64,000 bases of DNA from Aureispira sp. GTDB taxonomy: Bacteria; Bacteroidota; Bacteroidia; Chitinophagales; Saprospiraceae. Of this stretch, positions 1 to 64,000 are shown piece by piece. Under the pieces are notes generated by a model that was given only the letters and a program-made list of their open reading frames with translations, was not told the DNA's origin and searched no databases. The DNA is taken from assembly GCA_024222455.1 (NCBI GenBank), contig JAAEPD010000318.1, positions 1-64,000 of the forward strand, read 5' to 3'. The number at the start of each line of letters is the position of its first letter. The first letter of the stretch is position 1. Both the position numbers and the translations under genes were made by a program.

Positions 1-2
1 GG

Positions 3-107
3 AAAGGAGACATATGGGAATTGAAAATGAAAGACCCTCTAGCCGATATTCCCCATCCACCACCTCCCAATTTCTTTGTGAGGAGGTCGTGGATGAAAAA
101 TATCTAA
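3..107 (+). CDS. C-terminal tail of an unidentified protein (partial, runs off left edge)
   Basis: A + strand frame is open from the left edge to TAA at 105-107. It encodes about 34 residues including a proline run (DIPHPPPPNFF) and a basic end (VRRSWMKNI). The proline-rich then basic composition looks like a protein tail rather than chance, but nothing identifies a family. A second open + frame runs through the same bases (to 127) and looks less protein-like. It converges on the broken minus-strand gene at 138-421. Confidence is low because only the last residues are visible. Confidence 0.25.
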   Translation, partial: KGDIWELKMKDPLADIPHPPPPNFFVRRSWMKNI

Positions 108-137
108 TAAATTTAAAATCGGCTTAAATTGGTCCTG

Positions 138-421
138 CTAACGGGGTACACCGTACCTTTCTGCATGAAATCCTCTAAGACTCTCCAATATCATGTTGTA
201 GAGATAGTTTTTGATTACATGAAATTGCTTAATGAATTTTTCATTAACAAACTTCTTTCGAATCTTGTCTTCATCATATTTTTTCTGACGCTCTAGTGCA
301 TCAAAAACCTTGATGTATTGATTGTCTTTTTTTGATATTTGGAGGAGTATAGTTTAAAGTATCGTTTCTCCTGTTTGTTTAGAGAGTGAATTAAGGCAAA
401 TAAATCTTTAGATACAGCCAT
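138..421 (-). pseudogene. Frameshifted and truncated remnant of a lysine-rich Bacteroidota protein
   Basis: From ATG at 421-419 the minus strand reads MAVSKDLFALIHSLNKQEKR and continues to SSKYQKK, then shifts frame at a run of seven A residues (T run about 327-333 on +). Adding one A restores a good reading frame (KKDNQYIKVFDALERQKKYD, then IKQFHVIKNYLYN) to TAG at 140-138. The start resembles a family of longer Bacteroidota proteins that I remember only as uncharacterised. Two defects are therefore visible: a 1-base homopolymer deletion, and what looks like loss of the 3' part after about 93 codons. No function can be assigned. Confidence 0.55.
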
Positions 422-547
422 GATACGTTATTTGAAGAATGAAAATATGCTATTGAAAAACTACGAATAAAAAGGGTTAAAGTCTATTTTTATAGTGCTT
501 TTATGTGGGAAGTGTTGTTTGAATAACTACAGAATACTATAAAGTGG

Positions 548-976
548 TTGGAGACTTATTTTGGAGGACCTAAGTTGTTGTCAAAGAGTGAAGTAGCTTT
601 TAAACTAGATGGTGCTCAATGGCAGTATGGAAGAAAACGTGTTCAGAACCTTATAGCTAGCTATAATGGGGGGCATTTATCTCCAAAAATACATGACAAT
701 GCTCTCAAAAGTCGTATGCTCAAGCACGCTCAAAATCGTTTTAAAGATAGCGATATAATTAATGTATCGCTTAGAGCACAATCTGTAGATGTCTCTAAAG
801 ACCAGCGATGGATTGATGTAATCGTGGCAACTGCCAACAAATCTGAGGGTACTTGCAGTTTGATAAGTGTGAGTGTTTGGGAGGAAGCTTCTAATAATTC
901 ATTACAGCGTTTTGTGCCTCAAAATGTAACTCGTCTGCCTTATGAGATCATTACCAAAATCCAAAATGTGCAATAA
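548..976 (+). CDS. Hypothetical protein, 142 aa, TTG start
   Basis: The frame begins at TTG 548; the in-frame stop upstream is at 524-526 and there is no in-frame ATG or GTG before codon 57, so the start is uncertain and 5' truncation is possible. The product is soluble with no signal peptide or membrane segment. It has a basic N-terminal half (QYGRKRVQN, KSRMLKHAQNRF) and an alternating hydrophobic C-terminal half (WIDVIVATAN, CSLISVSVW) that looks like beta strands. A good hairpin terminator follows at 1022-1052, supporting a real transcription unit. I do not recognise the family. Confidence 0.5.
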   Translation: METYFGGPKLLSKSEVAFKLDGAQWQYGRKRVQNLIASYNGGHLSPKIHDNALKSRMLKHAQNRFKDSDIINVSLRAQSVDVSKDQRWIDVIVATANKSEGTCSLISVSVWEEASNNSLQRFVPQNVTRLPYEIITKIQNVQ

Positions 977-1021
977 GCTTATTAAATATAGTTCTATAAA
1001 CCATTATTCAAAGGAGAGTTT

Positions 1022-1052
1022 AACCTATCGAAACAAGTTCGATGGTTTTTTC
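1022..1052 (+). terminator. Intrinsic terminator after the 548-976 gene
   Basis: An 11/10-base hairpin (AACCTATCGAA paired with TTCGATGGTT, one bulged T, loop ACAAG) is followed at once by a T run. It lies 46 bases after the stop of the upstream gene and before the photolyase. Confidence 0.75.
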
Positions 1053-1196
1053 TTTTTTCAGAAAAAAGTGAAAATGGTCAACACTATCTTATTTTGAATT
1101 GTTTCCTTATTGTGAAATTTATCACTAACAATGTCTAGACAGCAGGTTAATTTAACTCTTTAGAGAGGATGGAGAATTATATCAAAAAGACAGCTT

Positions 1197-2576
1197 ATGA
1201 AAAAAGTGAAAAAAATCATTGTGTGGTTTCGGCAAGACTTACGTCTGCATGATAATGAAGCTTTAGCAGAGGCTTATAAACGAGCAGAAGAGGTTATTCC
1301 AGTTTATGTGTTTGATGAACGACAGTTTAGTGGGAAAACAACTTATGGTTTTGCAAAAACAGCTAAGTATCGAGCAAAGTTTATAATAGAGGCAGTTCAA
1401 GACCTTAAAAATTCTTTTCAAGCTAAGGGGATTGATCTCATAGTTCGAAGAGGTAAACCTGAAGAGGAGGTTTTTAAACTAGTAGAAGAGCTAAAAACGA
1501 GTTGGGTTTTTGCCAATATGGAACGGACTGCAGAGGAGGTTGAAGTACAAAATGCTTTAGAGAAAAATTTATGGACGATAGGGAAGGAGCTACAGTTTTT
1601 TAGGGGCAAAATGCTTTATTATACTCAAGATTTGCCATTTCCCATAACACATGCACCCGACATATTTAAATTGTTTAGAAAGGAGTTGGAGCGTTTTGTT
1701 ATGGTTAGAGAACCCTTAGCTGAGCCATCTGAGTTCAAGCCTTTTTCAGAAAAGATAGAGGTAGGAGATTTGCCTAAAATCGAGGATTTTGGACATCAAC
1801 CATTTGAGGTAGATGGACGTAGTGTCTTAGATTTTAGAGGAGGAGAAACTGCAGGTTTGGAGCGACTAAAGTACTATCTTTGGGATAGTGATTGTGTACA
1901 ACAATACGAAAATACTCGAAACGGATTGCTTGGCGCAGATTATTCTTCTAAACTTTCGCCTTGGTTAGCGCTGGGCTGTATATCACCTAAGCATGTCTAT
2001 TGGGAACTAAAGGCCTATGAGCAAAAACGTAAGAAAAATAAATCAACTTATGCTTTGTTTTTAGAGTTGCTTTGGCGTGATTTCTTTAGACTTATGGGCA
2101 AAAAACATGGCAATAAGATATTTTTGAAAGGTGGAATTTTAGAGCGTGAACGAAAAGAACTGAATGAAGATTTAGCAATTTTTGAGCAATGGGCAACTGG
2201 ACAAACTGGAATCCCTTTTATTGATGCTAATATGCTAGAGCTAAATAAAACAGGGTTTATGTCGAATAGAGGTCGACAAAATGTAGCCAGTTATTTGGTT
2301 AATGATTTGGGCATAAACTGGCAAATAGGAGCAGAGTATTTTGAATCGTTATTGGTGGACTATGATGTTTGTAGCAATTGGTGCAACTGGAATTATATAG
2401 CAAGAGTAGGCACTGACCCTAGAGATGAACGCTATTTTAATCCTTTGACACAAGCCAAACGCTATGACCCTAAGGGCGACTATGCAAAATGTTGGTTGCC
2501 TCATCTCAACGGCATTCCAGCAGAGGAGATACACGAAAAATCTTCTCGCAACGATAGGAATTTACAAGCACATTAG
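1197..2576 (+). CDS. Cryptochrome DASH / deoxyribodipyrimidine photolyase family protein
   Basis: Flavoprotein of the photolyase/cryptochrome superfamily, DASH branch; members repair cyclobutane pyrimidine dimers, mainly in single-stranded DNA, or act as blue-light sensors. The N-terminal Rossmann-like antenna domain starts with IVWFRQDLRLHDNEAL (residues 8-23). The C-terminal FAD-binding half carries SPWLALGCISPKHVYWEL, LWRDFFRLMGKKHG and, most tellingly, GFMSNRGRQNVASYL then DYDVCSNWCNWNYIARVGTDPR, close to the DASH consensus. At 459 residues it is near the usual length. The ATG at 1197 is chosen because homology begins immediately. It is monocistronic, with a terminator at 2591-2627. Substrate (repair or signalling) cannot be settled from sequence. 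Confidence 0.95.
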   Translation: MKKVKKIIVWFRQDLRLHDNEALAEAYKRAEEVIPVYVFDERQFSGKTTYGFAKTAKYRAKFIIEAVQDLKNSFQAKGIDLIVRRGKPEEEVFKLVEELKTSWVFANMERTAEEVEVQNALEKNLWTIGKELQFFRGKMLYYTQDLPFPITHAPDIFKLFRKELERFVMVREPLAEPSEFKPFSEKIEVGDLPKIEDFGHQPFEVDGRSVLDFRGGETAGLERLKYYLWDSDCVQQYENTRNGLLGADYSSKLSPWLALGCISPKHVYWELKAYEQKRKKNKSTYALFLELLWRDFFRLMGKKHGNKIFLKGGILERERKELNEDLAIFEQWATGQTGIPFIDANMLELNKTGFMSNRGRQNVASYLVNDLGINWQIGAEYFESLLVDYDVCSNWCNWNYIARVGTDPRDERYFNPLTQAKRYDPKGDYAKCWLPHLNGIPAEEIHEKSSRNDRNLQAH

Positions 2577-2590
2577 TAAGGTATAAAGCA

Positions 2591-2627
2591 ACAGCCCTAA
2601 ATCATCTTGATTTAGGGCTGTTTTTTT
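2591..2627 (+). terminator. Strong intrinsic terminator after the photolyase
   Basis: A perfect 13-bp stem (CAGCCCTAAATCA paired with TGATTTAGGGCTG, 3-base loop) is followed by seven T. It reaches the stop codon of the convergent gene at 2626, so it may also slow transcription from the other side, although the minus strand lacks a good T tract. Confidence 0.9.
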
Positions 2628-3267
2628 AGAAAAGATTTCTGTTTGTCAATAATTCCTCATTTGTAAAAGCTTCTATTTTAGCTATTTGTTCCTTTATTTT
2701 AGCTATTTGGGGATTAGGATTAGGCACCTTTTTACTATAATAATCTTTCATCTCCTTCATTTTTCGACGCAGTTGTCGAATCTTAGCAGCTCTATCTTCC
2801 TTTCTATGCTTTAGATGCATTTGCTTTTCCTTAGTTAGAATTTTTTGGATGTTTTTTGGGGCTTCTGAAATATAAGGTAATATGCGCATCAAAAGATCTC
2901 TAAAGACACAAAGATCAACTTCATACTTATCATAGAGCTGTTTCATCTTACCACTAAAAGTTTGGATAGTCTGATCTATTGCCATCATCATTTTTTGAGA
3001 ATCTTTAATACTCTTAGTGTTAGTCAAATCTAAGTGTTTAGGTTGGGCATAGCCTGCCTTCAGATTTTTCTGATCGAGTATTTTGTCCTGCAAAAGTATA
3101 TGCAACCTATGATCTTGATTTTTTAATGCAGCTAAATCAAGGTAAGGTTTAACCATATCAAAAACTGCTAGAGTTGTTTGAATTGCACTCGCTTTAGTGC
3201 TCACTGTTGAGCGCTGTTGGTTAGCATTCATTTCCATCAGCTCTAGTGGATGTGGAGGACAAGGCAT
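2626..3267 (-). CDS. Hypothetical coiled-coil protein, 213 aa
   Basis: Second gene of a two-gene unit with the M19-like dipeptidase: its ATG lies 4 bases after that gene's stop, so they are almost certainly co-transcribed and coupled. There is no signal peptide or membrane segment. The sequence is mostly helical and charged, with a strongly basic coiled-coil region from about residue 140 (KEKQMHLKHRKEDRAAKIRQ, then LRRKMKEMKDYYSKK) and a C-terminal helix IAKIKEQIAKIEAF. I recognise no family. It may be a cytoplasmic partner of the upstream gene's product, but that product appears exported, so the pairing is unexplained. Confidence 0.65.
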   Translation of the reverse strand: MPCPPHPLELMEMNANQQRSTVSTKASAIQTTLAVFDMVKPYLDLAALKNQDHRLHILLQDKILDQKNLKAGYAQPKHLDLTNTKSIKDSQKMMMAIDQTIQTFSGKMKQLYDKYEVDLCVFRDLLMRILPYISEAPKNIQKILTKEKQMHLKHRKEDRAAKIRQLRRKMKEMKDYYSKKVPNPNPQIAKIKEQIAKIEAFTNEELLTNRNLF

Positions 3268-3270
3268 AGT

Positions 3271-4845
3271 TTATTCTTTAGGTAGATTAGCTTTTATAAA
3301 TTCTAAGGCATTACTATACATCACTTTCTCTACAATTTCTTGAGCACTATAATTACCCATTAAACGCTGAATTTCTTTGCTAGAAAAATAGCCATCTATA
3401 TCCTTAGGTGCCTCAAAAAAGGTTAATAAATCAGTAGCTAGTCGAGTCATATCTTCCGAAGAGGCATAAACATCTAAAGTATGTGTCCAATTGTCGAAAT
3501 TAGAGCTAATACTTATGTTAGACCAAGGAGCTTTAGTATTTAGCTTAGCAACCGTACAAAGGTTAGCTACAATAGCTTTTATGGCAACGTCTCTACGTTC
3601 TGCACTGCCTTCTGGCTGGCTGTAGTAGGCAAGCTGCCAACTTGCATTCATGAGTTGATCTCTATCTAAAGATAGACCAATGAGCCCTTTAGATTCAATG
3701 ATTTTTTGAATGTCTGAACTGTTTATAATATCTAGTTTTCGGTGATGGTCTGCCATATTATCAGGCAGTTTTTTCAAGCTCTTTTTTTCAAGCCTTTTAT
3801 CTAATTCAGAACCTACACCTTCTATACCTACATGGCTAGCCAAAATAGGAACAATATCTCCTAAATTAGCTTTAGCGCTAAGGTGTTCATAGTACCAGTT
3901 TTTGCTAGCTCTATCTATTCCACTGATGTCTATCAAGATGCGATGCCCTTTATTGTTGTCTAATAAACGAGCAACTACTTTTTTGCCTAGAGCAGAAAAA
4001 CCTTCATATTCTATTAACTTAGGAAGTGTATTACTTTGAGCATTAGATAGTTCATTGCTTTTGCCACAAATGCCAGCATAATAATAGTTGTCAAAACTCA
4101 TGCTAAATATAGGCACTTTTAGATGGAAGCCTCCATATCCACAATCATCAATAAACTGGATACCCTTTAGTTTATCTATATTGCTGAATACAAAATTTTT
4201 AAATTCGGGTGTTTCTGTTTGTTGCTGCTCTATAAATAGAAAATTACTCAAACTATGGCCTCCTTTTATGCTAAGCACCATACCTAGAGTATTATCAGAT
4301 TGCATAACTTGGTCAACATCTTTTGCTGATTTTAGGAGTTGGTATTGTTGTACTTGTTCTTCTATAGCATGAGAGTACGGTTCCTGGTCTTTCAGGAAAA
4401 CTATATGGTTAATTACCTCATTAAAATGATTAATATTGTTAAGTATAAAATCATCTTCTTTATAAGCAAGTCCTGTTAGAGATTCGTATATAGCACTTCG
4501 AGTGCCTGATCGCAAAAAAACATTATGAAATAAATTGCGCTCTGGAGCTGCAATGACTTGATTCGATATTTTTACATTGCCTGTGACTAAATTCTCTAGA
4601 GAGCTTTGAGCATTCTTAGGGTAATATTTATAAGAATTGAGGATAGCCTTATGAATATCTACATTATGAGATTTATACTCTCGACTTTCCCAAATATTAG
4701 CAGTATAGGTTTTTCTAGAGTCAAATGCTCTTTTGGTGGAGGACACTGACATGTCAATGTGTTTAGGGATAAAGTATTCTTCTTGCCCATAGCCAATTGT
4801 GGTTAAAAATAAGGCTATACAAATAAATATAAAGGGGCTTTTCAT
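3271..4845 (-). CDS. Secreted dipeptidase-like protein, peptidase M19 (renal dipeptidase) superfamily
   Basis: M19 enzymes are zinc metallopeptidases that cleave dipeptides. Residues 1-20 form a signal peptide ending GYG-Q, so the protein is exported. The M19 fold is suggested by MVLSIKGGH, GIQFIDDCGYGG, ILIDISGIDRAS, VPILASHVGIEGVG, SKGLIGLSLDRDQ, a SNFDNWTHTLDVY segment (place of the family's SDFDG) and a typical C-terminal helix LMGNYSAQEIVEKVMYSNAL. The N-terminal metal motif appears as HIDMS rather than HxD-T/L, so catalysis is uncertain. At 524 residues it is longer than classical M19 proteins (about 350-400). It is followed at 4 bases by the coiled-coil gene. Confidence 0.7.
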   Translation of the reverse strand: MKSPFIFICIALFLTTIGYGQEEYFIPKHIDMSVSSTKRAFDSRKTYTANIWESREYKSHNVDIHKAILNSYKYYPKNAQSSLENLVTGNVKISNQVIAAPERNLFHNVFLRSGTRSAIYESLTGLAYKEDDFILNNINHFNEVINHIVFLKDQEPYSHAIEEQVQQYQLLKSAKDVDQVMQSDNTLGMVLSIKGGHSLSNFLFIEQQQTETPEFKNFVFSNIDKLKGIQFIDDCGYGGFHLKVPIFSMSFDNYYYAGICGKSNELSNAQSNTLPKLIEYEGFSALGKKVVARLLDNNKGHRILIDISGIDRASKNWYYEHLSAKANLGDIVPILASHVGIEGVGSELDKRLEKKSLKKLPDNMADHHRKLDIINSSDIQKIIESKGLIGLSLDRDQLMNASWQLAYYSQPEGSAERRDVAIKAIVANLCTVAKLNTKAPWSNISISSNFDNWTHTLDVYASSEDMTRLATDLLTFFEAPKDIDGYFSSKEIQRLMGNYSAQEIVEKVMYSNALEFIKANLPKE

Positions 4846-5141
4846 TGCACGTAGTTGTTTAATGATTATTAAATACTAGGAGTAGGTTATTACAATAATA
4901 ATGAAATCTGACTAAATAAACAACTGAGAATTTAAAAAGTGTGGATATAATTGGTTGGTAGTCAGTGGGAAAGTGGATGGTTGATAATTTTTTTTAAGAG
5001 TTGCACCCTAATTTAGCTATGTTTTGACGTTATATAAATAATCCAAGTTGTTCATTTTTTGCAAAACTAGTGGGTTTTATGACAGAGACTTATTACTTTT
5101 AGCAATAACCTATAGAGATATATTAACACCTAATAAAGATT

Positions 5142-5891
5142 ATGTACAAAGACCAAAAAGTAGTTGTTGTCTTGCCAGCATACAATGCGGCATTAACTTT
5201 AGAAAAAACTTATAATGAAATACCTTTTGATTTAGTTGATGAGGTTATCCTTTGTGATGATGCTAGTAAGGACCATACTGCAGAACTAGGCAAAAAGCTA
5301 GGGATAGAACACATTATCATTCATGAAAATAACAAAGGTTATGGTGGTAATCAAAAATCCTTATACAACAAAGCCTTAGAAATAGGTGGCGATATTGTCA
5401 TCATGTTGCATCCAGATTATCAATATACTCCTAAGCTTATTCCTTCTATGGTTAATGTCATAGGAGAAGGTCTATATCCTGTAGTATTAGGATCTAGGAT
5501 TTTGGGTAAAGGAGCGCTGAAAGGAGGAATGCCTATATATAAGTATATAGCAAATCGATTCTTGACCTTATTCCAGAATATCTTGATTAAGTATAAATTA
5601 TCAGAATATCATACAGGGTATCGCTCTTTTAGTAGAGAAGTACTAGAAACTATTGATTTTAATGCCAATTCAGATGATTTTGTATTTGATAATGAGATGC
5701 TATCACAGATAGTTTATGCAGGGTTTGACATAGGAGAGGTTACTTGTCCTACCAAATATTTTGATGAAGCTTCCTCCATTAATCTTAAGCGTAGTATCAA
5801 ATATGGATTTGGAGTGTTGAGAGTTTCATTGAGTCATCGTTTCAATAAGTGGGGTTTACGCAAGACGGCTCGTTACAAGAAGCTAAAATAG
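5142..5891 (+). CDS. Glycosyltransferase family 2 protein
   Basis: A 249-residue GT-A type glycosyltransferase. The start KVVVVLPAYNAALTLEKTY is the typical GT2 nucleotide-binding strand, followed by DEVILCDDASKDHT and a metal-binding region IVIMLHPDYQYTP in place of the usual DxD. It resembles polyprenyl-phosphate sugar synthases (DPM1/DpgS-like) in size and layout but lacks their C-terminal membrane helices. The donor and acceptor are unknown. It stands alone with a 296-base divergent region upstream shared with the dipeptidase gene; I see no clear promoter in that region. A terminator at 5938-5966 lies inside the convergent neighbour's 3' end. Confidence 0.85.
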   Translation: MYKDQKVVVVLPAYNAALTLEKTYNEIPFDLVDEVILCDDASKDHTAELGKKLGIEHIIIHENNKGYGGNQKSLYNKALEIGGDIVIMLHPDYQYTPKLIPSMVNVIGEGLYPVVLGSRILGKGALKGGMPIYKYIANRFLTLFQNILIKYKLSEYHTGYRSFSREVLETIDFNANSDDFVFDNEMLSQIVYAGFDIGEVTCPTKYFDEASSINLKRSIKYGFGVLRVSLSHRFNKWGLRKTARYKKLK

Positions 5892-5900
5892 CTTAGGTAA

Positions 5901-6332
5901 CTATAAAAAATGTTGATAAACAAAAAATAAAAACAAGGCACTACCAATTATGCGTAGTGCTTTTTTGTGTACATTGGCTTGAACAAAAAAGCTAAGTGCT
6001 AAAGGAAGTGCAGCCTCTAAGGTAATCAACACAGCATAGATATTAGTGAGAAATCCACCAGGAATAGTGTAGGCAACCAACTGATTGAATGCCCAAAAAC
6101 CTGATAATGCTAGTCCCGTAAAAAATAAATACCGCCCTTCTTGTTCATTAGTAACACTTACTGTTATACGCTTCTCTAAGCGAGTTAAGGCATTGTCATA
6201 GGTTTGTTGTTCTTTGGGCGACAGAGCTGTTGGCGCAAGTACAGGAAGTTGATTGGCTTTGATGTTAAAGCCACAATTTGCACAATAGTTGTCAGACTCT
6301 TCAATATGATTTTTGCAGTTTTTACAGGTCAT
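5901..6332 (-). CDS. Zinc-ribbon membrane protein, 143 aa
   Basis: An N-terminal zinc ribbon (TCKNCKNHIEE then NYCANCG, two CxxC knuckles) precedes a linker and about three hydrophobic segments (LFFTGLALSGFWAF, IYAVLITLEAALPLALSFF, IIGSALFLFFVYQHFL). The layout matches many small bacterial zinc-ribbon membrane proteins of unknown role. I start at ATG 6332, where the ribbon begins; a TTG at 6350 would add only MLNPQT. It is convergent with the GT2 gene, 9 bases apart. It probably places a zinc ribbon on the cytoplasmic face; the function is unknown. Confidence 0.8.
   Translation of the reverse strand: MTCKNCKNHIEESDNYCANCGFNIKANQLPVLAPTALSPKEQQTYDNALTRLEKRITVSVTNEQEGRYLFFTGLALSGFWAFNQLVAYTIPGGFLTNIYAVLITLEAALPLALSFFVQANVHKKALRIIGSALFLFFVYQHFL
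5938..5966 (+). terminator. Intrinsic terminator for the GT2 gene
   Basis: A 7-bp stem (GCACTAC paired with GTAGTGC) is followed by six T, inside the last codons of the convergent zinc-ribbon gene. It lies 47 bases beyond the GT2 stop. Confidence 0.65.
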
Positions 6333-6413
6333 GGTTTGGGGATTCAACAAATTCTGAAGCAGAATATTCTATTACTTAATAAGAATTAATCCTTATTTGT
6401 GAACATTAAACTG

Positions 6414-7976
6414 CTATTCTTTTTGTTTTTTGAATCTGCCAAACAATCTACTAAAGAATGCTTTTATTTTATCTGTCCGAAAAAGAGGTGAGTCGTTGAC
6501 TGCTTTGTAGGTGAGCAATACACTAATAGGAAACAGTGCAACATTGGGCAACCAAGCTCCTAACCAACAAGGCAAAGCAAGCCCTTCAGCCATACGTTCC
6601 CCAACCATGTATAGCACAAAAAATATCATAAAGAAGATAAATGCTACAAGTATCGGAATACCAAAACCACCCTTACGGATAATAGCTCCCATTGGAGCGC
6701 CTATGAATAAAAAGAGTAGGCAAGCTAAGGAATAAGAAAGTTTTTGGTGTATCTCATTTTCATGTTTAATATGGTCAACCTTATTTTTGTCATAATATTT
6801 AGAACTATTCGAGGCCTGACTCTTGATATTTTGAGCAAAACCTATTGCCCTTTGATATAGATAATCACGTTTACTTGCATCTATCATAGCTGCAAGTATA
6901 ATAGTAGTAGTATCAGGGTTTACATCAAATATTTTTTGCTCCATACGAGCGATTGGGGTATATTTTCGGGCAGGTAGATCAGATGTATCTGGTCTATCTG
7001 AACCAATTCTACGATAATGGTAAAGCGAATTGGTATGTTTGACAAGATCTTCCATACGACCAGTCCGTCTATCAGCCAAAGAGTCTATTGCTTTTTTTAG
7101 CTGTTTGGTGGTCATTAGACTATGGTGATTTTTAAATAAATCTTCTTTAGTCTCATTGAACTCAAATTCACTCATATCAAACATAGAGGTATAACTCTTA
7201 AAACTCATACGCATATGAGGATATAAGCTAGGCCGTTTGTTGCTTTGCTCCATTTCCTCGTACCGATGGCCATTAAGTAGTCGAACAACCAAATAACTCT
7301 TGTGAACTATAGTATCTTTAGTAGTTGGAGGCTCATTAGGCGCACCAGGTATATTTATCTTTTCTACAATAGTATCTTTTAGGTAATAAAGTTGACCATT
7401 TTTAGCATTGGTTTGACTCGCATTTCCCTTATTCTGACTATGATCATAAATCTTAATATCAGTTAAGTTCTTTCCATCGGCATCTTTATCTCCAATATAG
7501 AGTGCCATGGTCTTAAAATCATTGTTAAATTGGCCTTTTTCTAAGGTTAAGGTAGGCTTCTGCCTTCGGATATCATAGAGCCTTGCCTTGAACTTGAGGG
7601 CTGCTATAGGAATAAGTTGGTCAGCAAAGATGAAAGACCCCATAGCTATGAATGCACAAAAGATAATTAAAGGCCGCATAATCCTAAATAAGGACACTCC
7701 AGCCGATTTTAAGGTGACCAATTCGTAGTGCTCAGCCAAATTACCCATGGTCATTACAGAGGCAATAGTAATTCCCAAAACAAGCGCACGAGGCAGCATT
7801 GCAATGGCTTGATAAAAGAGTAATTCAAATACCACACTTAGCTCTAGCCCCTTACCAACTATATCATCGATATACTTCCACAAAAACTGCATATTGAATA
7901 TAAACATAGTCACCATTGTCCATGTGATCAATGGTGGTATGAAGCTTCTAACTAGCAGTGTATCTATCTTTTTCAA
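6414..7976 (-). CDS. LptF/LptG-family lipopolysaccharide export permease
   Basis: Inner-membrane permease of the YjgP/YjgQ family, which with LptB and LptC extracts LPS and passes it to the periplasmic bridge. The N-terminus MKKIDTLLVRSFIPPL and three early membrane helices including the AIAMLPRALVLGITIASVM segment and ELVTLKSAGVSLFRIMRP are characteristic. A long periplasmic domain (about residues 110-400) follows, then three C-terminal helices starting KLSYSLACLLFLFIGAPMGA with the conserved IRKGGFG loop. At 520 residues it is longer than E. coli LptF (366), as is usual in Bacteroidota. Monocistronic, with a TAnnTTTG box upstream at 8022-8029. Confidence 0.92.
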   Translation of the reverse strand: MKKIDTLLVRSFIPPLITWTMVTMFIFNMQFLWKYIDDIVGKGLELSVVFELLFYQAIAMLPRALVLGITIASVMTMGNLAEHYELVTLKSAGVSLFRIMRPLIIFCAFIAMGSFIFADQLIPIAALKFKARLYDIRRQKPTLTLEKGQFNNDFKTMALYIGDKDADGKNLTDIKIYDHSQNKGNASQTNAKNGQLYYLKDTIVEKINIPGAPNEPPTTKDTIVHKSYLVVRLLNGHRYEEMEQSNKRPSLYPHMRMSFKSYTSMFDMSEFEFNETKEDLFKNHHSLMTTKQLKKAIDSLADRRTGRMEDLVKHTNSLYHYRRIGSDRPDTSDLPARKYTPIARMEQKIFDVNPDTTTIILAAMIDASKRDYLYQRAIGFAQNIKSQASNSSKYYDKNKVDHIKHENEIHQKLSYSLACLLFLFIGAPMGAIIRKGGFGIPILVAFIFFMIFFVLYMVGERMAEGLALPCWLGAWLPNVALFPISVLLTYKAVNDSPLFRTDKIKAFFSRLFGRFKKQKE

Positions 7977-8021
7977 GCTAATCTTTGATTTAGTTCTGTG
8001 GTCTTAGAATCAAACTGGTCA

Positions 8022-8029
8022 CAAATATA
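8022..8029 (-). promoter_or_regulatory. Minus-7 box (TATATTTG) for the LptF/G gene
   Basis: The minus strand reads TATATTTG, an exact match to the Bacteroidota TAnnTTTG consensus, 46 bases before the ATG at 7976. I see no convincing minus-33 TTG at the expected distance. Confidence 0.45.
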
Positions 8030-8152
8030 CAAAACAACCTATTTCTTTTTTTGAAAAAATGTTATTTATCGTTCACTTAACAGTTATTAGTAGAGCTGTA
8101 ACGAATTTACTATTTTACATTATACCTATAAACCTATTGGGAAATATAAAAA

Positions 8153-11100
8153 ATGGATCTAATGAGACAACCCTTACTCTCTATTTTACTAGTTTTTTTT
8201 GTGTTTAATAATGCTTGGAGCCAACTTAATTGGCTAGATAGTTCTAATGTGAGTTTTTCAAAAGCAGATTTGGTAAAACATTATTATGATAAAGAAAATC
8301 CTCAACAGTCACTTTATCAACTTCGAGATACTCTTAGCAATGCCTTACAAAAAATAGGAGAGCTTAAGAGAAAACACTCTTGGCAAGGATACAAACAACG
8401 TTATTATAACAACAGGTCTAGCATAGAAAAACATTGGAGAGAAATTAACATCTATTTGTTATATACTTCAGACAGCTTACAACAATTTAGTTATGATAGT
8501 TTGAAACAAAATATTGATGAGCTTAAACGTTATTATACGAGCTATGGTTTTTGGGCTTATCAACAAGCAAATACAACCCAACATACAGAGCAAAAGTTTT
8601 TTGTACTGAAAGAGCTAGGAAAGCGTTTCTCTAGTGAAAAATTTTTGAAAAAAGATATTGCTTTGACTGATAACCCAATTGATCAGTTTGTCTATATACA
8701 TTTTTTATTAAAGGAGTATTGGAAATATTATGGTACTTATTACGCTAATAGCTTAGAACGAAACGCAAAGTTATTGCCTATCTTGCATCAGTTCTTTGAT
8801 CTTCTTGTAACCTCTTCAGAATTGCCTAGTCAAGCATTAAAAAAATATCCTATAATAGGAGAGGAGAAAGACAGCTTACACAACATTCATTACAATTATT
8901 CTAAGGAGCTATTAAGAAAGCTAAATATACTCACCCAAAATCTTAAAATTAGTTTAGATACAACAACTTATTTTAAACCTTATCATGATTTTATGGATCT
9001 TAAAATTGATTTTAATCAAAAGGATCTGATTGATCGGGCTATGTATTTATATCAATATCTATCAAGAAGATATTCTCCAGAAAAACTGGACTTAGATAGA
9101 ATTGATTACCTATACTCTGTACGAAATATCAAAAATACAGAGTTGACAACGAAACTTTGGGAGTTACTCAAGGATCATCAAACTCAATTTAAGACAGATA
9201 CAAACTATCTGAGAAAGGTTTACCCCAAGGTTTATGACTTGATAATATTGACTAAACATCTATCTAGAGAGCCTTTTTTCACTAAAAAAGTAGATAGTCT
9301 CTTGGCCAACTCTTGGACTGATGCTTGGCAAAACCAGACATCTCAAAAAATATGGGAGTGGTATGAGCAAACAAATCAATGGCTTCCAAAGACTCAGAGA
9401 ATAAAAACCTTGAAAAGGGCAGCTGATGAACTAGAAATACCCTATAGGAATATGGCTCAAGTCGATTTAGCTAGTGTGTACATCGATTCTATGAATTATT
9501 GGTATGGGCAAACTGGGGATTCTGCAGCTGTTAATGCAGCATACTACACCAATTTGGTGAAGCAACTGTGTAGACAAACCTTTTCAGTAGAGGAATTAAA
9601 AGCTATCCCATGCACAAAAGATTGTCGCCCTTATCAGACTATTATAACATTTGACCCTGAAACTTTTGAAGAAATAGAGACGCATATTATGGAGGATGTT
9701 TATGGAGGATATACAACTTCTTGGATTAATTGTGCTGCTCAAAAATTAATGGGAACATGGCCGAGTCCAGATAGAAAAGATTTATTATTTGCTAGAGACA
9801 CTACATTGTTTTTACCTATAAAAAAAGGGCTCAATATTAAATATTCCCAAGAGGAGAAACACCAAAGAAATAGTCGATACTTTAAGCTCTATCAAGACTT
9901 ACAAAAAATACATTGGGAGGTGCAAGACACTACAGCTCTTGTCACTTGGGCAATCAGTCAGTATCAGCTTGCTAAAAAAATATCTTGGCTTCAAGATGCC
10001 CCTCAACGGTACACCAATGCACTTTATGCACTAAAAAAACTGTATGACAATAGTTCCAAATCTTTGCCAATAGTGGATCAATTAATTTTAGATCTGTTGG
10101 TTAAGGGGGAGGCTTATGCCGATAATCCTTATGATAATGTAGAGGCTCGTTGGTATCGAAAAGAGGCTTATGAGTTAGCAGAAGAGTGGAAACGCAAATT
10201 TCCAAAAATTGACTTACCATCCAAGACAAAGAATAAGTTGGCAGAAAATTCAGCCCAAAAGCTTTTTGTCTATGCAGAAGGCCAGATGCTTAGTAATACA
10301 GAGTTTAAGGTTTTATTGCAACACCAAAACATAGATACTACTTATGTTTGGATAATAAATGCACAGAGCAAAAAGGTTATACGAAATCAATTGTTTAGAA
10401 CCGCTACTAATGATTTTCATCAACATAAAACAGAGCTAGTCTTTGATGGTTTGGCTCAAGGGGAATACACAGTGTTGTTTGGAAATGATCGAAACCCTAA
10501 GAAAGCTCAATTGCAAGAAGTAGAGATTTTAGTCACCGATGTTTTTTGGTTGACCATGGAGAAACGAAAGGATCAGTTGTCTGGATATTTATTAGATAGG
10601 AAGACTGGCTTGCCTTTAGCAGATGTGGATATATTTTATAATAATACATTATATATAAAATCGGAAACCCAATTTGATACAATTGTAACATTTTTTGACC
10701 CTGAAACTTTTGAAGAAACTATAGAACTAATCCCTAAAGAGGTACCTGTAGATCCTTGTCCAAGACATCTTAAAACAGATAAGAATGGTTATTTTGAAGT
10801 AAGCCAAGGTTGTGTTTGGGGAGGGAATAGATTAGACTATATAAAAAATGTTGTTTGTGTACAAGGAAAAGACACAATCAGTAAGACAAATCATGTAGGA
10901 ACGGGATACAACTATTACTTAAAAGAAGAATTTGCTCATGCAGGTATATTCACAGATCGAGTTATGTATCGACCAGGCCAAAAACTACAATTTAAAGTTG
11001 TTAGGAATAGCAGCTATTTTGGAGCAGAAGATAGTATAACAGTACTCTTTCAGAAATCCTATTATACAAAAGCTAGATTTAAAATGGCACTTAACACAAT

Positions 11101-14100
11101 GGGGAGTGCTAGTTATGAATGGTCCATCCCTAAAGATATTCAGACAGGAAGGTACATTTTGAATTATAGAGGAACAAAGCACCGGATTTATATAGAAAAC
11201 TATAAGCGTCCTACCTTTGAGGCAAAATTTGAAGACGTTGATAAAAATTATGGAATTGTAGATTTTATAACATTAAAAGGGAATACAAAAGCTTTTGTTG
11301 GTTATCCTATTGCCAATGCTAAAGTGGCTTATGAAGTGACAAGAATAGTTTATAAACCCGATTACTGGTGGGGTACTAGCCATAAATCAACTATTAAAAA
11401 AGGAAAAACTAAAACAAACTCGGAAGGAGCATTTTCTTGTAGTTTTCAAGCTGATATATTAGCTTCTCATAAATCTAGTTATCAGTACAAATACAAGGTA
11501 AAGGCTACGATAACCTCTCCTGATGGTGAAACAAGAACTAGCTATACTTCCTTTCAAGTTAGTGAGCAGGGTAAATCTATTGATATTGATGTTCCAGACA
11601 TGGTTTTTCGCCATGCTAGCCAACAATTACCCATAACAATATTAGACAGTAGAGGGAATCCTGATACTGCTGAGCTAGTCGCTCAAATTTATAAATTAAA
11701 GACCACTAAGCCTTATAAGCATTCTAGTAGATGGGATCGGCCAACTAATTTTTTAATGTCTTATAAAGAACATCATAAGAAATTTAAAGATAGAGTTTAT
11801 GATAATGAGACGGATATAGAAAGTTGGGCTATTCATAAACAAGTTTGGACGCAAGAATGGAATAGCCAAACTCAAGATTATATAGCAATAAAACCTCAAC
11901 AACTCAAAGAGGGGGCTTATCTACTGAAACTTGCGATAAAAGGGGAGGAAGGAAAAACCATACAGATAGAAAAACGATTTGTAGTAGCTGACCTTAAATC
12001 TAAAAAAGTGCCTGCTAATGCTCCAAGCTGGTTTTATATAGATAGAAAAAAGGCAGAAATAGGTGATACGGTTACCTTTTATATGGCAGCAGCAGAGAGG
12101 AATGCAAAGGTTTTATTACGCATCCATGCAGATAATGTAGAAAAAAGTGATTGGATTGAGTTAAAGGGGAAAACTCGATTTCAGTTGCCTATAAAAGAAA
12201 AGTATGCAGGAAATATTCATTATGAATTGTTCTTACTAATGAATAACAGAGTTTATGAAGAAAGTGGTGAAATAGAGGTTTCGCATAAATTGAAAAAACT
12301 AAAAATAGAGTATCAAACTTTTCGCAATAAACTCTTGCCAGGAGAGCAAGAAGAATGGACGTTGAATATAAAAGATGCTTATGGTCAAGCTATGCCAAAG
12401 GTAGAAATGGTTGCTTCTCTTTATGATGCCTCTTTAGATTTATTTCAGAAGCATACTTTTGATCATTACAGGTTTGATAAAATTCGATTAAGAGCAATGA
12501 TCCCATTACATTATAGGCATAATTATCAACTTAGCTTTTCGAGTGGAGCTTATGGTTCAGTTGTAGATACTGTAGTCACCTTTGATGCTGAAACATTTGA
12601 AGAGATAGTACAAGTAGTGGTGAATGAAGTAGAGCCTGAAATATCTAATGGGAAGAAGAAAAAGCCGACTAAAACTAAGGCAACTCAAAAAGAGGAGAAT
12701 GACTTACCAACTATTCGTACCAACCTAGAGGAGACTGTCTTTTTCTTACCAAATTTGCAGAGTAACGAAAAAGGAAATATCCAGATTAAATTTAAAATGA
12801 ATGAAGCTTTGACTAAATGGAAACTATTGCTGTTTGCACATACTCGAGGAATGGTAAAATATGGTTTTGGTGAGCAAACAATTATTACAGAAAAACCTAT
12901 AATGATCCAGCCCAATGTACCTCGTTTTTTGAGGGTAGGAGATGAGTTAGTTTTTAGTGCAAGAGTTGTTAATATGACAGACAGTGTTAGCCCTGCTACA
13001 GCAGAACTCAAATTTATAAATGCTGAAACTAAACAACCTGTGGAAATCATAAAAGGACAGGCTATACAAACAATACAACTAAAACCTAATGCAACTCAAA
13101 CTGTAGAATGGAAGGTTTATCTACCAGAGTATCTAACAGCTGTGGACTATATAGTGCAAGTAAAAACGAATAGTGCTTCTGATGGCGAAATGAATAGAAT
13201 ACCTGTCATTAGTAATCAATTTATTCAAACCAATAATATAGCTTTAAGCATTCCTGCTCAAACAGAAAAGACTATACGGTTAGACACCCTTTTTGGGAAT
13301 ACTAAACTAGAGCGAGTGGCCTTAGACCTGACTACTAATCCTGCTTGGGATGCTATACGAGGAATGCGTTATATGATAGAATACCCTTATGAATGTAGTG
13401 AACAGCTGCTCAACCGTGTTTATGCTAATACATTGGCAACAGTTATTCTAAACTCAAGCCCTCAGGTGAAAGCTACTTTTGATATTTGGAGACAACAAGG
13501 CGTACACAGTCAAGGGATTAAGTTAGATAAAGCATTGCAACGACAAATATTGTCAGAATCACCTTGGTTAACTGCCGTGGAGAGTGAGGCCAAAAAACTA
13601 GAAAAACTCCTGTTGTTATTCGATTTGGATAGCATGCGCTTAGAACAAAACAAAGCAATGCATAAGTTGAAGACTCGCCAAAAACAAAATGGTGGCTATT
13701 CTTGGTATCCAGGAGGCAATACAAGTGATTATATTACACATTATGTTGTAGAAAATTTAGGACATTTACAACAGCTAGTAGGAGGCGAAATTCCAATGGA
13801 AGGTGTCTCTAAAATATTGCAAGGTGCTGTGCGGTACATAGATAAAGAAGCTAGGGATGTTTATACTAATTGGCAGATAATCTTGGCTAATACCAAAGCT
13901 ATAAAAGATAGTATAACAATCACTAGACAAAATGTTCATTATTTGTATGTTCGATCACTAGTGCCTTCTGTGCAGATGGATAGCTTAACAAATAGTGCAT
14001 ATCAGTTCTTATTGGATAATGCTTGGCTAGGATGGAAACAAAAACGGAATACCTATAATTTATATACAGAAGCTATGCTCTGTTTAGCATTACATAGAGC

Positions 14101-15022
14101 TGGTAAGTTCAAAGAGGCTAAAGCTATAGTTGTGGAATTGGAACGTATTGCTAAAAAAGATGCTACAGAGGGAATGTATTGGGACTATAAAAAAGGTTGG
14201 TATTGGTATCAAATGCCGATAGAAACACATGCTTTAATGATAGAGGTATTTCATGAGGTGGCTAATGATCCTAAAGCTGTTCGGGAACTCAAAACATGGT
14301 TGTTGCATCACAAAAAAGATAATTATTGGAGTACTACTAAGGCAACTTCTGCTGCAGTATATGCTTTATTGATTGGTTCTAATTGGTTAGATGAAAATAC
14401 ATTGCCTCACCTTAAAAAAGATGGACAGCCTATTGAACTCCAAAAAGAAGATGTAGTAGGAGGTAGATTTATGAGAACTTGGACTAACGAAGGCTCCTCA
14501 CTGCCTAAAAAAGAGTTATCTATTAAGAATAATAATAAAGAAGTCCCTTTTATTGGAAATGTTTATTGGCAATACTGGCAGCCAATTGATCAGTTCAACC
14601 AAGAAGTGGACTCTTCGCTAATGATGACTAAAGTAATGTATAAGGTAGGGAAAGATTCTTTAGAACTAATCACAGAGAATACCATATTGGAAAGAGGTGA
14701 TGAAGTCGAAGTTCATTTGCATTTGCGAGTCTCTAAATGGTTGGAATTTGTACACCTGAAAGATCAACATCCTAGTGGTTGTGAGCCTCAACAAGTCTTT
14801 AGTAAATACCAATGGAAAGGAGGTTTAGGGTTCTATCAGAGTGTAAAGGATATATCAACCAACTTTTTTATGAGTTATTTACCTAGAGGTCAACATAAAC
14901 TCAGCTATAGAATGTATGTCAATAATAGTGGTGCTTTTCAGTCCGGAATGCCTAGTTTGCAGTGTATGTATGCACCCGATTTGACGGTTTATGGCAAAAG
15001 TCAGTTGATGAAGGTGAAATAG
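8153..15022 (+). CDS. Very large secreted alpha-2-macroglobulin family protein (2289 aa)
   Basis: Bacterial alpha-2-macroglobulins trap or block foreign proteases in the periplasm or at the surface. A signal peptide (residues 1-24, ending AWS-Q) has no lipobox cysteine, so the protein is exported but not lipidated. Residues ~25-780 are a long helical region typical of the Bacteroidota form. An MG-like segment around 790-870 contains LSGYLLDRKTGLPLADVDI. The MG2 signature FTDRVMYRPGQKLQF lies near 933-947, and the A2M domain (LPNLQSNEKGNIQIKFKMNE) near 1530. PYECSEQ holds a thioester CxEQ motif (C1748-Q1751), followed by the alpha-toroid. A short motif FDPETFEE recurs at residues 500, 848 and 1477 (the last FDAETFEE). 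It is monocistronic, and no penicillin-binding protein 1C gene, a common partner, is adjacent. Confidence 0.93.
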   Translation: MDLMRQPLLSILLVFFVFNNAWSQLNWLDSSNVSFSKADLVKHYYDKENPQQSLYQLRDTLSNALQKIGELKRKHSWQGYKQRYYNNRSSIEKHWREINIYLLYTSDSLQQFSYDSLKQNIDELKRYYTSYGFWAYQQANTTQHTEQKFFVLKELGKRFSSEKFLKKDIALTDNPIDQFVYIHFLLKEYWKYYGTYYANSLERNAKLLPILHQFFDLLVTSSELPSQALKKYPIIGEEKDSLHNIHYNYSKELLRKLNILTQNLKISLDTTTYFKPYHDFMDLKIDFNQKDLIDRAMYLYQYLSRRYSPEKLDLDRIDYLYSVRNIKNTELTTKLWELLKDHQTQFKTDTNYLRKVYPKVYDLIILTKHLSREPFFTKKVDSLLANSWTDAWQNQTSQKIWEWYEQTNQWLPKTQRIKTLKRAADELEIPYRNMAQVDLASVYIDSMNYWYGQTGDSAAVNAAYYTNLVKQLCRQTFSVEELKAIPCTKDCRPYQTIITFDPETFEEIETHIMEDVYGGYTTSWINCAAQKLMGTWPSPDRKDLLFARDTTLFLPIKKGLNIKYSQEEKHQRNSRYFKLYQDLQKIHWEVQDTTALVTWAISQYQLAKKISWLQDAPQRYTNALYALKKLYDNSSKSLPIVDQLILDLLVKGEAYADNPYDNVEARWYRKEAYELAEEWKRKFPKIDLPSKTKNKLAENSAQKLFVYAEGQMLSNTEFKVLLQHQNIDTTYVWIINAQSKKVIRNQLFRTATNDFHQHKTELVFDGLAQGEYTVLFGNDRNPKKAQLQEVEILVTDVFWLTMEKRKDQLSGYLLDRKTGLPLADVDIFYNNTLYIKSETQFDTIVTFFDPETFEETIELIPKEVPVDPCPRHLKTDKNGYFEVSQGCVWGGNRLDYIKNVVCVQGKDTISKTNHVGTGYNYYLKEEFAHAGIFTDRVMYRPGQKLQFKVVRNSSYFGAEDSITVLFQKSYYTKARFKMALNTMGSASYEWSIPKDIQTGRYILNYRGTKHRIYIENYKRPTFEAKFEDVDKNYGIVDFITLKGNTKAFVGYPIANAKVAYEVTRIVYKPDYWWGTSHKSTIKKGKTKTNSEGAFSCSFQADILASHKSSYQYKYKVKATITSPDGETRTSYTSFQVSEQGKSIDIDVPDMVFRHASQQLPITILDSRGNPDTAELVAQIYKLKTTKPYKHSSRWDRPTNFLMSYKEHHKKFKDRVYDNETDIESWAIHKQVWTQEWNSQTQDYIAIKPQQLKEGAYLLKLAIKGEEGKTIQIEKRFVVADLKSKKVPANAPSWFYIDRKKAEIGDTVTFYMAAAERNAKVLLRIHADNVEKSDWIELKGKTRFQLPIKEKYAGNIHYELFLLMNNRVYEESGEIEVSHKLKKLKIEYQTFRNKLLPGEQEEWTLNIKDAYGQAMPKVEMVASLYDASLDLFQKHTFDHYRFDKIRLRAMIPLHYRHNYQLSFSSGAYGSVVDTVVTFDAETFEEIVQVVVNEVEPEISNGKKKKPTKTKATQKEENDLPTIRTNLEETVFFLPNLQSNEKGNIQIKFKMNEALTKWKLLLFAHTRGMVKYGFGEQTIITEKPIMIQPNVPRFLRVGDELVFSARVVNMTDSVSPATAELKFINAETKQPVEIIKGQAIQTIQLKPNATQTVEWKVYLPEYLTAVDYIVQVKTNSASDGEMNRIPVISNQFIQTNNIALSIPAQTEKTIRLDTLFGNTKLERVALDLTTNPAWDAIRGMRYMIEYPYECSEQLLNRVYANTLATVILNSSPQVKATFDIWRQQGVHSQGIKLDKALQRQILSESPWLTAVESEAKKLEKLLLLFDLDSMRLEQNKAMHKLKTRQKQNGGYSWYPGGNTSDYITHYVVENLGHLQQLVGGEIPMEGVSKILQGAVRYIDKEARDVYTNWQIILANTKAIKDSITITRQNVHYLYVRSLVPSVQMDSLTNSAYQFLLDNAWLGWKQKRNTYNLYTEAMLCLALHRAGKFKEAKAIVVELERIAKKDATEGMYWDYKKGWYWYQMPIETHALMIEVFHEVANDPKAVRELKTWLLHHKKDNYWSTTKATSAAVYALLIGSNWLDENTLPHLKKDGQPIELQKEDVVGGRFMRTWTNEGSSLPKKELSIKNNNKEVPFIGNVYWQYWQPIDQFNQEVDSSLMMTKVMYKVGKDSLELITENTILERGDEVEVHLHLRVSKWLEFVHLKDQHPSGCEPQQVFSKYQWKGGLGFYQSVKDISTNFFMSYLPRGQHKLSYRMYVNNSGAFQSGMPSLQCMYAPDLTVYGKSQLMKVK

Positions 15023-15028
15023 GACTGT

Positions 15029-15580
15029 TTAATTAGATTTTTTAGGAAAAATTACTAAACATACCCATTCAGTCAATAGGAAAAAAGGGAGGAACCAAAT
15101 TAATAAAACAACTCCTCCTACTCCAATATTTTCACAGATAGAATTAAGCCAAGCAGTGCCTACAAATGCTTCGGGTAAGAAAGTGAAAATCATGACAAAG
15201 ATTACAAAAGGTCCGATTCTGTTTATAGCATTATCTCTGGTCATTAATACACCATGGATAACCCAACCATATAGAATGTTTAAACCTAAAAATCCCAATC
15301 CTATGTCTTCATTATAGTCATGGGAAGGTGCTGTCCCAAAGAATATTTCTAAGTCTCCAATCCAAGTTGCAAGTATATAAACAGCAATAGCAAAAAGGAT
15401 ATTGGTATAGAGCCTTGTTTTGGGGCCTACGAATAAATTTTTAGTGCTTCTTAACCATGTTTTAAAGTATTTTAGCACCTTACTATAATGCCAAATTTTA
15501 TCCCAAATACGTTTGAAAAAATTAGGCTTTTTAGGGCTAGGGTCTTTTAGATTTTCTAAATCGTCTAGGATATTAGGCAT
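15029..15580 (-). CDS. Small membrane protein with N-terminal ILDD motif
   Basis: Third gene of an operon with the LRR protein (16070-16828) and the next membrane protein. The 183-residue product begins MPNILDDLENLKDPSPKKP, the acidic motif seen in seven other small membrane proteins of this window. A basic stretch (NFFKRIWDKIWHYSKVLKYF) follows, then about four membrane segments (LFAIAVYILATWI, GLGFLGLNILYGWVIHGVL, IGPFVIFVMIFTFL, GGVVLLIWFLPFFLL). There is no enzyme signature. The motif would lie in the cytoplasm if the positive-inside rule holds. Function unknown. Confidence 0.8.
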   Translation of the reverse strand: MPNILDDLENLKDPSPKKPNFFKRIWDKIWHYSKVLKYFKTWLRSTKNLFVGPKTRLYTNILFAIAVYILATWIGDLEIFFGTAPSHDYNEDIGLGFLGLNILYGWVIHGVLMTRDNAINRIGPFVIFVMIFTFLPEAFVGTAWLNSICENIGVGGVVLLIWFLPFFLLTEWVCLVIFPKKSN

Positions 15581-15589
15581 ATAAAACGT

Positions 15590-16066
15590 TTAGTGTTTTT
15601 TAGGTTGCTTTTTTCGTTTCAAAAGCCAAATATAGCCTTCAAAAAGAAGACAGGCAGGAATTATCCAACAAAATGTAGTAACGAAAACTGGGGCAATATC
15701 CTCTAAATAAAGTAAAATAGGAATAGGATAGAGAATACCTAAAGAAAATACAATCCCCATGCTAATAGCCAACAATAAGATAGCAGGTACCCAGTTTAAA
15801 TCTTTTACATAATATTCTGTAGACCACCCATAGATAATGACCAAAAAGGAAGTAGTACCAACTACAGAAAATTGATCTTCTTGGACATTATTGGGGCCTA
15901 AATTAATGGGAAGTAACTGCTTTAATTCCCACTGGAAGATTATTCCCAGTAGAATATAAAAAAAAAGAGTACTAACCAATATACTCCAACGCCACTTATC
16001 GTGGGAGGTAGCTTGGATCGCTAGCTTAGCTAAAGGTTCGTCTAATATTTCCTCTGGATCAGCCAA
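15590..16066 (-). CDS. Small membrane protein with N-terminal ILDEPL motif, TTG start
   Basis: Middle gene of the LRR/membrane operon. The start is TTG at 16066, just 3 bases beyond the LRR stop codon (TAG GTA TTG on the minus strand), so translation is probably coupled; no ATG or GTG is available in the right place. The protein begins MADPEEILDEPLAKLAIQ, matching the MPKQILDEPLF and MPNQILDEPLF proteins at 22.7 and 25.3 kb. About four hydrophobic segments follow (WSILVSTLFFYILLGIIF, SVVGTTSFLVIIYGW, WVPAILLLAISMGIVFSLGI, VFVTTFCWIIPACLLFEGYI) and a basic tail. Function unknown. Confidence 0.75.
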   Translation of the reverse strand: MADPEEILDEPLAKLAIQATSHDKWRWSILVSTLFFYILLGIIFQWELKQLLPINLGPNNVQEDQFSVVGTTSFLVIIYGWSTEYYVKDLNWVPAILLLAISMGIVFSLGILYPIPILLYLEDIAPVFVTTFCWIIPACLLFEGYIWLLKRKKQPKKH

Positions 16067-16069
16067 TAC

Positions 16070-16828
16070 CTAAAAATAAATGACAGTATTGGGTAGTAGG
16101 TTGCTAATACGATCTTGTTCTCGTAGGGCTAGTTTGTTCCGTTCTAAATACAGAATGCGAAGGTTGCGCAACTGATTGAGTTCAGTAGGTAATTTAGTGA
16201 GTTGGTTTTCGCCAAGATCAAGAATTTCTAAATCATTGAGATGGACTAGTTGCAAAGGTAATTGCTCTAAATGGTTAGCTCTAAGAATTAGCTTTTTTAG
16301 TTTAAATAACTTTATTATAAATCTAGGTATTTCTGTCAACTGATTGTCGATTAACGATAAAATCTCTAGATTTTGGAGTTGTTGTATCGATTTAGGTATT
16401 TCTGTCAAAGAGTTACCAACCAAAGAAAGTTCTTCGAGTTGCGTTAAATTTCCTATTGATTCAGGTACATCTTTTAGTGCATTGTAGTTGACAATCAACT
16501 TGCGTAGTTTAGTCAAAAAACCAATCTCTGTAGGAAGTTCTTTTATGTAATTATGATTGATCGAAAGTTCTTCTAAATCTGTTAAATGTTTGATCTCAGC
16601 AGGAAGAGAAGGTAAAGGCTGATAACTATAGTTTAATGTTTTGATTTTGTTTAAAACATTAATCCATTGATATTCAAAGCACTTGAATAAGCCCTCATGG
16701 TCTCGAACTAAGAGTTGAGCAATTTCATGGTCAACATCTACACCAACACCCTGCATTAGTTGAAACACTAATTCATGGTTAATGGTCTCACTGCTATGAA
16801 GCAGCGATTTGATTTGAGAGTTATTCAT
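16070..16828 (-). CDS. Leucine-rich-repeat protein, 252 aa
   Basis: First gene of an operon with two small ILDD/ILDEP membrane proteins. It has no signal peptide. After a ~75-residue N-terminal region there are about seven LRRs of 23 residues (consensus LxxLPxxIxxLxxLxxLxLxxN), for example LEELSINHNYIKELPTEIG. The last repeat runs into the cap RISNLLPNTVIYF, whose (A/L)LPxTxI pattern recurs at the ends of the other three LRR proteins in this window. LRRs of this type are protein-binding scaffolds. The genetic linkage suggests it acts with the membrane proteins encoded behind it, probably on the cytoplasmic side. Confidence 0.85.
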   Translation of the reverse strand: MNNSQIKSLLHSSETINHELVFQLMQGVGVDVDHEIAQLLVRDHEGLFKCFEYQWINVLNKIKTLNYSYQPLPSLPAEIKHLTDLEELSINHNYIKELPTEIGFLTKLRKLIVNYNALKDVPESIGNLTQLEELSLVGNSLTEIPKSIQQLQNLEILSLIDNQLTEIPRFIIKLFKLKKLILRANHLEQLPLQLVHLNDLEILDLGENQLTKLPTELNQLRNLRILYLERNKLALREQDRISNLLPNTVIYF

Positions 16829-16926
16829 ATCGTAGGCTTTTTAGTTTGGGACTTCCTTAAAGTAGGCTAAATTTATGATTTTGTCAAGCCCTTTTTATCT
16901 TAAGAAATAACTTTTTTTGTCAAACT

Positions 16927-17580
16927 TTACCATTCAAGTAGTTTCAAAAAGTCTGTAGAATGTTTTAGCAAAACCTTGTCTATTGTCTGGCAAGGAGGAC
17001 ATTGGTGACAGCGTATAAGATTATAATTAGAACCACCTTTGGGGTAGCGACAAGACCATGTTAAGGCTAGTAAATCTATTGGCATTGACTTCATTACATC
17101 ATACTTGTACATATCTTTGAGAGGGAATACAATCTTTAGGTCTTGAGGATTTTTCTTGGTGACTAGATAAAGAATTTTTGCAATATGGCTAATTCGATCA
17201 TGGAAACCTTCTTGCAAAAAATCATCAGCAATAGCACCTTCCATGAATTCTTCTATTTCGGGATGGGATAAAATACAACTAGCCGCTGCAAAATTGACCA
17301 CTTCACTATCCCAATGTGGTTGAGGTGCTCCCAACTCGGCATAATTGTATTCTAATTTTCGAAATGTAAAATTATTAATACCATGATTTCGCAACCATTC
17401 CAAAATATTTCGAACAGCTTCTTCTTCTTGAATAGTTCTACTAGCACTAGCAGCATTGATAATATTGACTTTAAAAACAAAATACTCCTGTTCAGGATTT
17501 TGAGTCAAGGTTTGGTAAAGGACGGCTGTACTGTCTACCCCTCCAGAAAAGGGAATGATTGCTTTATATTGCTTTTTCAT
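16927..17580 (-). CDS. QueC-like PP-loop ATPase
   Basis: An N-type ATP pyrophosphatase: the PP-loop SGGVDS is at residues ~11-16 (AIIPFSGGVDSTAVL). Near the C-terminus, SCRYPKGG followed by RCHQCPPCQTID gives the four-cysteine zinc pattern of QueC (7-cyano-7-deazaguanine synthase). The 217-residue length also fits QueC. The middle diverges (NIINAASASRTIQ, GAIADDFLQEGFHDR), so the substrate may not be 7-carboxy-7-deazaguanine. None of QueD, QueE or QueF is nearby. It follows a GNAT gene by 4 bases, implying a shared pathway. Function inferred from fold: adenylation of a substrate before amide or nitrile formation. Confidence 0.75.
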   Translation of the reverse strand: MKKQYKAIIPFSGGVDSTAVLYQTLTQNPEQEYFVFKVNIINAASASRTIQEEEAVRNILEWLRNHGINNFTFRKLEYNYAELGAPQPHWDSEVVNFAAASCILSHPEIEEFMEGAIADDFLQEGFHDRISHIAKILYLVTKKNPQDLKIVFPLKDMYKYDVMKSMPIDLLALTWSCRYPKGGSNYNLIRCHQCPPCQTIDKVLLKHSTDFLKLLEW

Positions 17581-17584
17581 AGTG

Positions 17585-18169
17585 TTAGGAATTGATTTTT
17601 TTTAAATAAATAGTAGAGGAACAGGTGCAAGGAATTGCAGCACAAAGTGAACAAATATATTGTTTTTTGATACTGTCTTCATACCAATAATTGGGTATTG
17701 TTTTTATAGATTCAAACCCACAATGTCTAAATATTTTTCCCATCGATTGTCCAGATTTTTCTTCCCATACAGTCGATAAAATAGCTTCTACATGCGGTTC
17801 TAATAATTCATTACTTAAAGAGACCAAATCTTGTCCAAAACCTTGTCTTTGGAAGTCAGGGTGTATAGCAGAATGTTTTCTTAAGGCAACAATAGCATCA
17901 TCTTTAAACGTTTGCAAAAACCAGGTTCTTGCAGGTCCTTCAAGAAATTGTAAGGAAAGCTCTTTCGCAGAATCAATTAAGGATAAAGAAACTCCTAAAA
18001 CGTGTTGCTCCTGTAGAGAAACTACACCAATGTAGGGTGTTACTAAAAAAGCTTCTATATCCTTTTGAGATAAATAACCTTGCCCAAATTGCTGGTCAAA
18101 AATATCTTTGACCTGAGGAATATGTTGTTGTTCTAATTTTTGAATCTCAATGTTGTGCAGTACAAGCAT
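17585..18169 (-). CDS. GNAT acetyltransferase with C-terminal Cys cluster
   Basis: An acetyl-CoA-dependent N-acyltransferase fold: HSAIHPDFQRQGFGQDLVSL matches the GNAT acetyl-CoA loop (Q/RxxGxG/A), followed by IFRHCGFESI. After the GNAT domain comes an unusual tail YICSLCAAIPCTCSSTIY with a C-x2-C-x4-C-x-C cluster that could bind zinc. It is the first gene of a pair with the QueC-like ATPase (4-base gap). The pairing of an acyltransferase with a PP-loop adenylating enzyme, each with its own cysteine cluster, suggests a small modification pathway. Substrate unknown. Confidence 0.8.
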   Translation of the reverse strand: MLVLHNIEIQKLEQQHIPQVKDIFDQQFGQGYLSQKDIEAFLVTPYIGVVSLQEQHVLGVSLSLIDSAKELSLQFLEGPARTWFLQTFKDDAIVALRKHSAIHPDFQRQGFGQDLVSLSNELLEPHVEAILSTVWEEKSGQSMGKIFRHCGFESIKTIPNYWYEDSIKKQYICSLCAAIPCTCSSTIYLKKINS

Positions 18170-18269
18170 TCTAAAATTTATACTTTATTGAAATATTACT
18201 TATTGATAGTCAAGTTGTTATTGTTTGTAGTCAATTTCTTGCGAAAATTTAATAAACTATAGAATAAAA

Positions 18270-20060
18270 CTAATCTATTAAGTTTACTTTTTTCATAAAA
18301 AACTGTAGTCCAAAAGCGCTAACTAAGGCTAAAACGGCACAGATACCAGCAGTATTCCATTCTTTTAGGAGCAGTTTTCCTGTCAAGAAAAGCATACTAT
18401 AGGTAAGCACAATACCACTCAACCAACAAAGTAATAAATCTGCAATACCATAAGGCTTAGGTGCTGTACTGATATGACTATCCAAAATTGTATTATCCAT
18501 ATTGCCTACATTTGGAGCATCTTGCTGATGAACTTTTTGCCAAAAGTTTTGAAGTGTTTTTGCATCTGTAGGAGGTGTAAGAAAAGTGACGGCTAACCAA
18601 ACTACTGTAGTGAATAAAACCGTTATTAGAAATGCTTCTGGAAAGGCAATATCAGTAAAATAAAGAATTGTAGTAGAAAAGAAAGGAGCTATGGTTGCAG
18701 CTATTTCACTCCAAGCATTGATCCTAGCCCAATACCAACGCAAGATCAAGACAAGTCCTAGACCTGCACCACATTGCATAATAAAACCCCATGCCCCCGA
18801 AATGCTGTTTACTTTAGTGCTTACAATCAAGCCTATTACCATCAAAACTAGTGTAAAAATTCTAGAAGAAAATACATAGTGTTTGTCACTCTCATTAGGG
18901 CTAATAAATCGTTTGTATAGGTCATTAACAACATAGCTAGCACCCCAATTGAGCTGTGTAGAAATGGTACTCATGTAAGCCGCCAAAAAGGCAACTAACA
19001 AAAGGCCTTGCAAACCAGAAGGCAAGAAGTCTCGCATAGCATAGACATAGCCTAACTTAGCATCAGCACCATCATTGGCGCTCAATTCTGGATATAAAAC
19101 TACTGCAGCTAGTGCTACTAAAATCCAAGCCCAAGGACGTATACAGTAGTGTGCTATTTGGAAAAACAGGGTAGCATAAACAGCGTCTTTATCTGAGCGT
19201 GTACTCATCATACGTTGAGCAATATAGCCACCTCCTCCAGGTTCTGCTCCTGGATACCAACTGGCCCACCATTGCACACCTGCATAAGCAAAAAATGCCC
19301 CAAAAGAGAGTACTAAACTATTGCCTGTACTAGCTATCGAATTATCATTATCTATAGTTGGAAAGAAGTTTAGAATACCTGGTTTTATAGCTTCAGCTTG
19401 TTCTTTTAGGTTATCAATACCTCCAATTTCGGGAGAAGTAATGACCAAATATGCTAAAATAGCACAGCCAACCATAGCCACCACAAATTGTATAGCATCT
19501 GTAACAGCAACCCCCTGTATTCCTGAGAAGGAAGTATATATAGCAGCCATGAGCATAGCTAATCCTGTATACATCAGTGCTGTCATAGGATCTAAGCCAA
19601 AAAAGACCGTTAGTAAGGATTGTAGAGCTACATTGACCCATGCAATCACAATCACATTCATAACCACACCTAAATAGATGGCCTTGAAACCACGCAGAAA
19701 CTTAGCTGGCTCGCCACTATATCTAAGTTCTATTAACTCTACCTCTGTCATTACACCTGAACGTTGCCACATACGAGCAAAGAAAAAAGTAGTGAGCATA
19801 CCACCTGCCAAAAAGCTCCACCATAGCCAGTTGCCTGCTATTCCGTTTTGTCCAACCAATTCTGTAACTGCTAATGGTGTATCTGCTGCAAATGTAGTAG
19901 CTACCATGGATACACCAGCTAAGAGCCAATGCATGTTTCGACCTCCCAAAAAGAAGCTTTCCATGTCCTTACCTGATTTTTTGGTAAAGGATAAACCGAC
20001 TCCAAATATAACTAAGAGGAATCCTATGATGATAAACCAATCTAATGTAGAGAGTTGCAT
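18270..20060 (-). CDS. Sodium:solute symporter (SSS) family transporter
   Basis: A 596-residue inner-membrane cotransporter of the SSS (SLC5-like) family. The start LDWFIIIGFLLVIFGVGL and SFFLGGRNMHWLLAGVSMVA are characteristic, as are SFSGIQGVAVTDAIQFVVAM (the TGGmxaVvwTD region of the family) and AAYMSTISTQLNWGASYVVN. About 13-15 membrane segments can be drawn. Bacteroidota relatives are annotated only as SSS family and substrate prediction is unsafe (sugars, amino acids or solutes). It is monocistronic; its upstream region is interrupted by the MITE-like element at 20163-20326. Confidence 0.93.
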   Translation of the reverse strand: MQLSTLDWFIIIGFLLVIFGVGLSFTKKSGKDMESFFLGGRNMHWLLAGVSMVATTFAADTPLAVTELVGQNGIAGNWLWWSFLAGGMLTTFFFARMWQRSGVMTEVELIELRYSGEPAKFLRGFKAIYLGVVMNVIVIAWVNVALQSLLTVFFGLDPMTALMYTGLAMLMAAIYTSFSGIQGVAVTDAIQFVVAMVGCAILAYLVITSPEIGGIDNLKEQAEAIKPGILNFFPTIDNDNSIASTGNSLVLSFGAFFAYAGVQWWASWYPGAEPGGGGYIAQRMMSTRSDKDAVYATLFFQIAHYCIRPWAWILVALAAVVLYPELSANDGADAKLGYVYAMRDFLPSGLQGLLLVAFLAAYMSTISTQLNWGASYVVNDLYKRFISPNESDKHYVFSSRIFTLVLMVIGLIVSTKVNSISGAWGFIMQCGAGLGLVLILRWYWARINAWSEIAATIAPFFSTTILYFTDIAFPEAFLITVLFTTVVWLAVTFLTPPTDAKTLQNFWQKVHQQDAPNVGNMDNTILDSHISTAPKPYGIADLLLCWLSGIVLTYSMLFLTGKLLLKEWNTAGICAVLALVSAFGLQFFMKKVNLID

Positions 20061-20162
20061 ATATTTATATTGTGCTTAATATTGTTAATTATAAAGGGCA
20101 ATAATAGAAAATTATAAACAGTCAGCACTAAAAATTTGCTAAAAAAAAAGTATTATTACAAC

Positions 20163-20326
20163 TTAGGAATGGCAAAGAAATAACTTACAACAGTTTAAAA
20201 TACTCTTTTAAATCCTAGCCGCATTATTTTTCTCAGTAATAGCTAGGCTATTCCTTCTAAAAATGCTTTGCTAAGACTTAAAATAACTACTTAATCTGTC
20301 ACAGATTATTTCTTTGCCATTCCTTA
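20163..20326. mobile_element. MITE-like 158-bp element with 18-bp inverted repeats and TTA target duplication
   Basis: Perfect 18-bp terminal inverted repeats, GGAATGGCAAAGAAATAA at 20166-20183 and its complement at 20306-20323, enclose 122 bases with no ORF. The element is flanked on both sides by TTA (20163-20165 and 20324-20326), as expected of a 3-bp target duplication. Length, perfect ends, AT-rich interior and lack of a transposase fit a miniature inverted-repeat element. A TNA duplication is used by some IS5-group transposases, but I cannot name a parent. It sits between the divergent symporter and cupin genes and may affect both promoters. An internal dyad AATAGC/GCTATT is also present. 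This element accounts for about half of the 308-base gap between those genes; I see nothing else certain there. Confidence 0.6.
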
Positions 20327-20368
20327 CCATAGAATAAAGTATTTATACACCAAACACCTAGAATCGTT

Positions 20369-20797
20369 ATGCGTTATTGTGTCCTTTTATTACTGCTGAT
20401 TTTTTCTGTGAATACTCAGGCTCAAGTTGATATTAAAAAATTTGGAGATGTTGTGGCTGATGAGGAATATGAGAATGTGAAAGTAATGCCTATTCACTCT
20501 GATCGAAATACTAGTGTATTTGTAATTTTTGTAAAAAAAGAGGTTAAAAAACATTTCCACCAATACCATACAGAGGTGGTTACTGTTTTGGAGGGAAAAG
20601 GAGAGATGTTTATGAATGGGAAAGTTTTTGATGTGAAAGTAGGAGATTGTATAGTGATACCTCCAGGTACCGAACATGCTGTGATTACACGTAGTGGAAA
20701 ACCACTAAAAGTACTCTCTGTACAGTCCCCAGAGTTTGAAGGTGAAGATCGTATTTATACAGAAGACGAAGACGAAGAGGAAGAAGACGAAGATTAA
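20369..20797 (+). CDS. Secreted cupin-domain protein with acidic tail
   Basis: A signal peptide (residues 1-18, NTQAQ cleavage region) precedes a single cupin barrel. Cupin motif 1 is KKHFHQYHTEVVTVLEGKGE (HxH-type histidines and glutamate as metal ligands) and motif 2 is GDCIVIPPGTEHAV (second-histidine region). The C-terminus is an acidic run (TEDEDEEEEDED). Single-domain cupins with this layout bind a metal and range from isomerases to dioxygenases or storage proteins; none can be chosen. Export to the periplasm is likely. It begins 43 bases after the MITE-like element, so that element's right end may carry or displace its promoter. Two tandem hairpins follow. Confidence 0.85.
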   Translation: MRYCVLLLLLIFSVNTQAQVDIKKFGDVVADEEYENVKVMPIHSDRNTSVFVIFVKKEVKKHFHQYHTEVVTVLEGKGEMFMNGKVFDVKVGDCIVIPPGTEHAVITRSGKPLKVLSVQSPEFEGEDRIYTEDEDEEEEDED

Positions 20798-20813
20798 ACT
20801 AAATAAATAGAAT

Positions 20814-20839
20814 AAGCCAAGCAGCGATTTGGCTTTTTT
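20814..20839 (+). terminator. Intrinsic terminator after the cupin gene
   Basis: A 7-bp stem (AAGCCAA paired with TTGGCTT) runs directly into a T run, 17 bases after the cupin stop codon. Confidence 0.7.
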
Positions 20840-20895
20840 AAAGGTTATCAATATTGAATATAATTTTTTCAATATTGATAACCTTTCTTTTTTTT
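20840..20895 (+). terminator. Second, stronger hairpin terminator before the barrel pseudogene
   Basis: A perfect 19-bp inverted repeat (arms 20840-20858 and 20868-20886, starting AAAGGTTATCAATATTGAA) with a 9-base loop is followed by C and eight T. Having two terminators in series is unusual and would insulate the broken barrel gene from cupin transcription. Confidence 0.8.
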
Positions 20896-20947
20896 ATGAC
20901 AATAAAGAGCTTTACATCATACTATTATATAATTAAATTTTTTTCAG

Positions 20948-21613
20948 ATGAAAAGCACTATGTTATTAACTTGGGTAATCGTAATTACCTTTGCCTCTGT
21001 ACTTTGCACTACCACTGTTCAGGCTCAAATCAAATTAGGAGTAGAAGCTGGAGGCAACTATTCTCAAATCTTTTTTAATTACGACAAGCGCATTCCTGAT
21101 AGTTCAAAAACTATAAAATCTTTTAAGCCCAAAATAGGGTTTAAGGGAGGAGTAACTTTTGAAAATGAATTCAATCAATATTTAGCTATTAAAGTAGGAA
21201 TTCTCTATTCACTTTGAGGTGCTTCTAAGGCTGTAGATAAAGGGAATGGAGTTATGAAAGACATCAATCAACACTTATTAATACTTCCTGTATTGTTCAG
21301 TGTGAAACCTATTGAACAGTTTCATGTTAATGTGGGAATGGAATATGGATTTGTTTTGTCTAATGACCGATCTGGAGTTCCAGTTAGAAATGTGTTTGAT
21401 TTTAGGGTAAGGGTAGCAGGAGGATTAACTTATCAAGTTCTGCCTTATTTAGGAATCAATGCCTATTGTTCTTATGATATTAGAGCTAGTAACCCTATAT
21501 ATTACACAGATGCTCAAGGTAATGATATTGGTACCTCTTCTGAAAACATGTTGGTGGCTAGTCTTGGAGTAAATTATACCTTCAAGTCTTGGAGTAAGAA
21601 ATCGAGAGACTAA
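20948..21613 (+). pseudogene. PorT-like outer-membrane beta-barrel gene interrupted by one in-frame TGA
   Basis: ATG at 20948 starts a signal peptide (residues 1-26, ending TTVQAQ) and a barrel-like sequence IKLGVEAGGNYSQIF. TGA at 21215-21217 stops it after 89 codons (…GILYSL). The same frame then continues without any other stop as GASKAVDKGNGVMKDINQHL to TAA at 21611, with barrel strands (FHVNVGMEYGFVLS, FRVRVAGGLTYQVLPYLGIN) and a terminal aromatic-rich strand VASLGVNYTF. The combined 221 residues are the normal size of PorT-type 8-stranded barrels. One substitution (for example AGA to TGA) explains the lesion. The downstream half is still open, so the event is recent, or it is a sequencing error. 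Confidence 0.75.
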
Positions 21614-21722
21614 TGTGGTCTATAAAGGGAGCATTTTAGGGAGAAGGTATAGCTATAGTTGTAATTGAGTGTTCAATTTTGTAAATTGTAAACTTGACTA
21701 AACCGCCTTAGCCCAACAGAAT

Positions 21723-22700
21723 ATGACCACTAAACCCAAACGCCCTCTATGGCGCAGAGTTCTGCGCATTATAGGTTATTTATTACTCATAGGATTTATA
21801 TTAGCAAATATAGTAGCTTATAATCATGCCTATTATTTTACTCATTTTGCAGATTCCAATACACCCAAATTAGATATTAAAGAAGTTGAAAACTTCAGCC
21901 TTTGGCAAAAAATAGGATTGCTGTTTTGGGGCGTAGCTGTACCTAAATCTCAAAATGGGCAACAACCTCAAGACATGATGGAGGTGGTTAATCTAAGGAG
22001 TTCTAAAAACTTGGAAGCTTGGTTTATTCCTATTTGGCAACCCAATGCTAAGGGGACTGTTATTCTTTGCCATGGATATGGAGCTTCTAAATCTAGTTTA
22101 CTACAAGAAGCTCGACAATTTAGAGGAATGGGTTATCATACCTTTTTGATCGATTTTAGAGGTCATGGAAACTCTGAAGGGGTAATGACAACTATTGGTG
22201 CAGGAGAAGCTGAGGATGTCAAGGCTGCTTATGATTATATTCAAGAGCGAATGCCTGATTCTCCCATAGTTTTGTATGGCGTATCGATGGGCGCTGTATC
22301 TATCCTAAAGGCTGTGCATGATTATGACTTTGCTGCAGAGCGTGTTATAGTTAGTTGTCCATTTGGTTCTTTGCGGCAGGCAGTGCTTAATCGTTTTGAA
22401 ATGATGGGGGCGCCATCCTTTTTAGCTGCAGATTTACTAATGTTTTGGGGAAGTGTGCAAGGTGGATTTTGGGCTTATTCGCATCATGTACCTACTTATG
22501 CAGCAAAACTTAAAGTGCCTACTTTGCTGCTATATGGAGAGCATGATCCTAAGGTGAAAAGGAGCGAAATAGATTTAGTTTTTGAGTCGATGACTTGCCC
22601 TAAAAAGCTAGAGGTGTTTGAATGTGGAGGTCATGATGATATGTATAGTAGTTGTGTGGAAGAGTGGTATGCTGTAGTTAGCCAATTTATGAATGAATAA
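21723..22700 (+). CDS. Membrane-anchored alpha/beta hydrolase
   Basis: A 325-residue serine hydrolase of the alpha/beta fold. An N-terminal helix (VLRIIGYLLLIGFILANIVAY, about residues 13-33) anchors it to the membrane, and the domain then faces the periplasm or cytoplasm. The core shows LCHGYGASKSS (oxyanion strand), DFRGHGNSEG, the nucleophile elbow GVSMG (Ser188), an acid in YGEHDPKV and a histidine in CGGHDDM. It resembles the YqkD/BAAT-type hydrolases of unknown substrate. The next gene's start is 7 bases past the stop, so the two are probably co-transcribed. Confidence 0.88.
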   Translation: MTTKPKRPLWRRVLRIIGYLLLIGFILANIVAYNHAYYFTHFADSNTPKLDIKEVENFSLWQKIGLLFWGVAVPKSQNGQQPQDMMEVVNLRSSKNLEAWFIPIWQPNAKGTVILCHGYGASKSSLLQEARQFRGMGYHTFLIDFRGHGNSEGVMTTIGAGEAEDVKAAYDYIQERMPDSPIVLYGVSMGAVSILKAVHDYDFAAERVIVSCPFGSLRQAVLNRFEMMGAPSFLAADLLMFWGSVQGGFWAYSHHVPTYAAKLKVPTLLLYGEHDPKVKRSEIDLVFESMTCPKKLEVFECGGHDDMYSSCVEEWYAVVSQFMNE

Positions 22701-22707
22701 TGTATTT

Positions 22708-23223
22708 ATGCCTAAACAAATATTAGATGAACCTTTATTTGATGTAGAATTAGATGAGAAGCAAATAAGGCTAACTCAACTGAAAAGGCGATGCTTAGTA
22801 ATTTGGGCTGTTTGTATAGGTACTTGGGCAGCTGTTCAATTTCTTTTTGTATTTATATTGGACTACTGGCCAGAAGCAGCTAGAGTTATGATGCCTACTT
22901 TTTATATAAATGTATTTGTATTTGGAGCTATGTTTACACCAATCCTTCTAAAACCTCATAAGCCAAAGAAGACAAATTTATTGTGGAATATAGTGCAGCA
23001 TATTCTTGTTTTTGGAGCATTGTATGCAATTGTAGTTCTTTGTTTTGCGGGAGCAAGCTTACTATTGGCTCTGTTGGGATCAAAACTTTCTTTGTTGAAC
23101 CTGAATCAATATTGGACAATTTACCTGAGTTTTTTATTGTCTAGTGGGGGACTTATGTTAGGAGTCTTTTTCTTCCTAAAACCTGAATTAAGTTATACTG
23201 TTGATACTCCATCAGAAGAATAG
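22708..23223 (+). CDS. Small membrane protein with N-terminal ILDEPLF motif
   Basis: I place the start at ATG 22708, giving MPKQILDEPLFDVELDEKQI, because the paralog at 25311 starts MPNQILDEPLF; an earlier ATG at 22693 would overlap the hydrolase. After the acidic motif and a basic stretch (TQLKRR) there are four membrane segments (LVIWAVCIGTWAAVQFLFVF, MMPTFYINVFVFGAMFT, ILVFGALYAIVVLCFAGASL, IYLSFLLSSGGLMLGVFFFL). The C-terminus is short. It belongs to the eight-member motif family found in this window. Function unknown. Confidence 0.8.
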   Translation: MPKQILDEPLFDVELDEKQIRLTQLKRRCLVIWAVCIGTWAAVQFLFVFILDYWPEAARVMMPTFYINVFVFGAMFTPILLKPHKPKKTNLLWNIVQHILVFGALYAIVVLCFAGASLLLALLGSKLSLLNLNQYWTIYLSFLLSSGGLMLGVFFFLKPELSYTVDTPSEE

Positions 23224-23477
23224 TCTTATTGCAGATTTATCCTTTTTCATCCTTCTAATATTAATCTATTCGTAATAATGTCTAGTATTTACAAATGATA
23301 TATCGCTATTATTTTTTTATTTTAATAGGTTTGCCTTTTTTTGTGGGTGCTTAATCAATAAGTTATAGCTTATAGGTTTATTGGACATATCCTAAACATA
23401 GTATTATAGCTTGTCTATTGTTTAATTATGGAATGAATAAACGCTAGATATTAGCAATAGAAGCTGAGTTTTTTACA

Positions 23478-23687
23478 ATGTTTTATTCTGATTATGAATC
23501 TTATATAGATCCATTTAGAATTATTAATGGAATTCGTTATATCTTTAAAAAAAAGATGCATTCTAGCAGTTTATACTATAATCTTGAACACAAGATATCT
23601 AATGTTCATATTGTATATATTTTGTTGCTGAGTTATAGTGTAAATTTGAATGACATTCTAAAAAAAATAAAAAAACTGCTTAAGTAA
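23478..23687 (+). CDS. Small hypothetical protein, 69 aa, coupled to DUF4956 gene
   Basis: The stop TAA at 23685-23687 overlaps the start of the DUF4956 gene (TAATG), so re-initiation is likely. The product is basic and aromatic-rich (MFYSDYESYIDPFRI, RYIFKKKMHSS) with a C-terminal basic helix LNDILKKIKKLLK. It has a moderately hydrophobic middle but no clear membrane helix. It is preceded by 254 bases in which I see no other gene. It could be a real small partner, a leader peptide, or the remnant of a larger upstream gene; DUF4956 genes often follow a VTC-domain gene, which is absent here. Confidence 0.5.
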   Translation: MFYSDYESYIDPFRIINGIRYIFKKKMHSSSLYYNLEHKISNVHIVYILLLSYSVNLNDILKKIKKLLK

Positions 23688-24277
23688 TGGAAATAGCTTG
23701 GTTTGACGTAGATGTCTATAAACTGTTATTTAGACTTGTAATCAATATTATTTTTGTTACACTTATTGCTCGTGGTATCTATTATCCGAATAATAATAAT
23801 AAAGACTATTTATTCAGTTACTACATAATTGGGTTCGTTACCTTCTTTCTTTGTTTTAGTCTCAAAAAATTAGATATAGACACAGGAATGGGGCTTGGTT
23901 TGTTTGCCATTTTTGGAATTATTCGATACAGAACGAACACCATTGCTATTAAGGAAATGACCTATGTCTTTGCTGTTATTGGGCTGAGTGTGATCAATGC
24001 TTTAGCGGCAAATAAAATTTCCATAACCGAGCTGCTTATTACCAATATCTTTTTGGCAACACTTATGGGCATATTTGAATATGCATGGCTGGCTAAACAT
24101 CAAACGCATCAAACAACTATTGTTGTTCCTCTAAAAAATGTCGAATCCCTACAAATCAAGGATCTAGAACAACAATTGAAAGAAACTACTGATTTAGATA
24201 TTAGTTATATTACAATTGAAAAGATAAATTACTCTAATAAGAGTGTTCAAGTCCATGTGTTTTATCTAAAAAAATGA
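23687..24277 (+). CDS. DUF4956 membrane protein
   Basis: A 196-residue inner-membrane protein with four helices. The family signature is GLGLFAIFGIIRYRTNTIAI followed by KEMTYVFAVIGLSVINALAA; DUF4956 proteins carry this FxIFgIiRyRT motif. A soluble C-terminal domain follows (residues ~145-196, with IKDLEQQLKETTDLDIS). In other genomes DUF4956 genes lie next to VTC-type polyphosphate polymerases or CotH-like genes, but neither is visible here. The start overlaps the previous stop (TAATG). The role is unknown. Confidence 0.88.
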   Translation: MEIAWFDVDVYKLLFRLVINIIFVTLIARGIYYPNNNNKDYLFSYYIIGFVTFFLCFSLKKLDIDTGMGLGLFAIFGIIRYRTNTIAIKEMTYVFAVIGLSVINALAANKISITELLITNIFLATLMGIFEYAWLAKHQTHQTTIVVPLKNVESLQIKDLEQQLKETTDLDISYITIEKINYSNKSVQVHVFYLKK

Positions 24278-24501
24278 TGGAGTATCTCTTCGAGTATAAC
24301 TTTACTTGATTAGTTCAAAGTAACTCTGACATCTAGAGTTTTAAGGTGGAGCAAATGATTCATTTGTTGTTTAGATATGGTATTGTAGTGTTGCAATGAT
24401 CAAAGGAATAATAATGTTAGGTATATATTATATACTTCGTATGAATATGCCTGATGTAGCTCAATAACACACTCAATAACTTGCTTCTAATTTAACGATT
24501 T

Positions 24502-25305
24502 ATGCAACTCAAAATGTTCCTTAGCATTCTAATATTAAGTTGTTTGGCTACATTAGAAGTCAATGCTCAGATTCCTGTATTGAGTCGTGCAGTTATGCTA
24601 GAAGACTGCACCTCTTATGACGAGTTGAGCAACTTTGTGAAAATAGGAGGAGGTTTGACTGTCTTACTTTGGACAGCTACTTATATCCTAATGGCTTTAC
24701 AAGCATTTCGATCCAAGCGTTATGGATTACCTATTGTGGCTTTGTCCATTATGTGGGGCTATGAGTTTTGCTTTACTTTTTTGTACAGTTTTGATGGTTC
24801 GTTGTCTTTAGATATAATAGAGGCTATTTGGTTTGCATTAGATACCCTGCTTTTGGTACAAGTATTTTTGTATTATCGCCCAGATTGGGTTGCTGAGCCA
24901 TGGGGAAATATTAGTTTGCAACGGATTTGGCCTATAGGCCTATTATTGATGCTTTTATTTAGTGTTTTAGGCTGTTCTGCTGTGATAAAATATTTTATGA
25001 TAGGGCCTAATTTAGCTTTTTTAGTCTGTCTAATCTTATCAGCTTCCTATATCCCATTTTTGCTGAGTCGACCAACTCTTGATGGCGTTTCTAATACCGC
25101 TATGTATACACGAGTATTGGCAGGTCTGCTGACCTTAATTGTTACAGTTTTAGGCTTTCCTTTTCAAAACTCTTTTGAGCTAGATTTGTGTGCTCGATCT
25201 TCCAATAATCTGCTTTCTGTATTTATTCTTTCTACTACTGTAGTTTTGGATTTTATTGCTTTGTATATCATGAGGTCTGCTATGCAGCAAAATTCTAAAA
25301 ACTAA
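24502..25305 (+). CDS. Polytopic membrane protein, possible Pyr4/PaxB-type terpene-cyclase-like protein
   Basis: A signal-peptide-like N-terminus (residues 1-23, EVNAQ) is followed by seven hydrophobic segments over 267 residues. Two neighbouring segments, ALSIMWGYEFCFTFLYSF and IIEAIWFALDTLLLVQVFLYY, resemble the glutamate and aspartate helices of the Pyr4/PaxB integral membrane terpene cyclases (WE…Y, then W..lD). That assignment rests on motif memory and is uncertain; no prenyltransferase gene is near. The ATG at 24502 is the only reasonable start. The next gene starts 5 bases after its stop, so they form an operon. Confidence 0.55.
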   Translation: MQLKMFLSILILSCLATLEVNAQIPVLSRAVMLEDCTSYDELSNFVKIGGGLTVLLWTATYILMALQAFRSKRYGLPIVALSIMWGYEFCFTFLYSFDGSLSLDIIEAIWFALDTLLLVQVFLYYRPDWVAEPWGNISLQRIWPIGLLLMLLFSVLGCSAVIKYFMIGPNLAFLVCLILSASYIPFLLSRPTLDGVSNTAMYTRVLAGLLTLIVTVLGFPFQNSFELDLCARSSNNLLSVFILSTTVVLDFIALYIMRSAMQQNSKN

Positions 25306-25310
25306 GCCCT

Positions 25311-25766
25311 ATGCCCAATCAGATTTTAGATGAGCCTTTATTTAGTAAGAAAAAGGAACTAAATTTAGCTCAGTTTAAGATACAATTATTAGCATTTTGG
25401 TTGACCTATTTAGTAGGGTGGGCTATTGTACAGTTATATGTTGTAGTGGAATGGTCTGATGTCCCTAAATCATATTTTTTAGCTTTTTATACAGCGATTG
25501 TGTTTAGTATAATAGCGATGGTATATGGTATCAAAAATAAAAAAAACTCATTATGGAGAACAATAGTAGATCTAACTTGGATGTTGTGTCTATTTACTGT
25601 CATTCTAGATCTAGTCTTGATAAATCCAGTAAAAGTTTTAGAATATTTTTTTATAACTCTAATGAGATTAAGCCTGTATTGGGGAATGGCTATTAGCATA
25701 ATTCTAATTAGTGGAAGTTGGGGATTATGGGTATATTTTTCTTTTAAAAAGGAATTAAAACTATAA
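25311..25766 (+). CDS. Small membrane protein with N-terminal ILDEPLF motif
   Basis: Paralog of the 22708-23223 product: MPNQILDEPLFSKKKELNLA against MPKQILDEPLF there. It has 151 residues. Four membrane segments follow a basic stretch (LLAFWLTYLVGWAIVQLYVV, YFLAFYTAIVFSIIAMVYGI, TWMLCLFTVILDLVLI, LYWGMAISIILISGSWGLW). It is co-transcribed with the polytopic protein upstream (5-base gap). It overlaps the convergent methyltransferase by 6 bases at the 3' ends. Function unknown. Confidence 0.82.
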   Translation: MPNQILDEPLFSKKKELNLAQFKIQLLAFWLTYLVGWAIVQLYVVVEWSDVPKSYFLAFYTAIVFSIIAMVYGIKNKKNSLWRTIVDLTWMLCLFTVILDLVLINPVKVLEYFFITLMRLSLYWGMAISIILISGSWGLWVYFSFKKELKL

Positions 25767-26921
25767 AGTAAGCAAACTCTCCAAGTAATGTTCTTCTATT
25801 CCAAACTCAGATTTTAGGGTATCTATTTTTTCTTGATAGGGTTCTTTGTTAATATTAGCATTAGGTTGTTTGATAGCTGTGATCATTAAGTTTTTGGCAG
25901 TATGTTCTGTAGAGATAAACTCAAAAACTTTGGTTTTGTAGCCATGAGCCTCCAACAGCAATGCACGAATACCATCTGTAATAATCTCTGCTTGACGTTC
26001 TTCTAGTATACCATTTTTCAAGATAGGTTGCATAACCCCTTTACAGCTCATTTGTTTACGAACCTGTTTGTGGCAACAGGGGGCAACAACTATCAATTGA
26101 GCATCGGCTTTTATGCCCTTAGCAATAGCAATATCTGTAGCAATATCGCAGGCATGCAAGGCGATCAAAATATCGATTTTGTCGTTATCATAATCCATAA
26201 TATCTTGAGCTACAAAACTCAATCCTCCCCAACCTAAATCGGCTGCCTGGCTATTACAAAATTCTACTAAATGTTCACGCAATTCAATGCCTGTAATCTC
26301 CGCTTTTAGCTGTTTTTGTTGGTACAAATATTGGTATAGAGCAAAAGTCAAATATCCTTTGCCACAGCCCATGTCTACTATCTTTGGTGCCTGAGGTAGA
26401 GCTATCTGCTGAATAAGCCCAGACATGATTTCTACATACTTATTGATCTGTTTGAATTTATCTTGATGTGCATGCAAGACTCGACCATTGGAAGAAATTC
26501 CCAAGTTACTTAGGAAAGCTGTTTCTGGAGCGATTAGATACTGCTTTTTCTTATTGTGTGCGGTACTTGGGGCTTGTATTGTTGTTGGTTTTTTGCTGCG
26601 TAAATGTGCTTTGCGCTTTTTGTTGTATTGTAGCGTGAAATCATTGCTAGTGGTGAGTAAGTTAGCTATAAGGAAATCCTTGCCTAACGTATTTTTCAAC
26701 TCTACTAAGGCACTGTCTATAGTATGATTTTTGACAATATCTTTAGTGTTATACCGAAAGGTAAACGATAGTTGAGCTTCTCCTTTTATTAGAATTTTGC
26801 GGATATAGATATTTTTGAGTTCCGTTTCTTTTTGAACACATTTACTCAGTGTCAATTTTACGAATTGTTGCTGCTGCCAACTCTTTAGGAGTTGTTCTAA
26901 AAACTGTTCGAGTACATCCAC
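25761..26921 (-). CDS. SAM-dependent methyltransferase, TRMT13/GSTCD-like
   Basis: A cytoplasmic methyltransferase of 386 residues. The class I fold is shown by KIVDMGCGKGYLTFALYQYL (SAM motif I) and TGIELREHLVEFC. LIALHACDIATDIAI then VVAPCCHKQVRKQ is the ALHaCd…APCCHh pattern of the TRMT13, GSTCD and METTL25 group, some of which modify RNA. The N-terminal ~130 residues are a separate region rich in basic residues (KKRKAHLRSKKPTTIQ), compatible with RNA binding. The start is GTG at 26921, overlapping the GNAT stop by one base (TAGTG). Third gene of the operon 28153 to 25761. Confidence 0.85.
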   Translation of the reverse strand: MDVLEQFLEQLLKSWQQQQFVKLTLSKCVQKETELKNIYIRKILIKGEAQLSFTFRYNTKDIVKNHTIDSALVELKNTLGKDFLIANLLTTSNDFTLQYNKKRKAHLRSKKPTTIQAPSTAHNKKKQYLIAPETAFLSNLGISSNGRVLHAHQDKFKQINKYVEIMSGLIQQIALPQAPKIVDMGCGKGYLTFALYQYLYQQKQLKAEITGIELREHLVEFCNSQAADLGWGGLSFVAQDIMDYDNDKIDILIALHACDIATDIAIAKGIKADAQLIVVAPCCHKQVRKQMSCKGVMQPILKNGILEERQAEIITDGIRALLLEAHGYKTKVFEFISTEHTAKNLMITAIKQPNANINKEPYQEKIDTLKSEFGIEEHYLESLLTL

Positions 26922-27400
26922 TAGCTTAATATTTTTTTGTATTCTAAATCCATCCCACCGGCATGATTTGGGGTAGTCCCCACGTATTCAAACTCTAGGT
27001 TTTCTATAATACGTTTAGACCCAAAGTTAGCATTATCTACAATAGCGATCAATTCGCTTAGCTCTAATTTTTTTGCCATGTTAATCAACTCTTCTGCTAT
27101 GGCTGTTCCATAACCCTTTTTCCAATAGCTTTGTACTACCCGAAATCCAATATCAGCAGCATGTTTAGCAATCGGAATAAGAGCACCTACACCAATAAAT
27201 TCTTTCTGATCTAAGCATTTCCAGATTCCTCCATATTGTTGTGCACTAAAATTGTTGACTAATCTAGCTACTTCTTGTTGGCTATCTTCATAGCTCAGAG
27301 CTTGGCCACTAATATACTGCATCACGGCAGGATTGCCAGTCAATTGATGGTAGTAGGGAGCATCATCTAAGTGAAGTGGATGTAAAGTGATTTGTAGCAT
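26921..27400 (-). CDS. GNAT N-acetyltransferase, RimJ/RimL-like
   Basis: A 159-residue acetyltransferase. LHPLHLDDAPYYHQLTGNPA is the RimJ/RimL-type start, and RVVQSYWKKGYGTAIAEELI holds the acetyl-CoA-binding Q/RxxGxG/A-like motif. NFGSKRIIENLEFEYVG is the usual conserved C-terminal part. Substrates of this class are protein or small-molecule amines and cannot be told here. It sits between the DUF2310 gene (4-base gap) and the methyltransferase (1-base overlap), indicating one transcript. Confidence 0.88.
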   Translation of the reverse strand: MLQITLHPLHLDDAPYYHQLTGNPAVMQYISGQALSYEDSQQEVARLVNNFSAQQYGGIWKCLDQKEFIGVGALIPIAKHAADIGFRVVQSYWKKGYGTAIAEELINMAKKLELSELIAIVDNANFGSKRIIENLEFEYVGTTPNHAGGMDLEYKKILS

Positions 27401-27403
27401 AAA

Positions 27404-28153
27404 TTAGGATCTTGTAGATAAATTAGAAAGCAAGTTGCAGTCATCACATTTAAAATCAAATAAATGGTGTAATTGTTTATCTAAGTACCAATCTTTATGG
27501 CAACTAGGGCATTTTCGAGCTTTATCCTGCTTTTCTGATATTTTCCGATAGTTATATAGATAATAATAAACAGGTTTTTGAATGAGTTGAGTTAATAAAC
27601 GAGCTTCTGCTCTACCTGAAATACTGAGGGCGCTATCTACTTTTGACATCTGCCCCAACCCAAAACGTTCACCAACAGTACAATTCATTTGCAAAGTATC
27701 ACAAGCAACATAATTGCTCTCCCAGCTCAATAAGGAGGAATAATCCTCTGTATTGCCTAACCTATAAAGAGGCACTTCCCCAAAACAATCTCCACAGTGA
27801 AGTGGTGAACCTAGTTTAAGGTAATTTGTGTGTAATATATAATAAGAAGGGGTAGAGCAGGAGCAATTGCTGTTTTCTAGCTCAACCTCATGTCCCAAAT
27901 GTTGTATAGTTAAGCTGTTGCCTAAAACTTCTTTTTTAGCTAAAACATATTTATTGGCATATAGATCTTTTAGAGACTCGTTTTCGGGAGTCATGACCAC
28001 TGTATAAAGCTTAGCATTTTCTTTGAATATAGGATATTCTTTACCTATAATCTGACCATTTCTTCTAAGTAAGCCAATCAAAAGATTAAGGTTGTCATAA
28101 GCTTCTTCTTCTTGATCTGGGGTGTATTGTAAACTAACAATTTGAGTGAACAT
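27404..28153 (-). CDS. DUF2310 zinc-ribbon protein
   Basis: First gene of the operon with GNAT and methyltransferase genes. PLHCGDCFGEVPLYRL followed by YSSLLSWESNYVACDTLQMNC is characteristic of DUF2310 (COG4068), described as a predicted zinc-ribbon nucleic-acid-binding family. Further cysteine pairs are ARKCPSCHKDWY and FKCDDCN at the C-terminus. The 249-residue length is typical. Operon membership beside an RNA-type methyltransferase is compatible with a role in RNA biology, but that is inference. A TATCTTTG box and a terminator lie upstream, at 28203-28240. Confidence 0.88.
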   Translation of the reverse strand: MFTQIVSLQYTPDQEEEAYDNLNLLIGLLRRNGQIIGKEYPIFKENAKLYTVVMTPENESLKDLYANKYVLAKKEVLGNSLTIQHLGHEVELENSNCSCSTPSYYILHTNYLKLGSPLHCGDCFGEVPLYRLGNTEDYSSLLSWESNYVACDTLQMNCTVGERFGLGQMSKVDSALSISGRAEARLLTQLIQKPVYYYLYNYRKISEKQDKARKCPSCHKDWYLDKQLHHLFDFKCDDCNLLSNLSTRS

Positions 28154-28202
28154 AGCTTTTTACTTCTTACAGTACTAAAAATAATAGTTTGCTAACAAAA
28201 AC

Positions 28203-28231
28203 AGCGACTAAAGCTAGTTGCTTTAATCGCT
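28203..28231 (-). terminator. Intrinsic terminator after the OmpA-family gene
   Basis: On the minus strand, a 12-bp stem (AGCGATTAAAGC paired with GCTTTAGTCGCT, one G-U pair, 5-base loop AACTA) is followed by GTTTTTG. It lies 27 bases after the OmpA stop. Confidence 0.8.
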
Positions 28232-28232
28232 G

Positions 28233-28240
28233 CAAAGATA
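28233..28240 (-). promoter_or_regulatory. Minus-7 box (TATCTTTG) overlapping the terminator region
   Basis: The minus strand reads TATCTTTG (then CA), an exact TAnnTTTG box about 80 bases before the DUF2310 start. Transcription would begin about 7 bases downstream, inside the 5' arm of the OmpA terminator. I see no good minus-33 TTG. Confidence 0.45.
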
Positions 28241-28257
28241 TGCTAATTTATTAGATA

Positions 28258-29472
28258 TTAATCTCTATCTGTATAAGGTTTTACTTCGTTAGAATGTTCT
28301 ACCTTTGTATTTTCTGCATCTAAACGAGTAACTGTAAACTCTACACGTCTATTCATTTGACGACCTTCAATTGTTTCGTTATCTCCAATTGGTTTCTCTT
28401 CACCAAAACCAATGTATTTTAAGCGACTTTCATCTATTCCATACTCAACTAAGTATTCATATACCGAACGTGTACGGTTTTCCGAAAGACGTTGGTTGTA
28501 GCTATCTCCACCACGACTATCTGTATGTCCATGAATTTCTATTTCCATAGATGGATATTTTTCTAATAACTCAATTAGTTCACCAAGTTGCTCATTAGAT
28601 TCTTCTAATAGGTCCCATTTGGCAGTTTCAAAGAAAACTCTATCTAATTGAATAACGGTTCCTACAGCAATTTCTGGCTCCGGTTCTGGTTCTGGTTCCG
28701 GCTCTGGCTCTGGCTCTGGTGCTGGTTGTACAGCTCGGCAAAGCATTACATCATCTATAAGATAATAAGAGTTTCTATAATAAGCCTCATCTACAGTTTT
28801 AGTGCCTTCATCAGGTGCCTCTACCATTTTGGTTTCGTCGTTGCCAAAGAAGTTTCCAAGAATCATATATTCGCAACGGTTAGGCGATTTGATTATACCC
28901 GAAATACGTACCCACTCACGACCTTTTGCATTAATAACCTCACCATAGTTGAAATCCGGCTTTATATCAGTAAGTGGTTCCCAACTATCTTCTCTTAAGC
29001 GAGTAGGAGAAAGGACTATACCAATATTATTGGAGACAAACTTTGATAAACGTGCACGACAAACCCAAAATTCGAAGTAATACTCTTCATTCTTTATAGT
29101 TGCTTTGTCTAACTTAACTTGCATATATTCACGATAAGTATCAGAACGCTCAGATTCTGGATTATGAGTGAGTATAGCAGTCATTTTATAGCCAGAATGT
29201 GGCTTATCTAACTTAATACCTTTTTTGGCAGCTTGTTTTATTTGCGAAGGCAAAGCAATTTTTACGTCAGGAGTCGTTTTTGTTGGGCTTTCCCAATTGA
29301 CCATATTATAACGAAAGACTCCAGAACCATCCACGTCATCAGCAGGGGCTTTTCCTTGGAGTTTTTCAAAATCAGGGTTTGGAACTAAGTTTGGTCCATG
29401 ACCCTCTGGTGGTTGGGCATAGGTAGTAAGGCCCATTAAAATACTTGTGCTAAGCGTAATTAACTTTTTCAT
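28258..29472 (-). CDS. OmpA-family outer-membrane protein
   Basis: A signal peptide (residues 1-19, ending TYAQ) is followed by a ~240-residue N-terminal domain resembling carbohydrate-binding-like jelly rolls (LVPNPDFEKLQG start; YYFEFWVCRA). A low-complexity EP linker runs about residues 251-268. The C-terminal OmpA domain shows VFFETAKWDLLEES, MEIEIHGHTDSRGGDSYNQR, LSENRTRSVYEYLVEYGI, IGFGEEKPI and GRQMNRRVEFTV, which bind diaminopimelate in peptidoglycan. It links the outer membrane or a surface layer to the wall. Monocistronic, with its terminator at 28203-28231. Confidence 0.93.
   Translation of the reverse strand: MKKLITLSTSILMGLTTYAQPPEGHGPNLVPNPDFEKLQGKAPADDVDGSGVFRYNMVNWESPTKTTPDVKIALPSQIKQAAKKGIKLDKPHSGYKMTAILTHNPESERSDTYREYMQVKLDKATIKNEEYYFEFWVCRARLSKFVSNNIGIVLSPTRLREDSWEPLTDIKPDFNYGEVINAKGREWVRISGIIKSPNRCEYMILGNFFGNDETKMVEAPDEGTKTVDEAYYRNSYYLIDDVMLCRAVQPAPEPEPEPEPEPEPEPEIAVGTVIQLDRVFFETAKWDLLEESNEQLGELIELLEKYPSMEIEIHGHTDSRGGDSYNQRLSENRTRSVYEYLVEYGIDESRLKYIGFGEEKPIGDNETIEGRQMNRRVEFTVTRLDAENTKVEHSNEVKPYTDRD
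28674..28725 (+). repeat. Hexanucleotide repeat encoding the Glu-Pro linker
   Basis: About nine degenerate copies of a six-base unit (CTGGYT on +) encode alternating Glu and Pro in the OmpA-family protein. Copy-number change would alter linker length without breaking the frame. Confidence 0.7.
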
Positions 29473-29689
29473 AAATAATCTATTGTTTTATAATTCCTGT
29501 GCAAAGGATTTTTTAGAGATGCTAAATATTAAAATACAAAAAAACTTAGACAAAAAGAAAGCCAAGTTCTTGTATTTTAATTGTTAGACGAAGTTTTTAG
29601 TTTAAAGTCACTGTATAGAAGGAACCGATTCGTTATATTGAATGTATAGTGTGGTAGACTATAGTAATAATTCTAATAATAATAAAGTT

Positions 29690-30025
29690 ATGAATAAGGA
29701 TGATGATATTCTTGATGACTTGAATGATCTGAATGAACCACCTCCTCCTACAGCAGAACAAATAAAGAGAAGAGAGCGATGGTCTAGTAATATTTACTAT
29801 TTAGTCCTGTTTGCAGGATTTATGGGGGTGATATTTATCTTGAATAAGCGTAGTGGAAGTCGTAATAGGGAAGAAATGAGAAGCCTAAATGCCACGTTTA
29901 AGGCTGTTCAAACCTTAAAAAAGATAGAGATAGATGTAGATGAGATAGCCAGACAACAAAGAGTAGTAGATAGTTTGATGAACAGCCCTACTGTAAGAAG
30001 GTTTAGGACTAGAAATCCTCAGTAA
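29690..30025 (+). CDS. Small single-pass membrane protein with N-terminal ILDD motif (tandem member 1)
   Basis: I start at ATG 29690 (MNKDDDILDDLNDLNEPPPP), since the three tandem neighbours start with the same motif; an earlier in-frame ATG at 29642 adds a low-complexity prefix. After the acidic motif and a basic stretch (QIKRRERW) comes one membrane helix (IYYLVLFAGFMGVIFIL), then a basic, helical C-terminal tail that should lie in the periplasm if the N-terminus is cytoplasmic. It is the first of four similar genes. No enzyme motif; function unknown. Confidence 0.75.
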   Translation: MNKDDDILDDLNDLNEPPPPTAEQIKRRERWSSNIYYLVLFAGFMGVIFILNKRSGSRNREEMRSLNATFKAVQTLKKIEIDVDEIARQQRVVDSLMNSPTVRRFRTRNPQ

Positions 30026-30050
30026 TAAATATTAGAATAAGCGTTTTTTT

Positions 30051-30428
30051 ATGCAAGATGATGATGACATATTAGATGATATGGATGGGTTGAACGATCC
30101 TCCTTTTAGTTCAGAACCCTTTCCAAAAGAAGAAAAGGGGCATGGAGATGGATCTTTAGCTTCTATCGGAATGTTCTTTTTGATATTTGTAGGGTTGATT
30201 GTGTTTTCTAAAGCTAATAGATCGAGGTCGAATAGTGCTAAAATTGATTTAGATCGAATGAACAGGTTAATTAAATCTACTCAAAGTATAGATTACCAAC
30301 CAATCAATAGAGAAAAAGTGGAGCAGATAGAGAATGCACAAAAAAGATTAAAAAGGACTTTAGATAGCATAACAAAGGAAAGAAACAAACACCTGTTTTT
30401 GGAAGAATATGAAGCAAAAAAAAAGTAA
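30051..30428 (+). CDS. Small single-pass membrane protein with ILDD motif (tandem member 2)
   Basis: MQDDDDILDDMDGLNDPPFS at the N-terminus, a charged linker, one membrane helix (LASIGMFFLIFVGLIVFS) and a long helical tail. The tail segment RMNRLIKSTQSIDYQPIN closely matches member 3 (RIDRLIKSTQNINYKPIN), so the two are paralogs by duplication. The stop overlaps the start of member 3 (TAATG at 30426-30430), implying coupled translation. Function unknown. Confidence 0.78.
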   Translation: MQDDDDILDDMDGLNDPPFSSEPFPKEEKGHGDGSLASIGMFFLIFVGLIVFSKANRSRSNSAKIDLDRMNRLIKSTQSIDYQPINREKVEQIENAQKRLKRTLDSITKERNKHLFLEEYEAKKK

Positions 30429-30799
30429 TGAAAAACCAAGAAGATGATTTATTAGATGACTTGGAAGGTTTAAATGATCCTCCTCCTCCAACTACCAAAC
30501 AGTTGGAGCGTAGAGAATTTTGGTTGTCTGCAGTGGTGTACTCTTTTATATTTATAGGAGGGATTGCACTACTGGTATTCAATAAACCTAAATCGAGGAA
30601 AGCGGATTTGGACATGGAGCGAATTGATAGATTGATTAAATCTACACAAAACATAAATTACAAGCCAATCAATATAGATGAACTTAAGAGAATGCAAGAG
30701 GCTGTAGAACAATCCAATGTTATGTTAGATAGTTTAAGAATGGAAAAGTTGGATATAAAAGCTCTAGAAAAGGAATATAAAGCGAGGCAAAAAGAATGA
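30428..30799 (+). CDS. Small single-pass membrane protein with ILDD motif (tandem member 3)
   Basis: MKNQEDDLLDDLEGLNDPPP starts the protein; a basic stretch (TKQLERREFW) precedes one helix (AVVYSFIFIGGIALLVF). The C-terminal half is a predicted coiled coil (IDELKRMQEAVEQSN, then MEKLDIKALEKEYKARQ). The tail is similar to that of member 2. Its stop overlaps the next start as ATGA (30796-30799). The motif form LLDDLEGLNDPPPP is the most complete version in the window. Confidence 0.78.
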   Translation: MKNQEDDLLDDLEGLNDPPPPTTKQLERREFWLSAVVYSFIFIGGIALLVFNKPKSRKADLDMERIDRLIKSTQNINYKPINIDELKRMQEAVEQSNVMLDSLRMEKLDIKALEKEYKARQKE

Positions 30800-31131
30800 A
30801 AGAATACCAAGATCATGATATCTTAGATGATATGGAGGGGTTGAATGATAGACCTCAACCTAAGAAAGATGAACGAAAGATAAAAAGGAAGAAGGTTGAT
30901 CATATTGGCTTAACACGATATAGTATAATGATTGGGCTTTTAGTGATGAGTATGGTCTTGTTGCAGCAAAAATCACCTCCTGAACCTGCTAAGATTCGAT
31001 TCCCTATGATAGATGCTAATAGAATTGACCTTGAGAGAGCTCAAAAATCATTGGAAAGAATAGAAAAACAGCGCTTAGATTATGAGCGTAAAGTCGAATT
31101 CCAACAGATACAGGATAGCCTATCAAAATAA
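30796..31131 (+). CDS. Small single-pass membrane protein with ILDD motif (tandem member 4)
   Basis: MKEYQDHDILDDMEGLNDRP starts the protein, followed by a strongly basic stretch (KKDERKIKRKKVDH), a helix (YSIMIGLLVMSMVLLQQ) and a helical tail with RAQKSLERIEKQRLDYERKV. The tail diverges from members 2 and 3, while the N-terminal motif is conserved, which argues that the motif is the selected part. It is the last gene of the tandem unit; a new promoter box follows at 31180. Confidence 0.78.
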   Translation: MKEYQDHDILDDMEGLNDRPQPKKDERKIKRKKVDHIGLTRYSIMIGLLVMSMVLLQQKSPPEPAKIRFPMIDANRIDLERAQKSLERIEKQRLDYERKVEFQQIQDSLSK

Positions 31132-31179
31132 CTTCATGCTTAGATGACTTATGTCACAAAAGATTTTAATCAAAAAAAT

Positions 31180-31187
31180 TATCTTTG
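31180..31187 (+). promoter_or_regulatory. Minus-7 box (TATCTTTG) before the barrel-protein operon
   Basis: An exact TAnnTTTG match lies 17 bases before ATG 31205 and inside the N-terminal extension that an earlier start (31151) would give. This favours the 31205 start and a short leader. Confidence 0.5.
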
Positions 31188-31204
31188 CACCGAACCAAAA
31201 TGCA

Positions 31205-32122
31205 ATGAACATGATTCGATTTTTTGTGATACTAATATTAGTTTTAGGAAGCTTTTCGGATAGTAAAGCTTGTGATATTTGTGGATGTGGAGTTGGAGGA
31301 TATTATAGTGGTATTTTACCTCAGTTTCATAAAAACGTAGTGGGAATACGTTGGAGATATAGTAGTTTTAGATCTTTTCTAGACCATAACCATAATGGTG
31401 TTGACAGTGTGTCTAAAGAGCATTTTCATACAGTAGAGTTATGGGGACGATTTTATCCACATAGACGGATTCAGATTTTGGCTTATGTGCCCCTAAATTA
31501 TCATTACAGAAATGAGGTTGATACTACACACCATTTAGTCGGATTGGGCGATGTATCAGCTTTGATGTTGTACAATGTATACAATAGTGCATTTTTGGCA
31601 GAAACAACAGTCAAGCATAGTTTGCTGTTGGGCGGCGGTGTCAAAGCACCTACAGGTAGTTTTCAGCGAAAGAATTCGGATGGTGAATTGTTGACACCCA
31701 ATATTCAGTTGGGGACAGGGAGCGTTGATTTTATAGCAATGTTGGTGTATACAATGCGTTATGAGCGTTGGGGAGTTAATCTAAATAGTACCTATAAGGT
31801 CAATCTACCCAATAAGAATGGTTATAGATTTGGGGATCAGTTTGCAGCTAGCCTAACAGGGTTTTTCTTACAGAAGTTTGGAGATGTGGGAATCATGCCT
31901 CAGTTGGGCGCAAATGTAGAATTTGCTAGGAATAACACTGAAAATGGCTATTTGCGCATCAATACTGGAGGTTTTTTGACCACAATGTCTATTGGTGTAG
32001 ATGTTTATTATAAACAATGGAATTTTTCTGTTAATTTTCAACAACCAGCATGGCAAGATTTATCAGATGGGCAAGTATATGCTAACCCAAGAATAATGGC
32101 TGGAGTTAATTATATGTTTTAA
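31205..32122 (+). CDS. Outer-membrane beta-barrel transporter-like protein with N-terminal CDICGCG
   Basis: Start ATG 31205 gives a signal peptide (MNMIRFFVILILVLGSFSDS) cleaved before KACDICGCGVGGYYSG. The mature N-terminus carries three cysteines (CDICGC), a pattern found in Bacteroidota barrel proteins linked to copper or other metals; metal binding is inference. About twelve amphipathic strands follow, such as VVGIRWRYSSFRSF, FAASLTGFFLQKF, GFLTTMSIGVDVYYKQW, and it ends in MAGVNYMF with a terminal aromatic. It resembles the transporter family related to the MetA phenol-pathway barrels. First gene of an operon with two lipoproteins. Confidence 0.82.
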   Translation: MNMIRFFVILILVLGSFSDSKACDICGCGVGGYYSGILPQFHKNVVGIRWRYSSFRSFLDHNHNGVDSVSKEHFHTVELWGRFYPHRRIQILAYVPLNYHYRNEVDTTHHLVGLGDVSALMLYNVYNSAFLAETTVKHSLLLGGGVKAPTGSFQRKNSDGELLTPNIQLGTGSVDFIAMLVYTMRYERWGVNLNSTYKVNLPNKNGYRFGDQFAASLTGFFLQKFGDVGIMPQLGANVEFARNNTENGYLRINTGGFLTTMSIGVDVYYKQWNFSVNFQQPAWQDLSDGQVYANPRIMAGVNYMF

Positions 32123-32145
32123 GAATCTTAGAAAATGTATAGAAT

Positions 32146-32523
32146 ATGAAGAGTATTATAGGATTATTATTGATGATAACAATAGTGGGAATGACGGCTT
32201 GCAAAAAGAAAGGGCCTCAAATAACTATTACCACACCTGAAGAAAATGCAATATTGACAGAAGGTAATGATAATTTGCATATACAAGCTTCGATAACAGA
32301 TAAAAAAGGCATTTTAGATTATTCTGTAAGCCTTCTGAATTTAGGGAGTGGTACCATAATCCCTCTTGAAGAAAAAACAAGTGTTTCGCATACCTCAGTA
32401 ACTATTGATATAAAACAATCTCTTTTTGTGAAAGGAGAAATTAGTTATAAATTGAACATCCATGCAACTAATATTAGCGGAACAGCATCTACTTCAGAGT
32501 TAACCTTTACGGTTAAGGATTAA
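32146..32523 (+). CDS. DUF4625 lipoprotein
   Basis: A lipoprotein signal ends in the lipobox MTAC (Cys19), so it is lipid-anchored. The mature part opens PQITITTPEENAILTEGNDN, then beta strands (IQASITDKKGILDYSVSLLN) as in DUF4625, an Ig-like domain that follows barrel transporters in Bacteroidota operons. The gene lies 23 bases after the barrel gene, which supports a joint role in the envelope. 125 residues is typical. The ligand is unknown. Confidence 0.8.
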   Translation: MKSIIGLLLMITIVGMTACKKKGPQITITTPEENAILTEGNDNLHIQASITDKKGILDYSVSLLNLGSGTIIPLEEKTSVSHTSVTIDIKQSLFVKGEISYKLNIHATNISGTASTSELTFTVKD

Positions 32524-32557
32524 ATTCCATTAAATAATTACCTAAAAATAACCTCTA

Positions 32558-33178
32558 ATGAACAAGTTTTTTCTTTTAATCATTTCGATTATTGCAGCTG
32601 GATTAGTGATCAGTTGCGATGCTGAGATGCCTGCTAACAATTCTAACAATAATTCTACAGCAAACTCTACAGATACAACTGCTATTGATAGTAGTGGTTT
32701 GTTAGCGGCGCAAAAACAAAAGGTAGATGTTTCGACTAAGGTGTTTCCTAATAACCAAGAAGGTGCTTGGAAGATAGCAGAAGCGCTAAATAAGGATGAT
32801 GATTATTCGCATAAGTTGTATAAGTCATTATTCCCTAATGAGGAAGATTTGTCCTATGTAGTAATGGGGGAAGAAGCTACTATTATGCTTAATGAATATA
32901 CTTATCCAACTTACCGCAGAGGCCTGTATATGCAAGGGCAAGAAGGCGAAACTAGAATATTGGTATTTGAATTGACTAGCCAAAAGATAAAAGATGGTGA
33001 TTTTGGCCTCTTTAGCGAGGATTATGCTCGTTTGGCTGATGTAGTGAAGGAGGATTTGACTTTCTATGCTTTTGAGTTTGTGAAGGAAGGTGCAGAAACA
33101 GGTTCAAGGTTTGAAACCTTAGTTTGTGTGAACGATAAATGGATTTTTACACCACACCCTCATAAGGCATTTCAATAG
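32558..33178 (+). CDS. Lipoprotein of unknown function, 206 aa
   Basis: The signal peptide ends in the lipobox VISC (Cys20). An Asn/Ser/Thr-rich linker (NNSNNNSTANSTDTTA) follows, then a folded domain of ~145 residues (VFPNNQEGAWKIAEALNKDD, TRILVFELTSQKIKDGDFG, FEFVKEGAETGSRFETLVCV). It is the third gene of the barrel operon, 34 bases after DUF4625, and the perfect palindrome at 33201-33240 ends the unit. I do not recognise the family. Confidence 0.72.
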   Translation: MNKFFLLIISIIAAGLVISCDAEMPANNSNNNSTANSTDTTAIDSSGLLAAQKQKVDVSTKVFPNNQEGAWKIAEALNKDDDYSHKLYKSLFPNEEDLSYVVMGEEATIMLNEYTYPTYRRGLYMQGQEGETRILVFELTSQKIKDGDFGLFSEDYARLADVVKEDLTFYAFEFVKEGAETGSRFETLVCVNDKWIFTPHPHKAFQ

Positions 33179-33200
33179 AAGTAGTCGAATCAAGACCTAG

Positions 33201-33240
33201 AAAACAGGATTAAAATTACATGTAATTTTAATCCTGTTTT
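33201..33240. terminator. Perfect 40-bp palindrome at operon end, terminator-like
   Basis: Bases 33201-33220 (AAAACAGGATTAAAATTACA) are exactly the reverse complement of 33221-33240, with no spacer. A transcript in either direction would fold into a 20-bp hairpin ending in UUUU. It lies 22 bases after the lipoprotein stop. Confidence 0.65.
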
Positions 33241-33325
33241 GGGATATGGAGGTTTGGCAGTGTAATTGATCGTCAGTTAGTTGGACTTTTGATTGAATTC
33301 CTTTTTTATAGTAAATAATATAAAT

Positions 33326-34435
33326 ATGAAACTCCTAACTTGCCTAATTGTATTTTTAGGATTAAGCACAACAAGCAATCTATTGGCACAAAATGGCTTA
33401 ACAAATATGGAGGAAGCATTAGCTAATCCAGAAGATGTATATTATATAGATGTTGAAAGCTTGCCAGAAGAATATAGGACACAATTGCACAAGTTTAAAA
33501 ATCTAAAATCTTTGAGAATTTGGGAAATGTACCTCAAAGAAATTCCCAAAGGAGTATTTGAACTTAGCAACTTAGAGGTGTTAAGGATTTATAACTCTAG
33601 TATAAAGGAGTTGCCAAAAGAAATAGATCAACTTCAAAAATTGCAACGCTTGGAGTTGAATTCGAATAATCTTAGGACACTTCCCAAAGAAATTGGCAAC
33701 CTAAAAGAGTTAACCTATTTAAATCTATCCAATAATAAGCTAAGCTCAATTCCAGAAGAGTTTGGAGAACTCTCTAAATTAGAGACCCTGTTTTTAGGGA
33801 AAAATAAATTAAAAACACTTCCTAAGGCTTTTGGCCAACTAAAAAATCTAAGAGCATTATATTTAGGGCAAGGCTCTATAGAAGTTTTTCCTGAAGCTAT
33901 TTGTGAACTGTCTAGTTTAGAGGAACTGTACTTATCAGGGAGCTCTATTGAAGAATTACCAGAAGAGTTTGGACAACTCCAAAATTTAGAAAAACTATAT
34001 TTACACAGATCCACTAATTTAGTGAAGTTACCAGAATCTATAGGCAATCTAAAAAGCTTGGAAGAGCTAAATTTGTATAAGGCAAAAATTCAGCGTTTGC
34101 CTTCTTCTATAGGTCAACTTCAAAAGTTAGAAAAGTTAGAATTGGCTTTTAATGAGATTGCTTTTTTGCCTCAAGAGTTTACCAAACTTAGCAATCTAAA
34201 AGAACTCAATTTACTAGAAAATAAATTGACAGTATTGCCTGATGCAATAGGGGATTTGAAAAGTTTGAAAGTGCTAAAACTTTCTAATAACCAATTCAAA
34301 AAACTGCCTAAGAGCATGAGCAAGTTAACTATGTTGAAAAAAATAGAATTGCAACATAACAAAATCTCTAGAGGAGCTGTCAATAAACTCAAAAAGGCAT
34401 TGCCCAATACAAAAGTTATTTTTTATAACTCTTAA
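33326..34435 (+). CDS. Secreted leucine-rich-repeat protein
   Basis: The ATG at 33326 gives a signal peptide (MKLLTCLIVFLGLSTTSNLL then AQ); an upstream TTG at 33293 would spoil it. The mature part is a solenoid of about 13 LRRs of 23 residues (consensus LxxLPxxIxxLxxLxxLxLxxN), for example LPKEIGNLKELTYLNLSNNK. It ends in the cap KLKKALPNTKVIFYNS, shared in pattern with the other LRR proteins here. It is the only exported LRR protein of the four, so it may act in the periplasm or at the surface as a binding scaffold. Confidence 0.88.
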   Translation: MKLLTCLIVFLGLSTTSNLLAQNGLTNMEEALANPEDVYYIDVESLPEEYRTQLHKFKNLKSLRIWEMYLKEIPKGVFELSNLEVLRIYNSSIKELPKEIDQLQKLQRLELNSNNLRTLPKEIGNLKELTYLNLSNNKLSSIPEEFGELSKLETLFLGKNKLKTLPKAFGQLKNLRALYLGQGSIEVFPEAICELSSLEELYLSGSSIEELPEEFGQLQNLEKLYLHRSTNLVKLPESIGNLKSLEELNLYKAKIQRLPSSIGQLQKLEKLELAFNEIAFLPQEFTKLSNLKELNLLENKLTVLPDAIGDLKSLKVLKLSNNQFKKLPKSMSKLTMLKKIELQHNKISRGAVNKLKKALPNTKVIFYNS

Positions 34436-34456
34436 GTGCTAAGTTACTTTAGTTCT

Positions 34457-34497
34457 AATATCTGATAGGCAGAACATTGCTTATCAGATATTTTTTT
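34457..34497. terminator. Terminator between two convergent LRR genes
   Basis: An 11-bp outer stem (AATATCTGATA paired with TATCAGATATT) plus an inner GCA/TGC pair, followed by TTTTTTT on the + strand. It ends transcription of the secreted LRR gene. Confidence 0.75.
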
Positions 34498-34507
34498 GCC
34501 CTATTAC

Positions 34508-35566
34508 TTAAAAATCATTTTCCCAAGATATAGTTGTATGGGGAAGTGCTTTCTCAATACGTTCTTTTTCTTTAGAATTAATAGGATTACCAACTAGATT
34601 TAAGGTTTGCAGCTTGCTTAGTTTATGGATGGACTCAGGAAGTTTGGTTAATTGATTATGAGCTAAATAAAGTGTTTTTAGTAGGGAGCAGTTGCCAATA
34701 GATTCAGGCAGTGTAGTTAGTTTATTCTGTTCCATATACAAAATTCTTAGCCTGCTTAGGTTTCCAAAATTTTCTGGAAGGCTAGAAATCTGATTTCTAC
34801 CTAAGGAGATCGAAATCAAAGAGGTGAGCTGCTCAAAATCTTGAGGTAAGTTATTTAGTTTATTGTTATTAAGATACAGCCCCGTTAAAGCCTTTAAATG
34901 AATAATAGAGGAGGGCAAGAAAGTTAATTTATTATCTGTGAGATTTAATTGTTTAAGTGCCAAAAGTTGGCTTATTGATTCAGGTAATTGATTAATTTGG
35001 TTGTTATGCAATCTTAATATTTTTAGATTGTTCAAATCTCCTATAGATTCGGGTAGATGCTTCAATTTATTGCCAAAAAGGTCTGCTTCTTCCAATACTG
35101 ATAACTCTCCAAAAGACTCAGGTAAAGCAGCTAGCTTATTGTTGTGAAAGCTTAGAAATACTAACTTTTTTAGACTCGAAATAGAGTTGGGGAGCTTGGT
35201 AAGTTTATTAAAACCACAGTATATTCGCTCCAACTTAGATAAGTTGGCAATGCTTTCGGGTAGCGATTCTATTTTTTTACTGTCTAAGTTTAGTGTAGTT
35301 GTATGTTTAGGCAATAGATTGACAAACAAAGGTTGTTCTAATAGCCATAAAAGCTGTTTGATGGTATATTTATTAGCCTGCAAATTTCTGAGGATAGTAG
35401 GTATCGATTTTACAGACTTTTTCTTGAATATTTTGAGTAGTGGTGCAAAATATTTTTCTACTTTTTTATTTAATTCAGGAAGTCCTTTTATGGTTTGTAT
35501 AGCCAGTTTAGCATTAGATTCATCCGTCAGTAGAAGTTGACAGATATTATCAAAATCTTCTTGCAT
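34508..35566 (-). CDS. Cytoplasmic leucine-rich-repeat protein, 352 aa
   Basis: It has no signal peptide. The N-terminal ~90 residues (QLLLTDESNAKLAIQTIKG) form a helical region resembling the N-terminus of the other cytoplasmic LRR proteins here. About eleven LRRs of 23 residues follow (LPNSISSLKKLVFLSFHNNK, FGNLSRLRILYMEQNKL). It ends in RIEKALPHTTISWENDF, with the common cap pattern. It is convergent with the secreted LRR gene, and both have similar repeats, so local duplication followed by divergence is likely. Partner unknown. Confidence 0.87.
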   Translation of the reverse strand: MQEDFDNICQLLLTDESNAKLAIQTIKGLPELNKKVEKYFAPLLKIFKKKSVKSIPTILRNLQANKYTIKQLLWLLEQPLFVNLLPKHTTTLNLDSKKIESLPESIANLSKLERIYCGFNKLTKLPNSISSLKKLVFLSFHNNKLAALPESFGELSVLEEADLFGNKLKHLPESIGDLNNLKILRLHNNQINQLPESISQLLALKQLNLTDNKLTFLPSSIIHLKALTGLYLNNNKLNNLPQDFEQLTSLISISLGRNQISSLPENFGNLSRLRILYMEQNKLTTLPESIGNCSLLKTLYLAHNQLTKLPESIHKLSKLQTLNLVGNPINSKEKERIEKALPHTTISWENDF

Positions 35567-35616
35567 TTTTGGGGGAATTAATAGGGAATTAGAAAAGGGA
35601 TAAGGATAGTACTATT

Positions 35617-36903
35617 TTAGATGCCTCTACTGCGTATCCAATGGCTAGGGTTTTGCTTGTTTTTTCCATGCCAAAGCTCAAAATGCAGCACATAACTACC
35701 AGTCCCCGAATCTCTGTGGATTAAGCCTAAACGAGCACCTTTCTTGACAATCTTGCCTCGCTTGACATAGACTTTAGATAGGTTGGAATAAGTAGTGTAA
35801 TACTCTCCATGCTTGACCATAACAGCATTGTTGAACCCTGGTATAGTAAATACACTCACCACCACACCGTCATAAATAGATTCGACTTTAGTACTTTTAG
35901 AACCTTTGATATCTATACCATTATTGACAGTAGTCACTTGCTCAAAAACAGGATGAACATGTTTGCCATAACGACCAATTATACGACCGTTTTTGATTGG
36001 CATAGGCAAGCGTCCTTTATTGTTTTTGAATCGAGTACTGATGTCTTGATGATTCATTTTAGGCAATCCTTTAGAAGGATTTTTACCTTTTCGTTTAGTG
36101 CTAGCATATTTGCGAGCAGAACTTTTGGATGCTGCAATTTCTGAACGAATAATACGCTCAATTTTTTTGTTGAGTTGTCTTTTATAGCTGGCTTTTCGCT
36201 TTAGATCTTTCTTGAGCGTTTTTTCCTTTGATTTGAGCTTCTTGACAATCTTATTTTTCTCTTCTATTTCTTGATCTAAGATTAGTTTTTGTTGTAGCTC
36301 ATTCGTCAAGAGATTAGATTTATCTAACTTTTGGGCTTCTAAACTATTGATATATTGAGTCAAAGATTCTTGAGTAGCTAAGATTAGTTTTACCTGAGTT
36401 TTTCTATGCTTTTCTAGTTGTTGTAAATAAACCCAACGTCTATAAGCCTTATTAAAACTGTCTGCAGACAACACAAAGAACAACCCATTATTTTGGAGTT
36501 GATAACGATAAAGGTGTCTAACAATTTTAGTATAATTTTGCTTAAGCTGTTCTATATTATCTTCTAAAGTTTCTATTACAGTCATTTTACGATCGATCCG
36601 AACATTTACTTCTTGAAGTTCCTTGTCCATCGTCTCAATAAAGCTAGCTCTAGATGCAATCTTTTTTTGCAACTTAGTCAAGCTACTGATGGTTGCTTTT
36701 TTTGTTTTAACCGTCTTTTTTAGCTGTGAGGTTGCTTTTTTGATTTGACGGTTGACAGACTTGCGTTTTTTCTCCAACGATTTACGAGATTGGGCCTCTA
36801 GCCCCAAACTGTTTCCTAACAATGCAAAAATAATGAGTACAAGCCAACTAAATTGAGTCCACCAACGATTTTTTTTAAGTAGATTTTTAGGCTTTAGAAA
36901 CAT
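35617..36903 (-). CDS. EnvC-like murein hydrolase activator (degenerate M23/LytM)
   Basis: An export signal (residues ~14-38, VLIIFALLGNSLGLEAQ) is followed by ~240 residues of coiled coil (KKRKSVNRQIKKATSQLKKT; LKQNYTKIVRHLYRYQLQNN), then a LytM domain (GRIIGRYGKHVHPVFEQVTT; VKRGKIVKKGARLGLIHRDS). The metal-ligand positions look lost: NNGIDI replaces HxxxD and LHFELWHG replaces HxH. As in E. coli EnvC, it probably activates an amidase at the division septum rather than cutting peptidoglycan itself. The 428-residue length and coiled-coil layout match EnvC. Confidence 0.85.
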   Translation of the reverse strand: MFLKPKNLLKKNRWWTQFSWLVLIIFALLGNSLGLEAQSRKSLEKKRKSVNRQIKKATSQLKKTVKTKKATISSLTKLQKKIASRASFIETMDKELQEVNVRIDRKMTVIETLEDNIEQLKQNYTKIVRHLYRYQLQNNGLFFVLSADSFNKAYRRWVYLQQLEKHRKTQVKLILATQESLTQYINSLEAQKLDKSNLLTNELQQKLILDQEIEEKNKIVKKLKSKEKTLKKDLKRKASYKRQLNKKIERIIRSEIAASKSSARKYASTKRKGKNPSKGLPKMNHQDISTRFKNNKGRLPMPIKNGRIIGRYGKHVHPVFEQVTTVNNGIDIKGSKSTKVESIYDGVVVSVFTIPGFNNAVMVKHGEYYTTYSNLSKVYVKRGKIVKKGARLGLIHRDSGTGSYVLHFELWHGKNKQNPSHWIRSRGI

Positions 36904-37012
36904 TAGATTTTTTTATTTAATTATCTGGTTGTTAATTGTTTGTGTTGGGTTTTGTTGCGTTGGTAATCTTAATTGAACTATTCTTTTGTGAATAAGGCAA
37001 AAGGCTATCAAT

Positions 37013-37020
37013 TAGATTTG
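37013..37020 (+). promoter_or_regulatory. Minus-7 box (TAGATTTG) before the 37060 gene
   Basis: An exact TAnnTTTG match lies 39 bases before ATG 37060. A TTTG at 36985-36988 is 24 bases upstream, slightly longer than the usual spacing. Confidence 0.4.
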
Positions 37021-37059
37021 TAGTGTAAAGTTAATGAAAAACCAAAAAACTTAAAAACT

Positions 37060-37650
37060 ATGGCAACGATACTCGCAAACAAAAAAGAACTTCAACAGTT
37101 AGATGAACTTTTGGTAAAGGTACTCAAAATCTACAGAGCTAAACCAGAATTATTGAAAAACACCAAAGAAACTAAACGAAAAAAAGGAATGGAAATTCGC
37201 TTGAAGCTGGTCAGAAAAGCAATGACCAATGCTGATAACCAATCTGATAATGCAAAACCTGCACCAGCAGACTTTCCTAAAGAAGCTAAAGATATCATTG
37301 CAGCTTTTAAGCAGCTTAGAAAAACGATAAGTAAGAATCTAGAAGATTTTGAATCGGATGAGAAGGATGTAAAAATGGTGATGGAAATGATAGAGAGAGT
37401 AGGCGCATTAGAAGAAGGATATGATAAGTTGGATGAAACAAAGCAACAGCAGTTGGTAAAATATCGCGATCCGATCAAGAAAAAAGTTGCTCCTGCTTTG
37501 GGCAAAATGCTAAAAGAAGTAGAAAAACACCTGAAAATAGTAGATGAAGCCAAAGCCAACTTACCTAAAGATGGAGAAGGCATGCGAGTTAGAATGGCAG
37601 AGTTGGAGGAGCAACTAGCTTCTATTAGTGCAAGCTTGTCAGCTAACTAG
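37060..37650 (+). CDS. Lysine-rich helical protein of unknown function, 196 aa
   Basis: It has no signal peptide, membrane segment or known motif. The product is almost all helix with many Lys, Leu and Glu (KKELQQLDELLVKVLKIYRA; ALGKMLKEVEKHLKIVDEAK) and ends RMAELEEQLASISASLSAN. It lies 150 bases upstream of the larger coiled-coil gene at 37801 on the same strand; the gap contains the inverted TCTAA repeats. The two may be functional partners. I do not recognise the family. Confidence 0.7.
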   Translation: MATILANKKELQQLDELLVKVLKIYRAKPELLKNTKETKRKKGMEIRLKLVRKAMTNADNQSDNAKPAPADFPKEAKDIIAAFKQLRKTISKNLEDFESDEKDVKMVMEMIERVGALEEGYDKLDETKQQQLVKYRDPIKKKVAPALGKMLKEVEKHLKIVDEAKANLPKDGEGMRVRMAELEEQLASISASLSAN

Positions 37651-37690
37651 ACAAAACTTTTAAGCATATTTATATCATTGCGCATTGGAA

Positions 37691-37766
37691 TTAGATGCTT
37701 AGACTATTACTAACTATTGTTACCATAATCTAAAGTCTAATTGTCTAACATCTAATGTCTAGTTAG
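37691..37766 (+). repeat. Inverted TCTAA repeats in the leader of the 37801 gene
   Basis: TTAGATGCTTAGAC at 37691-37704 nearly complements GTCTAACATCTAA at 37743-37755 (one base missing). Between and beyond, the unit (A/G)TCTAA recurs about five times every 7-8 bases. This could fold into a leader structure or bind a regulator. It lies in the 150 bases between two genes. Confidence 0.5.
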
Positions 37767-37800
37767 TATCCTATTCAAAAAATATTCAAACCTATATATA

Positions 37801-40176
37801 ATGAGCAACTTAGCAAAGCAAAAAGATACCCTAAAAAGAATGGAGGCGGATTTGGTGTTGATGGAAAGAAAATTTAAAAATAATGATGATGATGGTGATG
37901 GAAAAATTGATAAAGGTGGACTGACGCCTAAAGAAAAACAACAATTAGGAGCTATGCGCAGCACCATCAAACAGGTAAAAGCAGAGATCAATAAAAAAAT
38001 AAAAGAAGAGAAAGAAGCTAAAGAGGCCGCCGCTAAGGCAGAAGCTGCAGCCAAAGAAGCTGCTGCTAAAGCAGAAAAAATGGCTAAAGAGGAAGCGGAA
38101 AAGAAGAAAAAAGAGGAAGCCAAGAAGAAGGAAGAAGAAAAAGAGACAGAACAAAAAGCTAAAAAAGAAAAGGAGAAGGAGAAAAAAGAAAAGGCTGAGG
38201 CAGTAAATAAAGAGGATAAAAAAGCAGAAGAAGCTAAAGAGGAGAAAGAGACTAAGGACAAAAAAGAATCAAAAGAAGAGACTGCTGAAAAAGGAGAGGG
38301 CAATTCTGATGAGAATAAAGAAGATTCTGACAAAAAGGATAATGTAGATGATAGAGAAGATGCAGAAAAAGAACAAACAGAGGAAGAGGATAAGGCTCCT
38401 GTGACAACAGCAGAAATCAAGGCAACTTATGATATGTTATCAAAGTATTATGAGTCTGCTCAGAAAATCGCTAAAAAAGCAGGCAAAGATGAGTTGCCAC
38501 CAGAAGATGCAATGGAGTTAGATAGTCTTAAAAACCTTATTGGTAAATTCAATAAACAGTTTAATCAACTGAGTGCTGATGATAAAATAGAGTGGGCAGA
38601 CGAAAAAAGTAAAGTGGATGCAATCCAAAGGTTCTTGCAGCGCACCTTAGCAACAGATAAGGAGGTGATGAAAACGAATAAAGAGTTGCTAGCTATAGCG
38701 AAAAGAGCAAAAGTCAACATTCCGATAGCAATTAAAAATAAAAAATACTCGGTCAAAAAAGTTAGTGCCGTTATCAATGCTGATATCATGGTTCATGCTT
38801 GCCCCTCATTTGATCTTACAGGGACATTTAAAGTAGACTTTAGTGGGTTAGAAAATGTATTAGGTGCTGACTCTGCTTTGACAGCGGGTATTAATCATAA
38901 TTTTACGAATAATACAGGGAAGTATTCTCTTGGTGTTGGACCTTTGGCCTTTAAAGTTATTAGTGCAAACGGGTATACTGATCTATCCTTTCACGCAGAA
39001 ATTTTAGGAGCTATGCTAGTTGGGGTTAAAGCTTTTGTCAATAGAGCATCCTGCAATGCGCTCACACTTACTGCGGCAGGGAGTATTTCATTTACGATTC
39101 GTATTCCAGATGAAGGAGAGGTATCTGTTCATCACAAAAAAGGACACATTAACTTGGGACTTAAGTTAAATCCTAAAGCAGCAGCTAAATATAAGGGGAA
39201 TAAAGAATTGTATGATAAAACAAGAGAAGAGAATGGTGGGGAACTTACTGATAAGCAAAAAGAGGAGTTACACAAGAAAATTACTGAGAAGACAAAATCT
39301 GATTTTGTAGTTGGTGCAGAGGGAGAGTTTACTGCAGAAACTACCACAACTGCTGATGGAGATGAACACACCAATGTAAAAGGTAAACTTAGAGCCTATG
39401 TGCAAGTTGGTTCTTATAAAAAAGAACTAATAATAGAGGATGAAGCAGATGCTATTAAATCTTTTAAACAAATGATAGAAGCAGAGCATGCTGCACTCCG
39501 ATTAGCATTACAAGAATCATTAGCCAGTACAAAGCCTTCTTACAGTAGTTTTGAAGAACGTAAGGCTGCTGCAATTAGAGTGAATAGTGCTTTTCGAGCA
39601 GCACATGAGCGCTACAGAAAACAAGCTTCCATAGTACATATTCCAGAATTAAATAAGACAATTCCTTTAGTTTTAGAAGGCTTACATAAGAACGTAAATT
39701 CTGTGTTTGAGCATACTGCGGATTGGATTAGAACTATACAAGGTGTGAAAGATGCTGTGAAATCTAATGCTGCTATAAAGCAAAAGGTGGATGCACTGCT
39801 TTATGAAGATGGTCAGGCCCCAGATTTAGGACCAATACCAGGGATTGTAAATGTAGAGTATAATTATAGAGATGGGAAATTCTCCTTTGACAGAGGTTCT
39901 ATTAGTGGAGTAAATGATCTAACTAAAATGGCTCTTAGAAATGGTCGTGAGAACGATAGTGTATTGAGTTTGCCTATACAAATAAATGTCAAGATTGATA
40001 CCTCTTTTAGTTCTTTTAATAAGATGAAAGCTGTACGCCAAGGAAGAACAGCAAATAGTAACAATTTTAGCCTAACAGCTAATGGAGACCATGATCAGAG
40101 TGAAGCACAGTATATTCTTAACGCCTTCAAGCAAGCTAATCTATTGAGTAAATTACAAGTAAAACGTATTTTGTAA
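37801..40176 (+). CDS. Large Lys/Glu-rich coiled-coil protein with EF-hand-like loop, 791 aa
   Basis: No signal peptide. The N-terminus has an EF-hand-like loop (NDDDGDGKIDKGG, residues ~28-40), then ~140 residues of low-complexity Lys/Glu/Ala coiled coil (about 60-200). Residues ~200-310 are helical. The middle (about 310-470) looks like a beta-rich domain (AVINADIMVHACPSFDLTGT, VGPLAFKVISANGYTDLSFH, GSISFTIRIPDEGEVSVHH). The C-terminal third is mixed. It has a terminator at 40222-40256. I do not know the family, and the low complexity makes similarity searches treacherous. Calcium binding is inference. Confidence 0.75.
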   Translation: MSNLAKQKDTLKRMEADLVLMERKFKNNDDDGDGKIDKGGLTPKEKQQLGAMRSTIKQVKAEINKKIKEEKEAKEAAAKAEAAAKEAAAKAEKMAKEEAEKKKKEEAKKKEEEKETEQKAKKEKEKEKKEKAEAVNKEDKKAEEAKEEKETKDKKESKEETAEKGEGNSDENKEDSDKKDNVDDREDAEKEQTEEEDKAPVTTAEIKATYDMLSKYYESAQKIAKKAGKDELPPEDAMELDSLKNLIGKFNKQFNQLSADDKIEWADEKSKVDAIQRFLQRTLATDKEVMKTNKELLAIAKRAKVNIPIAIKNKKYSVKKVSAVINADIMVHACPSFDLTGTFKVDFSGLENVLGADSALTAGINHNFTNNTGKYSLGVGPLAFKVISANGYTDLSFHAEILGAMLVGVKAFVNRASCNALTLTAAGSISFTIRIPDEGEVSVHHKKGHINLGLKLNPKAAAKYKGNKELYDKTREENGGELTDKQKEELHKKITEKTKSDFVVGAEGEFTAETTTTADGDEHTNVKGKLRAYVQVGSYKKELIIEDEADAIKSFKQMIEAEHAALRLALQESLASTKPSYSSFEERKAAAIRVNSAFRAAHERYRKQASIVHIPELNKTIPLVLEGLHKNVNSVFEHTADWIRTIQGVKDAVKSNAAIKQKVDALLYEDGQAPDLGPIPGIVNVEYNYRDGKFSFDRGSISGVNDLTKMALRNGRENDSVLSLPIQINVKIDTSFSSFNKMKAVRQGRTANSNNFSLTANGDHDQSEAQYILNAFKQANLLSKLQVKRIL

Positions 40177-40221
40177 TAAAAGTATATTTAGAAATCATAG
40201 TTTTTAAAATAGTTTTGGAGC

Positions 40222-40256
40222 AAGCACTTTGTGAACAAGTCACAAGGTGCTTTTTT
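40222..40256 (+). terminator. Intrinsic terminator after the 37801 gene
   Basis: A 13-bp stem (AAGCACTTTGTGA paired with TCACAAGGTGCTT, one G-U pair) is followed by six T. Confidence 0.85.
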
Positions 40257-40346
40257 GTTTCTGCACAAAATATTGGCATCTTATCTGATAAATTAGTATA
40301 ATTATATAGGGGTTGTTTTCGTCTAATTTTAAAATATAGGAATACT

Positions 40347-41852
40347 GTGAAGAAATGGATAAATATCTTTAGTACTGTTGTAATTGTTATGATAGCCAAT
40401 ACCATATTACTTGCCCAATCAGCATGGATACAGAGTGAAGCTAAGAAACGTGATAAAACTGATTTGACACATACCTTATTGGATTTTGATTCTACAGGTT
40501 ACTTTGTTTTACGATTTGATAAAAAATTTGGATATGCAGAGCTAGAAAAATACTCACAAAAGCTAGAAGCTTCGCAAACCTACCAAGTAACCAAAGAGCG
40601 AAGAAAGTATAGAGGAGTTATCAATATAGAAGGTAAAATGTATTTGGTGTTTTTTAGGTACAAGGTCAACAAAGACAAACAAATATATGATAAAGTTAGC
40701 CTATATGCTTCTCGCATAAACTCAGAAACGATGGAGCTGGAAGGGCAAGATTCTATAGAACTGATTGCTCCTTTCAAAATGGAATCTAACTATTATCGAG
40801 GCAATTTTACGGTGTCGCCAGACAAGAGTAAAATATTGGTCTATGACTATGAAGAAGCAGGGGATATAGAAGGAGTGAGTGGCTTAACCAATAAAATTAC
40901 ACTTAGGGTATTTGATACTTCCCTAAAACAACTTTGGAAGCGAACTGTAGATATGTCACCAACTGGTACTGCCAAACGAATGGTGGCAATCAAGCAATTA
41001 AGAATGAATAGTAAAGGAGAAGTTGCTATCCTAACCGATGTTTTCAGAAAAGACAGAACTTACCTTACCCGTAAGGTGACCGCTGATCCTACTTTATTTT
41101 TTGTAGGAAAAGAGGCTAATAATTTTGCTCGATTTACGCCAAGCTTAGGCGAATACTTTTACAATCAAATGGGTTTCTCTTTTGATGAAGAAGGAAATGT
41201 AAGCTGGTTTGGGTTTTATTCTAAATCGAGATATTACTACCAAGGAGGACTATTTTTTATTAAGATCAATGCCGAACGAACAAAGGTTTTAGTCAAAAAA
41301 CAGCATGCCTTTGGTGAAGACTTACTCAAAGAAATATTGGGTAGAAAGAAAGTAAAACCTACTGCCGAAATTAGATCTTATAAGAAAGTACATTGGCAAA
41401 TAACTAAAGATGGCGGTTTGGTCATAACAGCAGAGCAACAACCTCCTGGAAATATAAGTTTCAAGAGTCATGGAGTTTTGGTTGTCCGTTTTGATGCAAA
41501 AGGTGAAATTGTATGGGCTAGGCATGTCTATAAGTATGGAGAACAGCCGAAAAAACAACGTCCATTTTTATCACACTATATGGTGATGTATCAATATGAA
41601 GTTTACCTTCTTTTCAATAGAGGTATCTATGCTGATGGATATGCAACTGTAGTTCGAATCGATAAGGAAGGGGATATAAAGGAGCGGAAGTTACAGCGCT
41701 ACAATACACAACAAGAATTACTCTGTCCTAAATTAGCCTACTCTGTAGGTAAAGGGAATATATTTGTATGTCTGCAAGATCGATATTTTAATTACTATCG
41801 CTTTGGCAAGATCAACCTACCTGAATTGTTTAAACCTAAAAAGGCTAAATGA
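40347..41852 (+). CDS. Secreted protein of unknown function, GTG start, 501 aa
   Basis: The start is GTG at 40347, giving a signal peptide (MKKWINIFSTVVIVMIANTI then LLAQS). The mature part is a series of four-stranded beta segments with regular hydrophobic strands (GVINIEGKMYLVFFRYKV; GNVSWFGFYSKSRYYYQGGL; GVLVVRFDAKGEIVWARHVY), suggesting a beta-propeller. It has no known catalytic motif. It is monocistronic, and a bidirectional terminator at 41979-42031 separates it from the Lrp gene. Family unknown. Confidence 0.72.
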   Translation: MKKWINIFSTVVIVMIANTILLAQSAWIQSEAKKRDKTDLTHTLLDFDSTGYFVLRFDKKFGYAELEKYSQKLEASQTYQVTKERRKYRGVINIEGKMYLVFFRYKVNKDKQIYDKVSLYASRINSETMELEGQDSIELIAPFKMESNYYRGNFTVSPDKSKILVYDYEEAGDIEGVSGLTNKITLRVFDTSLKQLWKRTVDMSPTGTAKRMVAIKQLRMNSKGEVAILTDVFRKDRTYLTRKVTADPTLFFVGKEANNFARFTPSLGEYFYNQMGFSFDEEGNVSWFGFYSKSRYYYQGGLFFIKINAERTKVLVKKQHAFGEDLLKEILGRKKVKPTAEIRSYKKVHWQITKDGGLVITAEQQPPGNISFKSHGVLVVRFDAKGEIVWARHVYKYGEQPKKQRPFLSHYMVMYQYEVYLLFNRGIYADGYATVVRIDKEGDIKERKLQRYNTQQELLCPKLAYSVGKGNIFVCLQDRYFNYYRFGKINLPELFKPKKAK

Positions 41853-41978
41853 TAACAAAACTTAGTTTGATCTATATATTATAGTATCTTATGCTATGCC
41901 CTATTTAAAGGGGAGGGGAGGCAAGTAATAAGATGTTGGTAGCAGTTTTTTATAAAGAATCCTGTTCAGTATAGTCAA

Positions 41979-42031
41979 CAAAAACTAGAGCCAAGAAGCT
42001 CCAATTAGGCCCTTCTTGGCTCTAGTTTTTG
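41979..42031. terminator. Bidirectional terminator, 20-bp perfect stem
   Basis: CAAAAACTAGAGCCAAGAAG at 41979-41998 pairs exactly with 42012-42031, loop 13 bases. Because the arms begin with AAAAA and end with TTTTT, both strands have a stem followed by T residues. It serves the convergent 40347 (+) and 42069 (-) genes. Confidence 0.9.
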
Positions 42032-42068
42032 TAGCGATAATAGGTTTTTATGCAACTAAGTAGTTCTA

Positions 42069-42548
42069 CTACTGATCATCCTCTTCCAAAATAGAAATAG
42101 GACGGTAGATGCTTTCCTCCAAAGAGATAAATGTTTCGGTGCGTTGAATACCTGGAATATCTTGGATTTTTTCGTACAAAACTCTACGTAAGTGTTCTGT
42201 ATCTCTACAAATAATCTTGGCAAAGATACTATACATACCTGTAGTATAGTGTGCATTCACAACTTCTGGAATACTTTTGAGAGCACCAATTACATTGCTA
42301 TACATAGAGCTTTTTTCGAGATAAATACCCAAAAAAGCACAAACATCATATCCCAGTTTAGGATAGTTGACATTTAAATATGCTTTTTGAACAACTTCTA
42401 GTTTTTGTAGTCGTTTCATGCGAACATGTACTGTACCTGGCGATACATGTATTCGTTTAGCGATATCTACATAAGAAGTATTGGCATCTTGCATCAAGAT
42501 ATTCAAAATTTTTCTGTCTACGCTATCTAATTCTTCTTTTTTGCCCAT
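42069..42548 (-). CDS. Lrp/AsnC-family transcriptional regulator
   Basis: A 159-residue DNA-binding regulator. The N-terminal winged HTH (LDSVDRKILNILMQDANTSY, IAKRIHVSPGTVHVRMKRLQ) binds DNA, and the C-terminal RAM domain (VCAFLGIYLEKSSMYSNVIG; YTTGMYSIFAKIICRDTEHL) senses small ligands, usually amino acids. Lrp proteins form octamers. Its C-terminus is slightly extended. It lies next to the BadF-type kinase gene 42 bases upstream on the same strand, so they may be co-transcribed, but its own promoter is likely too. The target genes are unknown. Confidence 0.92.
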   Translation of the reverse strand: MGKKEELDSVDRKILNILMQDANTSYVDIAKRIHVSPGTVHVRMKRLQKLEVVQKAYLNVNYPKLGYDVCAFLGIYLEKSSMYSNVIGALKSIPEVVNAHYTTGMYSIFAKIICRDTEHLRRVLYEKIQDIPGIQRTETFISLEESIYRPISILEEDDQ

Positions 42549-42590
42549 GAGTAGTTGTCGTCTTTTATCTATCTAATTCTACAATAGTAG

Positions 42591-43454
42591 TTATTTTAGC
42601 TGCCCGGCTAAAGTTGTATGATAATCTAGTAAATCAGGGAAGGGAGCTTTTATAATTTTCCCTAGCCTAATGTTATAAGGTGTTAATCGTTTTCTTAATA
42701 TTTCTTGATACCCATATGCAACAGAGCCAGAAAAATGTACTACTAAATCAGGATATTTTTTTAGGAATGGTAATACATGTTCTTGTATAAACGAATCAAA
42801 AGCTTGCCCAACGAGTTCTTGTATAAACAAATGTTCAATTTTTTCGGCACAAAACAAAGAAAAAGAGGCCAAATATTGATTTGGCATGTTACCTTTAAAT
42901 AAACGAGTCAAAAAAGGACCTCTCGATAACTTATATTTTTGCTCAAATGCTTTAGTAAGTTCTGCAGGAAGTTTTTTGTAGAAAAAGCTTTGAATCAATA
43001 GTTTACCAATGTTAGCGCCACTGCCCTCATCTCCTAATATATAACCTAGTGAAACAGTATTGTCTATAATTTGATTGCCATCAAAAACACAAGCATTAGA
43101 CCCAGTTCCCAATATGCAGCATAGTCCAGCATTGTTCTGACAAGTAGCTCTAGCTGTGCCCAATAAGTCATTATGAACATTAACCAAAGCATTGGAGAAA
43201 CATTTTTTTAGTAGATTTCGTACACACTCCTGTGTCTCTACACTACCACAACCTGCCCCATAAAAATGGATTTGTTGAACTTGATCTACAGATATGTTTA
43301 GTTGAGGAAATAAATCCTTTTTTAAACTACCTTCAATTTCTGCTGTTGATAATAAAAAGGGGTTGTAACCTTTGGTATGATAAATAGTATACTCCTGACC
43401 ATTGGTCAAATACCAAATAGTTTTAGTAGAACCACTGTCTGCAATTAGTATCAT
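42591..43454 (-). CDS. BadF/BadG/BcrA/BcrD-type ATPase (N-acetylglucosamine kinase-like)
   Basis: A 287-residue member of the ASKHA fold. ILIADSGSTKTIWYL is the phosphate 1 motif (DxGSTKT) and CCILGTGSNACVFDG the phosphate 2 motif. VSLGYILGDEGSGANIGKLL and DLVVHFSGSVAYGYQEILRK are typical of the N-acetylglucosamine kinase branch in this superfamily. It probably phosphorylates an amino sugar recycled from the cell wall, which is known for the family but not provable here. No hydrolase or transporter for amino sugars is adjacent. Confidence 0.88.
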   Translation of the reverse strand: MILIADSGSTKTIWYLTNGQEYTIYHTKGYNPFLLSTAEIEGSLKKDLFPQLNISVDQVQQIHFYGAGCGSVETQECVRNLLKKCFSNALVNVHNDLLGTARATCQNNAGLCCILGTGSNACVFDGNQIIDNTVSLGYILGDEGSGANIGKLLIQSFFYKKLPAELTKAFEQKYKLSRGPFLTRLFKGNMPNQYLASFSLFCAEKIEHLFIQELVGQAFDSFIQEHVLPFLKKYPDLVVHFSGSVAYGYQEILRKRLTPYNIRLGKIIKAPFPDLLDYHTTLAGQLK

Positions 43455-43620
43455 TTTTATTTTAATCTTAACTGTTGACTGTCAGGTCTTTACGAAAGTC
43501 GAATTTGTGCTATATGGATTTAGTAATCAACTACTTACGAAAATTCATTGAACTAACGTATTTTAGCAGAATTGTAGATTTAAAAGCAATCCTTTTTGAA
43601 TCGCTATCAAAGCATTCTTA

Positions 43621-43670
43621 AATATAATCAATCTTTATCAACAATCTAATTTTTTGATATCATAATGCCA
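43621..43670 (+). repeat. Duplicated leader, copy 1
   Basis: Fifty bases ending in the start codon and second codon (ATGCCA) are repeated at 44083-44131 with two substitutions and one indel. The repeat covers the untranslated region and start of the truncated and the intact S41 genes. Confidence 0.85.
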
Positions 43671-44051
43671 CTGTACCATAACCCTAAAGATAAGAGTCAA
43701 CCTCTATTGCACTCAAGAACAAGGCTTAACATTTTTTTACTTCTATTATTAGTAGTAATATTGACAGGAGGAATAGGTACAGGGTATCTAATTAATGTTA
43801 AATCAAGCAATGACTCGACTAACTCTGAACTAGTGTCGATTATACCAAAACTAGACGAGGTTTTTCGGTTTATAAATGCTCGTTATTGGGAGGAAGTAGA
43901 TGTTGTAGAGCTAGAAAATAAAGGTTTAAAAGGAATACTACAAAAGTTAAAACTAGATTCTGAAAAGAAGAATATAGAATTAAATTTTGAAGATAAAATA
44001 GACAGTTCTACTAGAGAGAATAGAGTAGAAGAGGGAATCGGTTTTATTTAA
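43665..44051 (+). CDS. Truncated N-terminal duplicate of the S41 peptidase
   Basis: The 128-residue product aligns with the first ~130 residues of the S41 peptidase encoded 74 bases downstream: MPLYHNPKDKSQPLLHSRTR against MPSYNNPKNNNGNPLSSREK, with a shared membrane helix (LNIFLLLLLVVILTGGIGTG) and LDEVFRFINARYWEEVDVVE. The copy stops inside the PDZ region (EEGIGFI against FEGIGVEF), so it has no catalytic domain. Either it is a decaying partial duplicate or a membrane-anchored dominant-negative or adaptor. The frame is intact and divergent, which slightly favours function. Confidence 0.7.
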   Translation: MPLYHNPKDKSQPLLHSRTRLNIFLLLLLVVILTGGIGTGYLINVKSSNDSTNSELVSIIPKLDEVFRFINARYWEEVDVVELENKGLKGILQKLKLDSEKKNIELNFEDKIDSSTRENRVEEGIGFI

Positions 44052-44082
44052 TGAATAAGAGTAAAAAATAGAGTGTAAACTC

Positions 44083-44131
44083 AATGTAATCAATCTTTGT
44101 CAACAATCTAATTTTTTGATATATAATGCCA
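44083..44131 (+). repeat. Duplicated leader, copy 2
   Basis: Near-identical to 43621-43670; it overlaps the start codon of the intact S41 peptidase gene. Confidence 0.85.
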
Positions 44132-45826
44132 AGCTATAATAACCCTAAAAATAATAATGGTAATCCATTATCCTCCAGAGAAAAACTTAATATCTTTTTA
44201 CCCCTATTGTTAGCACTAACATTAGCAGGAGGTACTTGGATTGGGTATCAGATTAGCTCTCAAATGAATGGCTCTTATGTGTTGGTATCAAACAATAATT
44301 CCCAACTTTCGCCTAGAGCAGGAAAAGTAGATGAAATTCTTCGATTTATTGATGCTAGATATCTCGAAGGCATTGAAATGGAAAAATTGGAAGATGCAGC
44401 CATAGAAGGAATGCTAAAAAACTTGGATCCTCATTCTAGTTATATTGCAGCAGCAAACTTACAAGGGGTTAACGAGTCTTTGGCCGGAGGGTTTGAAGGT
44501 ATCGGTGTTGAGTTTTTTGTACTAGAAGATACTGTATATATTGTTGGGGTTATTCCTGATGGCCCTTCTGATAAAGCAGGTATGGAAGTAGGCGATAAGA
44601 TTATTATGATTGGAGATAGTATTATTGCAGGAGTTGGTATTAAAAATAAAGGAGTTATTGATAAACTCAAAGGTGAATCTGGAAGTGGTGTTGATATAAA
44701 AGTGAAGAGAAGTGGTTTGGCAGAGTTGCAAGAAATATCGATCACTAGAGGCGAAATCCCTATGCGAAGTGTAGATGTTTCGTATATGTTAGATGCACAG
44801 ACTGGCTATATCAAAGTCAATAGATTTAGTGGGAAAACTTATGCTGAGTTTATGACTGCTTTGGAGGCTTTGATCGAGAAAGATATGAAAGACTTGGTTA
44901 TTGACCTAAGACAAAATCCTGGAGGCTATCTAAACGCAGCTACAGATATGCTTACTCAATTGTTTGCCAAGAAAAAACTATTGGTATACACAGAAGGGCG
45001 TAGCTACAAACGTAAAGAATATAATTCTAACGGACGTGTATTGTTTAAGGTAGGAAAGGTGGCTGTTTTGATTAATGAGGGCTCTGCTTCAGCGAGCGAG
45101 ATTATGGCAGGAGCTATTCAAGACAACGATAGAGGTATTGTTATTGGTCGTCGATCTTTCGGAAAAGGATTGGTACAAGAGCAATATGAGTTGAGTGATG
45201 GTTCTGCATTGCGTTTGACCGTAGCTCGATATTTTACACCTTCTGGACGCTTGATTCAAAAACCTTATGAGCAAGAAAGTGATGATTACTCTAATGATCT
45301 AAAGAAACGTTTTGAATCTGGTGAGTTGTATCATAAAGATAGTATCAAAATAAGCGATTCTACCAAATACTATACAACTGGAGGTCGTGTTGTTTATGGA
45401 GGTGGAGGTATTATACCAGACGTTTTTGTGCCTTTGGATAGCATGGATCATAATCCTTATTTTGTAAGAACAAGCAATTATATTCCACAGTTTGTTTACC
45501 ACTATATGGATAATAACCGTCAGCGACTCAAGCAAATTGGAGATTTAGAGGCATTTATCTCAGAATACCAAGTTTCTGATGAGGTATTAGAAGATTTTGT
45601 ACAATTCTCTGAGGAGAAAGGTATAACTCGAAAAGAAGAAGACTTAGGAATGATTAAGTCAAGACTTAAACTAAACATAAAGGCATATGTAGCACAGCAG
45701 TTGTTTAGAGAGTTGGGCTTCTATAAGGTGTTGCAGACTAAAGATCCTACTATACAAAAAGCTATAGAAGAACTACACAGAGGTGGCGAATCTACACCTT
45801 CAGCTATGAACGAATCAACGATTTAA
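44126..45826 (+). CDS. S41 C-terminal processing peptidase
   Basis: Membrane-anchored serine protease of the CtpA/Prc type that trims C-termini of periplasmic proteins. An N-terminal helix (LNIFLPLLLALTLAGGTWIG) anchors it. A PDZ domain follows (FEGIGVEFFVLEDTVYIVGV; GPSDKAGMEVGDKI), then the catalytic core. GSASASEIMAGA contains the serine (Ser322, by the 25-residue spacing to Lys347 in SFGKGLVQ, as in E. coli Prc). A C-terminal helical extension is typical of Bacteroidota. At 566 residues it matches the family. The gene follows its truncated copy by 74 bases. Confidence 0.95.
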   Translation: MPSYNNPKNNNGNPLSSREKLNIFLPLLLALTLAGGTWIGYQISSQMNGSYVLVSNNNSQLSPRAGKVDEILRFIDARYLEGIEMEKLEDAAIEGMLKNLDPHSSYIAAANLQGVNESLAGGFEGIGVEFFVLEDTVYIVGVIPDGPSDKAGMEVGDKIIMIGDSIIAGVGIKNKGVIDKLKGESGSGVDIKVKRSGLAELQEISITRGEIPMRSVDVSYMLDAQTGYIKVNRFSGKTYAEFMTALEALIEKDMKDLVIDLRQNPGGYLNAATDMLTQLFAKKKLLVYTEGRSYKRKEYNSNGRVLFKVGKVAVLINEGSASASEIMAGAIQDNDRGIVIGRRSFGKGLVQEQYELSDGSALRLTVARYFTPSGRLIQKPYEQESDDYSNDLKKRFESGELYHKDSIKISDSTKYYTTGGRVVYGGGGIIPDVFVPLDSMDHNPYFVRTSNYIPQFVYHYMDNNRQRLKQIGDLEAFISEYQVSDEVLEDFVQFSEEKGITRKEEDLGMIKSRLKLNIKAYVAQQLFRELGFYKVLQTKDPTIQKAIEELHRGGESTPSAMNESTI

Positions 45827-45946
45827 TCTATAGATAAACATATCTTCTCTTTGAGATTAATTCGTGGCCTTTTATTTTCAAGAACTAAGAAAATGAAGTT
45901 TAGCATAAAAATCTAAAAACCACGAGCTATTAGACTAATAAATTAT

Positions 45947-46429
45947 ATAAAATTTTGCTTAATTAGTGTTGTATTGCTATGTACTTATACAGCCTGTCAA
46001 GATCCTTGCAAAAATAATTTGTGTGGGGGGAATGGTACTTGCCAGGAGGAGATTTGTATTTGCAACAGTGGTTATGAGTTAGATGAGGAAGGTGCTTGTA
46101 CTATAGTATCTAGAACTCAATTTTTAGGAGTGTATGATGCTCTTGAAACTTGCTCTCAAACAACCGAAAACCATTATATTGATATTATAGAACATAGCAG
46201 TGTAGATAAGATTATTATCAAGAATCTATACAATCATCCCAATAACGAAATTATTGCACAAGTAGAAGAAGATACCTTCTCCTTTTCGGAGCAAATTACA
46301 GCTGATAATTTTGTAGTGACTGGCAGAGGTTGGATAGCAGACACAGATAGTTTAGTATATATCCAATATAAATTATCTAACTTTCAGAGTTTGAAGGATA
46401 GTTGTATGGTTAGCTTATCTCCAAAGTAA
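45947..46429 (+). CDS. EGF-like lipoprotein with non-canonical or mutated start codon
   Basis: The frame reads from ATA 45947 as (M)KFCLISVVLLCTYTAC then QD, a lipoprotein signal with lipobox cysteine. No ATG, GTG or TTG precedes it before an in-frame stop, apart from TTG 45974, which would leave only eight residues before the Cys. The mature part opens with an EGF-like module (six Cys: CKNNLCGGNGTCQEEICICN) and a ~100-residue beta-rich domain. Either a rare ATA start is used or an ATG was lost by one substitution. Function unknown. Confidence 0.6.
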   Translation: MKFCLISVVLLCTYTACQDPCKNNLCGGNGTCQEEICICNSGYELDEEGACTIVSRTQFLGVYDALETCSQTTENHYIDIIEHSSVDKIIIKNLYNHPNNEIIAQVEEDTFSFSEQITADNFVVTGRGWIADTDSLVYIQYKLSNFQSLKDSCMVSLSPK

Positions 46430-46435
46430 TTATAT

Positions 46436-46870
46436 ATGAAAAACTTCAATTTTTGGGTCAGTTACCTAAAAATAGTCAGCCTTATTTTTATCGCAATGGG
46501 CATGATGTGGGCTTTTGTAGGCAGTTTTGATCCCTTTGGTATCTACGATACACAGATGGCAAGAGCTTTTTTTGGACAAGACGAACTTCCCGCAGATGTA
46601 GCGCAAGCTACACAGTTTTTATTAGGTCCTTTCGGAATGACTTCAGCAGGCTATTTCATACTACAATACTTTATAGTCACTAATGCCTTTGCAAAAAAAG
46701 AGAAGTGGGCTTATAAAGCCATTGTTGTTGCTTTTTTTGTATGGTTTGGTTTCGATACTGCAATCAGTTGGTCACATGGAGCTTATTTTAATATTCTGAT
46801 GGCTAATATATCTTCTTTGGTTGCCATGTTACCTCCTATTATAGCTACAAAAAAAGTCTTCTATCCATAG
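46436..46870 (+). CDS. Four-helix membrane protein, 144 aa
   Basis: Four membrane segments (YLKIVSLIFIAMGMMWAFV; LGPFGMTSAGYFILQYFIV; AIVVAFFVWFGFDTAIS; ISSLVAMLPPIIA). It is 6 bases after the EGF-like lipoprotein gene, so they are probably co-transcribed. It has no known motif. The end of the gene overlaps a hairpin that terminates the convergent DPP IV gene (46854-46884). Confidence 0.78.
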   Translation: MKNFNFWVSYLKIVSLIFIAMGMMWAFVGSFDPFGIYDTQMARAFFGQDELPADVAQATQFLLGPFGMTSAGYFILQYFIVTNAFAKKEKWAYKAIVVAFFVWFGFDTAISWSHGAYFNILMANISSLVAMLPPIIATKKVFYP

Positions 46871-46884
46871 TGAATAGAAGACTT
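46854..46884 (-). terminator. Terminator for the DPP IV gene, inside the 3' end of its neighbour
   Basis: An 11-bp stem (AAGTCTTCTAT paired with ATAGAAGACTT) plus a CA/TG pair; on the minus strand it is followed by a run of seven T. It lies 27 bases past the DPP IV stop and within the last codons of the convergent + gene. Confidence 0.8.
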
Positions 46885-46910
46885 CCTAAGAAAAAATATA
46901 GACTTAAGTC

Positions 46911-49055
46911 TTATTTTTTCAATTTGTCATCAATATACGTCAAGACCTTTTTCATAAGGTGGACACGATCTTTTCCACGAACATTGTGAGGGTGCATAGG
47001 ATAAGGGAAAAAGTCAGCTATAATACCTGCTTGTACAAATTTCTGAACAAGAGATAAATTATGTTGCATAACCACTACATCATCTATCGTCCCATGTATT
47101 AGGAGTAAATCACCTTCTAGTTTATCAGCATAATTGAGCAAACTAGATTTTTTGTAACCTTCAGGATTTTCCTCGGGAGTATCCATATAACGTTCTCCAT
47201 ACATGATTTCGTAGAATTTCCAATCAGTAACTGGGCCACCAGCAACACCAACTTGGAAGGTGCCTGGTTGACGCAACATCATAGAAGTAGTCATGAAACC
47301 ACCAAAACTCCAACCATGTACAGCCATACGTTTAGCATCTACATAAGGTTGTTCCTTTAGGTAGTTTACACCCACTAATTGATCCTCCATTTCCACATCA
47401 CCCAAGCGACGGTGAATCGTATTTTCGAAGTTTAAACCTCTATTGGAAGAACCTCTATTGTCTAGCGTAAATACAATATAACCCTGCTCTGCAGCATAGT
47501 ACATCCAAAGGCGTGTGCTTGCCAACCAACTATTGTTGATCATCTGTGCATGTGGACCACCATATACATAAACAATAACAGGGTATTTTTTAGACTTATC
47601 AAAATTGCTTGGTTTAATAACTCTGCCATGCAATGGAGTTCCATCAGAAGCTTTGAGTGTAATCAACTCTGTAGTTCCAATAGTGTGGTCTTTTAGAGGA
47701 TTTTCAGCTTTTAGTAATTCTTTGACAACCTTACCTTTTTTTGTATCTACAATCTGTGTAACAGAAGGAGTAGTAAGATTAGAATAAGTATCTATAAAAT
47801 AGCTTCCATCCTTGCTCAAAGATGCATGATGCACTCCTTTCTCCTTAGTAAGTTGTTTTACCTTTCCATTGCTCAGTCCCGCAGAATATACATAGATATT
47901 AAGACCTGTTTCATCAGTCCCTTCTACTAGGATGTTTTTGCCACTAGCATCTAGACCCAATATGCGTTTTACCACCCATTCGCCTTTAGTGACTTGGTTT
48001 AGTAGCTTACCCTCTGTATTATAACGGTATAAGTGCATGAACCCATCTCTTTCGCTCATCCACAAAAACTCATTTTTAGCATTAGGGATAAACCAAACTG
48101 GATTCTCTGGTTCTACATATTTTTCGTGTTTTTCTTCAAACAAGGTTTTTTCTAACTTACCTGTGCGAGCGTCATACTTATTGAGTTGCATATGATTTTG
48201 ACCTCTGTTCACAATCGCAACATATACATATTCTTCTGTCGCATCCCACCCCACATTGGTTAGATATTGATCTTCAGGACCTTCTACTTGCAAGTAAATT
48301 GTTTTTTTAGACTTACTGTCAAAAATACCTACTTTAGCAGTTTCGCTGCTTTGGCCAGCCATTGGGTATTTTATGGTTTTTAATTTAGCAGGTGTTGTAG
48401 AAATATCCAATAAAGGATAATCACTTACAGCCGTTTCATCTTTTTGGTAGAAGGCTAAATAGCGACCATTAGGAGACCAAAAAGTACCTTTGCCAATACC
48501 AAACTCATAGCGAGCAATAGCTTGTCCCGAAACAATGTTTTTATCTTCAAATGTTGTGACAGCTATTTTAGCTTCATCCATATTGGCAACATATAAGTTG
48601 TTGTCTATAGTGAAAGCTGCTTGACGGCTTTTTGCGTGCAAATCTAGATTTGCAGTACCCCCAATCAAAAACTGATCAGTAATCTTGCCTTCTTTTCGGC
48701 TCATAAACATAAAGCCCTGTTTGTCTCCTTCTCCTTTTTTGAAGGCATAAAACTCTTGTTCATCAATCCAACGAGTTTTCCCCAAGCTTTTAAGTTCTTG
48801 TTTGGTCATTTCGGTCAAATATTCTTGAGTTAAGAATACTTCCTCCGTTTTTTTGCCCAAAGGAATGCCTTCTAATGTAGTTCTATCATCATTATACTTG
48901 ACCAAAGTGTTGCCAATCCATTTTAGGCCACTTACACGCTCAGGATAAAAATCTCTCCATTGTTTGAGCACAGCATCTTCTAAGGTCAGTTCTTTTTGAG
49001 CAAAACTAGTTGCTGCTAAACAACCTAGTATTGCTATTAAAATATACTTTATCAT
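46911..49055 (-). CDS. Dipeptidyl-peptidase IV, S9 family
   Basis: Exported serine exopeptidase that releases Xaa-Pro dipeptides. I start at ATG 49055, giving the signal MIKYILIAILGCLAATSFA-Q; ATG 49064 would add MIT. The N-terminal DPP IV beta-propeller domain (YEFGIGKGTFWSPNGRYLAF; VAIVNRGQNHMQLNKYDART) precedes the catalytic alpha/beta domain: VYVYGGPHAQMINNSW, nucleophile HGWSFGG (Ser about 583), acid in IHGTIDD and histidine in YPMHPHN. About 714 residues is the usual length. It has its own terminator. Confidence 0.95.
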   Translation of the reverse strand: MIKYILIAILGCLAATSFAQKELTLEDAVLKQWRDFYPERVSGLKWIGNTLVKYNDDRTTLEGIPLGKKTEEVFLTQEYLTEMTKQELKSLGKTRWIDEQEFYAFKKGEGDKQGFMFMSRKEGKITDQFLIGGTANLDLHAKSRQAAFTIDNNLYVANMDEAKIAVTTFEDKNIVSGQAIARYEFGIGKGTFWSPNGRYLAFYQKDETAVSDYPLLDISTTPAKLKTIKYPMAGQSSETAKVGIFDSKSKKTIYLQVEGPEDQYLTNVGWDATEEYVYVAIVNRGQNHMQLNKYDARTGKLEKTLFEEKHEKYVEPENPVWFIPNAKNEFLWMSERDGFMHLYRYNTEGKLLNQVTKGEWVVKRILGLDASGKNILVEGTDETGLNIYVYSAGLSNGKVKQLTKEKGVHHASLSKDGSYFIDTYSNLTTPSVTQIVDTKKGKVVKELLKAENPLKDHTIGTTELITLKASDGTPLHGRVIKPSNFDKSKKYPVIVYVYGGPHAQMINNSWLASTRLWMYYAAEQGYIVFTLDNRGSSNRGLNFENTIHRRLGDVEMEDQLVGVNYLKEQPYVDAKRMAVHGWSFGGFMTTSMMLRQPGTFQVGVAGGPVTDWKFYEIMYGERYMDTPEENPEGYKKSSLLNYADKLEGDLLLIHGTIDDVVVMQHNLSLVQKFVQAGIIADFFPYPMHPHNVRGKDRVHLMKKVLTYIDDKLKK

Positions 49056-49173
49056 GGTTATCATTTTTATAAAAAAATCAATTAGTATTTTAAGAGCTTT
49101 GACATCATCAAATAGAGAAAAGCAAAGTCATTTATCTATTACCTATTATCTGAAAAGCTATTACCTAAAAAAC

Positions 49174-50040
49174 TTATTTGCCTCGCATACTTGCAAACAT
49201 ATCCCACATCTCATCAGTTACTACACTGAAATCATTGAACTCGCCAGCTCCTTGTAGCCATTCACCTCCATCTATCGTAATCACTTCACCATTGACATAA
49301 GCAGCAAAATCTGAAACTAGGTAAGCAGCTAAGTTGGCTAATTCTTGATGATCACCATAACGTCCAACTGGAATTTTGTTTTCTGGACTAAACTTCTTCT
49401 CTAAGTCACCAGGTAGGAGGTTAGACCAAGCACCTTCTGTAGGGAAAGGTCCTGGAGCAATTGCATTACAACGGATGCCATATTTTTTGCCCCATTCTAC
49501 CGCCAATGAGCGAGTCATGGCCAATACACCAGCTTTGGCACAAGCCGAAGGAACTACATAACCAGAACCTGTCCAAGCATAAGTAGTGGTGATACTAAGT
49601 ACATTTCCTTTTATCTTGTTTTTAATCCAATATTTGCCTAATGCTAAAGTACAATTGGTTGTCCCTTGTAATACAATTCCTATTACAGATTCAAATGCTC
49701 TGTGCGATAAGCGTTCTGTAGGACTTACAAAGTTTCCAGCAGCATTATTAACCAATACATCTACCTGTCCATATTTAGCTACAACGGTTTCTAAAAGGCG
49801 CTCAATAGATTCATAATCTCTTACATCACCTGTGACAGGAAGTACAGAACCTCCAGTTTTTTCTTCAATTTCTTTAGCTGCAGCCTCCAATACAGGCATT
49901 TTTCTACTAAAAATAGCCACATTGGCTCCCAAAGAAGAAAAATAAGTAGCCATAGATTTTCCTAAACCTGTTCCTCCACCTGTTACTAAGATAGTTTTAC
50001 CTTTCAGTGCATTATCTCTGAGCATTGGTTCTTTATACAT
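49174..50040 (-). CDS. SDR oxidoreductase, 2,4-dienoyl-CoA reductase-like
   Basis: NADPH-binding short-chain reductase. TGGGTGLGKSMA is the cofactor motif. NNAAGNFVSPTERLS and TTYAWTGSGYVVPSACAKAG closely follow the mitochondrial 2,4-dienoyl-CoA reductase (DECR) pattern, in which the catalytic Tyr and Lys are 15 apart rather than in YxxxK: here Tyr154 and Lys169. QPGP is APGPFPTEG here. It would reduce double bonds in unsaturated fatty acyl-CoA. 288 residues is typical. Other beta-oxidation genes are not adjacent. Confidence 0.9.
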   Translation of the reverse strand: MYKEPMLRDNALKGKTILVTGGGTGLGKSMATYFSSLGANVAIFSRKMPVLEAAAKEIEEKTGGSVLPVTGDVRDYESIERLLETVVAKYGQVDVLVNNAAGNFVSPTERLSHRAFESVIGIVLQGTTNCTLALGKYWIKNKIKGNVLSITTTYAWTGSGYVVPSACAKAGVLAMTRSLAVEWGKKYGIRCNAIAPGPFPTEGAWSNLLPGDLEKKFSPENKIPVGRYGDHQELANLAAYLVSDFAAYVNGEVITIDGGEWLQGAGEFNDFSVVTDEMWDMFASMRGK

Positions 50041-50105
50041 GTTATTTTTGTGGTTTTTGATGATATAAAATATGTTATTATATGAATTATAATTGATATG
50101 CTGAG

Positions 50106-51161
50106 TTAACCATATATTGTAGTATGAGGCATCTGACTCCTAATGTAATTTAAGCGTTCTTTAGGAACCCTACTTCCTAGCATGCGGAGCAATTCTAATT
50201 TTTTAAGTTGTATGATACTGTCAGGCAAATCGATAAATCTGTTTTGATGTGTACGCATTTCTTTCAGTGCCTGCAAGTTACCAATACTTTCAGGAAGTTG
50301 AATCAATTTATTATACCTTAAATTTAAAGTTTCTAGTTTAGTTAGGTTTCCAATCGATTCAGGTAGGTTATATACGCTGCAGTTTTCTAAACTTAGGGTT
50401 CGAAGCTCTGTCCAGTTCCCTATGCCTTCCTCCATATTTTTTAATGGATTATCACGTAAGTTTAAATGTTCTAATCGAGTAAGCTTAGTTAGCGGCTCAG
50501 GGAATAACTCAAAATTACCTTCTGCTAAATTTAAATCAGTAATATTGGTTAGTTTCCCAAAATCATTAGGAAGATCTGTTAACTGATGGGTTATTAGTGT
50601 TATTTTTTTTGGATTTATTAAAACAAGGACAGGCATAACTTCCTCTAATTCTTCATCTGTTAGTTTTAAACTATTAAAATTTACTTCATAATAATTTGTT
50701 TCTCCATAATCCCAAATAGAATATGGCTGGAAGAATGGCAAGCAAAATTGTTTAAAATAGGGTATAGCCAATAGATCAAATTTCAAGACTTTAGCTAAAA
50801 CTTTTAGGAAAAGTCTAGTATAGTTGTGGACTCCATCCAACTCAAATCTAATAAAAGGACGACCAGTTAAATGCAAAAAACTAGAAAACCAAGACAAAAC
50901 CTCTTTTGTGAAAATTTTTGTGCAAAGATCTCTTTCTCTGTCTGTACAGATTTTTTTATATAAATTTTGAGCTTTTTGGTGGAAGCCTTCTTGGTTTCCT
51001 AGAGGAGCATAGGCAAACCAAGCATTCGCAAAAATAAGATCTTTCATTTCGCTAGAAAAACCTCTCAATTGACAAGCCTCCTTGAGACCCTCTAATCTAT
51101 TATCGTAAGAGTCTGATTTTAGTAAGTCAAGAATTTGATCGCCTGTTAGTCTAGGTTTCAT
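50106..51161 (-). CDS. Leucine-rich-repeat protein, 351 aa, last gene of membrane-protein operon
   Basis: No signal peptide. The N-terminal ~200 residues are helical with no LRR (MKPRLTGDQILDLLKSDSYD; LEGLKEACQLRGFSSEMKDL). Six or seven LRRs follow (LPNDFGKLTNITDLNLAEGN; LPESIGNLTKLETLNLRYNK). It ends in RSQMPHTTIYG, matching the C-cap pattern of the other LRR proteins. It is 35 bases downstream of the two paralogous membrane protein genes, on the same strand, so a joint function is likely. Compare the operon at 15-16.8 kb. Confidence 0.86.
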   Translation of the reverse strand: MKPRLTGDQILDLLKSDSYDNRLEGLKEACQLRGFSSEMKDLIFANAWFAYAPLGNQEGFHQKAQNLYKKICTDRERDLCTKIFTKEVLSWFSSFLHLTGRPFIRFELDGVHNYTRLFLKVLAKVLKFDLLAIPYFKQFCLPFFQPYSIWDYGETNYYEVNFNSLKLTDEELEEVMPVLVLINPKKITLITHQLTDLPNDFGKLTNITDLNLAEGNFELFPEPLTKLTRLEHLNLRDNPLKNMEEGIGNWTELRTLSLENCSVYNLPESIGNLTKLETLNLRYNKLIQLPESIGNLQALKEMRTHQNRFIDLPDSIIQLKKLELLRMLGSRVPKERLNYIRSQMPHTTIYG

Positions 51162-51196
51162 ATTAACTAATATATATTCATATTAATTGGTTAGAT

Positions 51197-51805
51197 CTAT
51201 TTAACTGCGTTTTGAAGATTTGCAATCTTAACCCCATAACGAGCATTATTGGCACTAGCTAAAAATGCAAGAGGAATAAAAATCCCAAAAATATTGAAGT
51301 TGTTTAATTGTGCCAAAATAGCTAAAATAGTTAGTCCCATAAAAATATAAAGAGCTACTAATGAGTACTTTTTTATGAAAAAGGCTAGTGCAAAACAGCA
51401 AAATCCTATCAAAAAAGGAGGAGCATAGATGGTCCCTGGTTTTGACCAATCAAGGGCACCTACCATCCATATAAAAATGCCAACTATTATGGAGATTACC
51501 CCAAAAAAGAAAACAATACCAGCAGCCTGTTTTACTGCATAATCTGTATTTGCCCCATTTTTAGTGCCGTACAAAGGAATACCTCCTTCTTCTAAGTGGG
51601 GGACAGTCATTCCCCATTGATTAGGACCAAAACCAACAGTTATTTTTGTGTCGTGAACCTCTATTTCTGGTCTAGTCTTAATCACTGCGGCAGAGGTGTA
51701 TTCTGCAATTTCTTTTTTCTTTACTTCTACTTTTAGCGACTGATTGGCTACATATTTTACAGTTATATTTTTACCAGCTAGAGTCTTGAAAATTAAATAT
51801 TTCAT
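51197..51805 (-). CDS. Membrane protein, tandem paralog A
   Basis: A 202-residue protein with a soluble N-terminal half (MKYLIFKTLAGKNITVKYVA; IKTRPEIEVHDTKITVGFGP) and four C-terminal membrane segments (AAGIVFFFGVISIIVGIFIW; FLIGFCCFALAFFI; LVALYIFMGLTILAIL; FGIFIPLAFLASA). By eye count, 96 of the first 104 residues equal the next upstream gene's product, but the membrane part is more diverged. The N-terminal domain is a small beta fold that resembles nothing I can name. Operon member with the LRR gene. Confidence 0.8.
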   Translation of the reverse strand: MKYLIFKTLAGKNITVKYVANQSLKVEVKKKEIAEYTSAAVIKTRPEIEVHDTKITVGFGPNQWGMTVPHLEEGGIPLYGTKNGANTDYAVKQAAGIVFFFGVISIIVGIFIWMVGALDWSKPGTIYAPPFLIGFCCFALAFFIKKYSLVALYIFMGLTILAILAQLNNFNIFGIFIPLAFLASANNARYGVKIANLQNAVK

Positions 51806-51832
51806 GTGGGTTTAATTTTACGAATTAACAGC

Positions 51833-52447
51833 TTAAGCTTGTTTAGCTCCATTTTGGAGATTTGCAATCTGTACTCCATACCGAGCATTATTAGCACTAA
51901 CTAAAAATCCTACAGATAGTATAATTGCGAGAAGGTCGGGGTTTGCTAATTGCCCTAAGATGGATAAAATAATCAGTCCCATAAAAATATATAGAGCGAT
52001 TAAGGAGTATTTTTTTATGAAAAAGGCTAGAAGAAAACAACAAAGTCCTATAATGACGGGAATTATAATAAATATATGAGGGATAGAACCGTCAACAGTA
52101 TCAGCCATAGCTGTCAATCCTGCAAAAATTAGTGTAATAACACCAAAAAAGAAAACAATACCAGCAGCTTGATTTACTGCATAATCTGTATTTGCGCCAT
52201 TTTTAGTACCATATAGTGGTACTCCTCCTTCTTCTAAGCGAGGTACGGTCATTCCCCATTGATTAGTGCCAAAACCAACAGTTACTTTTGTATCATGAAC
52301 CTCTACCTCTGGTCTAGTCTTAATAACCGCAGCAGAGGTGTATTCTGCAATCGTTTTTTTCTTTACCTCCATTTTTAGAGATTGATTGGCTACGTATTTT
52401 ACTGTTATATTTTTACCAGCTAGAGTTTTGAAAATTAAATATTTCAT
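51833..52447 (-). CDS. Membrane protein, tandem paralog B
   Basis: Same layout as paralog A: soluble first half (MKYLIFKTLAGKNITVKYVA; IKTRPEVEVHDTKVTVGFGT), then four membrane segments, the fourth ending SVGFLVSANNARYGVQI. Selection seems stronger on the soluble half. It is 27 bases upstream of paralog A and 36 downstream of the 52484 gene. Recent duplication is evident at DNA level too, including the start regions. Function unknown. Confidence 0.8.
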   Translation of the reverse strand: MKYLIFKTLAGKNITVKYVANQSLKMEVKKKTIAEYTSAAVIKTRPEVEVHDTKVTVGFGTNQWGMTVPRLEEGGVPLYGTKNGANTDYAVNQAAGIVFFFGVITLIFAGLTAMADTVDGSIPHIFIIIPVIIGLCCFLLAFFIKKYSLIALYIFMGLIILSILGQLANPDLLAIILSVGFLVSANNARYGVQIANLQNGAKQA

Positions 52448-52483
52448 GTGGATTTAGTTTTAAGTAGTGTGGGTGATAAATGT

Positions 52484-53023
52484 TTAACCTAAACCTATAA
52501 GATTTAAGCCTCCAATAATAAGTCCTGTGATTTTGCCTATCAGCATTACTATTCTATTGCCATAGAGCAATTGTTGCATTTGGGAGTTGAGTTCTCCTTT
52601 CATTTTTGGATTAAATCGCATACCATTACCTTCTGTTGGTAGGCTCTCGGGCATGTCAGGGATATCTTCTTGAATATTTGCTATGTCAGGTAAACGATCT
52701 TGCAAGGCTTTTCCTTGTCGGATACGGCCCAAATCCATCCAAAAGATATTTAGTGCTAAGAAAACAACTAAGAAAAAGTCTGGCTCTATCTCAAATGTCA
52801 CTAAAACAGAAACACTTATCAATACAGCTAGAAACCCGTGAAAGATACTTGTAATAAAATCAATAGGTTGAGATATTTTTAGGAAGGATTTCATCATCAT
52901 CTCACGCCCTAGTATGGTAGCTAAGAGCATAATGACCAAAATCTTAGTGATGATTGCAATAAAGCCACCAAGTATTAGGCCTAATATAAAAGCTAGAAGA
53001 TAGGCTAGAGCAGCTGTCAGCAT
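52484..53023 (-). CDS. Membrane protein, first gene of the LRR operon
   Basis: A 179-residue protein with three or four membrane segments near the N-terminus (MLTAALAYLLAFILGLILGG; IAIITKILVIMLLATILG; FLAVLISVSVLVTFEI; DFFLVVFLALNIFWMDLG), an acidic-Pro linker (DIANIQEDIPDMPESLPTE) and one last helix (MLIGKITGLIIGGLNLIGLG). No known family. It opens the four-gene operon that ends with the LRR protein. Confidence 0.75.
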   Translation of the reverse strand: MLTAALAYLLAFILGLILGGFIAIITKILVIMLLATILGREMMMKSFLKISQPIDFITSIFHGFLAVLISVSVLVTFEIEPDFFLVVFLALNIFWMDLGRIRQGKALQDRLPDIANIQEDIPDMPESLPTEGNGMRFNPKMKGELNSQMQQLLYGNRIVMLIGKITGLIIGGLNLIGLG

Positions 53024-53117
53024 AAATTGTAAATTTAGCTAGAACAATAGTAGTTCAATGCGTTTATATAAATAAGGATTGGTTTTCAATGCGGATTATC
53101 AATGGAGTGTACATTAT

Positions 53118-53163
53118 AAAAAAAAAACTAGTAGAACACTGATTCTTAAATGTCCTACTAGTT
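53118..53163 (-). terminator. Terminator after the 53184 gene
   Basis: On the minus strand, a 13-bp stem (AACTAGTAGGACA paired with TGTTCTACTAGTT, one mismatch) is followed by a run of nine or ten T. Confidence 0.85.
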
Positions 53164-53183
53164 GTATCGTTGCTTAAGTTATT

Positions 53184-53558
53184 TTATTCGTCTTCTTCAA
53201 GGCTAGCTTTTAGACGAATATTGAGTTCTTTGATTTCGTCTTTGTTGTATTTGTTGTTTGGGTTAGCAATCAAATCTATGTAATATTCATAACCCGAAAC
53301 ATCTGGTTGCTCTTCGTCTTCGTCCCAATAACGAACAGAAAAATCACCATAGCGTTGGATGTGTTCATAGGTCAAACGGATAGATTTGACAATAGTTGGA
53401 CGCTCATGTCCAATAAAAATCTCACGTAATGCCTTCATCTCTTCAATCATGTCATCTGAGACAGTTTGATCGTTACGATGAAAAGCTGCTTTAAGTTGAG
53501 TGCAATACTCTTTTATACGAGGATCATCTATTTTCTTCTCTTTTCTGAAAGTGCGCAT
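53184..53558 (-). CDS. Small acidic protein of unknown function, 124 aa
   Basis: A soluble protein with a basic start (MRTFRKEKKIDDPRIKEYC) and an acidic C-terminal half (RYWDEDEEQPDVSGYEYYID, ending RLKASLEEDE). It is monocistronic, with the best promoter match in the window (TTTG-N20-TAAATTTG at 53604-53635) and a strong terminator, which suggests substantial expression. I do not recognise the family; no motif is evident. Confidence 0.75.
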   Translation of the reverse strand: MRTFRKEKKIDDPRIKEYCTQLKAAFHRNDQTVSDDMIEEMKALREIFIGHERPTIVKSIRLTYEHIQRYGDFSVRYWDEDEEQPDVSGYEYYIDLIANPNNKYNKDEIKELNIRLKASLEEDE

Positions 53559-53603
53559 ATAATACGGAATTTTTTAGTCAAATTTTTAGTTTAAGAACCT
53601 ATG

Positions 53604-53635
53604 CAAATTTACATAAAAACTTGCTATTGGACAAA
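53604..53635 (-). promoter_or_regulatory. Promoter (TTTG-N20-TAAATTTG) for the 53184 gene
   Basis: On the minus strand TTTG at 53635-53632 and TAAATTTG at 53611-53604 are 20 bases apart, matching the Bacteroidota minus-33 and minus-7 elements in sequence and spacing. It lies 46 bases before the ATG. Confidence 0.7.
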
Positions 53636-53782
53636 TCTAATTCTTAGATAGCTAAGTCGATTTCAAATAACAAGTTTTGTGGGAATTATGAATATATTGG
53701 ATTAGTATAGGAAAACAATAACCTTATACTAAACTATTCTCTTAATAGAATCAAAAAAATACTGAACAACTAACTTAATCTC

Positions 53783-54658
53783 ATGTCTAAGAAAAATAAA
53801 AACCGACAACAACGAGCTAATACGGCTCAAGAAACCTTGAATATTATAGAACAAGGTCATTATATTAATACTCTAGGGGAGCAAATAGACCTAAAAGAAA
53901 ATATGGTTAGGGCTATAGATAGGGCTATATTTCTAGATCCAGAGGGACTAAACCTACTATCAAGCAAAGTACCTAAACTAAAGGAAGATAAAGAGTCATT
54001 TGAGACAATTATAGAGCTATACAACGAAACAACACTTTCGGCAGCTCATCGGTTGGCTACCGAAGAAAATGAAGATAAGGTGTTGTGCTTAAATTTTGCT
54101 TCAGCCAAAAATCCAGGAGGAGGTTTTTTAGGAGGAAGTCAAGCACAAGAAGAGAGTTTGGCTAGAGCTTCTACCTTATATCCTACCTTGACACAGTTTA
54201 TGGAGCCGATGTATATGTTTCATCGTAAATATGGAACCTGTCTGTATTCGCATAGAATGATTTATTCTCCAGAAGTTGCTGTGTTTAGAGATGATTTTGA
54301 CAACTTGTTAGATCAGCCATATTATACCGCTTTTATTACGGCACCAGCTGTGAATGCAGGTTGTATACGTAGCAATGAGCCTAAAAAGACCAAAAAAATA
54401 GAGCCCACTATGCTAGAACGAGTGGAAGCAGTATTAGCTACAGCCTATACTCAGGGGCATGAAGTCTTAGTCTTAGGAGCATGGGGCTGTGGTGTTTTTC
54501 GCAACAACCCAACTGATATTGCTAGCTATTTTGCACAGTTTTTGCGAAATGGTGGTTTGTATGCTGGAGCTTTCCGAAAGATTGTATTTGCCGTACTAGA
54601 TAACAGCAAAAAGGAAGAAATATTTAAAGCTTTTGAGAGTTCTTTAATCGCTAAATAA
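53783..54658 (+). CDS. Bacterial poly(ADP-ribose) glycohydrolase-type protein (TIGR02452)
   Basis: A 291-residue PARG-fold macrodomain. NFASAKNPGGGFLGGSQAQE carries the GGG (112-114) and catalytic QEE (122-124) motif of bacterial PARG. MIYSPEVAVFRDD and VLVLGAWGCGVFRNNP are further family signatures. It removes ADP-ribose from proteins or nucleic acids. An N-terminal basic stretch (SKKNKNRQQRA) precedes the fold. No ADP-ribosyltransferase gene is adjacent, so its partner is unknown. The 3' end overlaps the convergent gmhA by 15 bases. Confidence 0.93.
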   Translation: MSKKNKNRQQRANTAQETLNIIEQGHYINTLGEQIDLKENMVRAIDRAIFLDPEGLNLLSSKVPKLKEDKESFETIIELYNETTLSAAHRLATEENEDKVLCLNFASAKNPGGGFLGGSQAQEESLARASTLYPTLTQFMEPMYMFHRKYGTCLYSHRMIYSPEVAVFRDDFDNLLDQPYYTAFITAPAVNAGCIRSNEPKKTKKIEPTMLERVEAVLATAYTQGHEVLVLGAWGCGVFRNNPTDIASYFAQFLRNGGLYAGAFRKIVFAVLDNSKKEEIFKAFESSLIAK

Positions 54659-55225
54659 GGCTGCTTCTACCAATTCACATATGATGTGACCAATGGTAAT
54701 ATGAGCTTCTTGGATACGAGGTGTATCATCAGAAGGAACATTGATTAGAATTTGGCTCAACTCTTTGAGTTGACCACCTGTACTACCAGTCATTGCAACC
54801 ACATGTATACCTTTTTGTTGAGCTACTTGTGCAGCATTAACAATGTTAGTTGAGTTGCCTGAGGTAGAGAGGGTAAATAAGATATCACCTTTTTGCCCAA
54901 TTCCGTCTACCAAACGAGCATAAATAGCATCGTAACCATAATCGTTAGCGACAGCGGTAAGATAGGAGCCGTTTACATGTAAGGCTTCTGCAAAAAGGGC
55001 TGGACGGTCTTTGTAAAAACGACCGCTCAACTCTGCTGCAATGTGTTGGGCATCAGCAGCACTGCCTCCATTACCACAAAAGAGAACTTTTTGTTTGTTT
55101 TGGAATGCTTGTATACAAATCTCGACTGTTTGCTCAATCTTCTTGAGCAAATGATCGTTTTTGAGTATTTCCTGTTTGACCCAAATGCTATTGGCTAGAA
55201 TTTTTTTGATTGTTGGAATACTCAT
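54644..55225 (-). CDS. gmhA: Sedoheptulose 7-phosphate isomerase
   Basis: SIS-domain isomerase of the GmhA family, the first step toward ADP-heptose for the LPS core. FCGNGGSAADAQHIAAELSG is the family signature; SGNSTNIVNAAQVAQQKGIH then MTGSTGG is the phosphosugar site. 193 residues is typical. Its start overlaps the glycosyltransferase gene's stop by 4 bases (ATGA), so it is in the same transcript. No other ADP-heptose gene is visible in the window. Confidence 0.92.
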   Translation of the reverse strand: MSIPTIKKILANSIWVKQEILKNDHLLKKIEQTVEICIQAFQNKQKVLFCGNGGSAADAQHIAAELSGRFYKDRPALFAEALHVNGSYLTAVANDYGYDAIYARLVDGIGQKGDILFTLSTSGNSTNIVNAAQVAQQKGIHVVAMTGSTGGQLKELSQILINVPSDDTPRIQEAHITIGHIICELVEAALFSD

Positions 55226-56358
55226 GCTTTGGTTTTTGTGAGTTCTTTTATACCATTGGTCATGCTACCCCAAGAGAATCGTTTTTTAGCTTCTATTACA
55301 CCTTCTTTGAGTTCTTGATAACGATTATTGTTATAAAAATCAAGAATGCTTTCTGCAATTACTGTTGACTCAGGATCAACTACATAACCAGCTTTGTTGT
55401 GTTCTACAATTTCGGGTAATCCACCTACATTACTAACCAACATAGGAACATTGAAATGGTAAGCCAACTGCGAAATTCCACTTTGTGTTGCTGTTTTGTA
55501 GGGCTGAACAACTAGATCTGCTGCACAGAAATAGTCTTTGACAGATTCGTCTGGAATATAATCTGTATGAAAAATAACTTGATCAGTAAGATTATGTTTG
55601 GCTACAATAGCTTCATAAGGTTCGGCATCGGTGTAGTATTCGCCAGCTACAATTAGCTTAATGCCTAATTCTTTAATTTTAGGGTGTGCTATTGCTTCTA
55701 ATAGTAGATCTAATCCTTTGTATTTGCGTATGAATCCAAAAAATAGAATATACTTGTCGTTGGTCGGCAATTTTAGATTGCTGAGTGCCTGTTCTCTAAT
55801 AATATGAGCTCCATAACTATCATAGATAGGATGGGGAATGTATCGAATAGGTCTATCATCTTTTACAAACTGGGTCATCTCCTTTTCTACAGAGCGAGAC
55901 ATGACAATAAAACCATCTACAGGTTTGACAAAATATTTAGTTAGGGAGGTATCCCCAATACGTTTTTCGTGTGGAATGATATTGTCGATCAAACCTACTA
56001 TCTTAGTATGGTTATTCTTTTTTATTTTTCTAAGAATAGAACCCAACGAAGCCCCCATAAATGGAAGCCAAAAACGACAAAGTACTAAGTCTGGTTTATC
56101 CTCTTGAATCTGCTTACCAATTTTTGACCAATTGAGAGGGTTAACAGAATTGATAGACACTTCTATATCTAAATCTTGGGGAGCAGGCTCTGAAGAATAC
56201 TGCGTTTTACCTGGGAACAAAAAATTAGGATATTGTAAACTGAAAGTTACTATTTTTACCTCATCTCCTGCTTCTTGAAAAGCTCTAGCCAATCGTTCAT
56301 TAAAGGCTGCCAACCCTCCTCTAAGGGGGTGTGCTGGACCAATGATTGTTATTTTCAT
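55222..56358 (-). CDS. Glycosyltransferase family 4 protein
   Basis: A GT-B fold transferase of 378 residues. The N-terminal domain opens MKITIIGPAHPLRGGLAAFN; the C-terminal donor-binding half shows ILFFGFIRKYKGLDLLLEAI, KLIVAGEYY, FCAADLVVQPYKTATQSGIS and VGGLPEIVEHNKAGYVVDPE, with the ExxxxxxxE-like pattern. It probably adds a sugar to an LPS or surface glycan. It lies between the GT2 gene (21 bases) and gmhA (4-base overlap), a set that suggests envelope glycan synthesis. Confidence 0.92.
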   Translation of the reverse strand: MKITIIGPAHPLRGGLAAFNERLARAFQEAGDEVKIVTFSLQYPNFLFPGKTQYSSEPAPQDLDIEVSINSVNPLNWSKIGKQIQEDKPDLVLCRFWLPFMGASLGSILRKIKKNNHTKIVGLIDNIIPHEKRIGDTSLTKYFVKPVDGFIVMSRSVEKEMTQFVKDDRPIRYIPHPIYDSYGAHIIREQALSNLKLPTNDKYILFFGFIRKYKGLDLLLEAIAHPKIKELGIKLIVAGEYYTDAEPYEAIVAKHNLTDQVIFHTDYIPDESVKDYFCAADLVVQPYKTATQSGISQLAYHFNVPMLVSNVGGLPEIVEHNKAGYVVDPESTVIAESILDFYNNNRYQELKEGVIEAKKRFSWGSMTNGIKELTKTKA

Positions 56359-56379
56359 AGTATTTTCTGTCCTTTTTAT

Positions 56380-57363
56380 TTAGGCTGTAGTATCTTCCAT
56401 ACCCAATCGTTTTTCTACAGAATAGTTGTTGCGATTAGGAGCATTTCGGGCGACTAATTCTGCCAAAAATCCAGTTAAAAATAACTGTGTTCCCATTATC
56501 ATGCAAACTAAGGCTATATAAAAATAAGGAGAGTCTGTCACTAAAGGAGCAGGCATCCCTTTTCCTAAATAGTATAGTTTGCTAACTCCTATAAAAAGAG
56601 AAGCAAAGAATCCAATAATAAAGATAATGATACCCCAAATGCCAAAAAAGTGCATTGGGCGCTTACTAAACTTACCTACAAAAGATATAGACATGAGGTC
56701 TAAAGGCCCTCTGATAAATCGAGCAATACCAAACTTAGTTTCTCCATATTTTCGAGCTTGGTGTTTTACCACCTTCTCTCCAATTTTTTTGAAACCTGCG
56801 GTCTTTGCTATAATCGGAATATAACGGTGCATTTCTCCATAGACCTCTATATTCTTGACCACATCCCTTTTGTAAGATTTTAGGCCACAATTAAAATCAT
56901 GAAGTTGAATGCCGCTCATAAATCGAGCAGCCCAGTTGTATATCTTACTGGTATTATTTTTTATAAATGAATCATAACGTTTTTTCTTCCATCCAGAAAT
57001 AATGTCATAGCCATCTACTGCAATCAATTTGTATAGTTCTGGAATCTCTTCTGGGGAGTCTTGCAAGTCAGCATCCATTGTGATAACTACATTGCCTTTA
57101 CAGGCTAAAAAACCTTCGTTAAGGCCCGCAGATTTACCATAGTTTCTACGGAATTTAATCCCTACAACACTAGGGTTTTGAGCAGAGAGTTGTTCTATAA
57201 TACTCCAAGAACTATCTGTACTTCCATCATCTATCATCACCAACTCATAGCTATAGCCATGTTCATTCATTACCCGACGTATCCATGCCTCCAATTCAGG
57301 AAGGGATTCTTCTTCGTTTAGTAGTGGAATAACAACTGATATATCTATTTCTTTCATGTTCAA
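56380..57363 (-). CDS. GT2 family glycosyltransferase with C-terminal membrane helices (DPM1/GtrB-like)
   Basis: A 327-residue polyprenyl-phosphate glycosyltransferase. DISVVIPLLNEEESLPELEA then MIDDGSTDSS opens the GT-A domain and VVITMDADLQDSPEEIPEL holds the metal-binding DxD. FKKIGEKVVKHQARKYGETK is the usual GtrB/DPM1 region. Two membrane helices follow (IWGIIIFIIGFFASLFIGVS and FYIALVCMIMGTQLFLTGFL). It probably makes a lipid-linked sugar for glycan assembly. First gene of the unit with GT4 and GmhA. Confidence 0.92.
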   Translation of the reverse strand: MNMKEIDISVVIPLLNEEESLPELEAWIRRVMNEHGYSYELVMIDDGSTDSSWSIIEQLSAQNPSVVGIKFRRNYGKSAGLNEGFLACKGNVVITMDADLQDSPEEIPELYKLIAVDGYDIISGWKKKRYDSFIKNNTSKIYNWAARFMSGIQLHDFNCGLKSYKRDVVKNIEVYGEMHRYIPIIAKTAGFKKIGEKVVKHQARKYGETKFGIARFIRGPLDLMSISFVGKFSKRPMHFFGIWGIIIFIIGFFASLFIGVSKLYYLGKGMPAPLVTDSPYFYIALVCMIMGTQLFLTGFLAELVARNAPNRNNYSVEKRLGMEDTTA

Positions 57364-57499
57364 ATCAATAAAAAATTAGTAAGGGGGCTTTGTCTAGAAT
57401 AAGCTCTAAATCGCTTAAGCTTTAAAAGTATGTTTTTGTTTTATGAAAATAAGGTTTTTAAGTACCTTTTTAATTTTCTTAAATAGATATTAAGAAATT

Positions 57500-58024
57500 T
57501 TACTCTTCAGGCACCCTACGAGCCATATATCCAATAGTAATGGCAATCATAAAACCCCAAGCCAGACTACTGATTATATCAATGATCATACTTCCTTTGG
57601 TCGTAAAATAGAAGTTCCAGCGTTCTTCAATTTGTTTGGTGGCTTGTTCTAGAGTCCATCCATCCAGCTCTAAACCTCTATAATAAATCTGCTTATGGGC
57701 AGTTTGGTATTCAGGGTAAATACTAGTTTGAAAAACATAGGTGAAAATACTAATAAATATTCCTAGCATAAGTGCAGCAGAAACTGCCGAAAGAATCCCT
57801 TGAGGATAAGTAATGTAGCCCCTTTGTTGTATTCTGACAATAAATACAGCTGCAATACAGGAAATGATCATGCCTAGGCGAAAACTCCATAATGGCCAAG
57901 GCGAAAATATATAATTGAATTTATGAGCAGTCATAACACTAAAACAGTAGAGCAGAGCCACTACTATGGCTGCTTTTGCTGCTTGTATTAGGATGTGTGC
58001 GGTGCTTAATTTATGTTTGAGCAT
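57500..58024 (-). CDS. DUF4199 membrane protein A
   Basis: A 174-residue protein with four membrane helices (AAIVVALLYCFSVMTA; LGMIISCIAAVFIV; AVSAALMLGIFISIFTYVF; SSLAWGFMIAITIGYMARR) and the DUF4199 layout, including the periplasmic loop QTSIYPEYQTAHKQI. It is 48 bases downstream of the second DUF4199 gene, so the two are co-transcribed. Function unknown. Confidence 0.82.
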   Translation of the reverse strand: MLKHKLSTAHILIQAAKAAIVVALLYCFSVMTAHKFNYIFSPWPLWSFRLGMIISCIAAVFIVRIQQRGYITYPQGILSAVSAALMLGIFISIFTYVFQTSIYPEYQTAHKQIYYRGLELDGWTLEQATKQIEERWNFYFTTKGSMIIDIISSLAWGFMIAITIGYMARRVPEE

Positions 58025-58072
58025 AAGTTGAATAATTCTTATTGAAAAAGTGTGTTGATGTTATAATAGAAC

Positions 58073-58585
58073 CTAGTATTCTGGGGCTTCTCGCTTGAAG
58101 AAGAAGGATATGGTTCCAGCAAAAATAGCCCCTACAATGATTTCTAAAGAAATGCCTAGGAAATCTAAAAGAGTTGGCCCAAAATGAGTGCTTTCGATAA
58201 AAAGCTTCAGCTTTTGCTGAAAAATTTCTTCTGGAACATCAATACCTTTGTTCTCTATAAAAATTCGAACTTGGGCATCTTTGACCAATTCTATCATATC
58301 TGTATCAATATAGTTGAACAGTACATAGATGAACAGAAACTTAGCAAAAAAACCAATTACATATACTCTAAAAGTCATTTTTAGGAGCTCTCCAAACTCT
58401 ATAAAACCATCAGGACGTTGTTCCCTCTCTGTATAGGCAGCTATGCCCATCAAGACTAAGAAGATTAATAATGTTAAACGTTCATATCCCGTGATTAGGT
58501 AAGTAGGGGCGGAAACATAAAGTACTGTGATATACAATACAGACAAAACTGCTGCCCAAAGTCCAAAACGAAAACCGTTATTCAT
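58073..58585 (-). CDS. DUF4199 membrane protein B
   Basis: A 170-residue paralog with the same topology: four helices (GLWAAVLSVLYITVLYVSA; LTLLIFLVLMGIAAYTE; RVYVIGFFAKFLFIYVLFNY; ISLEIIVGAIFAGTISFFF) and a long loop between helices 3 and 4. FIEFGELLKMTFRVYVIG is the family-typical DUF4199 stretch. It opens the pair. Function unknown. Confidence 0.82.
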   Translation of the reverse strand: MNNGFRFGLWAAVLSVLYITVLYVSAPTYLITGYERLTLLIFLVLMGIAAYTEREQRPDGFIEFGELLKMTFRVYVIGFFAKFLFIYVLFNYIDTDMIELVKDAQVRIFIENKGIDVPEEIFQQKLKLFIESTHFGPTLLDFLGISLEIIVGAIFAGTISFFFKREAPEY

Positions 58586-58636
58586 AAAGTTTTATTTTTT
58601 GTAGGTTGTCGCTCTAGTCTCAATATTAAAGAAAAG

Positions 58637-59161
58637 CTACAACTCAATCTTTTTTTCAAAGCACACAAAGGGATGTTCCCAAGGTTGCCCCAAAAATATG
58701 ACTTCTTTTGTTCTTTGGTAGTCCATTCGGGTATAAAATTTAAGAAGTCTTGAATTTTGGCTATAAGCATCTAGTCGGATTGCTGTATAATTGTGCTTTT
58801 TAGCATGATTTTCTGCAAACTGCAATAACTTTCGAGCATAACCTTTTCCCTGATGTTGAGGAGCTACAGCGATCCGATGAATGACCAATATTCGATCACC
58901 TTGGTGTTGCCAATCAACTTCTTCATACCCTTTGAATTGTACTTCATTTAATACCATAACCCCCATTAGGTCTGTATTATTTTGGAGTACAAAGAGCGTT
59001 TGCTCTTCTATATCTTGCTGTATAGTAGATACTGGTGGATAGAAATCATACCATTGATGTTGTAACCCCATCTGTTGTAAAACCAAGCGACAATTGGTAT
59101 ATAGGTCTTTAATTTTGGAGAGTTGATCTATAGAAGCAACTTGTATGTTATTGTTTTGCAT
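58637..59161 (-). CDS. GNAT N-acetyltransferase
   Basis: A 174-residue acetyltransferase. VIHRIAVAPQHQGKGYARKL is a textbook acetyl-CoA-binding motif (V..P..QgkGyg/a). IRLDAYSQNSRLLKFYTRMD is the C-terminal GNAT signature. The N-terminal helical region is short. It lies 77 bases from the acyltransferase gene upstream and 51 from DUF4199 B. Substrate unknown. Confidence 0.88.
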   Translation of the reverse strand: MQNNNIQVASIDQLSKIKDLYTNCRLVLQQMGLQHQWYDFYPPVSTIQQDIEEQTLFVLQNNTDLMGVMVLNEVQFKGYEEVDWQHQGDRILVIHRIAVAPQHQGKGYARKLLQFAENHAKKHNYTAIRLDAYSQNSRLLKFYTRMDYQRTKEVIFLGQPWEHPFVCFEKKIEL

Positions 59162-59238
59162 AGCTAGTTATTTTTCTACAAAAGAAAAACATTTTGAGAA
59201 AAGCTACAACCCATTTCTTGCTAAAAGTAATTCAACAT

Positions 59239-60594
59239 CTATTCTTCTGCACCTTCTAACAAGTATTCTGCTTTAGCAGCATCTAATAGTGTAATGATTT
59301 CTTGACGTTGAGCAATGAGTTGATGTAGGAGTTTGTCCTTCTGGTAAAATCTAGAGAATAGTGACCAATGATCTTTAGTGTCTAGTATGCGCTGCCAATA
59401 TTTTAAGGTGAAAAAAGCAGATAGGGGTAGACTAATCGCATAGATTAATGTCAGCCACCACAAACCTCCAAAAACTTGCATTAATACAATTTGTAAGGTG
59501 TAAAAAATGGTAAAGGTCAATAGCCCTGAAAACATCTTGATAGGAGCATAGTAAACTTCTTCCTTGGTGACTGCTTGAGCCAATTTGGAAGGGATAATAT
59601 ATGGGATATAATTGTTGATCAGACCATATAAGTAGATTGGAAAACCTAGGACTAAGTAGAGGAACCTAAAAATGCCATCTGATAAAATAGAGCGTTTATG
59701 CTTAGAGTCTTCAAAGAGATCATCCTTGAGTTGAAGTTGCCCTAAGTTATTAAAATAGCTGTCAAGTTTTACTCTAAGGTCATGTACTTGTTCCGATTTT
59801 TTGTGGTTGAAATGGTGTAAGGCTTCTTTGAAGCCTTTGGTAGCGATAAACTGATTTTGGTCAGTAGCTTTCCACCCCAAATCTTTTAGTAGCCTGCTTT
59901 GGTAAACTTCGTCTATCTGCGTCAATAGTAGGTCTTCTTCCTTGGTTTCTATATCTATCATTTGTGCTTTGAGCGCATCTTCTATGGCTGCTGTTAGCGC
60001 TCGAACTGCTGCATATTCGTCTTCTTGGTGTAGTTGGTAATAGTCTTTGACATTGATGAGTGGAGCTACATTAATCAATAAATCGCTACGAAAACGAGTT
60101 GGGTCAGAATAATTGAGTCCCATCACTAAAATCTTGACACCGAGTTTGTAGCCATTTTTCCTTTCTGCACCTAATGCAATGCGAGCAGCTCCTGTTTTGA
60201 TGTCTTGTAACTTACGTTCTTGTATACTTACTCCTTCCGGAAAGATGAGTATACTACCTTTTTCTTCTAGTTTTTTGTAGCAAGCTGCAAAAACATCATC
60301 ATTGTTGACCTTGCCTGTTTTGCTGTCTTGACGGCGATAAATAGGGATGCCTCTTAGGCTTGACCACAGCCAATTTCCAAATTTACTTTCGAATAGGGTA
60401 GCTTTACCCAAGAAATGAGGTTTTTGCCGTAAGGTAACGCCTACTGTAGCAGGATCCATCAGTGTATTGGGATGATTTGCCACCACAACCATTGGCCCTT
60501 CTTTGGGGATAATGTCCTTGTTGTTTACCTTAAAACGTTTGAAAAATACGTTTATGGTTATTTTGACAATCCATTTGAGTATAGTGGTAATCAT
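59239..60594 (-). CDS. PlsC-type acyltransferase
   Basis: A 451-residue glycerolipid acyltransferase. The N-terminal helix is followed by the acyltransferase block I, VVANHPNTLMDPATVG (H…D as HPNTLMD, the longer Bacteroidota variant), then GIPIYRRQDSKTGK and LIFPEGVSIQERKL. The C-terminal half has about four hydrophobic segments (FLYLVLGFPIYLYGLINNYI; GLLTFTIFYTLQIVLMQVFG; LTLIYAISLPLSAFFTL). It is longer than PlsC (about 245). It acylates glycerol-phosphate or a related acceptor in the membrane; donor and acceptor unknown. Confidence 0.88.
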   Translation of the reverse strand: MITTILKWIVKITINVFFKRFKVNNKDIIPKEGPMVVVANHPNTLMDPATVGVTLRQKPHFLGKATLFESKFGNWLWSSLRGIPIYRRQDSKTGKVNNDDVFAACYKKLEEKGSILIFPEGVSIQERKLQDIKTGAARIALGAERKNGYKLGVKILVMGLNYSDPTRFRSDLLINVAPLINVKDYYQLHQEDEYAAVRALTAAIEDALKAQMIDIETKEEDLLLTQIDEVYQSRLLKDLGWKATDQNQFIATKGFKEALHHFNHKKSEQVHDLRVKLDSYFNNLGQLQLKDDLFEDSKHKRSILSDGIFRFLYLVLGFPIYLYGLINNYIPYIIPSKLAQAVTKEEVYYAPIKMFSGLLTFTIFYTLQIVLMQVFGGLWWLTLIYAISLPLSAFFTLKYWQRILDTKDHWSLFSRFYQKDKLLHQLIAQRQEIITLLDAAKAEYLLEGAEE

Positions 60595-60949
60595 GCTGTG
60601 TATATGAGCCGTTTTGAAAATTCTCTTAGTAATAATAAGGGAATTCCAAGATAATCTGTAATCAGAGGCATAAAAAAGGTAATATAACTGAAGAGAAGTT
60701 TTGTGAGGAACTTCATCATTAGAATAAGAGTATGATGTATTTCTATAAAATTTAAAATTCTATGTACTAAAATTCTATGGAGGATTAAAGACGTTGTCTT
60801 AGAACAGCAGCATGACCATTTCCACTAGTGCAATATTGAGCGCAGTTTTTAAAAAATTAACTCAAGAAAACTATTGAATTTTCTACTTTTTGTAAATTGA
60901 TATCGTTATACCAAACAAAAGCATTATTCATTTCTATATAAGTACTTTT
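60595..60949. other. Divergent intergenic region, 355 bp, no gene found
   Basis: The gap between the acyltransferase and the small lipoprotein holds no supported gene, RNA or strong hairpin. One 21-codon ORF (ATG 60812 to TGA) is not supported by any other signal. AT-rich stretches near 60720-60780 and 60840-60950 probably hold the two promoters, but I see no exact TAnnTTTG. Confidence 0.5.
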
Positions 60950-61249
60950 ATGAAGGGCGTTAAAATTCTATCCTTACTTGCGGCAATTCAGTTTTTTTCA
61001 TCTTGCCAAAAGGATACTTTCAAAAATATTGTAGTCGTTCACCACTGCACAGGGAGTTATCTCAAAATAGAAGGCAAAAACCACTTGATTTGTAACAAGG
61101 AAGTTGTTAATAATTATAAAGATGGTGCTATTGTAACTGCTGAGGTTGATTATATTACTTGGGAGGATTGTGATAATACTTGGGCAGCTTGCATGATGGA
61201 ATTCCCATATGAGGGAGTAATTCAGGTGAAAACCATTAATCAAAAATAA
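60950..61249 (+). CDS. Small lipoprotein, 99 aa
   Basis: A lipoprotein signal ends in FFSSC (Cys19). The mature part is short and cysteine-containing (HHCTGSYLKIEGKNHLICNK; WEDCDNTWAACMMEF), with five Cys after the lipobox that could form disulfides. It is monocistronic and convergent with nrdA. I do not recognise the family. Confidence 0.75.
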   Translation: MKGVKILSLLAAIQFFSSCQKDTFKNIVVVHHCTGSYLKIEGKNHLICNKEVVNNYKDGAIVTAEVDYITWEDCDNTWAACMMEFPYEGVIQVKTINQK

Positions 61250-61303
61250 AAAATTACTTAGTTATTCTTTCCTTTATCAATGGCGGTATAATTCCTGAAA
61301 GCA

Positions 61304-61337
61304 TAAAAAAGGTGATTCAACCGTAGTTAAATCACCT
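61304..61337 (-). terminator. Terminator after nrdA
   Basis: On the minus strand an 8-bp stem (AGGTGATT paired with AATCACCT) is followed by six T, 60 bases past the nrdA stop. Confidence 0.75.
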
Positions 61338-61397
61338 AATATTTTAATATTCTGTTGAAAACTATTCAATCTCCAACAATGAATCATTCAAAATAAT

Positions 61398-63773
61398 CTA
61401 AGAACCACACATCAAGCAATCGTCTGGATTGTCTATACTACAAGCAATACCTTCTTCCGAGTTAGCTTCATTTACTTCAGCACCTTCAGCAGTGACAAAT
61501 TTGTTTTGGTGCTTAGCACTCAAGGTAAATTTGATAGGGTCAACAGCAGCTTTACTACGCAAATAGTACATACCTGTTTTTAGACCTTTTTTCCAGCTGT
61601 AGAAGTGCATAGAAGTCAATTTAGCAAAGTTAGGGTTCTCCATGAAGAGGTTCAAACTTTGAGATTGACAGATAAACGCACCACGATCAGCAGACATGTC
61701 GATAATAACACGTTGCTTGATTTCGTAAGCTGTCTTGTAAAGATCTTTGATATGATCAGGAATACCTTCTATATTCTGAACAGAACCATTGTTAGCCATC
61801 AAAATTTCTTTCATTTCCTCATTCCACAAGCCCAATTCGATCAAATCTCTAAGCAAATGTTTGTTGACAATGATGTATTCTCCTGATAAGGTACGACGAG
61901 TATAAATATTAGAAGTATAAGGCTCAAAACACTCATTGTTACCTAATATCTGTGATGTAGAAGCTGTAGGCATTGGAGCCAATAGTAAACTATTGCGAAC
62001 ACCATATTTCATAATATCTTCACGCAGTCCATCCCAATCCCAACGAGAAGAAGGTTTTTGGTCCCACATATCAAATTGGAAGATACCTTTGCTGATAGGA
62101 GAACCTTCAAAGCTTTCGTAAGCTCCATGTATCTTAGCTTGAGCACAAGATTCGGTCAAGGCAGCAAAATAGATGGTTTCAAAAATAGCTCTGTTCAACA
62201 ATTTAGCATCTGTACTTTCAAATGGGTAACGCATTTTGATAAATGCATCTGCTAAGCCTTGCACACCAATACCAATAGGACGGTGACGCATATTAGAGTT
62301 TTCTGCCTCTTTTACAGGATAGTAGTTGATGTCAATTACCTTGTTTAAGTTGTTGGTAACAATACGAGCAATCTCATACAAACGATCAAAATCGAAACGA
62401 CCATCAATCACAAATTTAGCTAAAGAGATAGAAGCCAAGTTACATACAGCCACTTCATCTTTAGAAGTATATTCCATGATTTCTGTACACAAGTTACTAG
62501 AGCGAATAGTACCTAAGTTCTTTTGGTTCGATTTTTTGTTTGCAGCATCTTTGTATAGGATATAAGGAGTACCTGTTTCTACCTGAGATTCTAATACTTT
62601 TGACCATAAATCACGAGCATTGATTTGCTTGCGACCACGACCTTCACGCTCATATTTGAGGTAGAGTGCTTCAAACTCATCTCCATACGAATCATATAAT
62701 CCTGGACATTCGTTAGGGCACATTAGAGTCCAAGTACTGTCCTCTTCTACACGCTTCATGAACAGGTCAGAAATCCACATAGCATAGAACAAGTCACGAG
62801 CACGATGCTCTTCTTTTCCATGATTCTTTTTAAGCTCTAAAAACTCGAATACATCAGCATGCCAAGGCTCCAAATAGATTGCAAAAGCGCCTTTACGCTT
62901 TCCGCCGCCTTGATCTACATAACGTGCTGTATCGTTGTACACACGCAACATTGGCACTATACCGTTAGATGCTCCACCTGTACCTTTGATATAACTTCCT
63001 TTAGCTCTAACATTGTGAATGCTCAAACCTATACCACCTGCTGATTGAGATATCTTAGCACAGCGAGTTAGGGTTTCAAATATGCCAGAGATAGAATCAT
63101 CTGTCATGCTCAATAAGAAGCAAGAAGATAACTGTGGGCGTGGTGTACCTGCATTAAATAGGGTAGGAGTAGCATGGATAAACCATTTTTCAGACATCAA
63201 GTTGTAAGTCTGAATAGCAGAATCAATATCTTCACCATGAATACCTACTGCAGCACGCATAATCATATATTGTGGGCGCTCTACTACTTTACCATCCAAA
63301 CGTAGCAAGTAAGAACGTTCTAAGGTCTTGAAACCAAAGAAATCAAAATTGTAATCGTGTTTAGATACAATTGCAGCATCTAGACGTTCACGATTTTTCA
63401 AAATAATCTCGCAAGTTTCATCAGAGATCAGTTGAGCATTTTCGCCTGTTTTGGGGTCAATGTACTCATGCAACAACTTGATGGTCTCAGAGAAAGAATC
63501 GTTTGAATTTTTGTGTAGATTGGAAACCGCAATACGAGCAGCTAAGTTGGCATAGTCAGGATGTTGAGTAGCCATAGTTGCAGCAGTTTCACCTGCTAAA
63601 TTATCTAGTGCAGAGGTCGTTACCCCATCATACAACCCTTGAATTACCTTTTTACAGATTTCGATAACGTCTACATAACGCATATCTAACCCTTCACATA
63701 GATATTCAATACGTCTCTTAATTTTGTCAAAGCTGACTTCTTGCCGACTTCCATCTCTTTTGATTACTTGCAT
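61398..63773 (-). CDS. nrdA: Ribonucleoside-diphosphate reductase, alpha subunit, class I
   Basis: Reduces ribonucleotides to deoxyribonucleotides with the NrdB radical subunit. I start at [20 protein letters not shown] (ATG 63773), since the ATP-cone begins there; an upstream start at 63821 would add 16 unrelated residues. The ATP-cone (residues 1-90) is the allosteric site. [28 protein letters not shown] and [16 protein letters not shown] hold the catalytic cysteines and radical path. The C-terminus ends CLMCGS, the pair that accepts electrons from thioredoxin. 791 residues is normal. No nrdB gene is seen on either side. Confidence 0.96.
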
Positions 63774-63796
63774 AGTTATTGTTCTAATTTTTGGGT

Positions 63797-63822
63797 AGTG
63801 TGCATTTTTAACTTCACACACT
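63797..63822. promoter_or_regulatory. Dyad AGTGTG-N14-CACACT upstream of nrdA
   Basis: An interrupted inverted repeat 24-49 bases before the nrdA start. It could be an operator for a dimeric regulator. It does not match the NrdR box as I remember it. Six-base arms can occur by chance. Confidence 0.25.
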
Positions 63823-63841
63823 GATGTTTTTAATTTTTATG

Positions 63842-63880
63842 AAAAAAAATGCGCCAAACCAACTTGCATTGGCTGGCGCA
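63842..63880 (-). terminator. Terminator after the gene ending at 63901
   Basis: On the minus strand, a 7-bp stem (TGCGCCA paired with TGGCGCA) with an inner CCAA/TTGG pair is followed by eight T. It separates nrdA from the gene upstream. Confidence 0.85.
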
Positions 63881-63900
63881 AGTAATACTCAATTTAGCTC

Positions 63901-63999
63901 CTAATACACTTGAACGTATATAAACTTCATGTGTTTATCGCCTACCTGATACTCCTCACGGATGGTAGGGTCAAACTGTTCTGTAAGAATCTTCAAGTC
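63901..63999 (-). CDS. C-terminal 32 residues of an unidentified protein (partial)
   Basis: The minus strand reads from the right edge to TAG at 63903-63901, ending REEYQVGDKHMKFIYVQVY. The rest is outside the window. Its tail does not look like NrdB. The terminator at 63842-63880 ends this unit. Confidence 0.6.
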   Translation of the reverse strand, partial: DLKILTEQFDPTIREEYQVGDKHMKFIYVQVY

Positions 64000-64000
64000 A

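Follow-up and report, generated by a model that had tools for sequence, protein, structure and literature searches.

A short ILD motif on otherwise unrelated small membrane proteins of an Aureispira genome as a candidate docking element

The window, a 64,000-nucleotide stretch of contig JAAEPD010000318.1 from Aureispira sp., contains eight open reading frames whose products (motif proteins A to H) carry a short acidic ILD motif near the N-terminus. All eight were confirmed with the positions and N-termini given in the original prediction, which also proposed one to four membrane helices per protein, and a Kyte-Doolittle scan found one to four hydrophobic helices in each of them. The N-termini of B, which uses a TTG start, and E, which starts at either 29642 or 29690, are less certain than those of the other six.

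Motif protein A: 15029 to 15580, minus strand; 183 aa, ~4 transmembrane (TM) helices, MPNILDDLENLKDP...; ILDD motif at 15560 to 15571
Motif protein B: 15590 to 16066, minus strand; 158 aa, ~3 to 4 TM helices, TTG start, MADPEEILDEPLAKL...; motif at 16037 to 16048
Motif protein C: 22708 to 23223, plus strand; 171 aa, MPKQILDEPLF...; motif at 22720 to 22731; full-length homolog of D
Motif protein D: 25311 to 25766, plus strand; 151 aa, ~4 TM helices, MPNQILDEPLF...; motif at 25323 to 25334
Motif protein E: 29690 to 30025, plus strand; 111 aa (127 aa from 29642), 1 TM helix and a C-terminal tail, MNKDDDILDDLNDLNEPP; motif at 29708 to 29719
Motif protein F: 30051 to 30428, plus strand; 125 aa, 1 TM helix, MQDDDDILDDMDGLNDPP; motif at 30069 to 30080
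Motif protein G: 30428 to 30799, plus strand; 123 aa, 1 TM helix, MKNQEDDLLDDLEGLNDPP; motif at 30449 to 30460
Motif protein H: 30796 to 31131, plus strand; 111 aa, 1 TM helix, MKEYQDHDILDDMEGLNDRP; motif at 30820 to 30831

By sequence comparison, these proteins are four groups and not eight families. C and D are homologous over their full length (29% over 162 aa, E value of 4e-15), E, F, G, and H align as one family, with BLASTP E values between 2e-4 and 7e-16 where a pair was detected, and no BLASTP similarity was found between A and B, so the eight are not a single full-length family. The expectation that the protein bodies would be largely dissimilar therefore stands between the four groups and fails within C/D and E-H. 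Since the latter two sets are ordinary paralogs, their common start by itself proves nothing. None of the eight proteins matched Pfam or NCBIfam above cutoff, and an assignment of E as TssO was dropped, its E value of 0.028 being far below cutoff.

As the motif is too short for HMMER, we replaced the profile with degenerate DNA patterns and reading-frame checks (a motif profile, A2, had recovered the window copies only) and built the carrier list from exhaustive pattern searches of the Aureispira genome and reading of the contexts, using home-made TM prediction and gene calling. At least 36 motif-bearing, mostly small membrane proteins were found at 15 loci on 11 contigs of the 7.76-Mb genome, exceeding the four loci originally counted. 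The core of the motif is [D/N/E/Q]-[I/V/L]-L-D-[D/S/N/E], with [L/F/P/D/...] at the next position, the commonest N-terminal form is M-P-x-[N/D/Q]-[I/V]-L-D, and peptide variants include MPNNVLDDDLLG, MPNQILDEPLF, and DDILDDL. The description of an N-terminal ILDD/ILDEP motif was right about position for most carriers, in which the motif often follows Met-Pro (14 of 27 N-terminal carriers have a Met-Pro start versus 17 of 560 sampled genes), but proved too narrow, as the core is [IVL]LD flanked by polar residues and also occurs in eight tandem PnuC-like proteins, within the middle loop, and in three other carriers, at the C-terminus. These three end in KHQEDILDDL, DILDDDFDLLDDLIK, and ENDDILDN, the last belonging to a neighbouring paralog of the DILDDDFDLLDDLIK protein.

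The carriers have 1, 2, 3, 4, or 6 helices and include one-helix, two-helix, four-helix, PnuC-like, and zinc-ribbon types, between which no relation was detected beyond the motif. Their tails are rich in K/R and their first outer loops mostly poor in K/R, i.e., N-in, and the motif-bearing tail is basic and probably cytoplasmic. A few soluble proteins start similarly, namely, a cupin at C540 (MNILDDL) and a protein at C226 (MDNILDEV), starts that may be due to chance. Most genome-wide [IL]LDEP matches within real genes were ABC-ATPase Walker B sequences and were discarded, and an impression by eye that the C359/C636 carriers were bacterial PH-domain proteins received no support from Pfam. The motif loci share no neighbouring gene. 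PADLOC profiles matched none of 10 proteins (nine carriers and one neighbour) and no C/D homologs were found in viral contigs, leaving phage and defence readings without support in these searches.

An exhaustive genome search with the strict pattern [DENK][ILF][LF]DD[LIVMF] returned 29 distinct in-frame genes, 14 of which encode membrane proteins of <300 aa; the count becomes 16 of 31 once two carriers whose starts were missed by the gene finder are included, compared to only 1 of 17 for the permuted pattern [DENK][ILF]D[LF]D[LIVMF] (Fisher p = 0.0015). The motif is thus strongly over-represented in small membrane proteins, contrary to the outcome named as refuting the original prediction; such proteins make up 8% of sampled proteome residues, the background being ~650 kb of sequence sampled from beyond the window. 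None of the 29 small membrane proteins sampled outside the window carries the motif. A relaxed MP pattern gave 81 matches versus 23 for its control. All eight own-genome matches to MPx[ND][IV]LD are motif membrane proteins; the 42 matches in 298 relatives would predict 0.24 here (Poisson p ~2e-10), so that the form occurs at ~30 times the relatives' rate.

None of the 29 relatives' matches that were read in context was a motif membrane protein, and the N-terminal form is at background rate in the ~300 related genomes. Searches found no homologs of E-H or C/D in 60 related genomes and none of E-H in 84,980 species genomes, and the 38 matches to MPxxILDEPL in species genomes included no motif membrane protein. 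Searches of open-access literature for the motif string gave nothing relevant. The motif is concentrated in small membrane proteins of its own genome and was not found on such proteins in the related genomes tested, where a search had also been proposed.

The C227 array consists of eight tandem, diverged PnuC-like proteins, all of which carry the motif in the linker between their halves. It matches the PnuC/NMN_transporter profile (PF04973) weakly (E ~1e-5; 25.4 and 25.9 bits, under the gathering cutoff of 27.3), and the relatives' matches show typical PnuC length and helices. C227 differs in its tandem expansion and its extended, motif-bearing linker, whereas the linkers of ~27 PnuC homologs of related genomes lack the motif. 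Across all carriers, all-against-all BLASTP connected tandem paralogs only, except for one 17-residue match confined to the motif, and hhalign between families aligned the motif alone or nothing; body-wide similarity was found by these methods only inside C/D, E-H, C278, C227, and C359/C636. The original idea of a conserved short stretch shared by membrane proteins that are otherwise unrelated is thus supported genome-wide. Among paralogs of this genome, the motif is more conserved than its surroundings, its L and D accounting for two of eight invariant columns in one family alignment (A6), two of six in another (A7), and most of those in a third (A3). The [IVL]LD core is encoded by 20 different 9-mers across 35 genes, and these diverse nucleotide spellings argue for selection at the protein level. 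Two structure models were weak (mean pLDDT of 69 and 61), with the motif residues forming the lowest-pLDDT segment in both, and in a weak model of D, residues 1 to 9 had pLDDT < 50 and were predicted to be disordered. Foldseek found nothing significant for the C278 model.

These observations could be explained by common ancestry: all carriers would go back to a single ancient small membrane protein, or genes would have acquired copies of an N-terminal coding segment from one another, and the motif would survive as the most recognisable remnant. The five sets with body-wide similarity are each a paralog family, and several four-helix carriers starting with MPx[ND][IV]LD could be remote relatives. 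We nevertheless consider this explanation unlikely given the range of helix counts, the varying position of the motif, its diverse synonymous codons, and the profile comparisons that align the motif alone, and the PnuC-like array, with relatives that lack the motif, refutes it in part. Chance or compositional bias, with acidic N-termini arising in a D/E/I/L-rich proteome, has the lowest probability of all: although the strict pattern at the DNA level is not above its reversed control (43 versus 50), small membrane proteins are over-represented among the in-frame carriers but not among genes matching the permuted peptide, and both the MP form and the relaxed MP pattern are in excess.

The occurrence of the motif at the N-terminus, in a loop, and at the C-terminus argues against both a terminal degron and an insertion signal. 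A degron for a protease or its adaptor, making the carriers short-lived, would fit a motif that is short, exposed, and partly N-terminal, as well as the frequent Met-Pro starts, Met removal from which would leave an N-terminal proline. Such a turnover signal is improbable, however, as the eight PnuC-like proteins hold the motif internally, away from any free terminus and unusable as a terminal tag, and the N-terminal residues vary (MP, ME, MK, MQ, MS, and MA). We regard as very improbable a membrane targeting or insertion signal read during synthesis by a lineage-specific chaperone or insertase, which would account for the motif often lying ahead of the first helix and for all carriers but one or two being membrane proteins, but not for its location past the last helix in three carriers and between the halves in eight, nor for its absence from most membrane proteins of the genome, including every small one sampled outside the window.

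We therefore favor the explanation that the ILD element is probably a short linear docking motif, specific to this lineage and recognised by a single putative cytoplasmic partner. It falls within the 3 to 10 residues of a short linear motif and occurs in unrelated proteins, and the same tag on carriers of many unrelated families suggests that a single cell component recognises all of them. Unrelated small membrane proteins would display the motif on a flexible tail or loop that faces the cytoplasm, and one common cytoplasmic (or peripheral membrane) partner would bind every carrier and might thereby sort, cluster, or assemble them. The position after LD tolerates D, S, N, or E, often with Pro following, a pattern that would be compatible with ILD as an extended strand leading into a helix N-cap. 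Of the original suggestion of a sorting, docking, or degradation signal, docking is the best explanation and a terminal degradation tag is unlikely given the loop copies; the idea is largely supported as far as the motif and its carriers go and partly supported overall, the partner and the function being what we infer.

It is possible, if rather doubtful, that this bacterial lineage has a system of its own for sorting or assembling membrane proteins, in which a single receptor in the cytoplasm recognises the ILD tag on dozens of unrelated, rapidly expanding small membrane proteins that have acquired it, much as eukaryotic adaptors read tail motifs. With the carrier list, consensus, and natural variants in hand, a single peptide would be enough to search directly for such a receptor. 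The motif would offer a way into the study of dozens of membrane proteins about which nothing is known and would exemplify a motif spread through one genome, within one lineage.

Eukaryotic cells characteristically use linear motifs to direct whole sets of membrane proteins to a shared fate, and no bacterial example involving many unrelated carriers is known to us. The eukaryotic acidic dileucine motifs [DE]xxxL[LI] and DxxLL are likewise short acidic/leucine motifs that unrelated membrane proteins carry in their cytoplasmic tails, and the paxillin LD motif LDxLLxxL forms an amphipathic helix, but the likeness is a resemblance only, as [IVL]LD[DSNE] fits none of their consensus motifs. A bacterial parallel, with no sequence match claimed, is the C-terminal tip of bacterial SSB (SSB-Ct; Escherichia coli), a short peptide that serves as a docking handle at the end of a flexible tail (PMC10164576), as proposed here for the ILD motif. 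There, one tip protein serves many readers, whereas in Aureispira many membrane proteins would present one tip to a putative reader.

The eight small membrane proteins of the original prediction are all present in the window, with the ILD-type starts quoted for them:

15029, protein A
15590, protein B
22708, protein C
25311, protein D
29690-31131, proteins E to H, a tandem family with one helix per protein

Their bodies had been described as mostly unlike each other. This stands for A and B, which show no BLASTP similarity to one another and resemble no other window carrier, but not for C and D, homologous over their full length (29% identity, 162 residues, E 4e-15), nor for the homologs E to H. 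The window carriers sort into four groups and, judged by these comparisons, the common start owes partly to ordinary paralogy; therefore, the whole genome had to be examined.

Neighboring features of the window are as follows:

16070-16828 (-), leucine-rich-repeat protein (PF23598, E 3e-25), immediately upstream of motif genes B and A and apparently cotranscribed with them
24502-25305 (+), protein of seven helices with a match to Pyr4-like terpene cyclases (PF25129, E 3e-15); its end lies 5 bases ahead of motif gene D
37060-40176, two-gene unit (196 and 791 aa) with no Pfam match; a diverged second copy follows after another ∼33 kb of this contig (stretch L451, 7088-10210)
51200-52447 (-), two neighboring, very similar three-helix proteins (MKYLIFKTLAGKNITVKYVANQSLK...) in which the motif is absent

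N-terminal segments like that of the leucine-rich-repeat protein also head other genes close to motif loci, but this family seems abundant genome-wide.

The assembly (7.76 Mb, low G+C of about 35%, 97.6% complete, 4.2% contamination) is fragmented into 683 contigs and is the sole genome of its genus in the comparison; gene calls and helix predictions were home-made. Its base composition and the genes it holds would fit Bacteroidota. Genome-wide, a profile of the N-terminal motif recovered only five copies, all in the window, and N-terminal [IL]LDEP was found only in B, C, and D, the remaining matches being ABC-ATPase Walker B motifs, unrelated proteins, or spurious frames. An exhaustive search with the strict peptide [DENK][ILF][LF]DD[LIVMF] gave 43 DNA matches and, once their contexts were read, more carriers (proteins with the core [D/N/E/Q]-[I/V/L]-L-D-[D/S/N/E]), while a relaxed Met-Pro search returned 81 matches versus 23 for a reversed control.

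Motif carriers outside the window, named by contig
Strict-peptide search
C278: N-terminal MEILDDLELE, MELLDDLGIG
C245: MPNNDILDDLELE
C341: MPSYNNILDDIS
C33: MPKLLDDLQTI
C406: MSLELLDDF, with a zinc-ribbon-like segment and one helix
C227: DILDD in mid-loop, tandem six-helix proteins
C238: C-terminal KHQEDILDDL-stop
C546: C-terminal DILDDDFDLLDDLIK-stop
Neighborhood reading
C278 tandem relatives, milder variants: MEVLDEQ, MQVLDNF, MELLDNQ
C341 tandem relatives, milder variants: MPHNVLDSL, MPKNILDNL
Other C227 copies, variants: ILDA, LLDN, ILDS, ILDDL, VLDDF
Neighboring paralog of C546: C-terminal ENDDILDN-stop
Relaxed Met-Pro search
C359: MPPDILDS, MPHDILDS, MPHNILDS
C636: MPNNVLDD, two copies
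12 kb past the window, same contig: MPKNILDSPLEDI

Together with the window, the count comes to 36 carriers, spread over 15 loci and 11 contigs, and C341 holds a further variant, MPQITLDDF. The searches covered certain motif spellings, so this count is a minimum; carriers inside arrays are not independent of one another. A soluble cupin on C540 (stretch L319, 6200-6532), encoded immediately ahead of an RND efflux operon, would start MNILDDLNF if translated from 6236 and is a possible soluble carrier, or chance.

Aligned on the core, 35 proteins have D (15), N (8), E (7), or Q (3) at position -1, followed by I (23), L (6), or V (6) and then by L and D in all 35, an invariance partly by construction since LD served as the alignment anchor. 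The next residue is D (20), S (6), E (4), N (4), or A (1), followed mostly by L, F, P, or D. A Met-Pro start is found in 14 of 27 N-terminal carriers versus 17 of 560 sampled genes, an enrichment somewhat inflated because part of the carriers came from the Met-Pro search. The [IVL]LD codons take 20 forms among the 35 genes, which speaks against a single DNA segment having been copied recently.

Membrane proteins of <300 aa hold 8% of sampled residues, and they account for 14 of the 29 different genes that encode the strict peptide in frame (16/31 adding two whose starts the gene finder missed) versus 1 of 17 with the permuted peptide [DENK][ILF]D[LF]D[LIVMF] (Fisher p 0.0015); a binomial test on about ten loci, in place of proteins, gives a p of about 7e-6. 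In a sample of about 650 kb from beyond the window, a single copy of the strict peptide was found among 190,045 residues, and 0/29 small multi-helix proteins contain it; it is therefore no general habit of this genome's membrane proteins. All eight matches to MPx[ND][IV]LD in this genome are carriers; 298 related genomes hold 42, from which about 0.24 would be expected here at an assumed mean size of 4.55 Mb for relatives (Poisson p about 2e-10, optimistic because the pattern derives from this genome). The contrast seen in context is independent of that p: 8/8 carriers here, whereas 0/29 of the relatives' matches examined are small membrane proteins with a genuine start. A first search with ATGCC..ILD[DE] in 120 genomes agreed, with 5/6 matches here being carriers and an MscS-like protein the sole membrane protein among relatives' matches examined. 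MPxxILDEPL gave 38 matches and no motif membrane protein in 84,980 species genomes, a collection that may exclude near relatives.

The carriers do not form one family by sequence comparison. All-against-all BLASTP links only tandem paralogs, except for a 17-residue A-H match spanning the motif alone. In profile-profile comparisons with the C278 family, the C227 and E-H families each align only over the motif and following residues (3-4% probability), and C/D do not align. The two-helix C359/C636 proteins, with a soluble C-terminal part, have no Pfam match. C227 proteins match PnuC (PF04973) at E about 1e-5, slightly below cutoff; related genomes yielded about 27 PnuC homologs to the C227 profile, and in all of them the linker between the halves lacks the motif (a single one carries ILDA at another site), so that most simply a known fold would have acquired it in this lineage. 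At 1999-8492 of stretch L132 (C227), eight tandem PnuC-like proteins precede an inward-rectifier potassium channel of the KirBac type (PF17655, E 2e-13).

N-terminal carriers have 2-13 K/R ahead of helix 1 and usually 0-2 in the first loop after it; by the positive-inside rule, the tail is probably cytoplasmic. Predicted models, both weak, give pLDDT <50 in the first ten residues of a C278 member (mean 69; no Foldseek fold match) and the first nine of D (mean 61). Invariant columns within families cluster in this flexible stretch: of six in C278, M1, L4, and D5; of eight in C227, L108 and D109; and of nine in E-H, D7, L9, D10, D11, and others.

These observations suggest a short docking element, conserved at the protein level, that membrane proteins with no relation to one another display on flexible parts facing the cytoplasm. 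A terminal degron or an insertion signal would be tied to position; both are disfavored because carriers have the motif at the N-terminus, at the C-terminus, or within a loop. For the docking element, we lean toward one cytoplasmic or peripheral partner that would bind it and thereby cluster, place, or assemble the carriers; the existence of one such partner is an inference. No recurrent neighbor gene was seen among carrier loci, whose neighbors differ (e.g., the leucine-rich-repeat gene beside B).

No description of the motif was found in the open-access papers searched, and we know of no description of one linear motif common to many unrelated membrane proteins in bacteria. Bacteria are known to use linear motifs for docking, as with the SSB C-terminal tip (PMC10164576).
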